Of a stretch of 64,000 bases of DNA, positions 1-64,000 are shown piece after piece (the first letter of the stretch is position 1; each line of letters starts with the position of its first letter). The stretch is taken from positions 496,001 to 560,000 of the forward strand of contig NZ_CAMPOV010000002.1 in assembly GCF_946892675.1 (NCBI RefSeq), written 5' to 3'. The notes beneath the pieces are model-generated. The model searched no databases. It saw only the letters and a program-made list of their open reading frames with translations, and was not told where the DNA came from. The stretch is from Arthrobacter sp. Marseille-P9274. GTDB lineage: Bacteria; Actinomycetota; Actinomycetes; Actinomycetales; Micrococcaceae. The position numbers and the translations under genes are program-made.

Positions 1-1401
1 GACTACATCGCCCGGCGCACCTCCGGCTTCGAGGAGCTGCGCCGCAGCCTCAACCGCTGGTGGCCCGCCCGGGTGCAGGAGGTCACCGGAGTGCCGGTCG
101 CGCTGATCCGCGAGACGGCGCACCGGTTGGCCGGTGGTGTGCGCCAAGCCGCCGCGGGGAACGGGACCGGGGGAACCTACATCCTGACCGGGCGCGGGGT
201 GGAGCAGCACGTCGACGGCACCGACACTGCCACGGCCGCCATCAACCTGGCCCTACTGCTCGGGCTGCCCGGCAGCGCCCACAGCGGCTACGGAACGCTC
301 ACCGGGCAGGGCAACGGCCAGGGCGGACGGGAGCACGGCCAGAAGGCGGACCAGCTGCCCGGTTACCGCAAGATCACGGATCGGGCGGCCCGCGAGCATG
401 TCGCCGCGGTCTGGGGTGTCCAGCCCGAGGACCTGCCCGGCCCGGGCGTTCCCGCCGTCGAGATGCTGATGTCGCTCGGGCGGCCCGGCGGTGTCCGCTG
501 CCTCTTTGTCCATGGTTCCAACGTGGCCGTTTCCGCCCCCGATGCCAACGCGGTGATCGCCGGCCTGCAGCGGTTGGACTTCCTCGTGGTTGCCGACTTC
601 TTCATGTCGGAGACCGCCGCCGAAGCGGACCTGGTCCTGCCGGTCCTGCAGTGGGCCGAGGAAGAGGGCACGATGACGAACCTCGAGGGCCGGGTGCTGC
701 GGCGCCGCGCCGCCATCGAGCCGCCAGCAGGCGCCCGCTCCGAGTTGTGGATCATGTCCGAACTGGCGCGGCGGCTGGGGGCGCCCTCGGACTTCAGCAC
801 CGATCCCGAAACCGTCTTCGACGAGCTTGCCCGGGCGTCTGAGGGCGGGCCGGCCGACTACTCCGGCCTCAGCTACCCCCTGCTGGACTCCGGCGCCGCA
901 GCCTACTGGCCTTACCCGGCAGGCTCGGCCGGTACCCGGAGGCTGTTCGGGGACGCCTTCGCCCATGCGGACGGACGTGCCCGGCTGATCGCAGTGGCTC
1001 CGGCCGCGCCGCCGGACGAGCTGCACCGGCCGGGCGAGCTGATCCTTGCCACCGGGCGCCTGCTGGAGCATTACCAGTCCGGCACCCAAACGCGGCGGGT
1101 CACTGAGCTGGCCGCCGCGCAGCCCGAGCTCGCGCTGCAGATCCATCCGGTGACCGCGCACCGGCTGGGCATCGAGGCCGGAGACCGGCTCGCGATCGGC
1201 AACGGGCGCGGTTCGGTCACCGGCGTGGCCGACCTTACCCAGGACATCCGCCCGGACACTGTCTTCCTGCCCTTCCACTTCCCCGGCGGCCAGAGCGCCA
1301 ACCGGCTCACCCCCGCCGCCACCGATCCGGTCTCCGGCATGCCCGAATTCAAAACCAGCTCCGTGAGCGTACGCGTGCTGGAGAAAGCGGGTGCACTGTG
1401 A
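1..1401 (+). CDS. Assimilatory nitrate reductase catalytic subunit, C-terminal part (5' end outside window)
   Basis: The frame is open from the first base, so only the last 466 residues are visible. They match the C-terminal half of a cytoplasmic molybdopterin oxidoreductase of the NasA/NarB type, which reduces nitrate to nitrite. The end of the protein carries the molybdopterin-dinucleotide-binding beta-barrel (ATGRLLEHYQSGTQTRR followed by a domain ending near PFHFPGGQSANRL). The iron-sulfur N-terminus is not in view. The stop codon overlaps the GTG start of the next gene (GTGA), which suggests translational coupling with a redox partner. Nitrate rather than formate as substrate is inferred from that partner. 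Confidence 0.85.
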   Translation, partial: DYIARRTSGFEELRRSLNRWWPARVQEVTGVPVALIRETAHRLAGGVRQAAAGNGTGGTYILTGRGVEQHVDGTDTATAAINLALLLGLPGSAHSGYGTLTGQGNGQGGREHGQKADQLPGYRKITDRAAREHVAAVWGVQPEDLPGPGVPAVEMLMSLGRPGGVRCLFVHGSNVAVSAPDANAVIAGLQRLDFLVVADFFMSETAAEADLVLPVLQWAEEEGTMTNLEGRVLRRRAAIEPPAGARSELWIMSELARRLGAPSDFSTDPETVFDELARASEGGPADYSGLSYPLLDSGAAAYWPYPAGSAGTRRLFGDAFAHADGRARLIAVAPAAPPDELHRPGELILATGRLLEHYQSGTQTRRVTELAAAQPELALQIHPVTAHRLGIEAGDRLAIGNGRGSVTGVADLTQDIRPDTVFLPFHFPGGQSANRLTPAATDPVSGMPEFKTSSVSVRVLEKAGAL

Positions 1402-3029
1402 CGCGCCAACCCGAGCGGATCGCCGTCGTCGGCTTCGGTCCCGTAGCCGCCCGCCTGGTGGACGAACTGCTCCCCGCGGCGGGCGAGGGGCTGATAAGGC
1501 TCACCGTGATCGGCGCGGAGACCGAGGCTGCCTACAACCGGGTCCTGGTGGCCGATGTTGGAGTTGGGCGGACCGCGGCCGAGGCGATCGCGCTGGCGGA
1601 CGAGGCCGACCTGCGCCGCCACGGGGCCATCGTCCGCCTGGGCCGGACGGTGCGGCGCATCGACCGGCCGCGCCGGCAACTGCTGCTCGACGATGGCAGC
1701 GTCGAGCCATACGACCGGCTTGTGCTGGCCACCGGCGCCCGCCCGGTGGTCCCGACGCTGACCGGTCTCAACCCGGATCCTTCCGCCCTGCACCTGCTCC
1801 CGCCGGGCGTGACGGCGCTGCGCGACCTGCGCGATGCCGCCCGGCTGCGGCACGTGGTCGCCGCGGGCGGAGAGGTCATCGTGCTCGGCGGAGGGATCCT
1901 GGGCATCGAGGCCGCGCTCGCGGCTGCCGACGAGGGCGCATCGGTCACGGTGGTCCATCATGGTCCGCGGCCGCTGGGACGGAGCATCGATGCAGGGGGC
2001 GGAGCCGTGCTCGCTGGGGCGCTGCGGGACCGGGGTATCAAGCTGGTCTCCAACACCCGCTCGTCCGGCATCCGCTTCCGCAACCAGCCCGGGGGCCGGC
2101 ACCGGTTCGACGCGCTGGTCCTCGACGACGGCAGCGAATTGCCGGCCGACCTGCTGCTGCTCTCCTGCGGCGTCCGACCGCGAACCGCCCTCGCCGACGG
2201 CTGCGGGCTCGCCGTCGACACCGGCATCGTGGTCAACCACCGGCTTGAGGCAGACGTCGAAAGCCGCGTCTTCGCGATCGGCGACTGCGCCCAGGTCAAT
2301 TGCGGGCAGGACGGCTGCCCGGAGTGCGGTCCCGGTTCCGGCGCGCCGCTGGGACTGCTTGGCCCGGGCTGGCGCCAGGCCGAGTTCCTCGCCGGACAGC
2401 TGCTCGCCGCTGCCGCCGCAGGCGGCACGCCACCCGGAGGGGAACAGCCCGCGGCCGACAGGCGGCCGCCCGGAACGGAACGGCATGGTCCGGACAGGCT
2501 GCCGGCCGAGCGCCCGCCGGTGATCCTCCTCAAAGCGCGCGGGGTGGACATGGCGTCCGCGGGCGACGTGGGCGCCGAACTCTGGGACGACGTGCCGCAC
2601 GAACCGGGCACCGCCCCGCGGCACGTTTCGCAGTGGGCAGACCCGGAACACGGACGGTACGCCAAGATGGTCACCCGCGGCGGTGTGCTCGAGGGCCTCG
2701 TCTGCGTGGGCATGCCGAGGACTGCGGCCGAACTCGTGCTGCTCTTCGAGCGCGGAGCGGAACTGCCGGCCGACCGGACGGCGATGTTCCGGCTCGATGC
2801 GGTCGAAGCACTGCCGGACAGCGCCGGGCCTGCCGATCCCGACTCGACGCTATGCCGCTGCACCGGAGCAACGCTCGGCAGCGTCGAGGACGCCATTACG
2901 GGCGGCTGCTCTACGACTGAGGAGGTGTCCGCCTGTACGCGGGCCGGCACCGGCTGCGGCGGCTGCAGGTCCCGGATCAAGGAACTCATCGAGGCACACC
3001 GCGGGCTGGAGGCCGCACCGGCCGGCTAG
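1398..3029 (+). CDS. FAD-dependent nitrate/nitrite reductase electron-transfer subunit with C-terminal [2Fe-2S] domain
   Basis: This 543-residue protein starts with an FAD-binding Rossmann motif (VVGFGPVAARLVDEL). A second nucleotide-binding motif lies in the middle (VLGGGILGIEAALAA), so it has the pyridine-nucleotide disulfide oxidoreductase fold seen in NirB and NasB N-termini. The C-terminus is a BFD-like [2Fe-2S] domain with cysteines in LCRCTG and later in ACTRAGTGCGGC. It lacks the siroheme domains of a full nitrite reductase. The likely role is passing electrons from NAD(P)H to the preceding nitrate reductase. The GTG start overlaps the upstream stop by four bases. Its 3' end overlaps the convergent hydrolase gene by about 44 bases. 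Confidence 0.83.
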   Translation: MTRQPERIAVVGFGPVAARLVDELLPAAGEGLIRLTVIGAETEAAYNRVLVADVGVGRTAAEAIALADEADLRRHGAIVRLGRTVRRIDRPRRQLLLDDGSVEPYDRLVLATGARPVVPTLTGLNPDPSALHLLPPGVTALRDLRDAARLRHVVAAGGEVIVLGGGILGIEAALAAADEGASVTVVHHGPRPLGRSIDAGGGAVLAGALRDRGIKLVSNTRSSGIRFRNQPGGRHRFDALVLDDGSELPADLLLLSCGVRPRTALADGCGLAVDTGIVVNHRLEADVESRVFAIGDCAQVNCGQDGCPECGPGSGAPLGLLGPGWRQAEFLAGQLLAAAAAGGTPPGGEQPAADRRPPGTERHGPDRLPAERPPVILLKARGVDMASAGDVGAELWDDVPHEPGTAPRHVSQWADPEHGRYAKMVTRGGVLEGLVCVGMPRTAAELVLLFERGAELPADRTAMFRLDAVEALPDSAGPADPDSTLCRCTGATLGSVEDAITGGCSTTEEVSACTRAGTGCGGCRSRIKELIEAHRGLEAAPAG

Positions 3030-4452
3030 GCGGAGAGGGCAGCCCGGACGGCGCGGCCTTCGGGGTGTTCTGCGGCTGGGACTGACGCCGGAGGGTGAAC
3101 AGGTGCCTGCGGGCGGCTCCCCCGCCGGCGAGCGCGGTGCCGAGCACGGCGGAGCTGGCGGCGACCGACGGGTCCCGGCTGCCTTCCAGCTGCCGCGCGC
3201 CGGCAACGTAGTTGGCGAAGTCATGCCCGGGACCCAGGCCTGCGCCTTCGCCCTCCGGGGTGGCTACCCTGCCCGTCAGGGTGACCGTGACACGGTCCCG
3301 GGTGTCCGGGTTCGGCTGGCCGTCCGCGCCGGGAACCCAGTCCTGGACATGTTCGAGGTGCAGTCCGCCGGTTCCGTCCGGGATCGCCGTCCCGCCGACG
3401 GGCGAGCCCGCAGTCACCACGTACGCCACATCATGGCGCGCCCGGAACTCTTCGCTGGCGGCAAGGTTCGCGGCATGCATTCCGCCCTGGCTGTAGCCGA
3501 CCAGCACCACGGGGTCTCCGGCGGCGGCGCCGGCGTCGGAGAGCGCCCGGGAGACCGCCTCCGCGGTGTGCCGGCTGTTCCCCGCGAGCGCTTCGGCCAC
3601 GCCGGTCTCGTCGAACGGATTGGCCGTGGCCTCGGCCGCCCCCGACGCTTGGGTGCCCGGCAGCGTGACGACCCAGCGGGCTCCTTCCGGCGTCCGGACC
3701 TCGAGGATCTCGATGGTCCCCGGTCCCGCGTCGGCTGCCGCTTCGGCCCGTTCCAGCAGGGCCGCGGCGGTCGGCTCGAGCCTGATTTCGCCGGCGGGCC
3801 GGGCGGTCTTCGCCACGGAGACCGGAGCCGCCCGCAGCAGCCCGAAGGAGTTGGCACTGCCGACCAGCGCGGCCGCTGCTTCCCGCGGGGAGGCTGCAGC
3901 GGAAGACCTGCCGGCCAGCGCCAGCAGGGACGGCGGCAGCCCCATCAGCGCCCCCAGGGTAGCCGGACCGTGGACGATCGCCAGCTCCGCGCCGTCACGG
4001 GTCGGCCGGCCTTCGTTTCCGGCCATGCCAAGCGGAGTGCTGACCCACCAGGTGGCTCCGTGCACCTGGTCCATGCCCCACGCGGCCGCTTCTTCGGCGA
4101 GGCGGTAGGCGGCGTGGGCAGCAGCGACCTCCCCGGCCAGGTCCCTGATCTCCGTGATGGACCTGCCCAGCACCTCTGCCGCCTCCGATACCGCGGCTTG
4201 CGCCGCCACCCGCGAGGGCAACCAGGCCAGGCGCGGGTCCTGAAGTGCCAGCTGGACCAGCACAAGGTCCCCGTAGGCGGCGTCGGCATCATCCGCCACC
4301 GCGCCCAGTTTGGCCGCGGCATCGCTGAGTTCCTGCCACTGGAACTTCATCCCGCCCACGCCGCCGCGGACGCTGAAGGCTCCGCCGGGATCCGGCGGCT
4401 TCGGCCAGCCTGTGTACCCGCCTGCCCCGGGCTGGAGCACGTGCCCCGTCAT
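2986..4452 (-). CDS. Serine alpha/beta hydrolase with helical WXG100-like N-terminus
   Basis: The 488-residue protein has an Ala-rich helical N-terminal region (about residues 38-125) and a C-terminal alpha/beta-hydrolase domain. The nucleophile elbow is GYSQGG (Ser321). Asp371 (in QDWVPGAD) and His410 (in GPGHDFANY) are good candidates for the rest of the triad. The ATG at 4452 overlaps the stop of the upstream small gene (ATGA), so the two are coupled; longer upstream starts would run through that gene. No signal peptide is evident. The helical N-terminus resembles ESX-type substrates, so export by a type VII route is possible, but no ESX machinery lies in the window. The substrate is unknown. 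Confidence 0.75.
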   Translation of the reverse strand: MTGHVLQPGAGGYTGWPKPPDPGGAFSVRGGVGGMKFQWQELSDAAAKLGAVADDADAAYGDLVLVQLALQDPRLAWLPSRVAAQAAVSEAAEVLGRSITEIRDLAGEVAAAHAAYRLAEEAAAWGMDQVHGATWWVSTPLGMAGNEGRPTRDGAELAIVHGPATLGALMGLPPSLLALAGRSSAAASPREAAAALVGSANSFGLLRAAPVSVAKTARPAGEIRLEPTAAALLERAEAAADAGPGTIEILEVRTPEGARWVVTLPGTQASGAAEATANPFDETGVAEALAGNSRHTAEAVSRALSDAGAAAGDPVVLVGYSQGGMHAANLAASEEFRARHDVAYVVTAGSPVGGTAIPDGTGGLHLEHVQDWVPGADGQPNPDTRDRVTVTLTGRVATPEGEGAGLGPGHDFANYVAGARQLEGSRDPSVAASSAVLGTALAGGGAARRHLFTLRRQSQPQNTPKAAPSGLPSPPSRPVRPPARGVPR

Positions 4453-4742
4453 GAAAAAGGATCGACGGGCGACGCTGCGGCGGCTTGGCCGAACGCGTCC
4501 ACAGCCGCCGCGGCCTCCGCCACCTCGGCTGCGGCCCGGTCGAGCCGCAGCCTGCGCAGCTGCAGGCTTTCCCGGAAGGCACGGCCCGCCGGCGAAACCC
4601 ACGCTTCCAGTTCCAGCCCGTCCAGCTCGCCGTTCAGCCTCAGCAGTTCATCCTCGCAGCTGAACAGCTTTTGTGCCGCCGCCCTGACGCCGTCGGCACC
4701 GCCCGCCAGTCCCGGCGTCGTACTTACCCAAAGACCGCACAT
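4449..4742 (-). CDS. WXG100-like small helical protein
   Basis: This 97-residue protein is predicted to be two long helices joined by a turn at WVSPAGRAF (residues 48-56), which is close to the WXG/ESAT-6 turn. A strong ribosome-binding site (GGAGAGGAGA) precedes the ATG at 4742. Its stop overlaps the start of the hydrolase gene. Family assignment rests on length, Ala/Leu/Glu composition and the W-x-x-P-A-G turn, not on a confirmed profile match. It could be a chaperone or secretion partner of the hydrolase. Confidence 0.65.
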   Translation of the reverse strand: MCGLWVSTTPGLAGGADGVRAAAQKLFSCEDELLRLNGELDGLELEAWVSPAGRAFRESLQLRRLRLDRAAAEVAEAAAAVDAFGQAAAASPVDPFS

Positions 4743-4895
4743 GATGTCTCCTCTCCGATGCCACCACGCTAGGCACCGGGCTCCTCAGCGCACAGGCGGC
4801 CGGTTCCGCTATGTCGAAAACCCGATGCCAAGGCCTCCTGTGGAGGCGGGGTCATCGATCCGCCGGGCAGGCACGGTCATGGAAGAATGAAGGGC

Positions 4896-6308
4896 ATGTC
4901 TGAAACTTCCCGCGTCTCACTCGCAGAACTCACCCCCGGCATCATGCTCGGCCCGCTGGACGGCCGCTACCGCTCAGCCGTCGCTCCGCTGGTCGACTAC
5001 CTGTCCGAGGCCGCGCTGAACCGGGACCGCGTGCATGTGGAGGTCGAGTGGCTGATCCACCTCACCGACCAGTCCGTGCTGCCCGGCACGAGCCCGCTGA
5101 CCGAGGACCAGAAGTCCGCGCTGCGCCGGATCGTCACCGGATTCGACGCCGAATCCATCAAGGAACTCGCGGAGACCGAAGCCATCACCGTCCACGACGT
5201 GAAGGCCGTCGAGTACTTCATCGGCAACCGCCTGCCGGACATCGGGATCGGCCACCTGAAGTCGCTGGTCCACTTCGGCTGCACCTCGGAAGACATCAAC
5301 AATCTCTCCTACGCCGTGGGCATCAAGGGCGCGGTCGAGCAGGTGTGGCTGCCCGCGGCCCGCGCCCTGGTCGGACAGTTCGCGGCGATGGCCCAGGAGC
5401 ACCGGGACGTGCCGATGCTCTCCCGCACGCACGGCCAGCCCGCCACGCCCACCAGCCTCGGCAAGGAACTGGCGGTCATCGCCCACCGGCTCGACCGCCA
5501 GCTGGACCGGATCGCGCGCACCGAGTACCTGGGCAAGATCAACGGCGCCACCGGCACCTACGCGGCGCACTACGCCTCGGTCCCCGGCGCGGACTGGCAG
5601 GCCGTTTCCCGCAGCTTCGTCGAGGGCCTGGGCCTGACCTGGAACCCGCTGACCACGCAGATCGAGTCGCACGACTGGCAGGCCGAGCTGTACGCCGACA
5701 TGGCCCGGTTCAACCGGATCCTGCACAACGCCTGCACGGACATCTGGAGCTACATCTCGATCGGCTACTTCGCGCAGGTTCCGGTGGAGGGCGCCACGGG
5801 CTCCTCCACGATGCCGCACAAGGTCAACCCGATCCGATTCGAAAACGCCGAGGCCAACCTCGAGATCTCCTGCGGGCTGCTGGACACCCTCGCCGCCACG
5901 CTGGTCACCTCCCGCTGGCAGCGCGACCTGACGGACTCGTCGTCGCAGCGCAACATCGGCGTCGCCTTCGGCCACTCCCTGCTGGCCATCTCCAACGTGG
6001 CGAAGGGGCTCGATCGGCTCAACGTCCCCGCCGACGTCCTGGCGGCGGACCTGGACCAGAACTGGGAGGTCCTGGGCGAGGCCATCCAGATGGTGATGCG
6101 GGCCGAGGCAATCGCCGGCGTCGAGGGCATGGAGAACCCGTACGAGCGGCTGAAGGAGCTCACCCGCGGGCACCGCGTGGACGCCGAGCGCATGAAGGAA
6201 TTCGTCTCCGGCCTGGGCCTCAGCGCCGACGCCGAGGCGCGCCTGCTCGCGCTGACCCCGTCCACCTACAACGGCATCGCCGGCCGGCTGGTGGACCACC
6301 TCAAGTAG
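4896..6308 (+). CDS. purB: Adenylosuccinate lyase
   Basis: PurB catalyses two beta-eliminations in purine synthesis: SAICAR to AICAR and adenylosuccinate to AMP, releasing fumarate. The protein (470 residues from this start) carries the fumarase/aspartase-superfamily signature loop GSSTMPHKVNPI and the motifs SRTHGQPATPT and TSEDINN. Two in-frame ATGs exist at 4887 and 4896. I prefer 4896 because the GGAAG at 4881-4885 is then about 10 bases upstream, whereas it nearly touches the first ATG. A hairpin terminator follows at 6324-6361, so the gene ends its own transcript. Confidence 0.95.
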   Translation: MSETSRVSLAELTPGIMLGPLDGRYRSAVAPLVDYLSEAALNRDRVHVEVEWLIHLTDQSVLPGTSPLTEDQKSALRRIVTGFDAESIKELAETEAITVHDVKAVEYFIGNRLPDIGIGHLKSLVHFGCTSEDINNLSYAVGIKGAVEQVWLPAARALVGQFAAMAQEHRDVPMLSRTHGQPATPTSLGKELAVIAHRLDRQLDRIARTEYLGKINGATGTYAAHYASVPGADWQAVSRSFVEGLGLTWNPLTTQIESHDWQAELYADMARFNRILHNACTDIWSYISIGYFAQVPVEGATGSSTMPHKVNPIRFENAEANLEISCGLLDTLAATLVTSRWQRDLTDSSSQRNIGVAFGHSLLAISNVAKGLDRLNVPADVLAADLDQNWEVLGEAIQMVMRAEAIAGVEGMENPYERLKELTRGHRVDAERMKEFVSGLGLSADAEARLLALTPSTYNGIAGRLVDHLK

Positions 6309-6323
6309 CCCAAGCCAGAGGGA

Positions 6324-6361
6324 AAGTACGACGCCGGGACGCAACTTCCGGCGTCGTACTT
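6324..6361 (+). terminator. Rho-independent terminator after purB
   Basis: A perfect 14-bp inverted repeat (AAGTACGACGCCGG and its complement) encloses a 10-base loop and is followed by TTCTGTTT. It lies 15 bases after the purB stop. Confidence 0.75.
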
Positions 6362-6497
6362 CTGTTTGGGAATCGTTCAACCAGGCGGCAACCTTCCGGC
6401 CATCTTCGGTGTCTACGGTCGAAACTCCGGCCCGCGGGTCCTCCCCAGACCCCGCCGCATCGCGGCTGCCAGTGGCCGGATGCACGAAAGGCACCTG

Positions 6498-7673
6498 ATG
6501 AGCACCAACTCCCCCAACCTCGGACGCCGCGGCCTGATCGCCGGAGGCTCTGCAGCAATCCTCGCCGGCATGCTGGCCTCGACCCCCGGGGCCAGCGCCG
6601 CGGTTTCGTCCCAGCGCCCGGGCCGCGCCGGGATGCCGCTGGCGTTCGGCAGCGACGGCAAGTTCCGCATCGTCCAGTTCAACGACACCCAGGACGGCCC
6701 GCGCACGGACCGCCGGACCATCGAGTTCATGGGCAAAGTGCTGGACGCCGAAAAGCCCGGGTTCGCCCTGATCAACGGCGACGTCATCAACGGCTCGCCC
6801 AAGAGCGCGCAGGAAGTGCGCCAGTCCATCAACAACGTGGTCCAGCCGATGGAGTCCCGCGGCGTCAAGTGGGCGCTCACCTTCGGCAACCATGACGAGG
6901 ATTCGATGGAGAACGGCACCGGGATGACCGAGGCCAAGATGCTCGAGTTCGTCCGCGGATACGAGCACAACGTCAACGCCGGGCCGGAAAAGGGCGTCGA
7001 GGGCTCCTCCAACGCGCAGTTGCTGATCCGTTCGGGCAGCAGCAGCAAGCCGGCCTTCGGCATCTGGCTGCTGGACTCCGGCCGGTACGCCCCGGACACG
7101 CTCGGCGGGCAGGACTTCCACGGGCTGATGGGCTACGACTGGGTCCGCCCGAGCCAGATCCAGTGGTACCGGGACACCTCGCTGGCCACGGAACGGAAGT
7201 ACGGCAAGGTCCAGTCCCTGATGTTCTTCCACATCCCGCTCTTCGAGCACCACCACATGTGGTTCGGCTCCCAGTTCAGCTCGAACGACGCCGACCACGC
7301 TGCCGCAGTGAAGAAGCACGGCATCGTCGGGGTCAAGAACGAAGAAGTCTACACGGGCGCGTTCAACTCCGGGCTTTATGCCGCGCTGCAGGAACGCGGG
7401 GACGTCCGCGGCGTGTTCGTCGGCCACGACCACATCAACACGTACTCGGGCGACTACTTCGGCATCGAGCTGGGCTACGGACCGGGAACGGGCTTCGGCA
7501 CCTACGGGCTCGGCGGGGATAAGGAACACCACCTGCGCGGCGCTCGGGTATTCGAGCTGGATGAGAAGGCCGAGCGCGTTTACACGGCCACCCGGACGGT
7601 GTTCGCGAAGGACCTCGGCATCGACATGGACCCGAAAAAGCAGCCGCTGGACGGGCCGCTCCCGCTGCCCTAG
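6498..7673 (+). CDS. Tat-exported metallophosphoesterase (calcineurin-like, purple acid phosphatase type)
   Basis: The 391-residue protein opens with a twin-arginine signal (LGRRGLIAGG, Arg10-Arg11) followed by a hydrophobic stretch and an Ala-rich cleavage region. The mature part has the dinuclear-metal phosphoesterase motifs: DTQDG in place of the usual DxH, NGDVIN, GNHDED, HIPLFEHHH and GHDH. This pattern fits the PAP-like group related to yeast Dcr2. It probably hydrolyses phosphate esters outside the cell, perhaps to scavenge phosphate. The ATG at 6498 is chosen because it places the Tat signal at the N-terminus and has AAAGG upstream; an earlier in-frame start would bury the signal. Confidence 0.85.
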   Translation: MSTNSPNLGRRGLIAGGSAAILAGMLASTPGASAAVSSQRPGRAGMPLAFGSDGKFRIVQFNDTQDGPRTDRRTIEFMGKVLDAEKPGFALINGDVINGSPKSAQEVRQSINNVVQPMESRGVKWALTFGNHDEDSMENGTGMTEAKMLEFVRGYEHNVNAGPEKGVEGSSNAQLLIRSGSSSKPAFGIWLLDSGRYAPDTLGGQDFHGLMGYDWVRPSQIQWYRDTSLATERKYGKVQSLMFFHIPLFEHHHMWFGSQFSSNDADHAAAVKKHGIVGVKNEEVYTGAFNSGLYAALQERGDVRGVFVGHDHINTYSGDYFGIELGYGPGTGFGTYGLGGDKEHHLRGARVFELDEKAERVYTATRTVFAKDLGIDMDPKKQPLDGPLPLP

Positions 7674-7735
7674 GCGTGAGCCTGCTCACTCGATTCGTCA
7701 GATGGACACTCCGCGCGCTAATGTTGATTCCACGC

Positions 7736-7809
<74 letters not shown>

Positions 7810-7815
7810 CTTCCA

Positions 7816-7862
7816 CGATAGAACCCCGGCCCGGTCTCCCGGGCCGGGGTTCTATCGTTTTT
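7816..7862 (+). terminator. Strong terminator after the initiator tRNA
   Basis: A perfect 19-bp inverted repeat with a 4-base TCTC loop (7816-7834 and 7839-7857) is followed directly by a T run. It starts six bases after the tRNA. Confidence 0.93.
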
Positions 7863-8076
7863 ACTGCTTGCCCGACGGCGGATTGCCCGCCACAGTTAAC
7901 CCGTACCGCTGGCCTGAGCCGGCGCAAAGGCCGTCCAAGCGGCCGCCGAACCGGCCGGGGCGAGGGCCGGGTTTGCCGCACCGCACGCGTGCTGCGCCAA
8001 GGAGCGCGGCCCTTCCTCAAGCATTGCGGCCAGAGTTCGAGGACCGCGGGCACCGCCCGCGAGAGATGGAGCATGT

Positions 8077-10338
8077 ATGGCTAAGGTTGAGCAGACACCG
8101 ACTCCGGACAACGAGCCGACGAAGGCACTCGTTGAACGCGAGCGCTTCGGCGGAACCGATCGACGCAGGAACCACGATCCTGAGATCGAGGCCAGGCGTC
8201 CTCCCATTTCCAGCACCGAGCTGAGCAAGGGACCAACGGAACTCGTCGAGAGCCCCAGACCACGGGTCAACTGGCGGGTCTTCATCATTTCCTCGATCGT
8301 CGTCGTCCTGTTTTCGTTGTGGGCGATGCTCGCGCCGACGACCGCGGCCAGCACCATGCACTCCGTGGTCACCTGGATCGCCACCAACCTGGGCTGGTAC
8401 TACGTCGTAACGGTCACCCTCGTCATCATTTTCGTCCTGTGGGTAGCCCTCTCCAAGGAGGGCAGCGTCCGGCTCGGCCCCGACCACTCGCGTCCGCAAT
8501 ACCGCCTGTTCACCTGGGTCGCCATGCTGTTTGCCGCAGGCGTGGGCATCGACATGCTCTTCTATTCGGTGACCGGCCCGATCACCCAATACATCACGCC
8601 CCCGTCAGCTACTCCCGAGTCGGCGGCGGCCGCCCAGGACGCGGTCGTCTGGACCATGTTCCATTACGGCGTCGCCGGCTGGTCGATGTATGCGCTGCTC
8701 GGCATGGCGATGGGTTACTTCGCCTACCGGTGGGGGATGCCGCTGTCCATCCGGGCAGCCCTGTACCCGCTGCTGGGCAGGCGGGTCCGCGGTGCGACCG
8801 GCGACGTGATCGACATTTTCGCCCTGGTGGGCACGGTGTTCGGCGTGGCCACCTCGATGGGAATCGGCGTCGTCCTGCTCAACGTCGGCTTCAGCTGGCT
8901 GTTCGGGCTAGAGGAAGGCCTGGCCCTGCAGATCGCCCTCGTGCTCGTCGCCGTGATCATGACCATCGCCGCCTGCACGTCCGGCGTCGACAAGGGGATC
9001 CGGCTGATCTCCGAGCTCAACCTCTGGTCCGCCGGCGCGATGATGCTCTACATCCTCGTCACCGGCAAGACGTCGTTCCTGCTCAACGCCATGGTCGAAA
9101 ACATCGGCCGCTTCGTCTTCACCCTTCCCGAGCGCACCCTGCAGACCCTGGCCTACGAGGAAGGCGGCTCGGAGTGGATGGCCGGCTGGACCTTGTTCTT
9201 CTGGGCGTTCTGGCTGGCCTGGGGGCCGTTCGTCGGGCTCTTCCTGGCGCGCATCTCACGGGGCCGGACCCTGCGTGAGTTCGTCATCGCCGCCATCACC
9301 GCTCCGGTCCTTTGCGACTTCTTCATTGTCTCGATCTTCGGCAACAGCGCCATGAGCGAGGTGCTCGGAGGGAACAAGGAGTTCGCGCAGCTCGCCATCG
9401 ACAGCCCGGAACACGGCTGGTACGCACTGCTGGAGATGTTCCCGGGAGCGCCCTTCCTGATCGGGCTGGCCACGTTGTCCGGCCTGCTGTTCTACCTCAC
9501 CAGCGCCAACTCCGGCGCCATGGTCATGTCGAACTTCTCCTCCTCGATCCCCGACCCATCGATGGACGGAGCGAAGTGGCTGCGCATCTTCTGGGCGCTG
9601 GTCACGGCCTTCCTCACGGTGGCCATGCTCGTGGCGGGCGGCGTGACGACCATGGAATACGCCACGCTGATCTTCGCCCTGCCGGTCACGATCATCGCGT
9701 ATCTGGTGATGGCTTCCTTCTCGAAGGTGCTCCGGATGGAGCGGGCCGAGAGGGAGGGCCTGGTGCTGCGCCGCCGTTCTGCTGCCGCCCATGGCGGCCA
9801 TGCTCCCGAGAAGACCTGGCGGCAGCGGCTTGCCGGTCTGCGCTCCTACCCGTCGAACAGGGCCGTGGCCCAGTTCGCCGCACGTGTCGTGAAGCCCGCC
9901 CTGCAGGACGTGGCCAGGGAATTCACGCAACTCGGCTACGAGGCCGAGCTGACGACCGCATCCAACGAGGAAACCGGCGTCGATGAGCACACCCTGGTGG
10001 TGAACATGGCAGACCACAGGAACTTCCACTACCAGGTGGCAGCCGTCGAGGCCCCGGTGCCGATGTTCGGCGCCCGCAGCATGTCGCGCGAGATCGACAC
10101 CTACTACCGGCTCGAAGTGTTCACCCAGACGGGCACCGAGGGGTACGACCTCATGGGCCTGAGCCGGCAGCAGATTATCGACGACGTCCTCGACCGCTAC
10201 GAGGCGCATCTGGCGTTCCTCAAGTACTCCAGCGAGCACGCCTACGCCTCGGTGCTCACCCCGGCGGTACCGCCGTCGACCGGGTCGACTCCGCACGTGG
10301 AGGCAAAGACCGAGGATCCCGAGCGGCCCGACGTTTAA
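8077..10338 (+). CDS. BCCT-family betaine/choline transporter (BetT-like)
   Basis: This 753-residue protein has a long polar N-terminus (about 65 residues), about 12 membrane segments and a soluble C-terminal extension of roughly 170 residues. The family signature appears as WTLFFWAFWLAWGPFVGLF followed by ARISRGRTLREF, and the region TMFHYGVAGWSMYALLGM matches the substrate channel of betaine/choline/carnitine carriers. The C-terminal extension is typical of BetT-type proteins, where it serves osmosensing. It probably imports choline or glycine betaine with a coupling ion for osmoprotection. No betaine-synthesis genes are adjacent. GGAG lies a few bases before the chosen ATG. Confidence 0.9.
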   Translation: MAKVEQTPTPDNEPTKALVERERFGGTDRRRNHDPEIEARRPPISSTELSKGPTELVESPRPRVNWRVFIISSIVVVLFSLWAMLAPTTAASTMHSVVTWIATNLGWYYVVTVTLVIIFVLWVALSKEGSVRLGPDHSRPQYRLFTWVAMLFAAGVGIDMLFYSVTGPITQYITPPSATPESAAAAQDAVVWTMFHYGVAGWSMYALLGMAMGYFAYRWGMPLSIRAALYPLLGRRVRGATGDVIDIFALVGTVFGVATSMGIGVVLLNVGFSWLFGLEEGLALQIALVLVAVIMTIAACTSGVDKGIRLISELNLWSAGAMMLYILVTGKTSFLLNAMVENIGRFVFTLPERTLQTLAYEEGGSEWMAGWTLFFWAFWLAWGPFVGLFLARISRGRTLREFVIAAITAPVLCDFFIVSIFGNSAMSEVLGGNKEFAQLAIDSPEHGWYALLEMFPGAPFLIGLATLSGLLFYLTSANSGAMVMSNFSSSIPDPSMDGAKWLRIFWALVTAFLTVAMLVAGGVTTMEYATLIFALPVTIIAYLVMASFSKVLRMERAEREGLVLRRRSAAAHGGHAPEKTWRQRLAGLRSYPSNRAVAQFAARVVKPALQDVAREFTQLGYEAELTTASNEETGVDEHTLVVNMADHRNFHYQVAAVEAPVPMFGARSMSREIDTYYRLEVFTQTGTEGYDLMGLSRQQIIDDVLDRYEAHLAFLKYSSEHAYASVLTPAVPPSTGSTPHVEAKTEDPERPDV

Positions 10339-10423
10339 GCACTCTCCATCTGCCCGAAACACTGGCGAAACCATGGCCGCCTAGCGTTGTTGGCATCACC
10401 TCTTCTACGGGTTGGAGGACAGG

Positions 10424-10927
10424 ATGCACGGCAGCAGGCGGCTTATTTTCCGGCGGGTCCCCTGGGACAACCCGGTGGGCGCGGAACTGCGCAGGGCGCA
10501 GCAGGCGGAACTGGCCGCGCGCTTCGGGACGCCGGACCACGAACCGGGTCCGCCGCCGTCGGACGCGGACGTGGCGCTCTTCCTGATCGCGTATGAACGC
10601 TGCAGCGGACAACCGCTGGGCTGCGGCGGCATCCGCCATCTGGACGAAGCAACCGGGGAGATCAAGCGCGTCTATGTGCTCCCCTATGCCAGGGGCTCCG
10701 AAGTGGCCAGCTCCATCCTCGCGGTACTCGAGGACTGTGCCGCGGAGCTCGGGTATTCGGAGCTTCGGGCCGAGGCTGGCTCCGTCCAGGCCGATGGCAT
10801 CAGGTTGTATGAGAGTTCCGGCTATGCGCGCGTACCGAACTTCGGCCCTTACGCGGAGGCGGCCACGTCCCGCTGCTTTGCCAAGGTCATCGGCGCGAGG
10901 ACCCTGGCAGCCAGCGCCGCTTCATAG
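10424..10927 (+). CDS. GNAT-family N-acetyltransferase
   Basis: The 167-residue protein shows the GNAT core: a beta strand and turn at GEIKRVYVLPYARGSEVASSIL (acetyl-CoA pyrophosphate loop) and a C-terminal LYESSGYARV segment. GGAGG stands five bases before the ATG at 10424, which decides the start over the in-frame TTG at 10412. The acceptor substrate is not apparent. Confidence 0.85.
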   Translation: MHGSRRLIFRRVPWDNPVGAELRRAQQAELAARFGTPDHEPGPPPSDADVALFLIAYERCSGQPLGCGGIRHLDEATGEIKRVYVLPYARGSEVASSILAVLEDCAAELGYSELRAEAGSVQADGIRLYESSGYARVPNFGPYAEAATSRCFAKVIGARTLAASAAS

Positions 10928-10963
10928 CCCGGAATCCGCCGGGGTTCCGCTACTGTCGTCCCT

Positions 10964-11395
10964 ATGGAGAACGGCGACATCACCTTCCACACCCGCAAAT
11001 GGGTGCGGCCCGAAGACCTCAATGCCAACGGCACCCTCTTCGGCGGCAGCCTGCTGCGGTGGATCGACGAGGAGGCGGCCATCTACGCCATCGTCCAGCT
11101 GGGCAACGGGATGGCGGTCACCAAGTACATGTCCGAAATCAATTTCGTCAGCTCGGCCCAGCAGGGCGACCTGATCGAGATGGGGCTGACGGCCACGGAC
11201 TTCGGCCGGACCTCGCTGACGATGCGTGCCGAGGTGCGGAACATGTTCACCCGCCAGTCCATCCTGACGATCGAGAAAATCGTCTTCGTCAACCTCGGCG
11301 AGGACGGCAAGCCAGCCCCGCACGGCTACACCGAGATCACCTACTCCCGCGACCGCGTGCCGCGCCAGCACCTGGACCGCATGCCGCCGCGATAA
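10964..11395 (+). CDS. Acyl-CoA thioesterase, hotdog fold
   Basis: The 143-residue protein has the hotdog motif NGTLFGGSLLRWIDEEAAI, in which the central helix carries the catalytic acidic residue. This is typical of the YciA/ACOT group, which hydrolyses acyl-CoA to free CoA and fatty acid. Length matches the family. It follows the acetyltransferase gene on the same strand after a 36-base gap. Confidence 0.86.
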   Translation: MENGDITFHTRKWVRPEDLNANGTLFGGSLLRWIDEEAAIYAIVQLGNGMAVTKYMSEINFVSSAQQGDLIEMGLTATDFGRTSLTMRAEVRNMFTRQSILTIEKIVFVNLGEDGKPAPHGYTEITYSRDRVPRQHLDRMPPR

Positions 11396-11436
11396 ACCGC
11401 GGCTGAATCGGGGCTGCAGTCCAGTGCCGTCAGGCG

Positions 11437-11790
11437 CTAGATGCGGATGTAGGCGGCGCCGCCGAATTGCCGTTGGGCGAGGTGGGCGACGGCGGCGGGG
11501 ACCACGGCGATGCCCGGCGGCAGGGATGTTTCGTCGATTCCTGCCGTGCGGAGGCTGTTGCGGCACGCCGTCACCTTAGTGCCGCTTTCGGCGGCGAGGG
11601 CTCCGGCTTCCGCAGCCGCCGGGCCGGATCCGGCCAACTGGGTGACTACCGGTCCCTGCACGACGAGTTCGATCCTGGCCTCGGGCAACTCCGCGCGCGC
11701 ATTACGCGCGACGCGCAAGGCTGCGGCAAGGTCGGGGAATGGCTGTGTCCCCGGGCCGCCCAGGTGAAGGACAAGATCGGCGTTCTCCAT
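11437..11790 (-). CDS. DsrE/F-like sulfur-relay family protein
   Basis: This is a 117-residue cytoplasmic protein with the DsrE-like Rossmann-type fold (ADLVLHLGG at the start, ARIELVVQGPVV in the middle, GIAVVPAAVAHLAQRQ near the end). A single cysteine (TACRNSL) sits where DsrE relatives carry persulfide. It lies on the strand opposite cstB, downstream of the 63-residue Cys-rich gene, and may share that gene's promoter beside the first CstR site. That position suggests a persulfide carrier or binding role. The chosen ATG is the only start that begins at the fold; longer upstream readings are Gly/Arg-rich and implausible. Confidence 0.72.
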   Translation of the reverse strand: MENADLVLHLGGPGTQPFPDLAAALRVARNARAELPEARIELVVQGPVVTQLAGSGPAAAEAGALAAESGTKVTACRNSLRTAGIDETSLPPGIAVVPAAVAHLAQRQFGGAAYIRI

Positions 11791-11815
11791 GCCGGTCACT
11801 TTAACAGGCTGCGGG

Positions 11816-12007
11816 TCAGCGCCCGAAGAGCTTCCTGAACCAGCCGAGGCCACTACCCGTGCGCGCAAGGGTGCCCTGCCGCCCCGCCACGCGGGAGCAG
11901 GTACAGCGCCGGGACTGCGGAACATTGCGCATCACCTGCTCCACATGGTTGCCGCAGCCGGCCCACGTCGCTTTTCCGCAGTGCCGGCACGTCGCCACTC
12001 TGCACAC
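11816..12007 (-). CDS. Small Cys-rich protein, probable metal-binding (63 residues)
   Basis: The protein begins with a zinc-ribbon-like CRHCGKATWAGCGNH and has further cysteines at residues 35 and 37 (CTC). It starts at GTG 12007 with GGAGG six bases upstream. The CxxC...C pattern and the KATWAGCG core resemble a small uncharacterised family I associate with actinobacteria. A TAGAAT -10-like box on this strand (12066-12061) sits next to the first CstR-type operator, so the gene may belong to the persulfide regulon. Its function is unknown. Confidence 0.65.
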   Translation of the reverse strand: MCRVATCRHCGKATWAGCGNHVEQVMRNVPQSRRCTCSRVAGRQGTLARTGSGLGWFRKLFGR

Positions 12008-12067
12008 AACAGTCCTCCATCACGGTTCGTTAGAGGACACCGCGCTCGGTGCCCGCCTCCATTCTAT

Positions 12068-12083
12068 ATACCCCCATGGGTAT
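12068..12083. promoter_or_regulatory. CstR-type operator 1
   Basis: The 16-mer ATACCCCCATGGGTAT is an inverted repeat ATACCC-N4-GGGTAT. It sits immediately upstream of a TAGAAT box read on the minus strand, so it probably controls the Cys-rich/dsrE direction. Confidence 0.75.
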
Positions 12084-12111
12084 TCGACGGTTTCGGGACG
12101 ACACTTGCGGC

Positions 12112-12127
12112 ATACCCCCGGAGGTAT
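12112..12127. promoter_or_regulatory. CstR-type operator 2
   Basis: The 16-mer ATACCCCCGGAGGTAT has the same architecture as site 1 with one imperfect position. It overlaps a TATTAT (-10-like) box at 12125-12130 on the plus strand, which fits repression of cstB. Confidence 0.72.
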
Positions 12128-12145
12128 TATTGTTGATTCTGAAAT

Positions 12146-12161
12146 ATACCCCCGGGGGTAC
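12146..12161. promoter_or_regulatory. CstR-type operator 3
   Basis: The 16-mer ATACCCCCGGGGGTAC is nearly perfect. It lies between operator 2 and the cstB ribosome-binding site (AAGGAGA). Confidence 0.75.
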
Positions 12162-12186
12162 CGGGAGCCAACGACAAGGAGACGAG

Positions 12187-13596
12187 ATGCTGCTCGAGCG
12201 AATCTATGACGAGGACCTGGCGCAGGCCGGCTACTTCATCGGCTGCCAGCGCAAGGGCGAGGCCGTGGTGGTCGATGCCCGCCGCGACATCGATGTGTAC
12301 CTCGAGATGGCCAAGGCCAACGGGATGAAGATCGTCGCGGTCACCGAGACCCACATCCACGCCGACTATCTCTCCGGCACCCGTGAGCTCGCCGCGGCCA
12401 CCGGCGCGGACATCTACGTCTCCGGCGAGGGCGGCACGGACTGGCAGTACGGCTTCGGCGCCGCGCGCCTCAACGACGGCGATGCGGTCTCGATCGGCAA
12501 CATCACCGTCCAGGCCGTACACACCCCCGGGCACACCCCGGAACACCTGTCCTTCCTCGTCACCGACGGCGCATTCAGCGACCAGCCCGGCTACCTCCTC
12601 TCCGGCGACTTCGTCTTCGCGGGAGACCCGGGCCGGCCGGACCTGCTGGACGAGGCCGCCGGCGGCATCGACACCCGCTTCGAGGGCGCGAAGCAGCTCT
12701 TCGCCAGCCTGCGCACCAAGTTCCTGACCCTGCCCGACCACGTCCAGGTCTACCCCGGCCACGGCTCCGGCAGCGCCTGCGGCAAGGCTCTGGGCGCGAT
12801 CCCGTCCACCACGGTCGGCTACGAACGTCTCTACTCCTGGTGGGGCAAGTACCTTGAAACCAACGACGAACAGGGCTTCATCGACGAGCTCCTCGACGGC
12901 CAGCCCGACGCCCACGCCTACTTCGGCCGGATGAAGCGCCAGAACCGCCTCGGCCCGGCCGTGATGGGCGACCGCGCACCGCTGCCCGAACTGGACAATC
13001 AGACCATTGCCGCAGACCTGGCCGCCGACAAGGTCACTTTCGTCGACACCCGCCCCAACACGCAGGTCCACGAAGGCACCGTGCCTGGCGCGCTGAACAT
13101 CCCGGCCGGGAACAAGGCCGCCAGCTTCGGCGCCTGGGCCTACGACCCCGAGACCGACGACCGGCCCCTGGTCCTGCTGGCCCCGGACCAGGACGCGGCC
13201 CGCACCATGTGGGACCACCTGGTCCGCGTCGGCATCGACAACGTCGCCGGCTACACGACAAACCTGGACGGGCTGCCCACTGCGGTCCCGGCCCTGATCC
13301 AACCCGAGGAACTCGAGGGCTTCGACGCCGCCCTGGTCCTGGACGTGCGGAACAGGACCGAGCACACCGCCGGCCACATCCCCGGCTCCGACCAGCTCAG
13401 CGCCGGCCGTGTGCTCTGGAACCTGGACAAGCTCCCCTTCGACGGCACCATCGTGACCTACTGCCAGAGCGGGGTGCGCAACTCCGTCGCCGCCAGCGCC
13501 CTGCGCCGCGCCGGCTACAACGTCGTCGAACTCGACGGCAGCTACGCAGCCTGGGAAAACTTCCAGGCCACCCGCCAAACGGCCGCCATCCGCTAA
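12187..13596 (+). CDS. cstB: CstB-like persulfide dioxygenase/sulfurtransferase (MBL + pseudo-rhodanese + rhodanese)
   Basis: This 469-residue protein has three domains. An N-terminal metallo-beta-lactamase fold (about 1-235) carries the iron-site motif THIHADYLSG (His56, His58, Asp60), HTPGHTPEH, Asp141 and YPGHGSG; Tyr61 replaces the second histidine of HxHxDH. A middle rhodanese-like domain (about 255-355) has no cysteine at its active loop (LAPDQDAAR). The C-terminal rhodanese has the active loop YCQSGVR (Cys426). This order is that of Staphylococcus CstB, which oxidises persulfides to thiosulfate. AAGGAGA precedes the ATG. Three CstR-type operators lie upstream, and a hairpin follows the stop. 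Confidence 0.88.
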   Translation: MLLERIYDEDLAQAGYFIGCQRKGEAVVVDARRDIDVYLEMAKANGMKIVAVTETHIHADYLSGTRELAAATGADIYVSGEGGTDWQYGFGAARLNDGDAVSIGNITVQAVHTPGHTPEHLSFLVTDGAFSDQPGYLLSGDFVFAGDPGRPDLLDEAAGGIDTRFEGAKQLFASLRTKFLTLPDHVQVYPGHGSGSACGKALGAIPSTTVGYERLYSWWGKYLETNDEQGFIDELLDGQPDAHAYFGRMKRQNRLGPAVMGDRAPLPELDNQTIAADLAADKVTFVDTRPNTQVHEGTVPGALNIPAGNKAASFGAWAYDPETDDRPLVLLAPDQDAARTMWDHLVRVGIDNVAGYTTNLDGLPTAVPALIQPEELEGFDAALVLDVRNRTEHTAGHIPGSDQLSAGRVLWNLDKLPFDGTIVTYCQSGVRNSVAASALRRAGYNVVELDGSYAAWENFQATRQTAAIR

Positions 13597-13612
13597 CCGA
13601 CGAACACCACCG

Positions 13613-13641
13613 CACGGGCCCGCAGTCACTGCGGGCCCGTG
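13613..13641 (+). terminator. Hairpin after cstB
   Basis: This is a perfect 14-bp inverted repeat (CACGGGCCCGCAGT) with a single central base, 17 bases after the cstB stop. There is no T tract, so termination may be weak or factor-dependent. Confidence 0.55.
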
Positions 13642-13677
13642 GGCGTTATGATCGCCCCACTCCTGCGGAGGATAAAG

Positions 13678-14749
13678 ATGGCCGACACACCAAAAGCCCC
13701 CTTGCCAGCCCTCGGACTGCGGGCCAACGCGGCACAGTTCACCCTACTGGTGGTAGTAAACGCACTGGTCGGCGGGATGGTCGGCCAGCAGCAGACCGTA
13801 CTGCCGCTGCTGGCCACAGAGGACTTCGGACTGACAGGGTTCACCTTCATCTTCACCTACGTCGCGGCCTTCGGGGTGACGAAGGCGATCGCCAACTACT
13901 TCGCCGGAACGCTCTCCGACCGGCACGGCCGCAAGCCCGTCCTGCTCGCCGGCTGGCTGTTCGCGGTGCCCGTGCCGCTGATGCTGATCCTTGCCCCGAA
14001 CTGGGGCTGGGTCATCGCCGCCAACGTGCTGCTGGGCATCAACCAGGGCCTGACCTGGTCCACCACCGTCGTGATGAAAATCGATCTGGTGGGTCCGCGG
14101 CAGCGCGGGCTGGCGCGCCGACGGGATGCACGACCACCTGCACCAGGACCTGGACAACCGGCAGATCCTGATCCAGACCAGCCTGCGGGAACCGGCGCTG
14201 TCGTCGGCAAGCCTGGCCGGACTAGTGAACAACCTCAATTTCGGCCTGTCCTGGGGCCTGTTCCCGCTGCTTTTCGCCACCGCCGGCCTGCCGGTGGAGC
14301 AGGTGGGCCTGCTCTTTGCCCTCTACCCGGGCGTGTGGGGCGCGGGACAACTGGTCACCGGAGCCCTCTCTGACAGGATCGGCCGCAAGCACCTCATCGC
14401 GGCCGGCATGAGGCTCCAGGCCGCGGCCCTGGCCATCATCGCAGCATCCGGTGCCTTCGGCGGCTGGGCCCTGGGAACCGTGCTGTTGGGAGCAGGGACC
14501 GCGATGGTTTATCCGACGCTCCTGGCGGTGGTCGGGGACGTGGCACACCCAGCCTGGCGCGGCCGGGCGGTCGGGGTCTATCGGATCTGGCGCGACCTCG
14601 GCTACGCCTTCGGTGCCATCCTCGGGGGCGTCATCGCCGACCGGTTGGGCCTGCACGCCGCCGTCTGGGCGGCAGCGGCCCTCAGCGCGGCGACTGCGGG
14701 CATCGTCGCTGCGAGGATGTACGAAACGCTGGCCTCCCGGCCGGGCTAA
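13678..14749 (+). pseudogene. MFS transporter, disrupted by internal deletion and frameshift
   Basis: GGAGG precedes an ATG at 13678 that opens a good MFS N-terminus (SDRHGRKPVLLAGWLF; helices 1-4). The frame is coherent to about 14117 (GPRQRGLA) and then becomes low-quality, ending at 14373. A second frame from about 14114 (RADGMHDHLHQDL) runs to 14749 and supplies the MFS C-terminal half (GALSDRIGRKHLIAAG). The two halves together give only about 357 codons, short of the usual 400-plus. The end of the N-terminal bundle (helices 5-6 and the start of the central loop) is therefore missing as well as the frame being shifted. It sits between cstB and cstR. A functional product is unlikely. Confidence 0.8.
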
Positions 14750-14854
14750 GGCACGGTCCCGGGCGGGCCCGGCGCGGCACCGCACCGAACAAAGCGACAG
14801 GCGGCCCTGGTCCGCATGGACCCGGCCGCCTGTCCGCCTTGCCGATCGTCTGGC

Positions 14855-15822
<968 letters not shown>

Positions 15823-15874
15823 GCGACTTTCCCCTCAAGCCGGTTCCCGCCAGCCTTCATCCAAGGAACCCGCC

Positions 15875-16171
15875 ATGGCCGAGACCACCATCCAGGACAC
15901 CAACGACCGCCGCACCCGCGACCAGATCCTCGATGTCCGCGAGGATTTCGAAGTCGCCGAGGGAATGATCCCCGAAGCCCTGCACATCCCGATGGGCGAC
16001 CTCAACCGCCGCCTGAACGAGCTCGACCGCAGCCGCCCCTTCATCGTGGTCTGCCGCAGCGGCAACCGCAGCGCCCGCGTCGCCGACGCGCTCAACACCG
16101 CCGGCTACACCGCCGACACCATGACCGGCGGCATGATCGCCTGGCAGCGCGCCGGCCTTCCCACCCGCTGA
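15875..16171 (+). CDS. Single-domain rhodanese
   Basis: This 98-residue sulfurtransferase domain has the active-site loop VCRSGNRSAR (Cys then Arg/Asn/Arg) and the N-terminal motif ILDVREDFEVAEG. It is likely a cytoplasmic persulfide or thiosulfate transferase. It lies 52 bases after the membrane rhodanese and 41 bases before the exporter gene, consistent with one transcript. Confidence 0.88.
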   Translation: MAETTIQDTNDRRTRDQILDVREDFEVAEGMIPEALHIPMGDLNRRLNELDRSRPFIVVCRSGNRSARVADALNTAGYTADTMTGGMIAWQRAGLPTR

Positions 16172-16212
16172 CCCGCCTGCCGGCCCCTCCCACCACGCAA
16201 AGGACCGACCAC

Positions 16213-17103
16213 ATGAGCCTCGCCCTCACGGCCACCCTGCTGCTCTCCGTCGTCATCGGACTCTCCCTCGGCCTGCTCGGCGGCGGGGGCTCCATCCTCA
16301 CCGTTCCCATCCTCACCTACGTCGCCGGGCTCGACCCCAAGGAAGCCATCGCCGCGTCCCTGTTCGTCGTCGGTGCGACCTCGGCCGTGAGCGCCATCGC
16401 CCACGCACGCAACGGCCGCGTCAAATGGCGCACGGGCCTGGTCTTCGGTGCCGCCGGCATGGCCGGAGCCTTCCTCGGCGGCCTGCTCGGCGGACACATC
16501 CCCGGCACCATCCTCATGATCGCCTTCGCCCTCATGATGGTCGCCACCTCCATCGCCATGATCCGCGGCCGCAAAAACAAGGCCCAGGACGCCACCACCC
16601 ACAACAACGAACTGCCCGTCCTCAAAGTCACCCTCGAAGGCCTCGTCGTCGGCCTCGTCACCGGACTGGTCGGAGCCGGCGGCGGATTCCTCGTCGTCCC
16701 GGCCCTCGCCCTTCTCGGCGGCCTCGCGATGCCCGTCGCCGTCGGAACCTCCCTGGTCGTCATCGCGCTGAAGTCCTTCGCCGGACTCGGCGGCTACCTC
16801 ACCAGCGTCAGCCTGGACTGGGGACTCGTCGGCGCCGTCACCGCCGCCGCCATCGTCGGCTCCGTGCTCGGCTCCCGCCTGGCCGGCCGCATCCCCGAAA
16901 CAGCGCTCCGCAAGGGCTTCGGCATCTTCGTGCTCGTGATGGGCGTCTTCGTCCTCGTCCAGGAACTCCCCGCCCCGGCCAACACCATTCTCGCCGTCGC
17001 CGCAGCCGTCCTGGCAGCAGCCGCCCTCACCTGCCGCTACGCCATCCCCGCCTGCCCGCTACGGCGGTCGCCCGCCCGGCCTGCCGCGGCGGGAGCCCGC
17101 TAG
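16213..17103 (+). CDS. TauE/SafE-family sulfite or sulfonate exporter
   Basis: The 296-residue membrane protein has about eight helices and the duplicated TauE motif (GLLGGGGSILTVPIL in repeat one, GLVGAGGGFLVVPAL in repeat two). TauE proteins beside CstR are thought to export sulfite or thiosulfate formed from persulfide oxidation. The last 25 residues are Arg/Pro/Ala-rich and unconserved. It is the last gene of the operon and is followed by a terminator at 17124-17157. Confidence 0.88.
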   Translation: MSLALTATLLLSVVIGLSLGLLGGGGSILTVPILTYVAGLDPKEAIAASLFVVGATSAVSAIAHARNGRVKWRTGLVFGAAGMAGAFLGGLLGGHIPGTILMIAFALMMVATSIAMIRGRKNKAQDATTHNNELPVLKVTLEGLVVGLVTGLVGAGGGFLVVPALALLGGLAMPVAVGTSLVVIALKSFAGLGGYLTSVSLDWGLVGAVTAAAIVGSVLGSRLAGRIPETALRKGFGIFVLVMGVFVLVQELPAPANTILAVAAAVLAAAALTCRYAIPACPLRRSPARPAAAGAR

Positions 17104-17123
17104 CGCCGCAGCAGCAACAGCAA

Positions 17124-17157
17124 ACGGCTGCTTAGGTCTACAGACCTAAGCAGCCGT
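17124..17157. terminator. Bidirectional terminator between tauE and rlmN
   Basis: A perfect 16-bp inverted repeat (ACGGCTGCTTAGGTCT) with a 2-base centre lies between two convergent genes. Neither side has a long T tract. Confidence 0.75.
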
Positions 17158-17179
17158 CGTCGTTGTGTGGCTGGAAAGA

Positions 17180-18397
17180 TTATTCCGCCGCGGCGAGCTG
17201 GCCGCAGGCGCCGTCGATCTCCTTGCCGCGGGTATCGCGCAGCGTCGTGGGGACGCCGGCATCATTGAGCCGGTCGACGAATTCCCGGGTGACGTCCGCG
17301 TCCGAGCTGGTCCAGATGGAGCCCGGCGTCGGGTTCAGCGGGATCGGATTCACGTGCACCCAGCCGCGGCCGCGCTTGTTCAGCTTCTTGGCCAGCAGGT
17401 CCGCGCGCCAGGCGTGGTCGTTCATGTCCTTGATCAGCGCGTACTCGATCGAAACGCGGCGGCCGGTGCGCTCGTAGTAGCCGTAGGCGGCATCGAGTGC
17501 CTCATCCACCTTCCAGCGCGAGTTGACCGGGATCAGCTCGTCGCGGAGCTCATCGTCCGGTGCGTGCAGGCTCAGTGCGAACGTGAAGGGAAGGTTCTCG
17601 TCCGCCAGCTTGTTGATCGCCGGGACCAGGCCGACCGTGGACACCGTAATGCCGCGGGCGCTCATGCCCAGCCCCTCCGGAGCCTCGTCCACCATGCGGT
17701 GCACGGCGTTCATCACGCGCTTGTAATTGGCCAGCGGTTCGCCCATCCCCATAAAAACGATGTTGGTGACGCGCTCGGCGTCAGCGCCGCCGTCCCGCCG
17801 CTTGCCGCCGAGCCCGCCCTCTGCGATCACGCGGTTGGCCTGGACGATCTGGTCCAGGATCTCCGCCGTCGACATGTTGCGCGTCAGCCCGGCCTGTCCG
17901 GTGGCGCAGAACGGGCAGTTCATGCCACAGCCGCACTGGCTGGAGACGCACAGCGTGATCCGGCCCGTGTAGCGCATCAGCACCGACTCCACGAGCGAGC
18001 CGTCGAAGAGCCGCCACAGGAACTTGATCGTGTCGCCCTTGTCCGTGGTCAGCCGCTTGACCTCGGTCAGCAGCTTCGGGAAGAACGCCTCGGCCAGCTC
18101 GGCGCGGCGCTCCTTGGGCAGGTCGCTCATCCGCTCCGGGTCGGTGGTGTAGTGCTGGAAGTAGTGCGTGGAAAGCTGCTTCGCGCGGAAGGCGGGCAGC
18201 CCCAGCTCCTTCATCTTCTCCTGCCGCTCGGCCAGCGTCAGGTCGGCCAGGTGGACCGGCGGCTGCGTGACCCGCGGGGACTTAAACTGCAGCAGCGGCC
18301 GTCCCTCGGCGGTGACGGCCTGGTTCCAACCCTCGGTCGCGGGGCGCACCTGTGGCCGGTCTGAAATGACTTGGGGGGAAGTTTTCTGCGAAGACAT
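17180..18397 (-). CDS. rlmN: 23S rRNA/tRNA A2-methyltransferase, radical SAM
   Basis: RlmN methylates C2 of A2503 in 23S rRNA and A37 in some tRNAs. The 405-residue protein has the radical SAM cluster motif CGMNCPFC (Cys157, Cys161, Cys164). The family motifs [21 protein letters not shown] and YALIKDMND are present, as is the C-terminal [17 protein letters not shown] containing the resolving cysteine. The ATG at 18397 is taken because the upstream extension shows no conservation and would run through the intergenic promoter region shared with the divergent glycosylase gene. Confidence 0.95.
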
Positions 18398-18452
18398 TGG
18401 CACTATTGTCTCACACGGACTACAGTTCTCCCTTTCGCCTAGAGTATCCAGC

Positions 18453-18899
18453 ATGCGCTTGTGGAGCCTGCACCCCCGGTACCTGGACCAGAAGGGGCTG
18501 GTCGCGTGCTGGCGCGAGAGTCTGTTGGCGCAGAAAGTGCTGGCCGGGGCCACGAAAGGCTACCGCAACCATCCGCAGCTGGTGCGCTTCCGCGCCGCCG
18601 CCGATCCAGGCGCGGCCATCGGCGCCTACCTGGTCGGTCTGGCCGAAGAGGCCGAGGGCCGCGGCTACCGCTTCAACACCGCGCTGGTACTCTCCCCGGA
18701 ACCCGCGTCGGCGGCGCCCATCCTGGTCACCGAGGGACAGCTGAACTTCGAACGGCAGCACCTGCTGGCGAAGCTGGCCATCCGCGACCCCGGCCGGCGG
18801 CACCAGCTCTCGCCCGCGCTGGCCGGCAGGGTCCCGGACGCGCATCCGCTGTTCCGGGTCATCGGCGGGCCGGTCGAGGACTGGGAGCGGGCGGTCTGA
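18453..18899 (+). CDS. Pyrimidine dimer DNA glycosylase/endonuclease V family protein
   Basis: This 148-residue protein begins [22 protein letters not shown], matching the N-terminus of the T4 endonuclease V-like family, whose N-terminal segment carries the catalytic amine. Further family features are HPQLVRFR and [17 protein letters not shown]. Members cut at UV-induced pyrimidine dimers or are uncharacterised relatives. It is divergent from rlmN. The ribosome-binding site is poor, but the homology starts exactly at this ATG. Confidence 0.82.
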
Positions 18900-18932
18900 A
18901 ACCGGGCGGCCGCTGCCCGGGCCCCGGCGCGC

Positions 18933-20135
18933 TCAGCGGCGGCGCTCCTGGAAGCGGACAATCCGCTCCACGGCCTCGGCCACGGCATCCTTGCCCGCGG
19001 CAAAGGACAGCCGCACCGAACGGCGTCCGTTGACGGCGTCGAAGTCGGAGCCCGGCACCAGCGCCACGCCCTCGTCCTCCAGCAGCGCGCGGCAGTACTC
19101 CGCAGAATCGGCGAAGCCCGCCAGCTGGTCCCCCAGGTCCGCGTAGAGGTAGAAGGCACCGTCTGCCGGAGCAGCCGTCCCCCACTCCAGCCGGCCCAGG
19201 TTGTCCAGCAGCACCTGCCGGATGCCGGCGAACTCCGCCACCGCGGCGTCCGCCTCGGCATAGGACTCGGGGCGGAAGGCCTCCACCGCGGCGAGCTGCG
19301 CGGGGGTGGGCGGGCAGAGCGCCACGTTGCCGGCGAGCGCGTCCATGGCCGGCGCCAGGTCGCGCGGCATCAGCGCCCAGCCCAGCCGCCAGCCGGTCAT
19401 TCCCCAGTACTTGGAGAAGGAGGAAATAACGACGCCGGTCTGGTCCAGTTCCCACGCGCACACGCCTTTGGCGTCGGGCGCCTGGGGGTCCGTGTAGGTA
19501 ATGCCGTGATAGATCTCGTCGCTGACCAGCCGCACGCTGTTTGTGCGGCACCAGTCCGTCAGCGCGGCGAGCTCGGTCCGGGAGACCATAGTGCCGGTCG
19601 GGTTCGCGGGCGAGGCCAGAACCAGCCCGGACAGCTTGCCGTGGGCCTCCGCCGCCGCGTCCAGCAGGGCCGGATTCGGCTGGTACCGTTCACCCGGGCC
19701 GCAGTCGATCTCGACCACCTCGCAGCCCACCGCGGTCAGGATGTTGCGGTAGGCGGGGTAGCCGGGGCGGGCGAGGGCCACCCTGTCGCCGGGATTGAAC
19801 GCCGCGAGGAACGCGAGCATGAAGGCCCCGGATGAACCGGTGGTGACGGCGACGTCGTCGTCAGTGATCTCCAGACCGTACCAGCGGCGGTAGTGCCCCG
19901 CAATCGCCTCCCGCAGGTCCCGGACGCCAAGCGCGCTCGTGTAGGTCAGCGGCAGGGCCAGGCGGTGGATCTCCGCAGCCTTGGCCGACACCGCGCTCGG
20001 GGCGCCCGCGGACGGCTCTCCCGCGCACAGCGAGATGACGTCCCGGCCCGCGGCGCGCATATCGGCCACGCGCTGCAGGACGTTCATGACTTCGAAGTGC
20101 GGCACCCGGGCGCGGTCAGCGACCTTGAGGCTCAC
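18933..20135 (-). CDS. PLP-dependent aminotransferase, class I/II (aspartate aminotransferase family)
   Basis: The 400-residue protein has the fold-type I layout: GSSGAFMLAF for phosphate binding, SPANPTGTMVSR, VSDEIYHGITY, and the PLP lysine in SFSKYWGMTGWRLGW. It transfers amino groups between an amino acid and a 2-oxo acid; the exact substrate cannot be told. The GTG at 20135 is chosen because AAGGAG lies eight bases upstream and conservation starts there; an ATG reading further upstream adds unconserved residues. Confidence 0.88.
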   Translation of the reverse strand: MSLKVADRARVPHFEVMNVLQRVADMRAAGRDVISLCAGEPSAGAPSAVSAKAAEIHRLALPLTYTSALGVRDLREAIAGHYRRWYGLEITDDDVAVTTGSSGAFMLAFLAAFNPGDRVALARPGYPAYRNILTAVGCEVVEIDCGPGERYQPNPALLDAAAEAHGKLSGLVLASPANPTGTMVSRTELAALTDWCRTNSVRLVSDEIYHGITYTDPQAPDAKGVCAWELDQTGVVISSFSKYWGMTGWRLGWALMPRDLAPAMDALAGNVALCPPTPAQLAAVEAFRPESYAEADAAVAEFAGIRQVLLDNLGRLEWGTAAPADGAFYLYADLGDQLAGFADSAEYCRALLEDEGVALVPGSDFDAVNGRRSVRLSFAAGKDAVAEAVERIVRFQERRR

Positions 20136-20254
20136 GTGGCGGCTCCTTGCGGAAGTAGGGCTGGGGCTGAAGCCACCAGCTTCGCACATCCGCAGCAGGC
20201 CCGGGCGGCCGCCTTCCGGCGACGGCATCGTCCAACGGGCGGCAAAGCCCGCAC

Positions 20255-21091
20255 TCAGGCTTCGCCGGGCAGCAGCACAATCTGCTCAGGGCGGACCAGC
20301 AGCTGCCAGCGCGGTTCACCGGCCCGGGCGCCAGGAGCCGGCACGAACCGGTCCACAGCAACCAGCTGCTCCAGCCCCAGACCAGTCAGGTCCTGGACGT
20401 CCGCGACCGGAACCTGGAAGGTCCGGTAGGGGCCCAGCGGAGGGGTGGCGCCCTCCGCGGCGCGCAGGGCCGTCTGGCGCTCCTGCTCCAGTTCGCCCAG
20501 CAGCGGCGACTGGTCCAGGATGTAGCCCGTACTGGCCAGGCCGTCGGCCCCCTGCCACGCGACAACCTTCCAGAACAGCAGCGGGATGGCGAACCCCCGG
20601 TACGGCGGGTCCTTCGGGTCGAGGACGGGTCCGGTGAACACGCTCAGCCGGGCGTCGTACTGGTCCGCATGGTTGAGCACGTAGTCCTCCAGCCCGAGCC
20701 AGAGCGCCTTGGACTGGTTGAAGGTGTCCACCTGCGGGGCGGCGTTGGTATAGAAGAAGGTCTCGATGTTGGCCTTCGCCGCGTCCGCAGGCGGGCCCCA
20801 CACCGGATCCCGGCGGCGCACCAGGTGCCCGCGGTCCAGATCGTTGTTCCGGTACAGCTCCTCCCCCGCCTGGAGCGCCGAGGCAACCCGCGGGTCCAGC
20901 CGCCACGTATCCTCGCGGCCCACGTCACGCAGCTGCCCGCCGTCGAGATTGACCGCCGTCAGTTCGGCGAACCGCCGGGACGTATTGAGGAGAACGGTGA
21001 AGTGCGTGTAGTCCAGCACCTTGGCCGCGGTGGCCGCGTGCGGCAGATCAACGGTGGTCTGCAGGAAATCAGCGTCGTAGCCCAAAGTCAT
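20255..21091 (-). CDS. DNA/RNA non-specific endonuclease (NUC1/Serratia nuclease family)
   Basis: This 278-residue protein contains the catalytic DRGH motif (residues 86-89, within NNDLDRGHLVRR). An asparagine-rich segment, ANIETFFYTNAAPQ, supplies the magnesium-binding Asn typical of beta-beta-alpha-metal nucleases. No signal peptide is seen at the chosen ATG, unusual for this family, so it may act inside the cell or be exported another way. No immunity protein is obvious, although a small acidic protein is encoded just upstream on the same strand. Confidence 0.82.
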   Translation of the reverse strand: MTLGYDADFLQTTVDLPHAATAAKVLDYTHFTVLLNTSRRFAELTAVNLDGGQLRDVGREDTWRLDPRVASALQAGEELYRNNDLDRGHLVRRRDPVWGPPADAAKANIETFFYTNAAPQVDTFNQSKALWLGLEDYVLNHADQYDARLSVFTGPVLDPKDPPYRGFAIPLLFWKVVAWQGADGLASTGYILDQSPLLGELEQERQTALRAAEGATPPLGPYRTFQVPVADVQDLTGLGLEQLVAVDRFVPAPGARAGEPRWQLLVRPEQIVLLPGEA

Positions 21092-21192
21092 GCTTCACCC
21101 TACCCGTCGGAGGTTGAACGGCCGCCTGCCCTTCCGCCAAACAGCAGTTGAAATCCGCGACAACCGCCGCGGAACTGGCCGCCGCGGACCGC

Positions 21193-21396
21193 TCAGTCGA
21201 CGAACTCGGATTGCGTTTCGATGAAGTCCCAGTCCCGCCGGGACAGCGACTGCTCCTTGAGGTCCGGCCCGCCGGCGTCGTAGACATCCAGGGCCGCGTC
21301 CGGATCGATCTCCTCGGCCCCGTAATTCGCCCGGAACCACTGCTTGGTCGCCGTGTGCAGCTCCGGCCACCACTGTTCAATGCTCTTCTCGGACAT
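21193..21396 (-). CDS. Small acidic hypothetical protein (67 residues)
   Basis: The protein is acidic, with the recognisable core QWWPELHTATKQWFRAN. GGAAGG stands about nine bases before the ATG, and codon use matches its neighbours. It lies about 100 bases upstream of the nuclease gene on the same strand. I do not recognise the family. A role as nuclease inhibitor is conceivable from its acidity and position, but nothing proves it. Confidence 0.6.
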   Translation of the reverse strand: MSEKSIEQWWPELHTATKQWFRANYGAEEIDPDAALDVYDAGGPDLKEQSLSRRDWDFIETQSEFVD

Positions 21397-21516
21397 GATG
21401 GGCACCTTCCATGGTCGTCTTGGTTCAACCGTAGGCGCGGCCCACATTCCGTTCAAGGGTGCGACGGGATACGGGCACACTTCCGCTCTGTCCATGCCGC
21501 CCGCCTGCGCACCCGC

Positions 21517-22392
21517 CTACTTGACGGCGCCCATGGACAGGCCGCGGACCAGCTGCTTCTGCGCGATCCAGCCGGCCAGCACTACGGGCAGCGACGCCAG
21601 CACCGACGCCGCGGAGAGCTGGGCGAGGAACAGCCCCTCGCTGGTCATCTGCGAGACGAGGAACACCGGCACCGTAGCGGCTTTTGCCGCGGTCAGGTTC
21701 AGCGCGAAGAAGAACTCGTTCCACGCGAAGATGACGCAGATCAGCGCCGTGGCGGCGAGGCCGGGGGCGACCATTGGCATCAGCACTGAGCGCAGGGTCT
21801 TGATCAGCCCGGCGCCGTCCATCTGTGCGGCCTCCAGCACCTCGGCCGGAACCTCCTGGAAGAAGGAGCGCATCATCCAGACGGCAATCGGCAGGTTCAT
21901 CGCCGTGTAGAGGACAACGAGGGTCCAGATATTGTCCAGCACCTTGAGCTGTCCGGCGATGACGTAGATCGGCATGATGACCGCGACGACGGGCAGCATC
22001 TTGGTGGAGATGAAGAAGAACAGGACGTCCTGGGTCTTCTTCACCGGCCGGATGCTCAGCGCGTAGGACGCCGGGACTGCGAGGATGATCACCAATATCG
22101 TGGAGGCGCCCGTGGCGATCACGGAATTCAGGAAGTATGGACCGGCACCGGACTCCAGCACGGCCGCGTACTGGTCCAGCGTCGGCTTGAACACGAACGT
22201 CGGCGGGCTTGAGGCGGCCTCCGACTCCTGCTTGAAGGATGTCAGGACCATCCAGATAATGGGCGAAAAGAAGCCGAGCGCGAGGATCCAGGTCAGCACG
22301 GTAATGAGCGACGACGGTTTGCCGTTCCCCTTGCGGCGCCCCTGGGGCGCCTCGGCTGGCCTGGCGGGCGCCGGCGCGGTATCGATAGCCAC
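21517..22392 (-). CDS. Sugar/polyol ABC transporter permease (MalG type)
   Basis: This 291-residue membrane protein has six predicted helices and the EAA loop EVLEAAQMDGAGLIKTL that docks to the ATPase. The ending SMGAVK is typical of MalG-type permeases. It is the third gene of the importer operon and starts five bases after the other permease ends. No ATPase gene is in the window, so a shared MsmK-like ATPase encoded elsewhere is likely. Confidence 0.92.
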   Translation of the reverse strand: MAIDTAPAPARPAEAPQGRRKGNGKPSSLITVLTWILALGFFSPIIWMVLTSFKQESEAASSPPTFVFKPTLDQYAAVLESGAGPYFLNSVIATGASTILVIILAVPASYALSIRPVKKTQDVLFFFISTKMLPVVAVIMPIYVIAGQLKVLDNIWTLVVLYTAMNLPIAVWMMRSFFQEVPAEVLEAAQMDGAGLIKTLRSVLMPMVAPGLAATALICVIFAWNEFFFALNLTAAKAATVPVFLVSQMTSEGLFLAQLSAASVLASLPVVLAGWIAQKQLVRGLSMGAVK

Positions 22393-22396
22393 GTCT

Positions 22397-23332
22397 TCAG
22401 TCCTTTACGTCGAAGCTGCGGAAGATCAGGCGGAGCGCGAAGGTCGCGATGATGATGGTGGCGATCACGACGACGACGCCCATGGCAGCTGCCTGCCCGA
22501 TGTCGAAGCCAAGGAACGCACGTTGATAGATGTAGAAGGGCAGGTTGGCGCTTGCCGTGCCGGGACCGCCGGCGGTCATCAGGTAGATCTGGTCGAACGT
22601 GTTGACTACGTAGATCGCGCCGAGCAGGATGCCCAGCTCGATGTACCGGCGCAGCTGCGGCAGGGTGATTGAGGTGAACGTGCGCCACCAGCCCGCGCCG
22701 TCCATCTGCGCGGCCTCCAGCACATCCCGCGGCTGCGCCTGCAGCCCGGCCAGGACCAGCAGCATCATGAACGGGGTCCACTGCCAGATCAGCGCCATCA
22801 GGATGGATAGCACCGGGTAGGACGAGGTCCAGTCGACGGCGGGGATGCCGAACAGGCTGAGGATCCAGTTCACCAGGCCGTAGCTCGGATTGAGCATGGA
22901 AACCGACCAGAGGACGGCGCTTGCCACGGGCATGATGAGGAAGGGCGTGATCAGCAGCGTCCGGACGATGCCGCGTCCGCGGAATTCGCGGTCCAGCAGA
23001 AGCGCGAAGATGATGCCGAGGACCATCGCGGCGAAGACGCAGCCCACCGTGTAGATGACGCTGTTCAGCGCCGCCTGGCGGAAGGTGGAATCCGCGAAGA
23101 TGTCCGCGTAGTTCTGCAGGCCGATAAACTCGGTGGCGCCCGGACGGAGCAGGTTCCAGTTCAGCAGCGAGTACCAGAGCGTGAACACGAACGGCAGCTG
23201 CGTCACGATGATCGTGAAGATCAGGGCGGGCAGCAGCGGTGCCCGCCTGCGCCAGCCCTCGGCGCGGTCGCGTCCGCGGTCGGCCCGCCGAGCCCGCTGC
23301 CGGCGGTTGTGCGAATCAACCAGGGTTGCCAT
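22397..23332 (-). CDS. Sugar/polyol ABC transporter permease (MalF type)
   Basis: This 311-residue integral membrane permease carries the EAA loop DVLEAAQMDGAGWWRTF and about six helices after an Arg-rich cytoplasmic N-terminus. Its start coincides with the stop of the binding-protein gene (overlap at 23332), so translation is coupled. It partners the MalG-type permease. Confidence 0.92.
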   Translation of the reverse strand: MATLVDSHNRRQRARRADRGRDRAEGWRRRAPLLPALIFTIIVTQLPFVFTLWYSLLNWNLLRPGATEFIGLQNYADIFADSTFRQAALNSVIYTVGCVFAAMVLGIIFALLLDREFRGRGIVRTLLITPFLIMPVASAVLWSVSMLNPSYGLVNWILSLFGIPAVDWTSSYPVLSILMALIWQWTPFMMLLVLAGLQAQPRDVLEAAQMDGAGWWRTFTSITLPQLRRYIELGILLGAIYVVNTFDQIYLMTAGGPGTASANLPFYIYQRAFLGFDIGQAAAMGVVVVIATIIIATFALRLIFRSFDVKD

Positions 23333-24720
23333 CAGCTTCCTCCTGCCTGGTAGCTGTCCGCCACGGTGCGGGCGTACCGTTGTGCCTGCTCGAGGGCCTC
23401 GTCCACGGACTTCTGTCCGGCGATGGCCGCGGAGATCTGCTGGGCGACCCGCGTACCCAGATCCTGGAACTCGGGAATGCCGACGAACTGCAGTCCGGTG
23501 TAGGGAACCGGATGGACCATGGAGGTCTTCTGGGATGCGCCGGCCATGGCATTCAGGGTGGGTTCGGCGTAGGCCTCGGAAACCTCGGCGTACCCGGGGA
23601 GCTCGTAAGTGGAGAGCCGGCTGCCCGGGGGAACCCGTTCCCAGCCCACCTTTTCGCCGACCAGCTTCATGTAATCGGGACTGGTCATCCAGGAGATGAA
23701 GTCCCAGGCGGCGTCCTTGTGCTGGCTCGTTTCGGGGATCGCCAGCGACCAGCTGTACAGCCAGCCCGCGGCCTCGGTGTCCTTGACCGGAGCCGGCGCG
23801 TACTTGGTCTTGCCGACCACCAGCGAGGAGTTCGGATCCTCGACGCTCGAAACCATGGCGGTGGCGTCATACCACATCGCCGCGTTGCCCTGCGCGTAGC
23901 GGGTGAGGCAATCGCCGTAACCGCTGGTGGCCGCGCCGGGCTGGCCGTAGCTGCGGACCAAATCGACGTAGTCCGTGACCGCGGCCTTCACCTCGGGAGT
24001 ATCGAGGGTGGCGTTCCAGTCCTCGTCGAACCACCGGCCGCCGTAGGTGTTGATCATCGTGTCGAGCGGCGCCATGACCTCGCCCCAGCCGGCCAGGCCG
24101 CGCAGGCAGACCCCGGAAAGTCCCTTGGCCGGGTCGTTCAGCTCCTTTGCGAACGTGCGGATGTCGTCCCAGGTCGGCTTCTCCGGCATGGTCAGCCCGG
24201 CCTGTTCGAAGAGGTCGGACCGGTAGGCCAGGAAGGAAGACTCCCCGTAGAACGGGACTGAGTACAGGTCGCCCTCGTAGCTGAGCGCCTCCTGGATGGT
24301 GGGGACGAAGTCATCGGGGTTATAGCCCTGGGTCTTCTCCGCATAGTCCTGCAGGTTGGTGATCCACCCGTTGGCGGCCCACATCGGTGTCTCGTAGTTG
24401 GAGATCATCACGACGTCGAACTCTCCGCCGCCGGTGGCGACCGAGGCCGTGATCTTGGCCCTGGCCTCGTTTTCCGGAAGCGAAACGAAGTTGACATCCA
24501 CGTCCGGGAACTTGGCGCTGAACTCGTCCTGCAGGGAAATCGCGTCCTGCATCTGCGGATTCGACACGATCGCGACGACAATTTCTTCCTTGCCGGCTTC
24601 CGAGGATCCCCCTCCGCAGCCCGTCAGGACGAGGAGGGGGACGCTGAGGGCCGAAAGGATTCCGAGCCTGCGGCGCGGCCGGCGGCTGGCCCGGCGAGCC
24701 GGCTTGAATGGGAATTTCAC
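23332..24720 (-). CDS. Extracellular solute-binding lipoprotein of polyol/sugar ABC importer
   Basis: This family-1 solute-binding protein has an Arg-rich N-terminus, a hydrophobic stretch and the lipobox LTGC, so it is anchored outside the membrane. The body shows typical family segments such as KPTWDDIRTFAKEL and AAWDFISWMTSPDYM. Two starts are possible. GTG at 24720 has AAAGGTGG four bases upstream, while ATG at 24738 lacks a ribosome site and lies inside an operator-like repeat, so I chose the GTG. By neighbourhood (polyol dehydrogenase, xylulokinase, SorC regulator) the ligand is probably arabitol, mannitol or sorbitol. Confidence 0.9.
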   Translation of the reverse strand: MKFPFKPARRASRRPRRRLGILSALSVPLLVLTGCGGGSSEAGKEEIVVAIVSNPQMQDAISLQDEFSAKFPDVDVNFVSLPENEARAKITASVATGGGEFDVVMISNYETPMWAANGWITNLQDYAEKTQGYNPDDFVPTIQEALSYEGDLYSVPFYGESSFLAYRSDLFEQAGLTMPEKPTWDDIRTFAKELNDPAKGLSGVCLRGLAGWGEVMAPLDTMINTYGGRWFDEDWNATLDTPEVKAAVTDYVDLVRSYGQPGAATSGYGDCLTRYAQGNAAMWYDATAMVSSVEDPNSSLVVGKTKYAPAPVKDTEAAGWLYSWSLAIPETSQHKDAAWDFISWMTSPDYMKLVGEKVGWERVPPGSRLSTYELPGYAEVSEAYAEPTLNAMAGASQKTSMVHPVPYTGLQFVGIPEFQDLGTRVAQQISAAIAGQKSVDEALEQAQRYARTVADSYQAGGS

Positions 24721-24730
24721 GAGGCCACCT

Positions 24731-24745
24731 TTGCTCATCTGAGAA
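24731..24745. promoter_or_regulatory. SorC-type operator A before the importer operon
   Basis: TTGCTCATCTGAGAA is an imperfect inverted repeat TTGCTCA-N2-TGAGNA just upstream of the binding-protein gene. It matches the sites at 24785 and 28734. Confidence 0.6.
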
Positions 24746-24784
24746 CCAGTCCGCGCTCATTTGGTATGTGACTCTAGTCATATA

Positions 24785-24799
24785 TACTCATTTGAGCAA
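24785..24799. promoter_or_regulatory. SorC-type operator C in the divergent promoter region
   Basis: TACTCATTTGAGCAA reads on the other strand as TTGCTCA-AA-TGAGTA. A further half-site TTGCTCA follows at 24806-24812, and a weaker copy (GCTCATTTGG) is at 24755. The cluster covers the region between the importer and regulator genes. Confidence 0.65.
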
Positions 24800-24838
24800 G
24801 AGGGGTTGCTCAGGCGTGAGACTGGAGGTCCTAGCCCG

Positions 24839-25801
24839 GTGGCCAAGCCAACCGATGATGAAACGCTGGCCCTGATCGGCCGGGACTATTACCTCGGGAA
24901 TATGTCCAAGGTGGAAATTGCCACGAGCTACGGGATCTCGCGGTTCCAAGTGGCCCGCATGCTCGAAGAGGCCCGCTCCAAAGGCATCGTCCGGATCGAG
25001 GTCGTCTTCCCCAACAGCCATACGGCCGCGGACCCGCGCCGCCTCAGGGACGCGCTGGGGGTCGAAGCTGTCATCGTGACCCCGACCGGCGCCGACGACG
25101 CCCGGACGCGGGACCTCATGGCGCAGGCAGCCGCGAAGGAGCTCGTGAAGCGGACCCGCCCCGGCTTCACCGTCGGCATCTCCTGGTCGCGCACCCTCGA
25201 CCTGGCGGCCCGGCACATCGACACGCTGCCGCCGTGCGACCTGGTCCAGCTCGCCGGCGCGCTCCCCGTTCCCGGCAGCGGCAACTCCGTGGAGCTCCTC
25301 CGCGTGCTCGGCCACGCCACCACCGGCCGCATCTGGCCCATTTGGGCCCCGCTCGTCGTCGAAAATACCGCGACCGCCGAAAGCCTGAAGCGGCAGCCCG
25401 AGATCTCGCAGGCGCTGACCAAGGCGGACACCCTGGACCTCGCCGTCGTCGCGCTGGGCAGCTGGAAGCCCGGAACCTCGACCGTCTGGGACCGGGTGGA
25501 CAACGCCACGCGGCTGGCCTGCACAAAGGCGGGCGCGGTGGCCGAGTGCTCCGGCCGCCTGCTCGACGCAGACGGCGACCCCGTCCTGACGGACCTGGAC
25601 GACAGGGTCATCGCCGTGACGATCGAGCAGCTGAGGCACACCCCGCACGTCGTCGTCGTGGCCCAAGGCGCGGAGCGGACGGACGCGGTCCTGGCCGCGG
25701 CACGGGCCGGCATCATCGGGACGCTGATCGTCGACGAGGAACTGGCCGAGGTTTTGGAAGAGCAGGAATCCCACGAGCGTAGGCAGGCACCGGCTACATG
25801 A
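24839..25801 (+). CDS. SorC/DeoR-family sugar-responsive transcriptional regulator
   Basis: The 320-residue protein has an N-terminal helix-turn-helix (LGNMSKVEIATSYGISRFQVARMLEEAR, about residues 19-46). A C-terminal sugar-phosphate-binding SorC domain follows (TVGISWSRTL and later VVAQGAERTDAVLAA). Members bind phosphorylated sugars and usually regulate the adjacent catabolic operon. The start is the GTG at 24839 with GGAGG ten bases upstream. Its stop overlaps the xylulokinase start (ATGA), so both are made from one transcript. Confidence 0.88.
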   Translation: MAKPTDDETLALIGRDYYLGNMSKVEIATSYGISRFQVARMLEEARSKGIVRIEVVFPNSHTAADPRRLRDALGVEAVIVTPTGADDARTRDLMAQAAAKELVKRTRPGFTVGISWSRTLDLAARHIDTLPPCDLVQLAGALPVPGSGNSVELLRVLGHATTGRIWPIWAPLVVENTATAESLKRQPEISQALTKADTLDLAVVALGSWKPGTSTVWDRVDNATRLACTKAGAVAECSGRLLDADGDPVLTDLDDRVIAVTIEQLRHTPHVVVVAQGAERTDAVLAAARAGIIGTLIVDEELAEVLEEQESHERRQAPAT

Positions 25802-27201
25802 GCATCGCAATCGGCATCGACTCCTCCACCCAATCCTGCAAGGTACTCGCCGTCGACCTGGAGACGGGCGCCATCCGCTCCTCGGGGTCCGCGCCGCACC
25901 CGGACGGGACGTCGGTGGACCCAGTCCACTGGGAGCGGGCCCTGGCCAAAGCATGGAACGACGCCGGCATCCGCGGTTCCGCGGATGTCGCGGGGGTGAG
26001 CGTGGCCGCCCAGCAGCACGGGATGGTGGCGCTCGACGCCGAAAACCGGCCGGTCCATGACGCCCTGCTGTGGAACGACACCCGCAGCGCGGGAGCGGCC
26101 GAAGACATGGTCGCCGAGCTGGGCGCCGCGGCGTGGGCCGAGGCCGTCAACGTGGTGCCGGTGGCCTCGTTCACCCTCACCAAGCTGGCCTGGCTGGCCC
26201 GGAACCGGCCCGAACTCGCGGCCAAAGTGGAGCGCGTGGTCCTGCCGCACGACTACCTCAACTACCGCCTGACCGGCCGCTTCTTCACCGACCGCAGCGA
26301 CGCCTCGGGCACCGCCTACTACTCCGCCGCCGCGGACACCTACCGGGCCGACCTGCTCCGGAAGTACTTCGGCAGGCTGCCCGAACTGCCGCCGGTGCTC
26401 GCGCCGCAGGAGTCCGGCGGCACGCTCCTGCCGGACTGGGACGCCGGCGGCGTGCCGGTCGGCGCCGGCGCGGGCGACAACGCGGGGGCGGCGCTGGGCC
26501 TGGGCATCAGCCCCGGAGACGTGGTGGTCTCCGTCGGCACGTCGGGCACCGTATTCACCTCCGCCCGCGAACCGGTGAACGATCCCAGTGGCGCGGTCGC
26601 CGGCTTCGCGGACGCCACCGGCGCCTACCTGCCGCTGCTGGCGATGATCAACTCGGCGCGGGTCATGGCGGCCACGGGTGCGATGCTCGGCGTGGACCTG
26701 CCGGAGCTGGACCGGCTCGCGCTTTCCGCCGCTCCGGACGCCGCCGGCCTGACGCTGCTGCCCTACCTTGACGGCGAGCGCACGCCCAATCTGCCCTACG
26801 CCACTGGCGGCCTGGTCGGCCTGACGCGCAGCAATATGACCCCGGAGAACCTAGCCCGGGCGGCGGTGCTGGCCGTGCTCAACTCGCTGGCGGACGCCCA
26901 GGAACTGCTGCGGGTCCGGGGCATTCCGGTGGAAAAGGTGCTGCTGATCGGCGGCGGGTCCAAGTCGCGGGCGCTGCGCCAGGCCGCCGCGGACGTCTTC
27001 GGCGTGCCGGTCGAGGTTCCCGCGGCGGCGGAATACGTCGCCCTGGGCGCGGCCCGCCAGGCGGCGTGGGCCGCCACCGGCTCGCTGCCCCAGTGGAAGC
27101 CGGCGCTGGACGCCGCCTACGAACCGGACCCGGGCGCCGACTGGGGCGCCGAGGTCCGCCGGCGATTCACCGCGGGCCGCATGTCGCTCTACGGCGTCTA
27201 G
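25798..27201 (+). CDS. xylB: Xylulokinase (FGGY carbohydrate kinase)
   Basis: This 467-residue kinase has the ATP-binding GIDSSTQSCK at the N-terminus, substrate segments QQHGMVALD and LLWNDTRS, the catalytic-base region GAGAGDNAGAA and the adenosine motif IGGGSKSRALRQ. It phosphorylates D-xylulose to xylulose 5-phosphate. Paired with the long-chain polyol dehydrogenase nearby, the likely route is D-arabitol to xylulose to the pentose phosphate pathway. Its stop overlaps that of the convergent dehydrogenase by four bases (CTAG). Confidence 0.9.
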   Translation: MSIAIGIDSSTQSCKVLAVDLETGAIRSSGSAPHPDGTSVDPVHWERALAKAWNDAGIRGSADVAGVSVAAQQHGMVALDAENRPVHDALLWNDTRSAGAAEDMVAELGAAAWAEAVNVVPVASFTLTKLAWLARNRPELAAKVERVVLPHDYLNYRLTGRFFTDRSDASGTAYYSAAADTYRADLLRKYFGRLPELPPVLAPQESGGTLLPDWDAGGVPVGAGAGDNAGAALGLGISPGDVVVSVGTSGTVFTSAREPVNDPSGAVAGFADATGAYLPLLAMINSARVMAATGAMLGVDLPELDRLALSAAPDAAGLTLLPYLDGERTPNLPYATGGLVGLTRSNMTPENLARAAVLAVLNSLADAQELLRVRGIPVEKVLLIGGGSKSRALRQAAADVFGVPVEVPAAAEYVALGAARQAAWAATGSLPQWKPALDAAYEPDPGADWGAEVRRRFTAGRMSLYGV

Positions 27202-28676
27202 CTTCCGGCCACCAGTTCCTCGACGGTCGCGCGGGCGCCGCGCTCGTGCAGGGAATCCAGGGCCGCGGTATAGGCCTCGACGAAGCTCTCGTTGTCCACG
27301 AGGTCGCCGAACACCTCCCGCTGGGCGATGAAGGCCAGCTTGTCCTCGCGGTTCCGGGCCGCCGCGGCCATCAGCGAGTCCTTCAACCGGTCGACGACGG
27401 CGATCGGCTCGCCTTGCTCGTCGGTTCCTTCCGCGTAGCGCGCCCACGAGGCGACGATCGCCGCGGAACGGTGGATCTCGCCGTCGTTCTTGAGGTTCTC
27501 CCGGATCACCGGCACCAGCCACTTGGGGATGCGGTCCGAGCTCTCCGCGCAGAGCCGGGTTAGGGTGTCCCGGACGTACTCGTTGGAGAAACGCGCGATC
27601 AGCTTGTGCTTGTAGGCGTCCAGGTCGATTCCGGGCACGGGCTGCAGGGTGGGCGTGGCCTCCCGGTCCATGTAATCGAGCAGGAACCGGGCGAACGTCC
27701 GGTCCTGGCAGACCTCGTGGGCGTAGCGGTAGCCGGCCAGGTAGCCGAAGTAGCACTGGCCCTGGTGGCTGGCGTTGAGCAGCCGCAGCTTCATCAGCTC
27801 GTAGGGCTCCACGTCCTCCACCAGCTGGACGCCGGCCTCGTCGAAGGGCGGCCGGCCCTGGGTGAAGTGGTCCTCCAGCGCCCACTGCTCGAAGTCCTCG
27901 CAGACCACCGGCCAGGCGTCCTCAACGCCGAACTCCTGGGCGATGGAGGCCCGGTCCTCGTCCGTGGTCACCGGGGTGATCCGGTCCACCATGGAGTTGG
28001 GGAAGGAGATGTTGGCGTCCATCCATTCCCCCAGCTCCGGGTCCTTCAGGCGGGCGAAGGCGGTGAACATCCTGCGGGCCATGTCCCCATTGCCCTGGAT
28101 GTTGTCGCAGGACATGATGGTCAGCGGCGGCAGGCCGCGCTGCCGCCGCCTAGCTACGGCCTCGGTGACCAGTCCGAAGGTGGTCGACGGCGTGGCCCCC
28201 GGCGCCAGGTCCGCGGCCACGGCGGGGTTGGCCGCGTCGAACTCTCCGGTGACGTGGTGGAAGTTGTAGCCGCCCTCGGTGATGGTCAGCGAGACGATCC
28301 GGGTCTGCTCCGAGGCCATCTTCTCGATCACCGCCTCCGGGTCCTCCGGCGCCAGCAGGTATTCGATGATCGAGCCGATCACGCGGGCCTCGCGGGTGCC
28401 GTCCGGGTTCTTGACCACCAGGGTGTAGAGGCAGTCCTGGTCCGCCATGGCCTTCTTCATCGCCGCGTCCGAGGGCATCACGCCCACCCCGCAGATGGCC
28501 CAGTCGAGGGCCTTGCCGGCGTTCATCAGGCGGTCCAGGTACATCGCCTGGTGCGCCCGGTGGAACCCGCCGACACCGAAATGCACGATTCCGGCTCTCA
28601 GCTTGCTCCGGTCATAGGAAGGGATGGCCAGCTGAGAGGCTAGCTGCGGCAGGGTTACGGCGTTGAGCGCGGACAT
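27198..28676 (-). CDS. Long-chain polyol (mannitol/arabitol) 2-dehydrogenase
   Basis: The 492-residue protein matches the mannitol-dehydrogenase family in length and motifs. It has an N-terminal NAD-binding GVGGFHRAHQ and the catalytic K-x4-N-x2-H set as Lys296, Asn301, His304 (KLRLLNASH), almost the same numbering as Pseudomonas mannitol 2-dehydrogenase. It oxidises a C5 or C6 polyol to a ketose. Mannitol to fructose or arabitol to xylulose are both possible; the nearby xylulokinase favours arabitol. A perfect copy of the locus operator lies upstream at 28734, so it probably shares the SorC regulon although it is transcribed separately. Confidence 0.9.
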   Translation of the reverse strand: MSALNAVTLPQLASQLAIPSYDRSKLRAGIVHFGVGGFHRAHQAMYLDRLMNAGKALDWAICGVGVMPSDAAMKKAMADQDCLYTLVVKNPDGTREARVIGSIIEYLLAPEDPEAVIEKMASEQTRIVSLTITEGGYNFHHVTGEFDAANPAVAADLAPGATPSTTFGLVTEAVARRRQRGLPPLTIMSCDNIQGNGDMARRMFTAFARLKDPELGEWMDANISFPNSMVDRITPVTTDEDRASIAQEFGVEDAWPVVCEDFEQWALEDHFTQGRPPFDEAGVQLVEDVEPYELMKLRLLNASHQGQCYFGYLAGYRYAHEVCQDRTFARFLLDYMDREATPTLQPVPGIDLDAYKHKLIARFSNEYVRDTLTRLCAESSDRIPKWLVPVIRENLKNDGEIHRSAAIVASWARYAEGTDEQGEPIAVVDRLKDSLMAAAARNREDKLAFIAQREVFGDLVDNESFVEAYTAALDSLHERGARATVEELVAGS

Positions 28677-28733
28677 GCTACCACCTTGTGAGCCGGGTTA
28701 CTTTCGCACAATCTAGCATATGAGTCTCCGCCG

Positions 28734-28748
28734 TTGCTCAGATGAGCA
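28734..28748. promoter_or_regulatory. SorC-type operator E upstream of polyol dehydrogenase
   Basis: TTGCTCAGATGAGCA is a clean inverted repeat TGCTCA-N2-TGAGCA, 58 bases before the dehydrogenase start. It has the same spacing as the sites near 24.7-24.8 kb. Confidence 0.65.
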
Positions 28749-28855
28749 CATCCTCTCCGGGCCCCTGGCTTGGGCCCCTTGGCAGGACCGCGGAGCAGTG
28801 CCAAGGTGAACACTGTCCGCAGTCATCCACGCTATCGATTCCGTGAGGACCAGCC

Positions 28856-29278
28856 ATGGCACGCATGATCTTCCCGAACCTCCCCGTGACCGACCTGGCC
28901 AAGGCCACGGACTTCTACACCGGCCTGGGCTTCGAGAAAAACCCGCAGTACAGCAATGACGTCTGCTCCGCCATCGTCGTCTCGGACAGCATCGTGGTGA
29001 TGCTGCTGCAGCAGGAGTTCTTCAAGGGTTTCCTGGCCGACGGCGACACTCCGCACCTGACGTCGGACGCCAAGGAGGTGCTCAACTGCCTCAGCTGCGA
29101 CTCCCGCGAGGAGGTGGACAGCCTGGTGCAGAAGGCCCGGGACAGCGGCGGGACGGTGTACCACCCGGCCGAGGAGGGCACCCCCGGCATGTACGCCGCC
29201 TCGGTGGCCGATCCGGACGGCCACATCTGGGAGCTGCTCTACATGTCCCCCGAGGCCATGGCCGGACAAGAAGGCTGA
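28856..29278 (+). CDS. VOC-family (glyoxalase/bleomycin-resistance-like) protein
   Basis: This 140-residue protein has the paired beta-alpha-beta-beta-beta units of the vicinal oxygen chelate fold: NLPVTDLAKATDFYTGLGF at the N-terminus and VADPDGHIWELLYM at the C-terminus. The latter carries the metal-ligand glutamate of the second unit. It resembles small glyoxalase-like proteins of unknown substrate. Confidence 0.85.
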   Translation: MARMIFPNLPVTDLAKATDFYTGLGFEKNPQYSNDVCSAIVVSDSIVVMLLQQEFFKGFLADGDTPHLTSDAKEVLNCLSCDSREEVDSLVQKARDSGGTVYHPAEEGTPGMYAASVADPDGHIWELLYMSPEAMAGQEG

Positions 29279-29311
29279 CCCGACGCAGCGCGTACCCGAC
29301 ACTGCCTATAC

Positions 29312-29341
29312 GGCAGCTCCTACTCCGGCAGCTCCTACTCC
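29312..29341. repeat. 15-bp perfect tandem duplication at the 3' end of arsC
   Basis: GGCAGCTCCTACTCC occurs twice head to tail (29312-29326 and 29327-29341). The second copy covers the stop codon of the minus-strand arsC gene, so the first copy is a second stop-bearing duplicate just downstream. Confidence 0.85.
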
Positions 29342-29757
29342 GCGGTGAGCTCCTCGTAGAGGCGGTGGACCCGGGCATCGATCTCGTCGCGGACCAGGCG
29401 CATCCGTTCCATGCCGTGGATGTCGCGGAGGCTCGGCTCGTCGATCTCCCACCGCTCGTAGCGGGTCCCGGGCACCTCATCCAACCGGGCGTTCGTGCCG
29501 AGGATGACGACGACGTCGGCGGAGCGCTGCGCTTCCTCCGTCACCGCGGTGGGGGTGTTCGCGCTGATGTCGACGCCCTTCTCGAGCAGCGCCGCGGCCG
29601 ATTCCGGGTTGACGGCCGTCCCCGGCTTGGTGCCGCAGGAGTGCACCTCGACCGTTCCACCGGCCAGCTTCTCCATCAGGCCCGCGGCCATCGGGGACTT
29701 GCCGCTGTTGGACGAGCAGACGAAAAGGACGCTGGGTCTGTCGGTGGGCGTAGCCAT
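29335..29757 (-). CDS. arsC: Mycothiol-dependent arsenate reductase (ArsC1/C2 type)
   Basis: This 140-residue protein has the low-molecular-weight phosphatase fold with P-loop CSSNSGKS (Cys14, Lys20). Lysine in place of the usual CX5R arginine is what the actinobacterial arsenate-mycothiol transferases show, together with GTKPGT and the C-terminal GMERMRLVRDEIDARV, both present. Such enzymes form an arseno-mycothiol adduct that mycoredoxin reduces. It is divergent from the second arsC. No arsR, arsB or acr3 gene is near. Confidence 0.85.
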   Translation of the reverse strand: MATPTDRPSVLFVCSSNSGKSPMAAGLMEKLAGGTVEVHSCGTKPGTAVNPESAAALLEKGVDISANTPTAVTEEAQRSADVVVILGTNARLDEVPGTRYERWEIDEPSLRDIHGMERMRLVRDEIDARVHRLYEELTAE

Positions 29758-29919
29758 GCTGCAAAATCCTCTCGCGGGCCGTGAAGTCGGTGTCGGTGCG
29801 GCTGTCCGCGGCCAGGCGGCCGGTTGCCGCCGACCCCTTGATAGTAGCCGCCGTTCTTGCTGGACTGTTCTAGAGCGCACGCGGCTGCACCTGCGACGCC
29901 GCAGAAAGAGGGAACCGCC

Positions 29920-30354
29920 ATGACCGAGCCCAGCAGCCACACGCCCGTCGTCCTCTTTGTCTGCGACCACAACGCCGGCCGCTCGCAGATCGCCGCGGCC
30001 TACCTAAACCACCTCGGCCGCGGCGCCCTCGTGGCCAAGTCGGCCGGGTCGCGGCCCTCCGCCGAGGTTCATCCCGCCGTCGTGGAGGCGATGGCGGAGG
30101 ACGGACTCGACATTTCCGCGGAGACACCCAAGGAGCTCACCGACGAGGCGCTCCAGGACGCCAACATGGTCATCACACTGGCCGGCAGCGAGGCCGTGCG
30201 CGTGATCCCGGGACGCAAGTACGAGGACTGGCAGCTCCGGCATCCTGACAACGATTCGCTGTCGCACGTCAGGCCGCTGCGCGACGACATCAAGGCCCGC
30301 ATCCAGGAGCTGCTCTCCGAACTGCTTCCGGCCGTCCACCCCGACGCCAACTAA
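29920..30354 (+). CDS. arsC: ArsC-like low-molecular-weight phosphatase fold protein
   Basis: The 144-residue protein carries the canonical P-loop CDHNAGRSQ (Cys15, Arg21) and the segment [13 protein letters not shown] seen in thioredoxin-type ArsC. It has only one cysteine: the positions of the two recycling cysteines of the Trx-coupled enzyme are Gly89 and Val93. An internal disulfide cascade is therefore impossible, and reduction should need an external thiol such as mycothiol. GAGGGAA precedes the ATG at 29920. The trxB-like gene follows 19 bases after the stop. Confidence 0.82.
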
Positions 30355-30373
30355 TACCTGCGAGGAACCCGCC

Positions 30374-31351
30374 ATGGACACTGACAAGCTGATCATCATA
30401 GGATCCGGACCGGCGGGCTACACCGCCGCCGTCTACGCCGCGCGGGCCGGGCTGGCGCCGCGGGTGATCGCCGGCGCGGTCACGGCCGGCGGCGCGCTGA
30501 TGAACACCACCGAGGTGGAGAATTTCCCCGGCTTCCCGGACGGCATCCAAGGTCCGGAGCTGATGGAGCAGATGCGCTCCCAGGCAGAGAGATTCGGTGC
30601 CGTGATTGAGTACGACGACGTTTCCACCGTCTCGCTCAAGGGGCACGTCAAGGAGGTGGCCACCATGGGCGGGAACACCTACACCGCGCCGGCCGTCATC
30701 CTTGCCACCGGTTCGGCGTACAAGGAGCTGGGGCTGCCGGAGGAGAAGATGCTCTCCGGCCACGGGGTGTCCTGGTGCGCCACCTGCGACGGGTTCTTCT
30801 TCCGCGACCAGGACATCATCGTGGTCGGCGGCGGCGACTCCGCGATGGAAGAGGCTCTCTTCCTGACCCGCTTCGGAAAGAGCGTCACGGTCGTGGTCCG
30901 CCGCGACACCCTCCGGGCGTCGAAGATCATGGCCATGCGGGCCCGCGACAACGAGAAGATCCGCTTCGCCTACAACAGCGCCGTCACCGCCATCCACGGG
31001 GACACCAAGGTCACCGGCGTGACCCTGACGGACACCGTCAGCGGCGCCACCCGGGACCTGCCCGCCTCGGGCCTGTTCGTCGCGATCGGCCACCTGCCGC
31101 GCACCGACCTGGTCAAGGGCCAGGTCGAGCTCGACGACGAGGGCTACATCAAGGTGGACTCCCCCACCACCTGCACCAACCTGGACGGCGTCTTCGCCTG
31201 CGGCGACGCCGTGGACCACCGCTACCGCCAGGCCATCACCGCCGCCGGCACCGGGTGCTCCGCCGCCTTGGACGCCGAACGTTATCTGGCGGCCCTGGAC
31301 GACGCCGACAGCATCGCCACCGCGCTCGTCGAAGCGGAGACGCACGCCTGA
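30374..31351 (+). CDS. trxB: Thioredoxin-disulfide reductase
   Basis: This 325-residue flavoenzyme has the FAD motif [20 protein letters not shown], the redox pair CATC (Cys135, Cys138) and the NADPH motif [16 protein letters not shown] terminal FAD-binding region, [23 protein letters not shown], is also present. It reduces thioredoxin or a similar small dithiol protein with NADPH. Co-transcription with arsC suggests a thiol-redox supply for arsenate reduction. The genome's main trxB may be elsewhere. Confidence 0.92.
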
Positions 31352-31423
31352 CCGGCCCCTCCCGGCCGGCCCGCCTGGCCCTTGCTCCCCCGCCCCGGGG
31401 CCTCCCGGACGAACCGGCCCGGA

Positions 31424-31963
31424 TTAATTGCGCGCCACGAGCGCGTCGACCTGCTCGAGCAGCGCTTCCATTTCCACCTCGGTGACGTCGGCAGGCTGGG
31501 CGTTACCGGAGAAGAACGTCGCGCTGTAGTACAGCCCGTCCCCCATCAGCTTGACCGCCTGGGCCAGCGGCCGGCTGCCCAGGGCTTCCTCGAGCGCCTT
31601 CAGCCACAGGTCCTGGATCCGCGAGAAGGCATGCGCGGCCGCCGGGTGGCCCTGCTGCACCAGCCGGGCCACCGCGACGATCGCCCGGTCCAGGGGTGAA
31701 TCCACGTAGTGCGAGGTCCGCACGTAGTAGCGCGCGGCGCCTTCGGGCGCGGCGCCGATCTTCACGGCGTCGTCTTCGGTCAGCGCCTCGAGCCGCTGGC
31801 ACAGTCCTTCCACCATCGCTTCCTTGGACGGGAAGTGGTAGAGCAGCCCGCCCTTGGAGACTCCGGCCGCGGCGGCTACCGCGTCCATGGTGGCGGCCCG
31901 TTCACCCTCTTTGATGAGGATGTCTTCAAAGCTGTCGAGGATCCGGTCTTTCGCGCTGGCCAT
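31424..31963 (-). CDS. TetR-family repressor of the adjacent efflux gene
   Basis: The 179-residue protein has an N-terminal TetR helix-turn-helix (TMDAVAAAAGVSKGGLLYHFPSKEAMVEGL, about residues 25-54) and a helical ligand domain. It is divergent from a DHA2 MFS gene, with the inverted repeat ACCGTC-CA-GACGGT between them. Classical repressor-pump arrangement. Confidence 0.9.
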   Translation of the reverse strand: MASAKDRILDSFEDILIKEGERAATMDAVAAAAGVSKGGLLYHFPSKEAMVEGLCQRLEALTEDDAVKIGAAPEGAARYYVRTSHYVDSPLDRAIVAVARLVQQGHPAAAHAFSRIQDLWLKALEEALGSRPLAQAVKLMGDGLYYSATFFSGNAQPADVTEVEMEALLEQVDALVARN

Positions 31964-31987
31964 GGCTCCATCCTACGGGTCGGCGAA

Positions 31988-32016
31988 TTGTTTATAAACC
32001 GTCCAGACGGTACAGT
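31988..32016 (+). promoter_or_regulatory. Promoter of the DHA2 efflux gene with embedded TetR operator
   Basis: TTGTTT (31988-31993) and TACAGT (32011-32016) are exactly 17 bases apart. The palindrome ACCGTC-CA-GACGGT (31998-32011) fills the spacer, so bound repressor would block polymerase. Confidence 0.7.
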
Positions 32017-32052
32017 TATGCCGTTCCCGTTCGTTCCTCCAGGAGGTGCAGT

Positions 32053-33555
32053 ATGCTCACGATCACCCAACGCGCCGGCCGCAAGGAGTGGACCGCCCTG
32101 GCGGTGCTCATGCTGCCCGTCCTACTGGTCGCCGTCGACAACACGGTCCTCAGCTTCGCCCTGCCGGCCATTTCGCTGGACTTCAACACCAGCGGCACCA
32201 CGCTGCTGTGGATCATCGACATCTACCCGCTGGTGCTGGCCGGACTGCTGGTCGCGATGGGCAGCCTGGGCGACCGCTTCGGCCGCCGGCGGATGCTGAT
32301 GATCGGCGCGGCCGGGTTCGCAGCCCTGTCGGCGGTCGCCGCGTTCTCCCCCAGCGCCGAGCTGCTCGTCGCGGCGCGGGCCGGACTGGGCATCTTCGGC
32401 TCCATGCTGATGCCGGCCACGCTGTCGCTGATCCGCAACATCTTCGGTGACCGCGGCCAGCGCCGGCTGGCCATCGCGATCTGGGCGGCCGGCTTCTCCG
32501 CCGGTGCCGCCCTGGGCCCGCTGCTCGGAGGCTTCCTGCTGGAGCACTTCCACTGGGGCGCGGTCTTCCTGCTCGCCGTGCCCGTACTGGTGCTCATGCT
32601 CGCGCTGACCCCGGCGTTCGTGCCCGAGTCCCGCGATCCATCGCCGGGCGGCGTGGACGTGGTCAGCATCGCGCTCTCGATCGCTACCATGCTGCCCGTC
32701 GTCTACGCCATCAAAAACCTGGCCAACGACGGTGGCTTGCCCGCAACCCTGGCGAGCGCCGCCGTCGGGCTGGCCTCCGGCTGGCTGTTCACGCGGCGCC
32801 AGCTCTCCCGCACGAGTCCGATGCTGGACGTGCGCCTCTTTGCGGTGCGGCCGTTCACCGGCGCGGTGCTGGTCAACCTGCTGGCCATCTTCTCGCTGGT
32901 GGGCTTCCTCTACTTCGTCTCGCAGCACCTGCAGCTGGTGCTCGGGCTCGGCCCGCTGGAGGCGGGGCTGGTGCTGCTGCCCGGCCTCGCGGTGACGATT
33001 GCGGCCGGCCTGCTCGCCGTGCCGCTGGTCCGGCGGATCCAGCCGCATCTGGTGGTCTCCGGCGCCCTGCTGCTTTCGGCCGCGGCCTACTGGATGGTGG
33101 CTTCCTCCGAGGACGGCTCGGCCGGGTGGCTAATGCTGGCCTTCGTCGTGCTGGGAGCGGGCGTCGGCGCCTCCGAGACCCTGTCCAACGATTTAATCCT
33201 CTCCAGCGTGCCCGCAGCCAAGTCCGGTGCCGCCTCCGCGGTCTCGGAGACGGCCTACGAGGTCGGCTCCGTGTTCGGAACGGCACTGCTGGGCAGCATC
33301 CTGGTGTCCTCGTACCGCGACAACGTCGAACTGCCGGCCGGCCTGGACCCGGAACAGGCGGCGGCTGCCGGCGAAACATTGGGCGGCGCGATCAATACCG
33401 CGGCCGACCTCCCGGCGCGGAGCGCAGACGCCCTGCTGGACTCGGCCTTCCGGGCCTTCGACAGCGGTGTGTCGATCACCGCGGGCATCGCCGCCGTGCT
33501 GATGCTGGCCGCGGCCTGGCTGGCCTTCCGGACCCTGCGGGGCGTCCAGGCCTGA
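32053..33555 (+). CDS. DHA2-family MFS drug exporter (14-helix, SmvA/QacA type)
   Basis: This 500-residue membrane protein has about 14 helices and the family motifs VAVDNTVLSFALP (motif D1), GSLGDRFGRRRMLMIGA (motif A) and GAALGPLLGGFLLEHFHW (motif C). SmvA/QacA relatives expel lipophilic cations such as methyl viologen or quaternary ammonium compounds by proton antiport. AGGAGG stands six bases before the ATG. Confidence 0.9.
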   Translation: MLTITQRAGRKEWTALAVLMLPVLLVAVDNTVLSFALPAISLDFNTSGTTLLWIIDIYPLVLAGLLVAMGSLGDRFGRRRMLMIGAAGFAALSAVAAFSPSAELLVAARAGLGIFGSMLMPATLSLIRNIFGDRGQRRLAIAIWAAGFSAGAALGPLLGGFLLEHFHWGAVFLLAVPVLVLMLALTPAFVPESRDPSPGGVDVVSIALSIATMLPVVYAIKNLANDGGLPATLASAAVGLASGWLFTRRQLSRTSPMLDVRLFAVRPFTGAVLVNLLAIFSLVGFLYFVSQHLQLVLGLGPLEAGLVLLPGLAVTIAAGLLAVPLVRRIQPHLVVSGALLLSAAAYWMVASSEDGSAGWLMLAFVVLGAGVGASETLSNDLILSSVPAAKSGAASAVSETAYEVGSVFGTALLGSILVSSYRDNVELPAGLDPEQAAAAGETLGGAINTAADLPARSADALLDSAFRAFDSGVSITAGIAAVLMLAAAWLAFRTLRGVQA

Positions 33556-33589
33556 GCCGGATCGCCGTCGAGCGAACCCGGCCGATTCA

Positions 33590-33618
33590 TTGCTCTATAC
33601 CCCAAGGGGGTATAGACT
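33590..33618 (+). promoter_or_regulatory. csoR promoter with embedded 17-bp CsoR operator
   Basis: The inverted repeat CTATACCCC-N3-GGGGTATAG covers 33595-33615, with a 17-base ATACCCC/GGGGTAT core at 33597-33613. It fills the spacer between TTGCTC (33590-33595) and TAGACT (33613-33618). The core is one base longer than every CstR-type site at 12-15 kb. Confidence 0.78.
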
Positions 33619-33646
33619 GTGTGGGCAGGACACGGAAGGAGCAGCC

Positions 33647-34021
33647 ATGAACCCGGAACCGGCCGCCGTCGACACCGAAGCGGAAGCCCTCGCACACGCG
33701 GAGGCGTCCGCCGTCGACCCCCACGTCGGCCATGCCTACACGACGGACAAGGCGGCGTACCAGCGCCGGCTGAAGCGGATCGAAGGCCAGGTGCGCGGCA
33801 TTGCGCGGATGGTCGATGAGGACAAGTACTGCATCGACATCCTGACGCAGGTGGCCGCCGTCAACAAGGCGCTGCACGCCGTGAGCATCGGGCTGCTCGA
33901 GGACCACATCTCGCACTGCGTCGTCGGAGCGGCCAAGGAATCCGAGGCCTCCGCGGACCCCGCAATCGTGCAGGAGAAGGTCAAGGAAGCCACGGACGCC
34001 ATCGGCCGTCTGCTCCGCTGA
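33647..34021 (+). CDS. csoR: Copper-sensing repressor CsoR
   Basis: The 124-residue protein has the full Cu(I) ligand set Cys62, His87, Cys91 (spaced 25 and 4 residues apart, as in Mycobacterium CsoR) and the conserved RLKRIEGQVRGIARM start helix. Its N-terminal 30 residues are an acidic, His-containing extension. Copper binding releases it from DNA. GGAAGGAG precedes the ATG. It heads the csoR-copZ-copA operon and lies behind its own operator. Confidence 0.93.
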   Translation: MNPEPAAVDTEAEALAHAEASAVDPHVGHAYTTDKAAYQRRLKRIEGQVRGIARMVDEDKYCIDILTQVAAVNKALHAVSIGLLEDHISHCVVGAAKESEASADPAIVQEKVKEATDAIGRLLR

Positions 34022-34047
34022 ACCGCCCATTCCCCAAGGAGAGCACC

Positions 34048-34275
34048 ATGAGCACCATTACCAAAGTCAGCATCGACGGCATGACCTGTGGCCACTGCAT
34101 TGCGGCCGTCACCGAGGAACTCACCGCGATCGAGGGCGTCCAAGAGGTTGCGATCGAGCTGAACAAGGGCGGGATTTCCACCGCCACCGTCCAGTCCGCG
34201 GGCCAACTGGATCCGGAACAGGTCGGCGAGGCCGTGGCAGAAGCCGGCTACCTCGTGGTTGCGGACGAGGCGTAG
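34048..34275 (+). CDS. copZ: Copper chaperone CopZ
   Basis: This 75-residue heavy-metal-associated domain has the MTCGHC motif (Cys14, Cys17) and a ferredoxin-like beta-alpha-beta pattern. It carries Cu(I) to the CopA pump encoded next. It starts 26 bases after csoR. Confidence 0.93.
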   Translation: MSTITKVSIDGMTCGHCIAAVTEELTAIEGVQEVAIELNKGGISTATVQSAGQLDPEQVGEAVAEAGYLVVADEA

Positions 34276-34361
34276 CGAAGCAGGGCACTTTAGGTAGGGC
34301 ACGTCGCGAGCGGTGCCCTACCGCGCCGCCATCAGACTTGGCAGGAGGGAACGGGGCAGCG

Positions 34362-36683
34362 ATGACCCACGAAACGGACACATGGGTGGCAGGCGAGGCG
34401 GGGCCGTCGCGCCTGGTCGAACTCGAGATCGAGGGCATGACCTGCGCCTCCTGCGTGAACCGCGTGGAACGCAAGCTCGGCAAGATCGAGGGCGTGCACG
34501 CGAGCGTGAACCTGCCGCTTGAATCGGCGCAGGTGACGGTGCCCGCGGGCATCACGGACCAGCAGCTGGTCGAGACCGTGAACGCCACGGGCTACCGGGC
34601 GCGGGTCAAGGCGGCAGGGCACGCGGACCGCGCCGAGTCCGCCGAGCACGCCGAGCACGCCGGGCCAATGGACCACCTGGACGATGCCGGAACCGAAGAC
34701 CACATGGCCCACGGCGGCACCGCCCGGCAGCTCCGCCCGCGGCTCTGGGTCGCGGCGCTGCTGACCGTGCCCGTCGTCGTGATCTCCATGGTGCCCGGCG
34801 CGCAGTTCCCGCACTGGGGCTGGGCGGCCTTGGCGCTCTCGGCCCCCGTGGTGTTCTGGGCCGCCTGGCCGTTCCACCGCGCCGCCGCCGTCAACGCCCG
34901 CCATCTGGCCTCCACCATGGACACCCTGGTTTCCATCGGCGTGCTCGCGGCGTTCCTCTTCTCGGCGTGGCAACTGGCCATGGATCCGATGATGACCGCG
35001 CAGCAGCATTCCGGCATGGCGGAGGGAGCCTTGTATTTCGAGACGGCCGCCGTCATCGTTACCTTCCTCCTGCTGGGCCGCTACCTGGAGGCGAACGCCA
35101 AGCAGAAGGCCGGCGACGCGCTGAAGGCGCTGCTCAGCCTGGGCGCCAAGGAGGCCACCGTGCTGCGCGACGGCGCGGAGGTCCAGGTCGCCGCGGAGCA
35201 ACTGGTGCCGGGCGACCTGATCGTGGTCCGGCCGGGCGAGAAGATCGCGACGGACGGCTACGTCGTGGAGGGCCGCTCCGCCGTCGACACCTCCCTCATC
35301 ACCGGCGAGTCCGTTCCGGTGGATGTGGAGGCGGACGACGCCGTCACGGGCGCGACCATCAACACCTCCGGCCGGCTGCTGGTGCGGGCCACCCGCGTCG
35401 GCTCGGATACCACGCTGGCGCAGATGGGGCGGCTGGTGAGCCAGGCGCAGGCCGGCAAGGCGCCAATCGCACGGCTGGCGGACCGAATCAGCTCGGTATT
35501 CGTGCCGATCGTGCTGGCCATCGCCGCGCTCACGTTCGTCCTGTGGCTGGTCTTCGCGGGCGACCTGCAGTCCGCTTTTACGGCCGCCGTCACCGTGCTG
35601 GTGATCGCGTGCCCCTGTGCGCTGGGGCTGGCCACGCCGACCGCACTGCTGACCGGCACGGGCCGGGCGTCGCAGCTGGGCATCCTGATCAAGGGCCCGC
35701 AGATCCTCGAGGACACCCGGCATGTGGACACGATCCTGCTGGACAAGACCGGCACGGTCACCACCGGCAAGCAGTCGGTCAGTTCCGTGGCGGCGCTGAA
35801 CGGGCATGCCGAGGCGGACGTGCTATGGCTCGGGGCCGCGGTAGAGGCCGGGTCGGAGCACCCGATCGCCCGCGCGGTGGTCGCCGCGGCACAGGAGCGC
35901 GGGGCGGTGCTGCCGGCGCTCTCCGATTTCCACAGCGCGGCCGGGGGCGGCGTGCGCGGCACCGTTTCCGCGAACGACGGCGGGAACGTCACCGTGGTGG
36001 CGGGGCGGAGCAAGTGGCTGGAGGAGAACGGCATCGCCCCGGACGAGGAACAGCTGGCGGCCTTCCGGGCGCAGCAGGAGGCGGGCGCGACGGCCGTCTG
36101 GGTTGCCGTGGACGGCGCCGTGGCCGGCATCGTCAGCCTGAAGGACACCGTCAAGCCGGGCTCGGCCGCCGCCGTCGCGCGGCTGAAGGAGCTCGGCCTG
36201 CGGCCGGCCCTGCTGACCGGTGACAACGCCGCAGTGGCCGCCCAGGTGGCCGCCGCCGTCGGTATTGCCCCCGAGGACGTGCAGGCCGACGTCCTGCCGG
36301 AAGGCAAGGTCGCGGCGGTGAAGCAGCTGCAGGCCGAGGGCCGGACCGTGGCGATGGTGGGCGACGGCGTGAACGACGCGGCGGCGCTGGCACAGGCGGA
36401 CCTCGGGATCGCCATGGGCGCGGGCACGGACGTGGCGATCGAGGCCGCCGACATCACCGTGATGGGCAGCGAGCTCGGCCAGGTGGTGCAGTCCATCGAG
36501 CTCAGCCGCAGGACGCTGTCCACGATCAAGGGCAACCTGTTCTGGGCGTTCGCCTACAACACGCTCGGCATCCCCATCGCGGCACTGGGCCTGCTGAACC
36601 CGATGGTCGCCGGGGCCGCAATGGCCGCCAGCTCGGTGCTGGTGGTGGCCAACTCGCTGCGGCTGCGCAGGTTCGCCCGGTAG
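34362..36683 (+). CDS. copA: Copper-exporting P1B-type ATPase
   Basis: The 773-residue protein has one N-terminal metal-binding domain (MTCASC, Cys28 and Cys31), then a short His-rich linker (HADRAESAEHAEHAGPMDH). Eight membrane helices follow, with CPC in VIACPCALGLATPT, the phosphorylation site DKTGTVTTG, the SEHP motif and GDGVNDAAAL. It pumps Cu(I) out of the cytoplasm. The ATG at 34362 is preferred over an in-frame TTG at 34338 that overlaps the ribosome-binding region. Confidence 0.95.
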   Translation: MTHETDTWVAGEAGPSRLVELEIEGMTCASCVNRVERKLGKIEGVHASVNLPLESAQVTVPAGITDQQLVETVNATGYRARVKAAGHADRAESAEHAEHAGPMDHLDDAGTEDHMAHGGTARQLRPRLWVAALLTVPVVVISMVPGAQFPHWGWAALALSAPVVFWAAWPFHRAAAVNARHLASTMDTLVSIGVLAAFLFSAWQLAMDPMMTAQQHSGMAEGALYFETAAVIVTFLLLGRYLEANAKQKAGDALKALLSLGAKEATVLRDGAEVQVAAEQLVPGDLIVVRPGEKIATDGYVVEGRSAVDTSLITGESVPVDVEADDAVTGATINTSGRLLVRATRVGSDTTLAQMGRLVSQAQAGKAPIARLADRISSVFVPIVLAIAALTFVLWLVFAGDLQSAFTAAVTVLVIACPCALGLATPTALLTGTGRASQLGILIKGPQILEDTRHVDTILLDKTGTVTTGKQSVSSVAALNGHAEADVLWLGAAVEAGSEHPIARAVVAAAQERGAVLPALSDFHSAAGGGVRGTVSANDGGNVTVVAGRSKWLEENGIAPDEEQLAAFRAQQEAGATAVWVAVDGAVAGIVSLKDTVKPGSAAAVARLKELGLRPALLTGDNAAVAAQVAAAVGIAPEDVQADVLPEGKVAAVKQLQAEGRTVAMVGDGVNDAAALAQADLGIAMGAGTDVAIEAADITVMGSELGQVVQSIELSRRTLSTIKGNLFWAFAYNTLGIPIAALGLLNPMVAGAAMAASSVLVVANSLRLRRFAR

Positions 36684-36824
36684 CCGGCGCTCCCCCAAGC
36701 GCCGCTCGGCAGCCGCCGCTTCGCGCAAACGACTCATTCCGCTGCGTTTTGGAGTTTCTCCTACGGTCTAAAACGGCGGCAGAATTCCAGAACGCAGCAG
36801 AATCGGCAGGCGGCGGCAGTCCGC

Positions 36825-37094
36825 CTAGGTGCCGTAGCGGACGGCGGCGCGGGCCTTGGCCTTCGCCGCCTCGTCATCCCGGTTCTTCGGCGGCGCCGTC
36901 GTGACGAGCGAGTCGAGCAGGTGCTGCGTGATGTGCGCGATCTCGTGGACGGCCTCGTTGAAGGCCTGCTCGTTCGCCTTGGAGGGCTTGTTGCTGCCGC
37001 TGACCTTGCGCACAAACTGCAGGGCGGCGGCTTCAATCTCGGCGTTCGTGGCGGACGGCTCGAAGTTGTGGAGCTGGCGGATGTTGCGGCACAT
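36825..37094 (-). CDS. DUF2277-family protein
   Basis: This 89-residue protein begins MCRNIRQLHNFEPSATNAEIEAAALQFVRKVSG, the hallmark of the DUF2277 family, and ends with a basic Ala-rich tail. It is helical and of unknown function. It has no obvious operon partner; the 3' side toward copA is a 141-base gap without features I can name. Confidence 0.85.
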   Translation of the reverse strand: MCRNIRQLHNFEPSATNAEIEAAALQFVRKVSGSNKPSKANEQAFNEAVHEIAHITQHLLDSLVTTAPPKNRDDEAAKAKARAAVRYGT

Positions 37095-37223
37095 GATGCC
37101 TCCTCGACGGGAACGGGCTCAGGCTGGCTCCTTCCAGTCTGCCCCGCCCGGTCGCCGCACGCTACCGAGCCGTCGGAGCAAATCTGACGCCCGTTCGCAG
37201 AAGAGACCGGCCGCTCACACGAA

Positions 37224-37256
37224 GGCGGGGCCCAGCCGCTTAAGCTGGGCCCCGCC
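37224..37256. terminator. Hairpin terminator downstream of the AAHS transporter gene
   Basis: A 13-bp perfect inverted repeat (GGCGGGGCCCAGC) with a 7-base loop lies between the transporter stop and the DUF2277 gene on the same strand. There is no marked T tract. Confidence 0.65.
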
Positions 37257-37312
37257 GTCGTTAGGGGAAAGCCGCGCGGGCAGCGCTTGTGTCACACCCC
37301 GCACGGGCAGGA

Positions 37313-38671
37313 TCAGCGGCTTGCGCTGAGTTCGTGGTCATCGCGCTCGGACTCACCAGCCGGGGCCGCGACAGCCAGCACCGGCTTGCCCAGCATCGAG
37401 ATGAACGCCGCGCCGAGCAGCATCGGGACGATGAACAGGAAGTACAGATCCGTCGGCTGCCAGCCGCCGTCCATCAGCGCGCCGGCGATAATCGGCGAGG
37501 CGATGGACCCGACCCGGCCCATGCCGATGACCAGGCCCAGCGCGGTGCCGCGGACCTCGGAGGAGTAGTAGGTCGGGCTGATGGCCAGCATGCCGGCGAT
37601 CGGGGCGTTGGAGCCGAAGCCCACCAGGAACGCCGCCAGCAGGGCGCCGGCCAGGGACCCGGTGGAGAGCGAGAACGCGCCGAAGGTCAGGCCGCCGAGG
37701 ATGAAGAAGACGGCGAGGACCTTGCGCATCGGGAAGCGCGCGCCGAAGAAGCCGAGGGTCACGGCCCCGACGATCGCGCCGACGCTGAAGAGCACGCCCG
37801 CGTTGATGCCGTCCTGCTGGCTGAAGCCGCTGGCGGTGACCAGCTTCGGGGTCCAGGAGTTGGCGAAGTAGAAGCTGGCCATCAGGACGAAGTAGCTCAG
37901 CGAAATCAGGATGGTGCGGCGGGCGTTGGTGCCGGTGAGCACGTCGGCGAAGCGGGACTTCTTCTTCGCGGGGGCCGGGGCGGCATCGGGCAGCAGGGAG
38001 ACGGCCGGCTGCTCGATGCGGGCCAGTACCTTGTTGACGCGCTCCAGGGCGTTGGCCGGGCGGCGGACCAGCAGGTAGTCGATCGATTCCGGCACGGCGC
38101 GCCAGATGATCGGGATCATGACCAGCGTGATGACGGCGCCGAACATGAAGGCCGCGCGCCACCCGTAGGCCTGGATCAGGACACCGGTAATCAGGCCGCC
38201 GACCACGCCGCCGATGGGCTGGCCGATGCTGACCAGGGCCAGCGAGGTGGAGCGGCGCTTGGCGTTGGCGAACTCGGAGGCCAGCACGTTGGCGGTGGCC
38301 TGCAGGGTTCCTACCGCCAGGCCGGTGATGAAGCGCAGCACGACCAGCAGTCCGTAACTGGGCACGAAGGCTGAGGCCAGCATGCCGAGCGCGACGACGG
38401 TGGCGCCCAGCAGGAGGGTCTTCCGGCGGCCGATGATGTCCGCAATCGTGGAAACGAAGATCGAACCGAGGGCCATGCCGACCAGGGCGGAGCTGAGCAG
38501 CATGCCCAGCTGTCCGGCGCTCAGGCCCCAGTACTCGGAGACGGCGTTGGCGCTGAACGCCATGACGAGAACGTCGAAGCCGTCGATCATGTACAGGGCG
38601 GCGCAGACGGCGATAATGCCGATCTGCGTCCGCTTCATGGGGGCGGCTTCGATCCGCGACTTGATATCCAT
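37313..38671 (-). CDS. MFS transporter, aromatic acid:H+ symporter type
   Basis: This 452-residue, 12-helix protein has an AAHS/sugar-porter-like N-terminus (ALYMIDGFDVLVMAFSA) and motif A (STIADIIGRRKTLLLGA), plus GFGSNAPIAGMLAISPTYYSSEVRGTALG. The acidic residue in helix 1 (DGFDV) is typical of PcaK/BenK-like carriers, so it may import aromatic or other organic acids. The ATG at 38671 has a weak ribosome site. A palindrome CGAACGTTCG lies about 70 bases upstream. No catabolic genes are adjacent, so the substrate stays open. Confidence 0.85.
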   Translation of the reverse strand: MDIKSRIEAAPMKRTQIGIIAVCAALYMIDGFDVLVMAFSANAVSEYWGLSAGQLGMLLSSALVGMALGSIFVSTIADIIGRRKTLLLGATVVALGMLASAFVPSYGLLVVLRFITGLAVGTLQATANVLASEFANAKRRSTSLALVSIGQPIGGVVGGLITGVLIQAYGWRAAFMFGAVITLVMIPIIWRAVPESIDYLLVRRPANALERVNKVLARIEQPAVSLLPDAAPAPAKKKSRFADVLTGTNARRTILISLSYFVLMASFYFANSWTPKLVTASGFSQQDGINAGVLFSVGAIVGAVTLGFFGARFPMRKVLAVFFILGGLTFGAFSLSTGSLAGALLAAFLVGFGSNAPIAGMLAISPTYYSSEVRGTALGLVIGMGRVGSIASPIIAGALMDGGWQPTDLYFLFIVPMLLGAAFISMLGKPVLAVAAPAGESERDDHELSASR

Positions 38672-38743
38672 TCGGGGCCTAACTCTTGCTGATGCCTGGA
38701 CCGACCGTGCGACTCGGGAAGAAAGATCGGTTCGACAGGTGAA

Positions 38744-38753
38744 CGAACGTTCG
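38744..38753. promoter_or_regulatory. Palindrome upstream of the AAHS transporter
   Basis: CGAACGTTCG is a perfect 10-base palindrome within GAACGAACGTTCGGT, of the sort bound by TetR or IclR regulators. No matching regulator gene is adjacent. Confidence 0.4.
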
Positions 38754-38934
38754 GTATCAGAGAGAAAGTATATGGCCCCGGGCACCCCCTGCCGTGTCGA
38801 CCGCCACACATTGTGAGTAAGCTCACCGCTCCGGCCGGCGCGGCGGGGTTTGCGGGCGCGGCGCGGTTCGCGGCGGGCCGCGGCGCCCAGCCGAGCAAGT
38901 CGTAGCAGGTGGCGCTAAAGTACGACGGCGCCCC

Positions 38935-39945
38935 CTAGGCTCCGGCGTCGCCCCGGTTCCGGGCGGGGACGGGCTCCGCGGGCCTCATCCTGAGCGGCTG
39001 CGACCGCAGTTCGCCCAGGCGGACCAGCACGACGCCGGCGACAATCAGCACCCCGCCGAGCAACTGGACGGCCGCGGGCAATTCGCCCAGGAGCAGCCAG
39101 GCCCAGAGCACCGCGAAGAGCACCTCCGTCAGCGATACGAAGGAGGCCACCTTGGAGCCCAGGATCCGCGCGGCCATGATGCCCGTGACGTAGGAGAGGA
39201 CCGTGGAGAACAGCACGAGTCCGAGCATTGGGACCCACCACGGGGTGCTCCAGCCGCCCAGGGTGACGTCGTCGGTGCTGAACCCCATGGGCACGGCACC
39301 GACGGCGCCGAGCAGCAGCATCACCGCCCCGCCCACCAGCAGCCCGCCGGCCGCGAGCACCAGCGGCGGAAGCGAATCGTTCTGTTTGGCGGTGATGAAG
39401 AAGTAGATGACCAGGCAGACGGCCGCACCCAGCCCCCAGAGCACCCCGGCGGGATCCAGCCGGGCGGAACCGAACACATCCAGCACGAGCATCAGCCCGG
39501 CAACGGACAGCACCGCCCCGGCCAGCGTCGCCGGCCTGGGCATGCGCCGGCTGGTCAGCCACAGCCACAGCACGATCAGCACCGGCGCGAGGAACTCCAG
39601 CAGCAGCGCCACGCCCACCGAGAGGGTCCTCACCGCGTTGAAGTAGAAAAGCTGGCAGCCCGCCACGCCGATCAGGCCGAAGAGCACGATCGTCCTCCAA
39701 TTGCCCCGCACCTGGTGCCAGCGTCCGCGCAGGGCCAGGGAGGCGGGGACCGCAAGCACCAGTGCGGCTCCGATCATGCGGAGGGCGACGGCGGCACCCG
39801 GCGTCCAGCCCGCCTCCAGCAGCGACTTGGCGAAGGAGCCTGACAGCCCGAACACGGCGGACGAGAGCAGCGCGATACCCACACCGGAGACAGCCGCGGG
39901 CGGAACCGCGCGGGCAGCCGGAACGTGGGCGGTTTTGCCGGCCAT
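38935..39945 (-). CDS. EamA/DMT-family permease
   Basis: The 336-residue protein has ten hydrophobic helices in two five-helix repeats (GLSGSFAKSLLEAGWTP in repeat one, SLTEVLFAVLWAWLLLGE in repeat two), the RhaT/EamA pattern for metabolite export. GAGG precedes the ATG at 39945. It is divergent from a CGNR zinc-finger gene that may regulate it. Confidence 0.87.
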   Translation of the reverse strand: MAGKTAHVPAARAVPPAAVSGVGIALLSSAVFGLSGSFAKSLLEAGWTPGAAVALRMIGAALVLAVPASLALRGRWHQVRGNWRTIVLFGLIGVAGCQLFYFNAVRTLSVGVALLLEFLAPVLIVLWLWLTSRRMPRPATLAGAVLSVAGLMLVLDVFGSARLDPAGVLWGLGAAVCLVIYFFITAKQNDSLPPLVLAAGGLLVGGAVMLLLGAVGAVPMGFSTDDVTLGGWSTPWWVPMLGLVLFSTVLSYVTGIMAARILGSKVASFVSLTEVLFAVLWAWLLLGELPAAVQLLGGVLIVAGVVLVRLGELRSQPLRMRPAEPVPARNRGDAGA

Positions 39946-40060
39946 GGGGACCTCGACTATCGGACTGGAGCCCTGCCCTCGCTGCCTCATTGCAGCGGAA
40001 TGTCAGGGGCTAAAACGGGTATAGTAGTGACAGTACTTTCGTTCCCGTTCAGGAGTCAAG

Positions 40061-40636
40061 ATGGTTTTTGCCCATGACACCGAGGCCTCGCTGCTAGACG
40101 CGGCAAAGCTCATCAATACCGCCGAAAACGAAGTGGACCGGCTCAAGACCATGGCGGACCTGGACGAATTCCTGGAGGTCAACGGGTACACGGGTTCCCG
40201 CACGCACACCATGCATGAGCTGCGCGCGGTCCGCCACCTGCGGCCGCAGTTGCGCGCCATCTGGACCGCGGAAGAAGATGAGGCCGTACGGCTGGTCAAC
40301 AATATCCTGCGGAACGGCCGGGCGCTCCCCCAGCTCGTCAAGCATGACCATTGGGAGTACCACCTGCACGCCACCACGCGCGAGGCGCCGCTGGAGGTCC
40401 GGATGGCGGTCGAGGCCGCGATGGCTTTCGTCGACGTGATCCGCGACCAGGAGCTCGAGCGCCTGCGGGTGTGCGAGGCCGAAGACTGCAACGCCGTCCT
40501 GGTCGACCTGTCGCGCAACCGCTCGAAGCGCTTCTGCGACACCGGCAACTGCGCCAACCGCACGCATGTCGCCGCCTACCGGGCCCGCAAAGCTGCCGCC
40601 GCCCCGTTGCGAATCCGGAAATCATCAGTAGGCTGA
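40061..40636 (+). CDS. CGNR zinc-finger (ABATE domain) putative regulator
   Basis: This 191-residue protein has an N-terminal stress-response-like ABATE domain. The C-terminal CGNR zinc finger reads CEAEDCNAVLVDLSRNRSKR then FCDTGNCANRTHVAAYRARK, with four zinc cysteines and the basic NR-H-AYRAR DNA-binding end. Such proteins are predicted stress-related transcription factors. CAGGAG precedes the ATG. A TATAGT box lies about 40 bases upstream in the shared intergenic region with the EamA gene. Confidence 0.85.
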   Translation: MVFAHDTEASLLDAAKLINTAENEVDRLKTMADLDEFLEVNGYTGSRTHTMHELRAVRHLRPQLRAIWTAEEDEAVRLVNNILRNGRALPQLVKHDHWEYHLHATTREAPLEVRMAVEAAMAFVDVIRDQELERLRVCEAEDCNAVLVDLSRNRSKRFCDTGNCANRTHVAAYRARKAAAAPLRIRKSSVG

Positions 40637-40679
40637 GGAATGGAGTAGTAATACCCACCTACGAACTGGAGGAACAGCC

Positions 40680-41045
40680 ATGATGAAGAAAGCAGTTTTC
40701 CTGGCAGGCGTCGGCGTCGGATTCCTGCTCGGCTCGCGCTCCGGGCGGGAGAGCTACGAAAAGCTCAAGACGGAGGCCCAGAAGCTCTGGAACGATCCGA
40801 AGCTCCAGCACAAGGTGTCCGAGAGTACCGAGTGGGCCAAGCAGAAGGCCCCGCAGGTGCAGGAGAAGGTCAGCGAGAAGGCCAAGGAAGTCTTCCACAA
40901 GAACGACGACGGCCACGGAGCCGGGCACGCGGGCACCGGCACGGCCGGCACCACCAGCCCGGGCGTCACCGGAACCACCAGCCCCACGGCAACCGGCGAG
41001 TTCCTGCGTGACCCGTCCCGGCCGGACCAGGATCCGCTCGCGTAG
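40680..41045 (+). CDS. YtxH-like protein
   Basis: The 121-residue protein has an N-terminal membrane-inserting segment (AVFLAGVGVGFLLGSRSGRESYEKL), a charged amphipathic helix and a Gly/Thr-rich C-terminal tail. That architecture fits the YtxH family, linked with general stress in Gram-positive bacteria. GGAGGAA lies upstream of ATGATG. Confidence 0.78.
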   Translation: MMKKAVFLAGVGVGFLLGSRSGRESYEKLKTEAQKLWNDPKLQHKVSESTEWAKQKAPQVQEKVSEKAKEVFHKNDDGHGAGHAGTGTAGTTSPGVTGTTSPTATGEFLRDPSRPDQDPLA

Positions 41046-41050
41046 CCCCG

Positions 41051-41899
41051 CTACATCCGCCCGTGCCGGGCCCTGATCATCGCGAATATGCCGTAGCAGA
41101 TCAGCCCCAGGGCGATCGCCAGCAGTGCCGGAACACCGAACGGGTGTTCCGGCAGTGCTTTAAGGCTCCCGTCCAGGCCGGTCGACTCCGCCGGGTCGTG
41201 CTTGAGCGTGGCGATGACGATCAACAGCCCCATCAGCATTAGGGCCACGCCCTTGGCGATGTGCCCGAAGACGCCGAGGCCGTTCACTGTGCGGCCGCGT
41301 TTGGTCACCCCGAGGTTGAGTTCTTCCTTGAACTTGAGGCGCAGCGCCTTGACCACGAAGTAGACGCCGATGCCGAAGACCGTGCCGCCCGCCGCCACCA
41401 GCAGGGCCATGCCCGGTCCGGTGGCCAGCAGCGCCGCGGTCAAATCCTTGGTGGACTCGCCCGAGTCCGAGCGGCCGCCGAGGGCGTAGCGGGCAAACGT
41501 GAGCGAAAACAGCCCGTAGGCAATGCTGAGCGATCCCGAGGAGATGGCCTTGGATACCCGCTCGCGCTTCCGCGGCAGGTGCCGGGCCCGGAAGGTCGCC
41601 TCGCTGAATTGCCACAGGGCGAGGCCGGCGCAGCCCAGAAAGCAGCTCCACATCACGATCGGCCCGAACGGGGCGCTGGCCGCCAGCACATCCACCGCAC
41701 CAGCAGGGTCTGCCTCGCCGTAGCCGCCGAAGGCGATCCGGAGGGCGATAGCGCCGATGAGGATGTGCACTAGGCCGAGCACAGCGAAGCCAAACCTCGC
41801 CAGCACGTCCAGCGTCCTGGTGTTGGAGAGTTCCTCGGCGGCGTCAGCCGTACGCGCCGCCAGCGAATCGGCTTGGTTCTCGCCGCTAATTTCCTGCAC
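41051..41899 (-). CDS. DUF1206 membrane protein
   Basis: This 282-residue protein has six helices in three repeats, each beginning with an aromatic-Gly-xxx-G element (ARFGFAVLGLVHILIG, ISSGSLSIAYGLFSLTFARYAL, NGLGVFGHIAKGVALMLMG). This is the DUF1206 pattern. Function unknown. It converges with the YtxH-like gene with a five-base gap. Confidence 0.87.
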   Translation of the reverse strand: MQEISGENQADSLAARTADAAEELSNTRTLDVLARFGFAVLGLVHILIGAIALRIAFGGYGEADPAGAVDVLAASAPFGPIVMWSCFLGCAGLALWQFSEATFRARHLPRKRERVSKAISSGSLSIAYGLFSLTFARYALGGRSDSGESTKDLTAALLATGPGMALLVAAGGTVFGIGVYFVVKALRLKFKEELNLGVTKRGRTVNGLGVFGHIAKGVALMLMGLLIVIATLKHDPAESTGLDGSLKALPEHPFGVPALLAIALGLICYGIFAMIRARHGRM

Positions 41900-41926
41900 C
41901 GCAGCCCCTAGCGCACGGTACGCGGG

Positions 41927-42331
41927 TCAGGCGCTTCGCGGCGTCCCGCCGTCGTCGTTATTGTCCGGATCCGGCTCCTCGCGGGGCGGTGTCCCCGGCC
42001 GACGGCCGTCCGCATTGCTCCGCGGATTGCCCACGCTGCCGGCCCCGCCGGGAATCTTGGAGGAGACTCGGTTGACGCCCGAGCCCTCGCTCAGGTGGCC
42101 GGGGTTCTCCTTGCTGGCCATGGTCAGCACGGCGACCAGCAGCAGCGACGCGATGAACGCGATGCCCGCGGCCGTGATGCCCAGATCCCAGCGCAGCTCG
42201 TTGCCGGCACCCCCGGTGGAGAAGATCATCGTGAAGAAGCCGGCGATGACCGCGAGCACCGCCGAGAAGATCAGCGGCCCCTTGACGGACATCCGCGCCT
42301 CGTTGGATGCTCCGGACGGCTTGGTCCCCAC
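41927..42331 (-). CDS. Small membrane protein with Pro/Asp-rich tail (134 residues)
   Basis: It has two hydrophobic helices (LIFSAVLAVIAGFFTMIF and GIAFIASLLLVAVLTM) followed by a polar tail rich in Gly, Pro and Asp. AGGAGG seven bases before the GTG at 42331 fixes the start; a much longer upstream reading is ruled out by that site. Family not recognised. Confidence 0.7.
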   Translation of the reverse strand: MGTKPSGASNEARMSVKGPLIFSAVLAVIAGFFTMIFSTGGAGNELRWDLGITAAGIAFIASLLLVAVLTMASKENPGHLSEGSGVNRVSSKIPGGAGSVGNPRSNADGRRPGTPPREEPDPDNNDDGGTPRSA

Positions 42332-42441
42332 GATGAATCCTCCTGAATACTGCAAAGCTTTCCACACAAGTCTACCGGCTGTAGAAGAAGCCGGGCTTCG
42401 CGGGCGGCAAGCCGGCACCCGGGCGGGCGCGGGGGCCGGAC

Positions 42442-43002
42442 TTAGGCGGCCGCGGCCTTCCGAGCATCGAACCGGTAACTGAGCGCCGCGATTCCCAGCA
42501 CGACGGCGATGATGATGGCCGACCCGCCGAGCACGCCGAGTAGCGCGTGCGCGCCAAGGTGCGTGAAGAAGGGCATGGCGGCGCCGAAACCGACCGACAC
42601 GGCGCCGGTGATGAGCCAGTCCTTGGCGAGCACGGAGCCCCGCGCACCGCGGTTCTGCCACCAGAGCACCAGTTCCGCGCCGCCGCCGATCAGCAGGGCT
42701 GCCGTGGCGAGGATGGTGAACGTCGCCGGGGCCTGCAGGGCCATGGCGAGCAGGCCGGCGACGGCGAAGGCCCCGGCCTGGAGCGTCAGCAGCGTGCGGT
42801 AGTCCCCCGCCGCGGGCCTGCGCGAGAGCATCCACACGGCGGCGCCGCTGAGCAGCAGGTAGAGCCCGCCGGCCACAGCCATGACGGCCTCGCCCGGCTC
42901 CTGCCAGAAGATGGTCAGGGCCCCGAAGACCGCGGCCACGAGAGCCCTCAGCATGATGGGTTGCCAGTAGGCTGCGGCCTGGTCTGCTCTGTTGGTGCTC
43001 AC
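42442..43002 (-). CDS. Six-helix membrane protein, DUF308/HdeD-like
   Basis: This 186-residue protein has about six helices in three hairpins (ALVAAVFGALTIFW, GLYLLLSGAAVWML, ATAALLIGGGAELVLWW and so on), similar to HdeD acid-resistance membrane proteins. The GTG at 43002 directly follows GAGGGG. It begins ten bases after the MATE gene ends, probably in the same transcript. Confidence 0.7.
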   Translation of the reverse strand: MSTNRADQAAAYWQPIMLRALVAAVFGALTIFWQEPGEAVMAVAGGLYLLLSGAAVWMLSRRPAAGDYRTLLTLQAGAFAVAGLLAMALQAPATFTILATAALLIGGGAELVLWWQNRGARGSVLAKDWLITGAVSVGFGAAMPFFTHLGAHALLGVLGGSAIIIAVVLGIAALSYRFDARKAAAA

Positions 43003-43012
43003 CCCCTCGAGT

Positions 43013-44359
43013 TTAGTGCGCCCCGGTGACCATCCACGCATCGTTGCGCACGCGCCAGCCGAGGGTCAGCGCGCGGGCGGCCATGTAGCCGAGCCCAAAG
43101 GCCGCCCACAGCCACACCAGGCCCGCGGCGCCGGACAGCCGTCCGGCGTCGACCAGGGCCAGCAGCGGCAGGTACATCAGGAGATTTACGACGCCGGAAA
43201 TCGCCAGGTATTTCGCGTCGCCCGCCCCGATCAGCACGCCGTCGAGCACGAAGACGAAGCCGCAGATCGGCTGGCTGAGGGCCAGCAGCAGCACGCCGAC
43301 GGCGAACGCCTCCTGCACGGCCGGATCCGACGTGAACATCCAGCCCAGGTGCGGCCCGGCGAGCCCCAGGACGGCTCCGGTGAGCACCCCGAAGCCCACG
43401 CCCCAGACGATCATCCGGCGGGTCAGCGAGTGGGCCAGCGGCTTGTTGCCGGCGCCGAGCTCCTTGCCGATCAGGGCCTGCGCGGCGATGGCGATGGCGT
43501 CCAGGGCGAAGGCCAGGAAGGTGAAGACCGTCATCACGAGCTGGTGCCCCGCCAGGCTCACCGGGCCCTGCGCGGTGGCGACGAAGACGGTGGCCAGGAT
43601 GGCGATCCGCAGGCTCAGCGTGCGCAGCATCAGCCAGGAGCCCACGTGCGTAGTGGACTTGATGCCGGACCAGGTCGGCGCGAGCGGGATGCGGTACTTG
43701 ACGGCGGCCCGGTAGACGATGACCAGGTAGACCGCGGCCATGCCCCACTGTGCCAGGCTGGTGCCGAGCGCCGAGCCGGCCACCGAGAGGTCGAGCCCGT
43801 ACACCAGCGCGAAGTTCAGTCCGATATTGACCATGAACCCGATGCCCGCCACGAGCAGTGGCGTCTTGGTGTCCTGCAGCCCGCGCAGCACGCCGGTGGC
43901 GGCGAGGACGATCAGCATCGCGGTCAGGCCGGGCATCGACCAACGCAGGTAGTCGACGGCGTACTCGTGGACCTCGCCGGCGGCGCCCATGGCCGATGCG
44001 AGGGCAGGCGCGCTGAACCAGCCCGCCACCGAGAGAATCAGCCCCAGCAGCACCGCCAGCCAGATGCCGTCGCGCCCGATCGCCAGCGCCTCCGCGATCC
44101 GGCCCGCGCCGAGCATGCGCGCCACCGCGGGGGTCGTGGAGTAGGCCAGGAACACCATCAGGCCGACGGCAGTCTGCACCACGGTGGCCGCCAGGCCCAC
44201 TCCAGCCAGCTGCGCCACGCCCAGGTGCCCCACGATCGCGGAGTCGGCCAGGAGGAACAGCGGCTCGGCCACCAGGGCCCCGAAGGCCGGGAGGGCCAGG
44301 GCGAGGATCGTGCGGTTGAGGCCCTGCTGGGGCCGGACCGCGGTTTGTCGTGAAGTCAC
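43013..44359 (-). CDS. MATE-family efflux transporter (DinF-like)
   Basis: The 448-residue, 12-helix protein has the MATE halves with ALPAFGALVAEPLFLLADSAIVGHLG at the start and the equivalent element AAQALIGKELGAGN in the second half. DinF-type members expel cationic drugs or oxidised compounds by cation antiport. The GTG at 44359 has GGGAAG upstream; a far longer in-frame reading extends into the ABC permease gene and is not credible. Confidence 0.9.
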   Translation of the reverse strand: MTSRQTAVRPQQGLNRTILALALPAFGALVAEPLFLLADSAIVGHLGVAQLAGVGLAATVVQTAVGLMVFLAYSTTPAVARMLGAGRIAEALAIGRDGIWLAVLLGLILSVAGWFSAPALASAMGAAGEVHEYAVDYLRWSMPGLTAMLIVLAATGVLRGLQDTKTPLLVAGIGFMVNIGLNFALVYGLDLSVAGSALGTSLAQWGMAAVYLVIVYRAAVKYRIPLAPTWSGIKSTTHVGSWLMLRTLSLRIAILATVFVATAQGPVSLAGHQLVMTVFTFLAFALDAIAIAAQALIGKELGAGNKPLAHSLTRRMIVWGVGFGVLTGAVLGLAGPHLGWMFTSDPAVQEAFAVGVLLLALSQPICGFVFVLDGVLIGAGDAKYLAISGVVNLLMYLPLLALVDAGRLSGAAGLVWLWAAFGLGYMAARALTLGWRVRNDAWMVTGAH

Positions 44360-44382
44360 GCTTCCCAGCTTAGGGCCCGGCG

Positions 44383-45213
44383 CTAGCGGAAGCGGCGCCC
44401 CTGGTCCCGCCGGTTTGCCCACAGCGCCAGGCCACCCAGCAGCACCATCCACACCGCGAGGCACAGGACCGAGCCGGCCTCCAGGCCCTCTCCGGTCAGG
44501 GCGAAGACCGACACATCGCGGGCGGCGCGGGACGGCAGGAAGAGCGAAAGGGTATTGAGCCACTCCGGGAACGCCGCCGGCGGCATCATCATCCCGCCGG
44601 CGAAGGCCATCGGGAAGAACACCACCTGCGTCACCGCCACGGCCACCTTGGAGGTGCACCGGTAGCCGATGAACAGCCCGAGCGCCAGGAACGGCAGCCC
44701 GCAGGACAGCCAGACTGCGACGGCCAGCGGCACCCGCCACCAGGAGAGGCCGCCGTCGCCAAAGGCCTCCGGCGCCGACGTCAGCAGGGCCCCGATCGCC
44801 AGCACCGGGACCAGCGCAAACAGCGCGAACAGCATGGCCGGCACCGCCCGGGCAATGGTCGGCGGCACAGGACCTACCGGCAGCGTCCGCAGGTAGCTGC
44901 TCCACGGGTTGGCCCGCTCCTCCGCGATGCCGATGCCGTAGTTGAACAGGAACGAGCTCATCACGCCGAAGACCGCCAGTTGCGCCACCGCGGTCAGCGA
45001 CGCCATCGGGTTCGACGTCACCAGCTCCTGCGGGACGACGAAGAACAGCAGCACCAGCGCCGGGAAGACGGTGGAGGAGATGACCGCCACCGGAATCCGC
45101 AGCTGCTCGAGGACCTGCGCCTTCGAGTGCGCCAGGACCAGCGCGGCGTGGCTTGGCGCCGGCCGGACGGCGGTTGAGTCCGACACGGGAACGGGCTGGG
45201 TCAGGGCGCTCAT
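44383..45213 (-). CDS. ABC-2 type transporter permease
   Basis: This 276-residue protein has six helices with the ABC-2 features ISSTVFPALVLLFFVVPQ and FPMAFAGGMMMPPAAFPEWL. It forms the membrane part of an exporter with the ATPase encoded just upstream; their start and stop overlap by four bases. Confidence 0.9.
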   Translation of the reverse strand: MSALTQPVPVSDSTAVRPAPSHAALVLAHSKAQVLEQLRIPVAVISSTVFPALVLLFFVVPQELVTSNPMASLTAVAQLAVFGVMSSFLFNYGIGIAEERANPWSSYLRTLPVGPVPPTIARAVPAMLFALFALVPVLAIGALLTSAPEAFGDGGLSWWRVPLAVAVWLSCGLPFLALGLFIGYRCTSKVAVAVTQVVFFPMAFAGGMMMPPAAFPEWLNTLSLFLPSRAARDVSVFALTGEGLEAGSVLCLAVWMVLLGGLALWANRRDQGRRFR

Positions 45214-46178
45214 GCGGGTTCCTCTTCGGTGGTGGCTGTGCCGGAATGCCGGGTGAGGGCCACGAAGGCTTCCTCCAGCGTGGCGGCGTGGACTTCGAGG
45301 CCGCTGAAGCCGATGCCCTCCTCCACGAGGCGGCGGACCGTGGCGTCGGCGTCCTGCGTGACAATGGTCGTCACCCCGGAAGCGGCCAGGGAGGAACCGA
45401 CCGTGTGCGGCCAGGAGCCAAAGTACGACGGCGGCAGCGGGCTGTGGAACGTGACCCGGCTAATTGCCACGTGGCTGCGGACCTCCTCCACGGTGCCGTC
45501 CGCGACGATGGTGCCGTGGTCGACGACCACGACCCGGCTGGCCAGCGCCTGGATCTCTTCGAGGTAGTGGCTGGTGATCAGCAGCGTGCCGCCCCCGGCG
45601 CGGTAGTCCCGAAGCTGCTGCCACAGCGTCTCGCGGGCGTCCACGTCCAGGCCGGTGGTCGGCTCGTCGAGGATGACCAGCCGGGGACGCCCGACCAGGG
45701 CCAGCGCCACGAGCAGCCGGCGCTGCTGCCCGCCGGAGAGAGCGCCGCACTGCCGGTCCGCCATGTCCGACAGGCCAAAACGGTCCAGCAGTTCGGAGGT
45801 CGGGATCGGGTCCGCGTAGTGGGCGGCCACGAAGTCAACCGTCTCCCGCAGCTTGAGCGTCTGCGGGACGGAGGTGGCCTGCGGGGTGATGCCCAGCTGC
45901 AGCCGGGCCTCCGGGTCCAGCGGGTTCCGGTTGAACAGTTCCACGGAGCCGGCATCCGGACGGCGCAGCCCGCAGAGCAGGCTGATCAGCGTGGACTTGC
46001 CGGCGCCGTTCGGCCCGAGGAGTCCCACGGCCTCGCCGGCGTTGATCGCAAGGCTGAGCCCGTCCAGGGCCTTCACTTGGCCGAAGCTCTTGGCGACCCC
46101 GGTGGCCGAGGCGAGGACCGGCGTCGTACCTTCAGTAGTTACTGTGGGTAGTGCCAAAGATGGTGCAGGGACTGACAT
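45210..46178 (-). CDS. ABC transporter ATP-binding protein (DRA/Nod type)
   Basis: The 322-residue ATPase has Walker A GPNGAGKST, signature LSGGQQRRL, Walker B LVILDEPTTGLD and the H-loop TSHYLEE. A C-terminal extension of about 100 residues is typical of drug- or antibiotic-export ABCs. It is translated ahead of the permease with an ATGA overlap. Confidence 0.93.
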   Translation of the reverse strand: MSVPAPSLALPTVTTEGTTPVLASATGVAKSFGQVKALDGLSLAINAGEAVGLLGPNGAGKSTLISLLCGLRRPDAGSVELFNRNPLDPEARLQLGITPQATSVPQTLKLRETVDFVAAHYADPIPTSELLDRFGLSDMADRQCGALSGGQQRRLLVALALVGRPRLVILDEPTTGLDVDARETLWQQLRDYRAGGGTLLITSHYLEEIQALASRVVVVDHGTIVADGTVEEVRSHVAISRVTFHSPLPPSYFGSWPHTVGSSLAASGVTTIVTQDADATVRRLVEEGIGFSGLEVHAATLEEAFVALTRHSGTATTEEEPA

Positions 46179-46245
46179 GTGTGCTCCTCAGGATGGCGCA
46201 GTTCAGCTCCGCCCGCGGACCGCGGACGGTGGATGTGGCTTGGTT

Positions 46246-46542
46246 TCAGCCGCCGAGCAGTTCCTTGAGCGCGTCGCGGTAGGCGGTGTAGGCAGCGCGG
46301 CCCTTGGGCGTGATGCCCACGTAGGTGGCGGGAGTGCGGCCCTCGATGGTCTTGGTGACTTCGATGTAGCCGGCGTCTTCGAGCTTGCGCAGGTGGGTGG
46401 AGAGGTTACCGGCGGTCATCTCGAGGATCTTGCGGAGTTTGGTGAAGGCGATCTTGTCCCGCTCCCCCACCTGGTTGAGCACCGTGATGGTGCGCAGGCG
46501 GGACTCGGCGTGGATCACCGGGTCGAGCTCCGGCATGCTCAC
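46246..46542 (-). CDS. Winged-helix transcriptional regulator (HTH_27 type)
   Basis: This 98-residue protein is a single winged helix (KIAFTKLRKILEMTAGNLSTHLRKLEDAGYIEV plus wing TYVGITPKGRAAY). It starts at GTG 46542, overlapping the stop of the membrane protein gene (GTGA); an internal ATG at 46536 is possible. These small repressors usually control the adjacent ABC exporter. A 16-bp palindrome at 47236 is the likely operator. Confidence 0.87.
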   Translation of the reverse strand: MSMPELDPVIHAESRLRTITVLNQVGERDKIAFTKLRKILEMTAGNLSTHLRKLEDAGYIEVTKTIEGRTPATYVGITPKGRAAYTAYRDALKELLGG

Positions 46543-47207
46543 GCACCTGCCAGGAGGCGACGGCGGCGGACGGTGCCCGCGAGGGCCGCTGCGAAGAAGC
46601 CGGCCGGACCCAGGACCGCCAGCACGGTCAGGAAGTGCACGGGGCCGGCCAGCAGCGAAACGATGTTTACCACCAGGAACCAGACGCCCAGGACGGCCTG
46701 GTTCCGGTCGTTGAACATCGCACCGCCTGCCATGTACATCAGCCCGACGATCAGGATGGCGATGCCGTTGAAGGCCATGCTGCGCAGCCAGTAATCGTCG
46801 GTCATCGCGACGACCACGCCTCCGAGCGCGCCCATGGTCATGAAGCCCAGCGCCCATCCGCCGCCGTACACCGCGCCGAGGAAGGACGAGTGCCCGCGGA
46901 TTCCGCGGCTCTGCCGGGTGATGATGACGACGGTCGAGACCAGCGCCACCAGAATGCAGGCTCCGAAGATCAGCATGGCCTGCTCCGGTGCGAGCGGCAG
47001 CCAGCCGAAGCGGGCGCCGTGCAGTCCGCCGTAGCCGACCAGCCAGGCCAGGCCCCAGATGAGGTAGACCATCGCATCATCGCCGTAGAGCTCGCGCCGG
47101 GCACGGGTTTCCGCGTCATTGACCAGGCGGAGCGCGGCATGCAGATCCAGCGGCGCCTCTTCCGGTTCCCCGCGCTCGGCGGGACGTTCCTGGGCTTGCG
47201 GTGTCAT
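46539..47207 (-). CDS. Membrane protein of the ABC/winged-helix module
   Basis: The 222-residue protein has a soluble acidic N-terminus and about six helices (MVYLIWGLAWLVGYGG, LIFGACILVALVSTVVII, LGFMTMGALGGVVVAM and others). It recurs with winged-helix repressors and ABC exporters in actinobacteria, as far as I recall, but has no known function. It is the first gene of the four-gene unit and is preceded by GGAAGCAGGGAG and the 47236 palindrome. Confidence 0.78.
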   Translation of the reverse strand: MTPQAQERPAERGEPEEAPLDLHAALRLVNDAETRARRELYGDDAMVYLIWGLAWLVGYGGLHGARFGWLPLAPEQAMLIFGACILVALVSTVVIITRQSRGIRGHSSFLGAVYGGGWALGFMTMGALGGVVVAMTDDYWLRSMAFNGIAILIVGLMYMAGGAMFNDRNQAVLGVWFLVVNIVSLLAGPVHFLTVLAVLGPAGFFAAALAGTVRRRRLLAGA

Positions 47208-47235
47208 GGCTCTCCCTGCTTCCTAACGGCGATTC

Positions 47236-47251
47236 TACAAACTAGTTTGTA
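47236..47251. promoter_or_regulatory. 16-bp perfect palindrome (operator) before the ABC/winged-helix module
   Basis: TACAAACTAGTTTGTA overlaps a TAGAAT -10-like box on the minus strand (47237-47232). A partial second copy (TACAAACTGATTTG) follows at once. The base composition stands out from the GC-rich surroundings. Confidence 0.75.
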
Positions 47252-47504
47252 CTACAAACTGATTTGCCGCAAGAGCTCAGTAGTGAATGCGGCAGCTGGG
47301 ACCACGACCCGCCCTGCCCGCTGGTGCCCCACCACACCGCATCCCAACGTGACAGTACCCGGGAGGACGCGCGCGGCGTCGTAATCCGTGTCGTCTTCGC
47401 CTGCGAGCCGGCAGCCGAAGCAGAAGTCCGCCAGCGTATAGACCGGGCACTTCGCTCGGGCTCCGTGGCCAATCCGAACGGCCGTCCTGCTTCGAACATC
47501 CGGT

Positions 47505-47702
47505 ATGACCGACGCATTTGGGATCAGCTATGCGGCCGGCGAGTCGAAGGCCCTGTCCCTCGCGCGGCTGATCGTGGCCGACACCCTCGCCGAGCTCGAA
47601 CGTGTCTGGTCCGACCCACGCCCCGAAGCGGTTGTCGCCGCGGCCCGGCGCCACCTCGCCGCTGCAGAGGACTGGGCCAACGTCCGCCGCGAGGGAGCCT
47701 AG
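47505..47702 (+). CDS. Small hypothetical protein (65 residues)
   Basis: It is an Ala-rich helical protein (SLARLIVADTLAELERVW and AVVAAARRHLAAAEDWANV). Codon third positions are strongly G/C, which supports coding. The ribosome-binding site is weak. Not recognised. Confidence 0.5.
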   Translation: MTDAFGISYAAGESKALSLARLIVADTLAELERVWSDPRPEAVVAAARRHLAAAEDWANVRREGA

Positions 47703-47735
47703 GAACGGAATCGAGGACCTGGAGCCTGATCGGAC

Positions 47736-48614
47736 CTAAATGCAGGAGTAGTCGTAGTCGAAGCCGCGGGAGACAAACTGCGTCAACGTTACCCGGCCGC
47801 CCGGCGTGAGCGGCGCGGAAGCGCAGTTGTTCTTGGCTCCGTTCAGGGTGCGGGCTCCGGCCAGCCAGCTCGGCAAGCTGTTGAGATTGCTTCCGGCCGG
47901 CACCTGGCCGACGATCTGCGCCCACTGCGAGGAGCCCGCATACAGGCCGACGCGGGCCCCGATGCTCTGGAAGTAGGCGGTCATGCCTTCAAGGTCCGCC
48001 CTGTTGGCCTGCCGGTCCGCCGACCAGCTGTTTCCGGTTTCCACGTCCAGCCACCACAGGTAGACGGAGGGGTTGCTGACGCCGCGAAGATGGACGTCGT
48101 CGTAGGCCTTGGCGTAGCCGTACATGTAGGCGCAGGCTGCATCCTCGCCGCCCTGGCAGGCGCCGTACGGGTTGTTGACGATCGTGCCGCCGTACTCATT
48201 GCTGACCGGCCACCACGAACCGGCATGGCCGGGGTTCGCCGTGTTGACGTAGAGCGCGACCAGCGGCTGGCCGGTGCCGCCCGACGACTTCTGCGCCCAG
48301 GCCAACTGGTCGGCAAAGCAGGGGTTGGTGTTGTTGGCCAGGCCGCCGTTGACGCCGACGATTCCGAAGGCCTGCCCGCTCGGCAGCGCCTTGTTGCACT
48401 GCCGCCAGGAGACGTCGTTGCCGAGCGGCGTGTCGTTGCTTCCCTTCGCCGGGGCCGCGGCGGCACCGGGAGCACCGGCTAAGCCGACAACCGCGGCAGC
48501 GGCCCAACAAGCCAGGAGCAGCACCATGCGACGGAGGCCGCGCCGGCACAGTCGGCTGCCCGGGGAGGTTCCGCCGCCGGTGCGGGCGGGCTCAGCAAAA
48601 TCATCTGCGGGCAT
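47736..48614 (-). CDS. Secreted DUF1906/GH25-like glycoside-hydrolase-type protein
   Basis: The 292-residue protein has a long basic N-terminus, a signal-peptide core (VLLLACWAAAAVVGLAGAPGAAAA) and a secreted TIM-barrel-like domain. Its opening, GNDVSWRQCNKALPSGQAFGIVGVNGG, and the later LWWLDVETGNSW resemble GH25 lysozymes and DUF1906 proteins. The conserved acids in DVSW and DVETG could be catalytic. It may act on cell-wall glycan. Confidence 0.78.
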   Translation of the reverse strand: MPADDFAEPARTGGGTSPGSRLCRRGLRRMVLLLACWAAAAVVGLAGAPGAAAAPAKGSNDTPLGNDVSWRQCNKALPSGQAFGIVGVNGGLANNTNPCFADQLAWAQKSSGGTGQPLVALYVNTANPGHAGSWWPVSNEYGGTIVNNPYGACQGGEDAACAYMYGYAKAYDDVHLRGVSNPSVYLWWLDVETGNSWSADRQANRADLEGMTAYFQSIGARVGLYAGSSQWAQIVGQVPAGSNLNSLPSWLAGARTLNGAKNNCASAPLTPGGRVTLTQFVSRGFDYDYSCI

Positions 48615-48715
48615 GTGGAGCCTCTCGTCCGGACGGTCAAACCTGACCGCCAGCTTCCTCCCGCAGGAAGCCGGCGGTCAAGGTTTCGGCCGCAGATTTC
48701 TTCGCTCGCGGAGGG

Positions 48716-50800
48716 TCAGGCCGGGTCCGCCGCCGCGGCGAACTGCGACATGTAGAGCCGGTAGTACGCGCCGTGGGCTTCGAGCAGCTCGGCGTGGTTG
48801 CCCTGCTCCACGATCTGCCCGTCCTCCATCACCAGGATGACGTCCGCATCCCGGATGGTGGAGAGCCGGTGCGCGATCACGAACGAGGTCCGGTCGGTGC
48901 GCAGCGCGGCCATGGCGTGCTGGACCAGCACCTCGGTGCGCGTGTCCACCGAGCTGGTCGCCTCATCCAGGATCAGCAGCGATGGATTCGCGAGGAAGGC
49001 CCGGGCGATCGTGATCAGCTGCTTCTCGCCCGCCGAGACGTTGTTGCCCTCCTCATCGATCACCGTGTCGTAGCCGTCCGGCAGCGCCCGAACGAACCGG
49101 TCCACGTAGGTCGCCTTGGCCGCCGCCAGCACCTGCTCCTCGGTGGCGTCCAGGTTGCCGTAGCGGATGTTGTCGAAGATGGACCCGCCGAAGAGCCAGG
49201 CATCCTGCAGCACCATGGCCACCTTGGAGCGCAGCTCGGCACGGCTCAGGTGCGTGATGTCCACGCCGTCCAGCGTGATCCGGCCGGAGTCCAGCTCGTA
49301 GAAGCGCATCACCAGGTTCACCAGCGTGGTCTTGCCGGCGCCCGTGGGCCCGACGATGGCCACGGTCTCCCCCGGCCGTGCGGCAAAGGAGAGGTCCTCG
49401 ATCAGCGGCTTCTCGGGCGTGTAGCTGAAGCTGACGCGCTCGAACTCCACGTGCCCGTCGGTCTTCGCCGGCAGCGTGTCGATGGCCGTATCCGGCTCCT
49501 GCTCCTCCGCGTCCAGCAGCTCGAAGACGCGCTCGGCGGAGGCGACACCGGACTGCAGCATGTTGGCCATGCCCGCCATCTGGCTCAGCGGCTGGTTGAA
49601 TTCGCGCGAGTACTGGATGAACGCCGTGGCATCGCCCAGCGTCATCGAGCCCGAGGCCACCCGCAGGCCGCCCACCACGGCGATGCCGACGTAGGACAGG
49701 TAGGAGATGAACTGCATGATCGGCATGATCATGCCGGAGACGAACTGCGCCCCGAAGGACGCCTTGTAGAGCTCCTCGTTCTTCTTCTCGAACTCGGCCA
49801 GCGACTCCTGCTCGCGGCCGAACACGCGGACCAGGTCGTGCCCGCTGAAGGACTCCTCGATATGGCCGTTCAGCGCGCCCGTATTCTTCCACTGGGCGGC
49901 GAAGAGCTTCTGGCTGCGCACCCCGATCAGGCCCGCCCCCACTGCGGAGAGCGGCAGCGCGATCAGCGCGATCAGCGCCAGCTGCCAGGACACGATGAAC
50001 ATCATCACCGTGATGCCAATCAGGCTCAGGGCGGACATGATCAGCTGCGCGAAGGCCTGCTGCAGCGCCTGCTGGACATTGTCGACGTCGTTCGTCACCC
50101 GGGAGAGCAGGTCGCCGCGCTGCCGGGTATCGAAGTAGTTCAGCGGCAGCCGGTTCAGCTTGGCCTCCACATCGCGGCGCAGGTTGAACACCACGCGCAT
50201 CACGATCCGGTTCAGCACGTAGCCCTGCAGCCACATGAACAGCGAGGAGACCAGGTACATGCCGAGCACGATCAGGATCAGCCGGCCCAGCAGGGTGAAA
50301 TCGATCCCCGCGCCCGGAATGAGGGTCATCCCGGAGAGCATGTCCGCGAACTGGTCCTGCCCCTGCGCGCGCAGGCCGGCGATCACCTGGTCCTGGCTCA
50401 CGCCGGCGGGCAGGTTCTTGCTGACCACGCCGTTGAAGATGACGTCCATGGCGTTGCCCAGCACCTTCGGTGCAATGACGTTGAGAACGACGGCGACCAG
50501 CACCATCGCGAGCACGGCGAAGATCCCTGCCTTCTCCGGTTTCAGCAGGCCGAAGAGCCGCTTCGCCGAGGGCCAGAAATGCTGGGCCTTCTTCGCCGGC
50601 GTGCCGGTCATCCAGTCGCCGTCCGCTTCGGTGGGCTGGTATTCCTCCTCGTCGAAGGTCCCCGACACGGCCTCGGCCTGCGCCTCCGCGGCGGCCCCCG
50701 GGGTGGGGGCGACGACCGGCTCAATGGCCGGAGCGGTTGCGGGATCGGCGGCTGGCGCGGTGTCGGTGTCCCCCAGCGTTGCCCGGTTGTCCTTGTCCAC
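48716..50800 (-). CDS. Heterodimeric ABC exporter, consensus Walker B subunit
   Basis: This 694-residue fused membrane domain plus ATPase has six helices, Walker A GPTGAGKTT, Walker B LLILDEATSSVD with the catalytic glutamate, and a degenerate signature VSAGEKQL. An Ala/Pro-rich N-terminal extension of about 90 residues precedes the first helix. It starts at GTG 50800, two bases after the partner's stop. Together they should form a two-site exporter of the LmrCD/TM287-288 kind. The substrate is unknown. Confidence 0.92.
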   Translation of the reverse strand: MDKDNRATLGDTDTAPAADPATAPAIEPVVAPTPGAAAEAQAEAVSGTFDEEEYQPTEADGDWMTGTPAKKAQHFWPSAKRLFGLLKPEKAGIFAVLAMVLVAVVLNVIAPKVLGNAMDVIFNGVVSKNLPAGVSQDQVIAGLRAQGQDQFADMLSGMTLIPGAGIDFTLLGRLILIVLGMYLVSSLFMWLQGYVLNRIVMRVVFNLRRDVEAKLNRLPLNYFDTRQRGDLLSRVTNDVDNVQQALQQAFAQLIMSALSLIGITVMMFIVSWQLALIALIALPLSAVGAGLIGVRSQKLFAAQWKNTGALNGHIEESFSGHDLVRVFGREQESLAEFEKKNEELYKASFGAQFVSGMIMPIMQFISYLSYVGIAVVGGLRVASGSMTLGDATAFIQYSREFNQPLSQMAGMANMLQSGVASAERVFELLDAEEQEPDTAIDTLPAKTDGHVEFERVSFSYTPEKPLIEDLSFAARPGETVAIVGPTGAGKTTLVNLVMRFYELDSGRITLDGVDITHLSRAELRSKVAMVLQDAWLFGGSIFDNIRYGNLDATEEQVLAAAKATYVDRFVRALPDGYDTVIDEEGNNVSAGEKQLITIARAFLANPSLLILDEATSSVDTRTEVLVQHAMAALRTDRTSFVIAHRLSTIRDADVILVMEDGQIVEQGNHAELLEAHGAYYRLYMSQFAAAADPA

Positions 50801-50802
50801 GC

Positions 50803-52533
50803 TCAGGCCACCTCCTCGGCTGCGATCTGCGATTCAACGATTTCCTGGTACGTCGGCGAGGTCTCGAGCAGCTCCTCATGGGTGCCGCGGTCCACGATCT
50901 GCCCGTGCTCCATCACCAGGATCTGGTCCGCATCGCGGATTGTGGCCACCCGCTGGGCCACGATGATGACGGTGGCGTCCTTGGTCCGGGTCTTCAGCGC
51001 CGCACGGAGCCGCGCATCGGTGGCCACGTCCAGCGCGGAGAACGAGTCGTCGAACAGGTAGACCTTGGGCTTGGCCACCAGCGCGCGGGCGATGCAGAGC
51101 CGCTGCCGCTGCCCGCCGGACACGTTGGTGCCGCCCTGGGACACCCGGGACTCCAGCCCGTGCTCCTGCTCCAGCACGAAGTCCGCCTGGGCCACGGCCA
51201 GCGCGTCCCGGAGTTCCTCGTCCGCGGCATCCGGGTCGCCGAAGCGCAGGTTGTGCGCGATGGTTCCGGAGAACAGGTAGGGCCGCTGCGGCACAATCGC
51301 CACGCGCCGGGTGATCTCCTCGCGCGCGAGCTCGGTGACGGGAACGCCGTCGAGCAATACCTCGCCGCTGCCGGCGTCGAACAGCCGCGGCAGCATGGAG
51401 ACCAGCGTGCTCTTGCCGGCACCGGTGCTGCCCACGATCGCCGTCGTCTGGCCCGGCCGCGCGGTGAAGCTCACGTTGCTCAGCACGGGAGCCTCGGCCC
51501 CGGGGTAGGCGAAGGAGACGTTGCGGAATTCGACCGCGCCGGCCGCCTCCGCGGGTACGGTCGGCCGCTCGGGTTCGTGGATCGAGGGCACCGCCTTGAG
51601 CACCTCGCCGATCCGCTCCGCGCACACGGCGGCGCGCGGGATCATCATCGCCATAAAGGTGCCCATCATGACCGCCACCAGGATCTGCAGCAGGTACTGC
51701 AGGAATGCCGTCAGCGCGCCCACCTGCATCTGCCCGGCATCAACCCGAAGGCCGCCGAACCACAGCACGGCGGCCGTCGCCAGGTGCAGGATCATGCCGA
51801 TCGCCGGGAACATCAGCACGAACAGCGATCCGACCGCCAGGGACACGTCCGTCAGTTCGCGGTTGGACTTGTCGAAGCGCGAGGCCTCGTAGGGTTCGCG
51901 CACGAAGGCCCGGACCACCCGGATGCCGGTGATCTGTTCCCGCAGTACCCCGTTGATGCCGTCGATCTTGGTCTGCATGGTGCGGAACAGCGGCATCAGC
52001 TTCCAGACCAGGAAACCAACGACGACGAAAAGCGCCGGCACCGAGACCCAGACCAGCCAGGACAGCTGCAGGTCCTCGCGGACGGCCATGATGATGCCGC
52101 CCACGCACATGATCGGCGCCGACACCATGAAGTTCAGCCCCATCAACACCAGCATCTGCACCTGCTGCACGTCATTGGTGCCGCGGGTGATCAGGCTCGG
52201 CGCGCCGAACTCGTTGACCTCGCGCGCGGAGAACCCGGCGACCTTGTGGAAGACGCCCCTGCGCAGGTCCCGGCCGACCGCCATGGCCGCCTTCGACCCG
52301 AAGTAGACACCCGCGATGGCGGTGGCCACCTGGACGAAGCTGACCCCCAGCATGACCGCGCCGGTGTTCCAGATGTAGTCGGTGTCGCCCCGGGAGACGC
52401 CCTCGTCTATGATCTGGGCGTTCAGGCTGGGCAGGTAGAGGGCCGCGATGGTGGATGCCAGCTGCAGCACCACCACGGCCAGGACATACGGAAGATAAGG
52501 CCGCGCGTAATGGCGGACCAGTTTGATCAGCAT
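50803..52533 (-). CDS. Heterodimeric ABC exporter, degenerate Walker B subunit
   Basis: The 576-residue protein has six helices and an ATPase domain with Walker A GSTGAGKST and canonical signature VSGGQRQRL. Walker B reads VYLFDDSFSALD, with aspartate in the place of the catalytic glutamate. It is upstream of and nearly contiguous with the consensus subunit. This pattern is complementary: the working ATP site pairs this signature with the other subunit's Walker motifs. Confidence 0.92.
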   Translation of the reverse strand: MLIKLVRHYARPYLPYVLAVVVLQLASTIAALYLPSLNAQIIDEGVSRGDTDYIWNTGAVMLGVSFVQVATAIAGVYFGSKAAMAVGRDLRRGVFHKVAGFSAREVNEFGAPSLITRGTNDVQQVQMLVLMGLNFMVSAPIMCVGGIIMAVREDLQLSWLVWVSVPALFVVVGFLVWKLMPLFRTMQTKIDGINGVLREQITGIRVVRAFVREPYEASRFDKSNRELTDVSLAVGSLFVLMFPAIGMILHLATAAVLWFGGLRVDAGQMQVGALTAFLQYLLQILVAVMMGTFMAMMIPRAAVCAERIGEVLKAVPSIHEPERPTVPAEAAGAVEFRNVSFAYPGAEAPVLSNVSFTARPGQTTAIVGSTGAGKSTLVSMLPRLFDAGSGEVLLDGVPVTELAREEITRRVAIVPQRPYLFSGTIAHNLRFGDPDAADEELRDALAVAQADFVLEQEHGLESRVSQGGTNVSGGQRQRLCIARALVAKPKVYLFDDSFSALDVATDARLRAALKTRTKDATVIIVAQRVATIRDADQILVMEHGQIVDRGTHEELLETSPTYQEIVESQIAAEEVA

Positions 52534-52949
52534 GAGCCGCTTTCTCGGACGTTCCGGAAGGCCCGGAAGACATTAAGGTGGAGTGGCGGCGCCTTCGGTG
52601 AGGCATTCCGGCGCAAGAATCGGGCGCCGTTCGAAGAGACCGCAATTCAGGTTATGCCCCGGCCGGTGCCGCGTCTATCCATCCAAAGGCGTATTCCGGA
52701 CAGCTACTGCCCTGATCATGCCGCCCCGAAGAGTCCGGACTCGACCCGGGAGCGGCGGGGACGCCCCGAGCAGGCACGCCACGGATTCGGGCCATGCAGT
52801 CGGGTGATGAGGTGGTGGCCTCCGGTCCTCCCCGCGCCGTCCTTGCGCGGAGTACCCTGAGGGCAGCATGACCGCTCCCGGGACGGGGCAACGCCGAGGA
52901 GCAGCACTTCGGGGCGCGGCCGGCGGGCTATTTGAGGCGGGGGCGGAAC
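52534..52949. other. Intergenic region between the ABC exporter and the PEP-utilizing enzyme gene
   Basis: These 416 bases separate two divergently transcribed units. No convincing gene or repeat is visible. A small reading frame from 52868 overlaps the downstream gene out of frame and is not supported. Confidence 0.5.
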
Positions 52950-55604
52950 ATGGCATTCATCAGGGACCTGGCGGACGTCGGCCGGACAGATCTCGCTTCG
53001 GCCGGCGGAAAGGGCGCCAACCTAGGCGAACTCGTGCGGGCCGGCTTCCCCGTGCCGCCTGGATTCGTGCTGGAGACGGCGGCCTACGATGCGTTCGTCG
53101 CCGCCAACGGCATTGGTCCGCAAATCCTGGCCGCGGCCGACCTCCCGGCCGAGTCGGCGCCACAGGCCTACGAGGAGGCCTCCGCCCGCATCCGCGCCCT
53201 GTTCACCGGCGGCACCGTTCCCGCCGACATCGCCGCGGAGCTGGCCGAAGCGCTCAGCCGGCTGGCCGCCGACGCGGCGGTGGCGGTCCGGTCCTCCGCT
53301 ACCGCCGAAGACCTTCCGGGCGCCAGCTTCGCCGGGCAGCAGGAGACCTACCTTAACGTGCGCGGGCAGCAGGAGGTGGCCGCCGCCGTCGTTAACTGCT
53401 GGAGCTCGCTGTGGACGCCGCGGGCGATGGCCTACCGCGCCCGCGAGCGAATCGCGCCGTCCGATGTGCGCCTGGCAGTGGTGGTGCAGGACATGGTCGA
53501 CGCCGATGCGAGCGGCGTGATGTTCACCGCCAACCCGGCGGACGGGCGCCGCGACCAGCTGGCCATCAGCGCGGCCTGGGGACTGGGCGAGGCGGTAGTC
53601 GGCGGCACGGTGGGCACCGATGAGTTGATTGTCGACGCCGGATCGCGGCGCGTGCTGTCGCGGCAGGCCGGCGGGCAACGGGCGAGGACCGTGCCCGCCG
53701 GCAGCGGCGTGCGGGACGAGGAGCTGCCGGTGGCGCTCCGCGGCAAGCCTGTGCTCGACGACGCGGCGGCGGCCCGGCTGGCGGATTTGGGGACGCGCAT
53801 CGCCGCACTGTTCGGCACGCCCCAGGACATCGAATGGTCGCTGGCCGGCGGCGAGGTGTGGATCCTGCAGGCGCGGCCGATCACCGCTCTGCCGGAGCCG
53901 AGCGCCGCACCGCCGACGGACTGGAACGTCCCCTACCCGGGCGGCATGTACTTCCGGGCCAGCATCGTGGAGCAAATGCCGGATCCGCTCACACCGCTGT
54001 TCGCAGACATGGTGGACGGTTCGGTGACCCGCTCGCTGGGAGCCCTGATGTACCGCGTGATGGGGCGCAAACTGCTGAACGACGGCGATGTCCGGTTTCC
54101 GACGGTGAACGGCTACGCCTATTACTACTACCGGAACTCGGTGATGCTGCGGATGACGGCCAGGACGTTGCCGGCGATGCTGAAACTGGCACGCGGCGGG
54201 GCCAACATGGGCCTGAAGGGCTGGCGCGAGTACGGCCACCCGCGCTACGCGGCGACGGTACGGGAGTGGGCCGGGAAGCGGCCGGAGGAACTGGACGGCA
54301 CGGAGCTGCTGGACGGCGTCGGGACGCTGCTGGACGCCGGCACCGAATACTACACGGCGGTGCAATCCGTCATTCCGGCCGCCGCGTCCAGCGAGATGCT
54401 CTTCACCGCCTTCTACGACAAGCTGGTCCGCCGGGCCGGGGATCCGCCCGCGTCCGCGTTCCTGCTGGGCTTCGACAGCGCGCCCATCCGGGCCGAGAAG
54501 TCGCTCTACGACCTGGCCGCCTGGTCGCGGCAGCAGCCCGGGCTGGCCGAAGCACTCCTGGCGGTTCCGGTGGCTGCGCTGGCACAGGCTCTGCGGGACG
54601 GGACCGAGCCGGCAGGCGTTCCCGCGGACCTGTGGGATTCCTGGCGTGAGCGTTTCATCGGGCACCTGGACCGCTTCGGCCACGCCGTCTACAACCTCGA
54701 CTTCGCCGTCGCGGTGCCGGCAGACGCCCCGGCCCCGCACCTGGAAACCATCCGGTTCTACCTGGGCGGCCGGGGCCAGGACCCGCACCGGCGGCAGCAG
54801 CTCTCGGCCGCCCGGCGGGACGAGCTGACCGCCGCGGTGTTGGCCCGGCTCGGGTTGGCGCGCCGCCGCGGCTTCCTCCGGCTGCTGCGCTGGGCCCAGG
54901 CGGCCGCGCCGGTGCGTGAGGACGCGCTGGCCGATGTCGGACTGGCCTGGCCGCTGCTGCGGCGGATGCTGCGCGAACTCGGCCGGCGCCTGGCCGCCTC
55001 CGGCGTGATCGCCGAGCCGGAAGACATTTTCTGGCTCCGCCACGGCGAGCTCCGCGCGGCGGTGGACTTCGGCCTCGCGGACGCGGCCGGCGGCAGCGGA
55101 CCCGCCATCACTGGGGCCGCGGCACCGGTCCGGGCGGGGGCCGCCGAACAGCGCAGGATGCTCTGGCGCGGCCAGCGCCGGGCCACCGCGCCCCAGATGC
55201 TGCCTCAGCGGCCCTGGATGAACAGGTTGTTCGGCTCGATGATGCCCGCCGGCGCCCAGGACCAGCAGGGGGACACCATCCGTGGCATCGGCGCCAGCCC
55301 CGGCCAGGTGACGGCCGCCGCCAACGTGCTGGGCGGCCCGGAGGACTTCGGCCGGATGCGCGAGGGGGACGTCCTCGTCGCGCGGATGACCACGCCGGCC
55401 TGGACCTCGCTATTCGCGATGGCCTCCGCCGTGGTGACCGACGTCGGAGGTCCGCTCAGCCACAGCTCCATCGTCGCCCGCGAGTACGGCATCCCCGCCG
55501 TGCTCGCGACCGGCGTCGCTACGCAGCAGCTCGCCGCCGGAGACCTCGTCCACGTGGACGGCGACGCCGGCACCGTCGCCGTCGTCAAACACTCCGGCAA
55601 GTAG
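52950..55604 (+). CDS. PEP-utilizing phosphotransferase (PEP synthase/rifampin phosphotransferase-like)
   Basis: The 884-residue protein has an N-terminal ATP-grasp domain (GGKGANLGELVRAGFPVPPG, AVRSSATAEDLPGASFAGQQ, ending in EVWILQARPIT near residue 320). A long middle domain (about 330-770) follows, then a C-terminal swivelling domain with the phospho-histidine in GGPLSHSSIVAREYGIPAV. This order and length fit rifampin phosphotransferase (Rph) better than true PEP synthase, which has a C-terminal PEP-binding barrel. The target could be rifamycin or another molecule; the sequence alone does not decide. Confidence 0.82.
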   Translation: MAFIRDLADVGRTDLASAGGKGANLGELVRAGFPVPPGFVLETAAYDAFVAANGIGPQILAAADLPAESAPQAYEEASARIRALFTGGTVPADIAAELAEALSRLAADAAVAVRSSATAEDLPGASFAGQQETYLNVRGQQEVAAAVVNCWSSLWTPRAMAYRARERIAPSDVRLAVVVQDMVDADASGVMFTANPADGRRDQLAISAAWGLGEAVVGGTVGTDELIVDAGSRRVLSRQAGGQRARTVPAGSGVRDEELPVALRGKPVLDDAAAARLADLGTRIAALFGTPQDIEWSLAGGEVWILQARPITALPEPSAAPPTDWNVPYPGGMYFRASIVEQMPDPLTPLFADMVDGSVTRSLGALMYRVMGRKLLNDGDVRFPTVNGYAYYYYRNSVMLRMTARTLPAMLKLARGGANMGLKGWREYGHPRYAATVREWAGKRPEELDGTELLDGVGTLLDAGTEYYTAVQSVIPAAASSEMLFTAFYDKLVRRAGDPPASAFLLGFDSAPIRAEKSLYDLAAWSRQQPGLAEALLAVPVAALAQALRDGTEPAGVPADLWDSWRERFIGHLDRFGHAVYNLDFAVAVPADAPAPHLETIRFYLGGRGQDPHRRQQLSAARRDELTAAVLARLGLARRRGFLRLLRWAQAAAPVREDALADVGLAWPLLRRMLRELGRRLAASGVIAEPEDIFWLRHGELRAAVDFGLADAAGGSGPAITGAAAPVRAGAAEQRRMLWRGQRRATAPQMLPQRPWMNRLFGSMMPAGAQDQQGDTIRGIGASPGQVTAAANVLGGPEDFGRMREGDVLVARMTTPAWTSLFAMASAVVTDVGGPLSHSSIVAREYGIPAVLATGVATQQLAAGDLVHVDGDAGTVAVVKHSGK

Positions 55605-55857
55605 AACCCTGCCTGCCCCTGGCGCAGGCTCCGCCTTCGGGAACCGAACGAACCCGCCTGCCCAATCCGGCCCCGAAGTCCCAGCCGCCAGCGGCCCGGG
55701 AGGCATTCGTGGAAAAACGTTCTGACTAGCCAATATGCTCCGAATCACTTATATTTCTGCGTAAGTCCGGATGAAGCCGGAAGCAGGGCACGGAACTTGC
55801 CGGATTGGCGCGGTGGCTGCCCTGCCTGCACAGCCAAGTTGGGGACAGGAATTCCAC

Positions 55858-57006
55858 GTGACATCACGACTGCGCTTTGCGCTGCTCACCGGCACCGTTG
55901 CCGCCGCTCTCGCCCTCGGTGCCGCACCGGCCCAGGCCGCCGCCCAGGATGCCGCCCAACAGCCGGCCGAGACCGCTGAATCCGCGCCCGCGGCCAGCCC
56001 CGACACGAATGCTGTCGGGGCCGCTGCCTCGGAATCGGCTTCTTTCGCCGCGTCCGCACCGGCTGACACCCTGCCGGCTCCGGTATCCGTTCCCGCCGGG
56101 ACCGAAGAGGCCCTGGCGGACGCCGTGATCCCCCTGCTGGCGGAGGACCCCCCTTTCGACAGCAACGGCGGAGCACTGAATGAAACAGCTGGCGGGGTCG
56201 CCGGCGGATCTGGCGAGGCGACAAGCCCTGCGGACAGCGGCTCCGAAGGGGAACCGGCGACGCCTGCCCCGGCCTTTCCTGAAACCGATCCGTCGTCCGG
56301 CGCCGGAATCGAACCCGCACCCGAGACCGAGCCCGCCGGTCCCGGTGCCGGACCGGCTGCCCCTGCAGAGGAGCCGCCTGCACAGCCCGGGCCCACGCCT
56401 GCTGCTCCCCCGGCCGCAGATCCCACGCGCGTCGAGTCCATCGTGGTGGGCGGACGAACTCTGACCCATGCCGATTTCAATATTCCCGATGACATCGCCG
56501 CCAGCGACGAAGAGACGATCAACCGCTGGATGGAGGAGAACTTCGAACTGGTGCTCGAATCCGACGGCATGACATACCTCGTTGATCTCATGTTGGGCTA
56601 CCTCATGGCCGACGACCTGGATGGCCTGGCCGCCCTGATCCGCGAAATGACTGTCTCCGACCCGGCTGCCGGCGAAGAACTGATCCAGTGGATGTATGAA
56701 CTGTTCCAGGGGGTGGGTGAATGGCCCGTCGACTTTGAGGACTGGCCCATTGACGCCGAGCCCGCCCCCGCGCAGGCTCCAGGCCGCGAACCCGCCCCAG
56801 AGATCTCGCCCGCCAGCCTCGACGTAGCTCCGGCCGCAGGCCCCGCTCCGGAGGCGCCCCAGACGGACGTTGCACCCTCAGCCGCCCCGGCCAACGAGCT
56901 GGCCCAGACCGGCACTGCCGACACCCTGTGGCTCACCTCCGGCGGAGCAGGACTCTTGCTCCTCGGCGCCACCCTCATCGGATGGCGCCGCCTGAGCACC
57001 CATTGA
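55858..57006 (+). CDS. Cell-wall-anchored Pro/Ala-rich surface protein with LAXTG sorting signal
   Basis: The 382-residue protein starts at GTG 55858 with a signal peptide (RFALLTGTVAAALALGAAPAQA). A long Pro/Ala/Glu-rich low-complexity region follows. A compact acidic domain (about 200-300: TLTHADFNIPDDIAAS, DLMLGYLMADDLDGL) and a second Pro-rich stretch come next. It ends with LAQTG (residues 348-352), a hydrophobic helix and Arg-Arg, a class E sortase signal. No sortase gene is in the window. The acidic domain is unrecognised. Confidence 0.82.
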   Translation: MTSRLRFALLTGTVAAALALGAAPAQAAAQDAAQQPAETAESAPAASPDTNAVGAAASESASFAASAPADTLPAPVSVPAGTEEALADAVIPLLAEDPPFDSNGGALNETAGGVAGGSGEATSPADSGSEGEPATPAPAFPETDPSSGAGIEPAPETEPAGPGAGPAAPAEEPPAQPGPTPAAPPAADPTRVESIVVGGRTLTHADFNIPDDIAASDEETINRWMEENFELVLESDGMTYLVDLMLGYLMADDLDGLAALIREMTVSDPAAGEELIQWMYELFQGVGEWPVDFEDWPIDAEPAPAQAPGREPAPEISPASLDVAPAAGPAPEAPQTDVAPSAAPANELAQTGTADTLWLTSGGAGLLLLGATLIGWRRLSTH

Positions 57007-57191
57007 CGCCGGAATAGCCCTGCGATGGAGGATCGGGCCTATCGCCGATAACGGCGCATATGTAGCGAGGAATTCCACTCGTTGTTATCGAGGCAGGCCC
57101 GTTCTGATCCTGAATAGGACCAGGGTTCAACTCCTGTGGAGCAAACAAGCCGAGAGCCAGTAACAAAGGCCGCAGCAAGTTCCGGACGGGA

Positions 57192-57565
57192 TTACGCGCC
57201 AGCTGGCTCTGCCGCTGGATCATTTGCAGGACGATCAAGTGGTGAGGTGGACACCCGCGGTGCCACTGACTCGCGATAATGCCGCGAAGGCTGGGTATAG
57301 CCGTGGCGTTCGTAGAATCGGTGGGCTTGCTGACGTTGGTTTGATGTCGAAAGCTCCAACACGGGGGCTCCCATATCCAGCGCCACTTGCTCCGTCGCTT
57401 CCAAGAGCAACGCACCGACACCGCGGGAACGCTCGGCTTCATCCACCACCAAGGCAGTGAGTCTGGCCTTATAACGCCCTCGGTAAGAAACGGCACCCGA
57501 TGGACGTGCGCCAGACCGAATACTCGAGTCCCTGCCTCCGTCAGGATGCTGACCTGCCCGATCAT
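57192..57565 (-). pseudogene. GNAT acetyltransferase remnant, frameshifted and 5'-truncated
   Basis: One frame encodes a GNAT N-terminal strand pair (GQVSILTEAGTRVFGLAHVHRV). After about 57475 the homology continues in another frame (YKARLTALVVDEAERSRGVGALLLEATEQ to HRFYERHGYTQPSRHY). The acetyl-CoA loop RSRGVG and the C-terminal FYERHGY are intact, but the frames do not join and the usual first 40-60 residues are missing. No start or ribosome site fits. Confidence 0.7.
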
Positions 57566-57604
57566 CCGGGATCCCGTGGACTTCTGACAACCCGGCGAGG
57601 ACAC

Positions 57605-57630
57605 GGGCGGGGCCACTGGAAACCCCGCCC
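57605..57630. terminator. Hairpin between the threonine aldolase gene and the GNAT remnant
   Basis: GGGCGGGG and CCCCGCCC form an 8-bp stem with a 10-base loop. A second small hairpin (CCCGCC/GGCGGG) follows at about 57643-57661. They lie just past the end of the operon, read on the minus strand. Confidence 0.5.
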
Positions 57631-57695
57631 GATCGGAAAGTACCCGCCGCTAGTTGGCGGGCACGTCTCCCTGACTCGACGCTAGCTGTGTGAAG

Positions 57696-58790
57696 CTAGG
57701 CGACTACGGCAGCTTCTACGGCTGCCACCAGAGATTGCACATCGGTTTCGGTGGTGTCCCAGGAACACATCCACCGGACTTCGCCGCGCACCTGGTCCCA
57801 GTCGTAAAAGCGGAAGGATTCCCGGACTTGCGCGGCTGCCCCGGGTGGAAGAACGGCAAAGACACCATTGGACTCTGTGGCTTGTGTCAAGGCGACACCG
57901 TCGATGGCCGAGACGCCTGCGCTGAGACGTTGCGCCATCTCGTTGGCGTGACCGGCGGACCGCAACCACAATCCATCCGTTAGCAGGGCTATCAGTTGCG
58001 CGGAGACATAACGCATCTTCGAGGCAAGCTGCATGTTCATCTTGCGCAGGTAGTGCAGGCCCGGATCGGACTCTGAGTTGAGCCAGACAACGGCTTCGCC
58101 GAACAGCAGTCCGTTCTTGGTGCCGCCAAAAGACAGGACATCGACACCGACTTCGGTGGTGAATGCCCGCAGGGGAAGCCCGAGATGTGCTGCAGCGTTG
58201 GCCAGCCTCGCCCCGTCCAAGTGCAGTTTCATCCCCCTCGCATGGACGTGCTCAGCAATCCGTTGAATTTCTTCCGGCGTATAGCAAGTGCCGAGTTCGG
58301 TGGTCTGGGTGATCGATACGACGAGCGGTTGCGCGCGATGCTCGTCTCCCCATCCCCAAGCTTCGGCGTCGATCAATTCCGGAGTGAGTTTGCCGTCCGG
58401 TGTTGTGATCGGCAGGAGCTTCATTCCGCCAATCCGTTCCGGGGCGCCGTTTTCATCGGTATTAATATGTGCTGTTGCCGCGCAGATGACAGCGCCCCAG
58501 CGCGGGAGCAGGGCTTGTAAGGCAAGGACATTGGCCGCGGTTCCGTTGAAGACGGGAAATGCGGTAGTGGCTTTCCCGAAATGGGACTGGACGACCTGTT
58601 GAAGCGCCCGCGTGTAGACGTCTTCGCCGTACGCAGTGACATGGCCCTCGTTGGCTGCCTGAACTGCTGCGATGATTTCGGGGTGAGCCCCGGCGTAGTT
58701 ATCCGAGGCGAATCCCCGGTAGTTCGGGTCGTGCAGGCGCCCCGCCAGTAGCAGCGGGCCGCCTGCTTTGGATTCAACGCTGACGCTCAT
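57696..58790 (-). CDS. Low-specificity L-threonine aldolase-like PLP enzyme
   Basis: The 364-residue fold-type I PLP protein has the N-terminal FASDNYAGAHPEI, HLDGARLANAA (Asp binding the PLP ring) and the PLP lysine in SFGGTKNG (Lys225). The family splits threonine or allo-threonine into glycine and acetaldehyde. It is the third gene of an operon with an SDR and a DUF6421 protein, with a four-base start/stop overlap. A specialised beta-hydroxy amino acid substrate is possible. Confidence 0.88.
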   Translation of the reverse strand: MSVSVESKAGGPLLLAGRLHDPNYRGFASDNYAGAHPEIIAAVQAANEGHVTAYGEDVYTRALQQVVQSHFGKATTAFPVFNGTAANVLALQALLPRWGAVICAATAHINTDENGAPERIGGMKLLPITTPDGKLTPELIDAEAWGWGDEHRAQPLVVSITQTTELGTCYTPEEIQRIAEHVHARGMKLHLDGARLANAAAHLGLPLRAFTTEVGVDVLSFGGTKNGLLFGEAVVWLNSESDPGLHYLRKMNMQLASKMRYVSAQLIALLTDGLWLRSAGHANEMAQRLSAGVSAIDGVALTQATESNGVFAVLPPGAAAQVRESFRFYDWDQVRGEVRWMCSWDTTETDVQSLVAAVEAAVVA

Positions 58791-59545
58791 GCCGGTACAC
58801 CTGCAAGGTGGCCGGTCGTGAGGGGCAAGCGCTGCCCGTTGATCTGTTCTGCCTCCAGGTCGAAGATCCGGTGTACTGCGTCGGCAAGGACACTGACATC
58901 GGTGAATCCCGGAAATTTGCGTTCCGGGCGGGCTGCGCGCATCCGGTCATCTACCAGGGCCTTGACGACGAAGACCAAGGCGGCTGAGTGCTGAGCGGAG
59001 AGAGGTCTTTCGCTTCCTCTGTGCCGTAGCCGGAATCCGTCCGCCATGGCCAAGGTCCAACACTCGGCGGCGGATTTGACGGCAGCATAGGCGGCGCCGT
59101 CCGCTGTGGGCGAGGAAGCGGACTGTGCGGAAACGATGGCTAAACGTCCCACCGGGGAGGCAGCCACGTCATCGTAAAATGCGCGGCTGGTGTTCCTCAG
59201 GGTGGTGAGAACGCTGGTGTGCAGGAAGTCCCAGTCTTCATCCGTCTGGCCTTTTATGCCGGTACCGCCGCGCCACCCTCCTACGAGATGGATCAGGCCG
59301 TCCACGGGACCCAGATCGTGCCGGACAGACTCGGCCAAGTCGTCAACGGCTTGCAGGTCAGCGAGATTGCAGACGTAACCCGTAACGTTGTCGTATGCGG
59401 CCGAGAGCTCCCGCACTCGGTCCGCAAGAATGTCCACGGCGGCAACGCGTGCCCCTGCTCGCGAAAGGGTATCTACTACGGCAACGCCGGCAGCGCTTGT
59501 CGAACCGGCGACGACGACCGTACGCCCCGACAGGTCCTGGCTCAT
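58787..59545 (-). CDS. Short-chain dehydrogenase/reductase
   Basis: This 252-residue SDR has the cofactor motif GSTSAAG (residues 14-20), the aspartate VDIL typical of NAD preference, and the catalytic set Ser139, Tyr153, Lys157 (YAAVK). The C-terminus after residue 165 is less typical. It overlaps both neighbours by four bases, so the three genes are tightly coupled. Substrate unknown. Confidence 0.88.
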   Translation of the reverse strand: MSQDLSGRTVVVAGSTSAAGVAVVDTLSRAGARVAAVDILADRVRELSAAYDNVTGYVCNLADLQAVDDLAESVRHDLGPVDGLIHLVGGWRGGTGIKGQTDEDWDFLHTSVLTTLRNTSRAFYDDVAASPVGRLAIVSAQSASSPTADGAAYAAVKSAAECWTLAMADGFRLRHRGSERPLSAQHSAALVFVVKALVDDRMRAARPERKFPGFTDVSVLADAVHRIFDLEAEQINGQRLPLTTGHLAGVPA

Positions 59546-60945
59546 GCGCCCACCTTGCCCTCAGTCTTCACAGGGCTCTTACCAGTGATGCCGGCGGTAG
59601 ATTCAATGACCGAGCGCATCTTCTTCTCCAGTGCTTCGTAGAACATCGACAGGGGAAATTCGTCATCAAGGACCTGGTCCGTCAGGCCCTTGGGAGGGCC
59701 ATCGAGCGGAAGGGCCTTCGGCCCCTTGGCCCACACGGAGGCCGGGTTGGGGGTGAGGGTTTCTGAAACGAGCTGATAGGCAGCCAGCCAGTGTGCGGTC
59801 TTCGGCCGGTCGATCGAACGCCAGTAGAGTTCCTCGACGCGGAGACCAAGCTCGACGACGACGCCGGCGACGTCCTTCCAGTCAATGCTCAACTTTCCAT
59901 CGGTCCAGTGCAGGACCCGGTGCTGGTGCATCCAGGCAAACAATAATTGGCCGCCCACAGCGTCGTAGTTACGGACCCGATTGCCGGTAATCGCGAAGCG
60001 GAAAATGCGATCGAAAATCACGGCGTACTGGACCAGCTTGGCGTGCTTGCGGGCGTCCTCGGACGCCGATTCGTCCCGCTCGATGAGGACTGATTCGCGG
60101 AAGGCGGTCAGGTCACAGCGCAGCTCCTCGAGGGAGTAGAGGAAGTAAGGCATCCGCTGCTTGATCATGAACGGGTCAAAGGGCAGGTCACCGCGCATGT
60201 GGGTCCGGTCATGAATCAGATCCCACATGACGAAGGTCTTCTCCGTGAGGTGCTGGTCCTCGATCAATTCCGCCGCATCAGCGGGCAGGTCCAGGGAGGT
60301 TATCTCGGCAGCAGCCTTCAGGACGCGACGAAACCGGGCAGCTTCACGGTCCGCAAAAATGCCTCCCCAAGTGAACGATGGAGTACTCCGGACCGCCACG
60401 CTCTCCGGGAAGAGTACTGCGGAGTTCGTATCATAGCCGGGTGTGAAGTCGACGAAGCTGATGGGGACGAACAGCTTGTTGGAGTAGTTTCCTGCCTCCA
60501 GTTCAGCAACGAAAGAAGGCCAAATGACTTCAATGAGGACGGCTTCAAAGTAGCGGTTGGTGCTGCCGTTCTGCGTGTACATGGGGAACACGACCAGGTG
60601 CGGCAGTCCATCGATGCGCCACTGCTCGGGGTGGAAGGCTACCAACGAGTTGAGGAAATCAGGCACGACGAAGCCCCCGGATGCCCACCGCTGGAAGTCC
60701 TGCACGAGCAGTTCAAGGTATTCCGTGTCGTGAGACAGATGGGGGCGCAGGTCGTCGATTGAGTCAGTAATGATGCTGACATTCCGCCGGGCCTGCTCGT
60801 GGTCTGCGGGTTCCGGAACGGAACCGTCCTGCGCCTGAACCTGCTGCAGTCCAATGACAGCCGTCTTCAGAGCCTGCCATCCCGGGAGCGCTTGGAGGTC
60901 ATCTGCCAGGGTGGTTGCCGCTTCCGGGTTTGCGATTACGGACAT
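59542..60945 (-). CDS. DUF6421-family protein
   Basis: The 467-residue soluble protein appears to be of the DUF6421 family, for which I know no function. A striking segment is WDLIHDRTHMRGDLPFDPF then FLYSLEELRCDL. His245 and His249 with Glu273/Glu274 and Asp278 look like a metal site (HxxxH followed by acidic residues). GGAAGGAAC precedes the ATG at 60945. It is the first gene of a three-gene operon with SDR and threonine aldolase-like enzymes, so it is probably an enzyme in the same small-molecule pathway. Confidence 0.75.
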   Translation of the reverse strand: MSVIANPEAATTLADDLQALPGWQALKTAVIGLQQVQAQDGSVPEPADHEQARRNVSIITDSIDDLRPHLSHDTEYLELLVQDFQRWASGGFVVPDFLNSLVAFHPEQWRIDGLPHLVVFPMYTQNGSTNRYFEAVLIEVIWPSFVAELEAGNYSNKLFVPISFVDFTPGYDTNSAVLFPESVAVRSTPSFTWGGIFADREAARFRRVLKAAAEITSLDLPADAAELIEDQHLTEKTFVMWDLIHDRTHMRGDLPFDPFMIKQRMPYFLYSLEELRCDLTAFRESVLIERDESASEDARKHAKLVQYAVIFDRIFRFAITGNRVRNYDAVGGQLLFAWMHQHRVLHWTDGKLSIDWKDVAGVVVELGLRVEELYWRSIDRPKTAHWLAAYQLVSETLTPNPASVWAKGPKALPLDGPPKGLTDQVLDDEFPLSMFYEALEKKMRSVIESTAGITGKSPVKTEGKVGA

Positions 60946-61880
60946 GCTCGTTCCTTCCGTTGGGGGAGTTCTCGACGAAGGTAGCAATGACTAAGCATGC
61001 GTGACTGATTAACAGGCAATACATAAGGAAGTCTTTTGCTAAGAAGAGCTTCCTCCCCCCGATGCCCACGCCGCCCTTAGGGACCGTCATCACAAGCCAT
61101 GCGGAATCGGCGTCCATGGATCCCCTGGCAGCCCTGAACGCAGAAGGCGCCGCATCGGCTGATCATCGCCGGCATCCCAAGCGGGAAATTCATCCTCGGG
61201 CACCTCGAACAACGGTGGAGCCCGCAGGCAGAGCCGCAACCGGTCAACGCTGTCGTGCCACTCGGAGTAATAGCGCGAGTGTGAGTCAAAGGCCAGTGGC
61301 AGCAGAGCCTCGGATCATCACACTGCGGCATCTAAATCGATCGTGGTGATGCAGCGGTTCCCCTGCTCCCGGTCTTCGGACACATGGTTCGCCCGTGGCC
61401 ACCGCAGCCTTAGCAGATCTTCAGGGCAGCTTACTCATCAGCGAAGAAGAAATCAGGAACTCTTACGCTTAGCGCGGGTAGTCCAGGCCTATACGTAAGG
61501 ACTAGGCTCGTCTGTCGTGCAACATTCGCTTCGCCAAAGAGCGCCTTCTTCTCGTGTGTTAGCTTGATCACCATCCTTCCTGGCCCCGGAGCGCCGGAAG
61601 TCTCCAATCCACCGCAGCTACCTTTCGGAGGCCCCATGGGACTGGGTTCCCACATGCAAACAAGTGACCGGGCTATTGCTCCCGACACGATGGAAACCGG
61701 TCTGCGTTTCGTTCCAGGACTGTTCTTCAGATCGGAGTCCACCACCGCGCAGGCAGGACTCAGCGGGACCGCTTTGGCCTTCCTGCTCGGCACGACAATC
61801 GCGGAAACCTGCACCAGTCGAGCCACCGGCGGCACGGGGAACCCGAGCCGGATCGCCTTGATGAACCTTGGCGGTGTTGC
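60946..61880. other. Long intergenic region between DUF6421 and permease genes
   Basis: This 935-base stretch is less GC-rich than its surroundings near 60985-61050 and holds no complete convincing gene. On the minus strand 61090-61314 is an open frame that looks like a gene remnant. The part from 61430 to 61880 contains overlapping frames on both strands with poor codon patterns. The permease promoter probably lies at its right end. Confidence 0.55.
61090..61314 (-). pseudogene. Possible C-terminal gene fragment (about 74 residues)
   Basis: The frame reads protein-like (SHSRYYSEWHDSVDRL, then PPLFEVPEDEFPAW, then PWTPIPHGL and a stop), but it has no start and a stop precedes it. Trp and acidic residues are placed as in a real domain. 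The family is not recognised. Confidence 0.3.
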
Positions 61881-63446
61881 ATGACACCAACGAGCGGAAC
61901 TTCCACAGATATCAAACCCGATGCGCCGGCACAACACGCGTCATCCCCTACGACACAGGCGGGTCGTGCGTCCCACGAAACCGCCAATGACCTTAAGCGC
62001 GGGCTGAACAGCCGCCACCTGCAGATGATCGCGATAGGCGGTGCGATCGGTACCGGGTTGTTCGTGGCCTCAGGCGGCACCATTTCCCAGGCTGGTCCCG
62101 GGGGTGCGTTGGTGGCCTACGCTCTGGTCGGGCTGATGGTATTCCTGTTGATGCAGTCATTAGGCGAGATGTCGGCAAAAATTCCGGTCGCCGGTTCCTT
62201 CCAGTCATTTGCCACCCGATTTGTCTCCCCGTCCTTTGGGTTCGCGATCGGTTGGAACTACTGGTTCAACTGGGCCATCACAGTGGCCGCCGAGCTGGTC
62301 GCGGCGGGAATCATCATGGACTTCTGGTTCCCGGGGGTCCCCGGCTGGGTCTGGGCCGGCGTCTTCCTGCTCGTCTTGGCGGGGCTCAATGCGCTCTCGG
62401 CGAAGTCCTTTGGCGAGTCGGAGTTCTGGCTCTCCCTCATCAAGGTCAGCGCAGTGGTGCTCTTCCTGATCGCGGGCGTGCTGATGATTTTCGGCATCCT
62501 CGGGGATAGCTCCCCGGGACTGAGCAACTGGGAAAACCGCGATGAAGCGTTCCATGGGGGTTGGGTCTCAATCATCTCGGTCTTCATGATTGCCGGGTTC
62601 TCCTTCCAGGGCACCGAGCTCGTCGGTGTGGCCGCAGGCGAAGCCAAAAACCCGCGTCGTGAAGTGCCGAAGGCAATCCGCACTGTCTTTTGGCGCATCA
62701 TGCTCTTCTACATCGGCGCCATTTTTATCATCGGCTGCTTGATTCCGTTCAATGATCCAAGCCTGTTGGCCTCCGGCGAGGCCGACATCGCGGCGTCGCC
62801 GTTTACCCTGGTCTTCTCGCGCGCCGGAATTGCCTTCGCAGCGGCTTTGATGAACGCGGTGATCCTGACCGCCATTTTGTCTGCGGGAAACTCAGGACTG
62901 TATGCCTCCACCCGGATGTTATACGCCATGGCCCATGACGGGATGGCCCCGAAAATCTTCGGCCGGACCAATGCGCGTGGCGTGCCGATCCCGGCGTTGC
63001 TGGCGACCGCGGCCGTGGGACTCTTCGGGTTCCTCTCCGCGATCGTCGGTCAGGGCGCGGCCTACTCCTGGCTGCTGAACATGTCAGGCTTGTGCGGCTT
63101 CATCGTCTGGGCCGGGATCGCGGTCTCCCACTACCGTTTCAGGCGCGGCTTCCTGGCTCAGGGGAACAAGGTCAGCGACCTGCCGTACAAGGCGTCCCTG
63201 TTCCCCATTGGCCCACTGCTGGCCTTCGCCCTGCTGGTCCTGGTGATTGCGGGGCAGAACTACGAGGCGGTGCTTGCCGGGCGGAGCATGGAGGTGCTTT
63301 CTTCCTACATCGGTTTGCCGGCTTTCATTGTCCTATGGCTGGCCCACCGCTTCGTCACCAAGTCCAAGGTGGTCCCGCTGCTCGAGATGAATCTCGCGGC
63401 ACCAAAGGACCTCGAGGACGAAGCCCGGAACCCCCGCCCCCAGTAA
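61881..63446 (+). CDS. Amino acid permease (APC superfamily, LysP-like)
   Basis: The 521-residue, 12-helix transporter has the AAT-family start RHLQMIAIGGAIGTGLFVASGGTI, the segment FSFQGTELVGVAAGEAKNPRREVPKAIR and GNSGLYASTRMLYAMAHDGMAPK. These match lysine- and other amino-acid-specific permeases. A polar N-terminus of about 45 residues precedes the first helix. A T-tailed terminator follows at 63478. Confidence 0.9.
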   Translation: MTPTSGTSTDIKPDAPAQHASSPTTQAGRASHETANDLKRGLNSRHLQMIAIGGAIGTGLFVASGGTISQAGPGGALVAYALVGLMVFLLMQSLGEMSAKIPVAGSFQSFATRFVSPSFGFAIGWNYWFNWAITVAAELVAAGIIMDFWFPGVPGWVWAGVFLLVLAGLNALSAKSFGESEFWLSLIKVSAVVLFLIAGVLMIFGILGDSSPGLSNWENRDEAFHGGWVSIISVFMIAGFSFQGTELVGVAAGEAKNPRREVPKAIRTVFWRIMLFYIGAIFIIGCLIPFNDPSLLASGEADIAASPFTLVFSRAGIAFAAALMNAVILTAILSAGNSGLYASTRMLYAMAHDGMAPKIFGRTNARGVPIPALLATAAVGLFGFLSAIVGQGAAYSWLLNMSGLCGFIVWAGIAVSHYRFRRGFLAQGNKVSDLPYKASLFPIGPLLAFALLVLVIAGQNYEAVLAGRSMEVLSSYIGLPAFIVLWLAHRFVTKSKVVPLLEMNLAAPKDLEDEARNPRPQ

Positions 63447-63477
63447 ACCTGCTGTCCCGGGCCGGCCCGGAAACAGT

Positions 63478-63512
63478 GAGCCGGGTGGGAGCTTCACCCG
63501 GCTCCCTGTTTT
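63478..63512 (+). terminator. Rho-independent terminator after the amino acid permease
   Basis: A 10-bp stem (GAGCCGGGTG/CACCCGGCTC) with a 7-base loop is followed by CCTGTTTT, 32 bases past the stop. Confidence 0.82.
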
Positions 63513-63699
63513 CCTGCACAGGTTAAACGACTGATTCAGCCGGACTTTGCAGGCGTCACTGGGTAATGAAGCGGGGGATGGCATAGAAGAGCCATTCGGC
63601 TGGGAAGCCGCTGAATCTCTGGAACTTCCCACGGCCTTGCCTGTCCGTACTGGAAAGACTTGCTTTCGGATCATGTCCGGCAATCGAGGGGCGCCCGTC

Positions 63700-64000
63700 T
63701 CATCCTTGCTTTGGACAGGTTGCACACTCGCCTTCAAGTTCCAGGCGGTGGGCGACTGCGGTGAACCCGTGCTGGCGGGCGACCAGGGAGGCCCAGTGCT
63801 CGAGGAGGGCGCCCTTGATTTCGATGGTGTGGCCGCAGTGCCGGCAGACAAGGTGGTGGTGGGGCCCATCGCCAGCGCAGCGGCAGTAGCGGTGTTCGCC
63901 GGCCGTGCCCATGGTGTGACATCCAGGTGGCCGTCTTCGGTCAGGGCCTGCAGAGCGCGGTAGACGGTAGCGAGCGAGATCTGTTCACCGCGCCGGCGAA
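63700..64000 (-). pseudogene. Fur/Zur-family metalloregulator, frameshifted and cut by the window edge
   Basis: Reading leftward from the window end, one frame gives a Fur recognition helix (EQISLATVYRALQALTEDGHLDV). The rest of the protein continues only in another frame from about 63912 (EHRYCRCAGDGPHHHLVCRHCGHTIEI to the end). The second part has the metal-binding HHH, and the structural zinc pairs CRHC and CATC expected in Zur. A single indel near 63915 separates the halves. It may be a true null allele or a sequence error. Confidence 0.65.

Follow-up and report, generated by a model that had tools for sequence, protein, structure and literature searches.

Operator length, differing by one base, may distinguish the paralogous repressors CstR and CsoR

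CstR of S. aureus is a persulfide repressor. Published sites of CsoR proteins, with lengths counted here from the sequences given, are 17 bp long in S. lividans (PMC3902906), in C. glutamicum and B. liaoningense (PMC5057107) and at copA and copX of S. aureus (PMC5947656). In the accessible part of PMC3902906 the type 2 CsoR operator is defined as a TAC-N9-GTA inverted repeat with G-tracts. For the sulfur-sensing paralogue of S. coelicolor (ScCsoR) a 16-bp site, ATACCn6GGTAT, is reported; the length is given as a motif and, in the available passages, is not set against the 17-bp CsoR box found in that genus (PMC7533328). According to the text available from PMC3902906 and PMC10318464, the CsoR sites of M. 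tuberculosis and T. thermophilus fall outside this 16/17 scheme. The accessible part of PMC10318464 further describes TTHA1953 of Thermus thermophilus, a CsoR-family regulator of sulfur genes with an even-length palindrome; cross-binding between it and the resident CsoR is slight or absent. One spacer base more or less reportedly shifts its Kd by a factor of about 10 or 15, from which the authors conclude that high-affinity binding depends on spacing. Since the half-sites of TTHA1953 differ in sequence and have no G-tract, length is not the main discriminator there (PMC10318464, same passages).

The question addressed here is how two CsoR-family paralogues whose operators are almost identical avoid cross-repression in one cytoplasm. 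Titles, abstract openings and passages of the literature surveyed, which did not cover the S. aureus CstR papers, contain no statement of a 16/17 length rule.

The window, a stretch of 64,000 nucleotides from Arthrobacter sp. Marseille-P9274, carries both paralogues together with their targets (Table 1). Half-sites were defined as ATACCC and GGGTAT with an inner spacer N, so that N=4 corresponds to 16 bp and N=5 to 17 bp. Scanning with up to one mismatch and spacers of 0–15 gave six sites in all, N being 4 in five of them and 5 in the sixth. The original prediction of five 16-bp repeats, all at the persulfide locus, was thereby reproduced in coordinates and lengths, as was a single 17-bp site at the copper operon as the sole comparable one. 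Two of the five 16-bp sites (12068, 15170) are exact, the remaining three each carrying one mismatch to ATACCC/GGGTAT. The exact pattern with spacers of 2–8 was matched 3 times in the window, compared to a mean of 0.00 over 100 shuffles. ATACCn6GGTAT fits fully at 12068, 12112 and 15170, and the sites at 12146 and 15149 are one base each off; the 17-bp site shows the TAC-N9-GTA inverted repeat and the G-tracts of a type 2 operator. A second exact 17-bp site of the genome (G000:C2:376504) lies ahead of a gene for a copper-translocating P-type ATPase, and the tally for the source genome is 5/5 vs 2/2, counting the 16-bp sites of the window and the exact 17-bp matches genome-wide.

Table 1. Predicted operators and genes at the persulfide and copper loci of the window.
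Feature	Position	Strand	Remark
Putative 16-bp CstR-type operator, exact	12068..12083	+	upstream of persulfide dioxygenase gene
Putative 16-bp CstR-type operator, ATACCCCCGGAGGTAT, 1 mismatch	12112..12127	+	
Putative 16-bp CstR-type operator, ATACCCCCGGGGGTAC, 1 mismatch	12146..12161	+	pdo start codon 25 bp on
pdo, MBL-fold hydrolase with rhodanese domains	12187..13596	+	Lactamase_B and Rhodanese above Pfam cut-offs
cstR, CsoR-family repressor, Cys35/Gly60/Cys64	14855..15112	-	
Putative 16-bp CstR-type operator, ATACCCCCTAGGGTGT, 1 mismatch	15149..15164	+	cstR / YgaP-like intergenic
Putative 16-bp CstR-type operator, exact	15170..15185	+	neighbouring site 21 bp away
Rhodanese with YgaP-like transmembrane domain	15235..15822	+	both Pfam domains above cut-off
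Single-domain rhodanese	15875..16171	+	Rhodanese above Pfam cut-off
TauE/SafE-type sulfite exporter	16213..17103	+	PF01925, 181 bits, above Pfam cut-off
Putative 17-bp CsoR-type operator, exact, ATACCCCAAGGGGGTAT	33597..33613	+	at csoR-copZ-copA
csoR, copper-type repressor, Cys62/His87/Cys91	33647..34021	+	
copZ-type copper chaperone	34048..34275	+	best matches CopZ models, below curated cut-offs
copA, copper-translocating P-type ATPase	34338..36683	+	TIGR01511 535 bits, over cut-off; start codon uncertain

A search of the genome with PF02583 (CsoR/RcnR family) revealed two proteins only, CstR (P0001) and CsoR (P0002), both above the gathering score (104.3 and 82 bits vs 22.8). The protein sequences confirm the predicted exchange at the copper-ligand position, Gly60 in CstR and His87 in CsoR, next to the Cys pairs C35/C64 and C62/C91. 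CsoR has the Cys-His-Cys ligand set of the copper subfamily (C62, H87, C91) with efflux genes downstream (copA, and copZ with matches below cut-off), and CstR has the two Cys without His ligand of the persulfide subfamily (C35, G60, C64). The neighbours typical of the latter are found at 12187–17103: a Lactamase_B/Rhodanese protein, which is read as persulfide dioxygenase from homology and context, two more rhodanese proteins and TauE. Two Cys as well as pdo, rhodanese and TauE neighbours are shared with CstR of S. aureus and with ScCsoR. As far as the available text of PMC7533328 goes, the 16-bp ATACCn6GGTAT at the pdo and csoR-like/rhodanese promoters is shared with ScCsoR too. Similarly, Cys-His-Cys ligands, copper efflux targets, a G-tract pseudopalindrome and 17 bp from outer to outer end are shared with S. 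lividans CsoR; in the accessible part of that paper (PMC3902906) a spacing contrast with CstR is absent, whereas here 17 is kept apart from 16 across the genomes of the family. Both subfamilies differ at many protein positions, therefore no length-reading residue is claimed. Structures of relatives exist, none of them with a DNA complex judging by the molecule names listed.

In related loci, spacers of N=0–15 were scanned alike for both paralogues. The 132 CstR loci contained 162 exact N=4 vs 3 N=5 sites and the 72 CsoR loci 0 vs 68; with up to one mismatch the numbers were 347 vs 4 and 1 vs 100. Among 268 distinct proteins, 213 had a site upstream (up to one mismatch, N=2–8, within 600 bp) and 55 had none in this range. 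Mixed lengths at orthologous loci, which would speak against the original prediction, were few: the nearest upstream site had N=4 for 125 proteins without His ligand and another spacer for 3, and N=5 for 82 proteins with His ligand and another spacer for 3. The predicted split also persisted within single genomes of the family (Micrococcaceae): in 40 of the 41 that encode both regulators (source genome left out), the cstR locus has N=4 and the csoR locus N=5. In 33 of them these sites stand directly upstream of both genes; one crossing was seen (L081). Bacillota, Pseudomonadota and Deinococcota were sampled through plasmids; the Bacillota loci mostly agreed, with 16-bp sites at cst-type plasmid loci and 17-bp-type sites at csoR loci.

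Occurrence of the sites follows occurrence of the regulators. In the family, 16-bp sites were present in 41/42 genomes with and 0/19 without CstR (p=7e-15); a partial CstR match in G028 was rejected, as it proved to be a csoR fragment with a 17-bp site, and was counted as CsoR-kind. The class-level sample of 79 genomes gave 16-bp sites in 9/9 and 17-bp sites in 0/9 genomes with CstR-like proteins only, 1/34 (G192, one match) and 20/34 with CsoR only, 16/26 and 18/26 with both, and 0/10 each with neither. Either length persists without the other paralogue (17-bp site upstream of csoR in 18/18 family genomes with CsoR alone; 9/9 CstR-like-only genomes), hence each subfamily has a length of its own. 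Sites unlinked to the regulator genes are divided in the same manner: 24/34 of the 17-bp sites lie beside copper genes and 0 beside sulfur genes, 13/22 of the 16-bp sites beside sulfur genes and 0 beside copper genes only (p=3e-10; 7e-9 if L397, a sulfur-side site that also adjoins a multicopper oxidase, is scored as copper). The remaining 10/34 and 9/22 are without assigned copper or sulfur neighbour.

Exceptions comprise L081, L283, L285, one Actinomycetota family and several weak-match loci. At L081 the only site of cstR within one mismatch has 17 bp. Copper control of this locus, considered because a multicopper oxidase follows, is weakened by L286, with a like oxidase inside a cstR cluster with 16-bp sites, and by L397, where such an oxidase adjoins a marginally matching rhodanese next to a 16-bp site. 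L283 (Paracoccus) combines a 16-bp site with a His-type regulator, L285 (Deinococcus) a 17-bp-like site at a sulfur locus with a Tyr-type regulator, and L158 has an exact 15-bp site immediately upstream of cstR. Weak matches represent the nearest upstream sites of L126 (15 bp), L061 and L280 (14 bp each) and L175 (18 bp). At four csoR loci (L006, L015, L089, L209) the 17-bp site is absent in the fetched sequence; in the first three csoR comes, by eye, after an ATPase-like ORF, so that the operon promoter may lie past the fetched end. Non-His regulators with exact 17-bp sites occur in the one Actinomycetota family (L230, L231, L234, L236, L238). Three inspected loci of these five show a thioredoxin-like gene near the site.

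A length rule linking 16 bp to CstR and 17 bp to CsoR is strongly supported, the lengths being tied very tightly to the subfamily of the regulator and to the kind of target, copper or sulfur genes, in single genomes and across two phyla. As nearly all relatives examined retain the difference, it may separate copper from sulfur control. We consider it probable that both subfamilies use nearly the same half-site (ATACCC) and that each needs its own half-site distance. Copper-sensing CsoR would bind half-sites 11 bp apart, start to start, in a 17-bp operator, and persulfide-sensing CstR half-sites 10 bp apart in a 16-bp operator. This distance would be read through the geometry of the DNA-bound repressor, and one base, about 34 degrees and 3.4 Å of B-DNA, could be enough to exclude the wrong paralogue. 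We infer that length discriminates between CsoR and CstR, bolstered by the spacing sensitivity of the Thermus relative as described in the available part of PMC10318464. Avoidance of cross-talk is likely an effect of this subfamily-intrinsic length preference, and perhaps not the reason why it is kept.

An over-read small sample or selection bias could be suspected from the window, which on its own gives five vs one site. In 61 Micrococcaceae genomes, however, exact ATACCC-N-GGGTAT occurred 5/125/151/3 times for N=3/4/5/6, compared to 2/2/3/0 for the reversed pattern, and the same half-sites with all spacers of 0–15 were applied to both paralogues; chance is refuted by these counts and has a negligible probability. 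Alternatively, the site could occupy the -35/-10 spacer, with RNA polymerase and not the repressor setting its length. Some sites seem by eye to overlap promoter elements, e.g. in the sequence upstream of L279, and for B. liaoningense the accessible text of PMC5057107 describes an overlap of the CsoR box with -10 elements. In contrast, CstR sites form tandem arrays of two or three sites of equal length (21+21 bp spacing at 30/132 CstR loci, near-duplicates counted separately; tandem CsoR sites are 24–25 bp apart), and site-to-gene distances are broad for CstR and CsoR sites alike, so not every copy can occupy such a spacer. Length goes with the regulator, and this very improbable explanation was rejected on the arrays and distances.

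Under co-ancestry alone, the subfamilies would have parted long ago and kept their two lengths simply by descent, with both proteins tolerating both lengths and with flanks, affinity or effectors preventing cross-talk. This is in accordance with the persistence of each length without the other paralogue and with a tree of 146 labelled proteins on which length changes merely 3 times (48.8 under shuffled labels). The core half-sites are nearly alike (length-blind classifier with balanced accuracy 0.57, AUC 0.69), partly due to selection, since sites were picked by ATACCC/GGGTAT; with 8-bp flanks the AUC rises to 0.89, thus flanks differ too and length need not be the sole cue. However, both lengths are held by unlinked sites in many promoters with varied spacer letters, N=3 and N=6 sites are almost absent where neutral drift would scatter lengths, and the Thermus relative responds to a one-base spacing change in the passages available (PMC10318464). 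Overall, we regard co-ancestry alone as unlikely.

If each subfamily indeed needs its own half-site distance, operator length would separate CsoR from CstR regulons genome-wide, as a one-base rule readable from genome sequence. Nuclear receptors share a common half-site, and the spacer length of the response element selects the receptor. The rule would be a bacterial counterpart to such spacing-coded recognition, alike in working, although the proteins are unrelated and eukaryotic and the likeness is an analogy only. It would also suggest that ligand specificity and operator specificity diverged together.

More tentatively, and with some doubt on our side, a physical length code combined with the array period might let a single half-site give rise to two repressor lattices that exclude each other, and this would hold generally for the CsoR family in Actinomycetota and Bacillota. 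Half-sites would then lie approximately one helical turn apart, at 11 bp for CsoR (A-like helix, favoured by G-tracts) and at 10 bp for CstR. The 21-bp CstR arrays would alternate half-sites at 10 and 11 bp on one face, their mean of 10.5 bp equalling one B-DNA turn, and site length and inter-site period would act jointly.

At the 2-mismatch level a surplus of N=2 and N=6 sites was observed for CstR and of N=3 and N=7 sites for CsoR, which we take as G-tract shifts of true sites.

Exact ATACCC-N(2-8)-GGGTAT repeats (N, inner spacer) matched three times in the window; 100 shuffles gave 0.00 on average. With one mismatch and all spacers from 0 to 15 allowed, N=4 (a 16-bp site) was found five times and N=5 (17 bp) once, and the five persulfide-locus sites and one copper-locus site of the original prediction all lie where it had placed them. 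The prediction likewise assigned Gly60 in CstR and His87 in CsoR correctly; the Cys pairs are Cys35/Cys64 and Cys62/Cys91, respectively. A PF02583 search of the window's genome revealed no protein beyond these two. CstR is neighbored by genes for Lactamase_B + Rhodanese, YgaP-like rhodanese, rhodanese and TauE proteins, CsoR by those for a CopZ-like protein and a copper ATPase. The genome has a second exact 17-bp site, part of a 25-bp near-palindrome that precedes the gene of a copper-translocating P-type ATPase, for which we use the label CopB-type. None of the ORFs surrounding a further pattern match, TACCCTTCAGGGTA, looks to us like a copper or sulfur gene.

Coordinates of sites and genes in the window and at loci of relatives
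Sequence	Feature	Coordinates	Remark
Window	CstR locus	12068-17103 (first site to TauE gene)	persulfide-type repressor
Window	16-bp sites at pdo (starts)	12068, 12112, 12146	
Window	MFS gene between pdo and cstR	13639-14749	seemingly split over two frames (ORFs 13639-14373 and 14126-14749)
Window	16-bp sites (starts)	15149, 15170	
Window	CsoR locus	33597-36683 (site to copper ATPase gene)	copper-type repressor
Window	17-bp site	33597-33613	
L158	relative of the window's MFS gene	29-1315	single frame, 428 aa
L081 (genome G053)	cstR copy	4847-5225	only upstream site 17 bp; multicopper oxidase gene then follows
L088 (genome G028)	csoR fragment	4953-5189	first part missing; has a 17-bp site; neighbor by eye a nuoA-type gene

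To follow the rule through relatives, 61 Micrococcaceae genomes were searched, the window's own genome being left out of the locus counts. For 54 lower-scoring matches in the CstR range the flanks retrieved reached up to 5 kb, for 71 in the CsoR range 1.5-3 kb. To these we added 80 named CstR loci, excluding one; some of the named loci represent identical DNA to unnamed ones. Similarity and the residue four before the second Cys separate the two kinds cleanly: the 132 proteins of the CstR kind carry Gly (111), Ala (19), Ser (1) or Asn (1) there, the 72 CsoR-kind proteins (including a fragment) exclusively His. One record, L163, is titled Vibrio cholerae 35D and holds a cstR 80% identical to that of the window; this assembly is probably contaminated. 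With every spacer treated alike and near-identical sites collapsed, the length difference proposed for one genome recurred: exact sites at the CstR loci numbered 162 for N=4, three for N=5, two for N=3 and one for N=13, and those at the CsoR loci 68 for N=5, none for N=4 and one for N=11. At up to one mismatch, N=4 versus N=5 amounted to 347 versus 4 at CstR loci and 1 versus 100 at CsoR loci, and 129/132 and 68/72 loci, respectively, had one or more sites of the expected length. The exact 17-bp sites at CstR loci, three in all, lie just upstream of cstR in L081 and at a distance of almost 5 kb in L158 and L060.

The same pattern emerged from whole genomes. Exact sites with N=3/4/5/6 occurred 5/125/151/3 times in the 61 genomes, the reversed-pattern controls 2/2/3/0 times. 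Of the 42 genomes encoding a CstR-kind protein, 41 have an exact 16-bp site, compared with none of the 19 others; in the sole exception, G019, the 16-bp site at cstR contains one mismatch. All 61 genomes hold a 17-bp site, including G017, where the PF02583 search gave no protein. Two exact 17-bp sites were observed in G017, one before a CopB-like ATPase (L360, contig G017:C12). Among 79 class-level genomes, 16-bp sites were found in 25/35 with a CstR-like protein (any PF02583 match below about 90 bits, which may take in other subfamilies) versus 1/44 without, and did not track CsoR (17/60 with versus 9/19 without, p=0.16). Conversely, 17-bp sites were found in 38/60 genomes with CsoR versus 0/19 without and did not track CstR-like proteins (18/35 versus 20/44, p=0.65). 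Neither length occurred in the ten class genomes with neither protein.

Sites more than about 10 kb from a same-kind regulator match, or on another contig, were regarded as unlinked, although short contigs make linkage unsure; the matches listed comprised 34 such 17-bp and 22 such 16-bp sites, the latter without L403 and L404, which lie close to a CstR fragment or at 8 kb from cstR. Copper genes (P-type ATPase, CopZ-like, one CueP) lie within 2.5 kb of 24 of the 34 listed 17-bp sites, and no sulfur gene of the reference set was found near any of them, apart from a disregarded 14-bit MFS match (L361). Sulfur genes, namely persulfide dioxygenase, TauE and rhodanese, lie within the same distance of 13 of the 22 listed 16-bp sites and a copper exporter of none. 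These 13 include L383 with thioredoxin alone as well as the pyridine nucleotide-disulphide oxidoreductases of L396 and L401, which we read as SQR-like. Neither kind of neighbor was present among the ORFs searched at 10/34 and 9/22 listed sites, respectively; some of these, next to ordinary genes such as guaA (L389), uvrC (L393) or a 3-dehydroquinase gene (L378), are perhaps chance matches. The 16-bp site L397 is flanked by a marginal rhodanese match and, on its opposite side, by a multicopper oxidase. Genes for DUF302 proteins and multicopper oxidases are repeatedly found next to rhodanese/cstR genes with 16-bp sites (L286, L397, L403; the oxidase at L286 and L397), which suggests that the oxidase belongs to sulfur regulons.

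In wider relatives the rule holds with exceptions. The 29 best matches to CstR in the phylum (L211-L239), none with His read at the ligand place, comprise 15 loci with N=4, five with N=5 only and nine with neither at up to one mismatch, and the 29 class CsoR loci (L240-L268) 23 with N=5, none with N=4 and six with neither. L230, L231, L234, L236 and L238, all of one Actinomycetota family, combine a CstR-like regulator bearing Val or Thr at the ligand place with an exact 17-bp site and perhaps represent another subfamily; a thioredoxin-like gene adjoins the regulator in the three inspected. Eighteen plasmid loci were hand-picked for spread out of listings of 60 and 50 rows. Seven non-His regulators by persulfide, rhodanese or thioredoxin genes (Streptomyces, Arthrobacter, Staphylococcus twice, Lactiplantibacillus, Enterococcus, Cytobacillus) have a 16-bp site at up to one mismatch and no 17-bp site. 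Seven of eight His-type regulators have 17-bp-type sites (Priestia, Niallia, S. epidermidis, Butyrivibrio, Nitrobacter, Micrococcus at about 3 kb distance, and Sporosarcina only in the TAC-N9-GTA sense); the exception is Paracoccus L283, whose site is 16 bp long with one mismatch. In the remaining three loci, a 16-bp-like site lies downstream only (Leuconostoc L273), the Cys pair is lacking and no site is present at up to one mismatch (Azospirillum L275), or Tyr occupies the ligand place and two sulfur genes enclose a 17-bp-like site (Deinococcus L285). Pooling gave 268 distinct proteins, the window's CstR included, with a site up to 600 bp upstream in 213, only farther off in 32 and none in 23. 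The upstream sites have N=4 for 125 non-His proteins (three others) and N=5 for 82 His proteins (three others); among the 32 with only a distant site, six non-His proteins have N=5. On a protein tree of 71 N=4 and 75 N=5 rows, limited by 98 columns, many unresolved forks, long branches meeting and unsettled bootstrap, length changed three times versus 48.8 times with shuffled labels, two late changes being L081 and L283.

The half-site cores themselves are nearly alike. With half-sites aligned from outside, the Jensen-Shannon difference between the two classes is at most 0.046 bits at core positions 1-8 and at most 0.068 in the flanks, the likeness of the cores arising partly because sites were selected at one mismatch allowed. 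Length-blind classifiers on 326 and 100 sites, whose figures are optimistic as the sites are related to one another, reached a balanced accuracy of 0.57 (AUC 0.69) with seven core positions and 0.79 (AUC 0.89) when eight flanking bases were added. Most likely, each repressor assembly would be fitted to a single distance between half-sites (CsoR 11 bp, CstR 10 bp), and this fixed distance would help to keep the copper and sulfur regulons separate. Since genomes with a single regulator retain its length, the distance appears intrinsic to each subfamily, and insulation of the regulons may be a consequence rather than the cause of length. The parts of the literature consulted describe two CsoR tetramers per 17-bp-type site with essential TAC/GTA ends and A-like G-tracts (PMC3902906), and for the sulfur regulator TTHA1953 an about 10- or 15-fold altered Kd upon a one-base spacing change, with little to no cross-binding between it and the resident CsoR (PMC10318464). 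Set side by side, published sites already follow the rule: those of CsoR measure 17 bp by our own count in S. lividans (PMC3902906), in B. liaoningense and C. glutamicum (PMC5057107) and at copA and copX of S. aureus (PMC5947656), and the sulfur paralogue in S. coelicolor has a site of 16 bp (PMC7533328). The contrast was not found stated in the portions of the literature searched, which excludes two S. aureus CstR papers, one comparing both paralogues, nor in the passages of PMC5480029, PMC9918477 and PMC12724321. Within a family already known, the 16/17 rule is a regularity that is both new and general. The original prediction is partly supported: its length difference holds up, and operator length probably also serves to discriminate between the paralogues.

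Tandem arrays differ between the kinds as well. The CstR step is mainly 21 bp, i.e. two turns of B-DNA (80 of 182 distinct pairs within 70 bp, with a further 29 at the double step of 42 bp), the CsoR step 24-25 bp (17/26 pairs). The 21-bp step occurs under 15 genus labels, of which named and unnamed ones may overlap, and three sites at 21 + 21 bp are present at 30 of 132 CstR loci, near-duplicates included (e.g. L099, L104, L120). By arithmetic, with 10 bp within a site and 11 bp between neighbors, all half-sites of such an array would face one side of B-DNA, and the step may reflect cooperative stacking of CstR. In the window, the pair 15149/15170 keeps the 21-bp step, and successive pdo sites are spaced by 44 and 34 bp.
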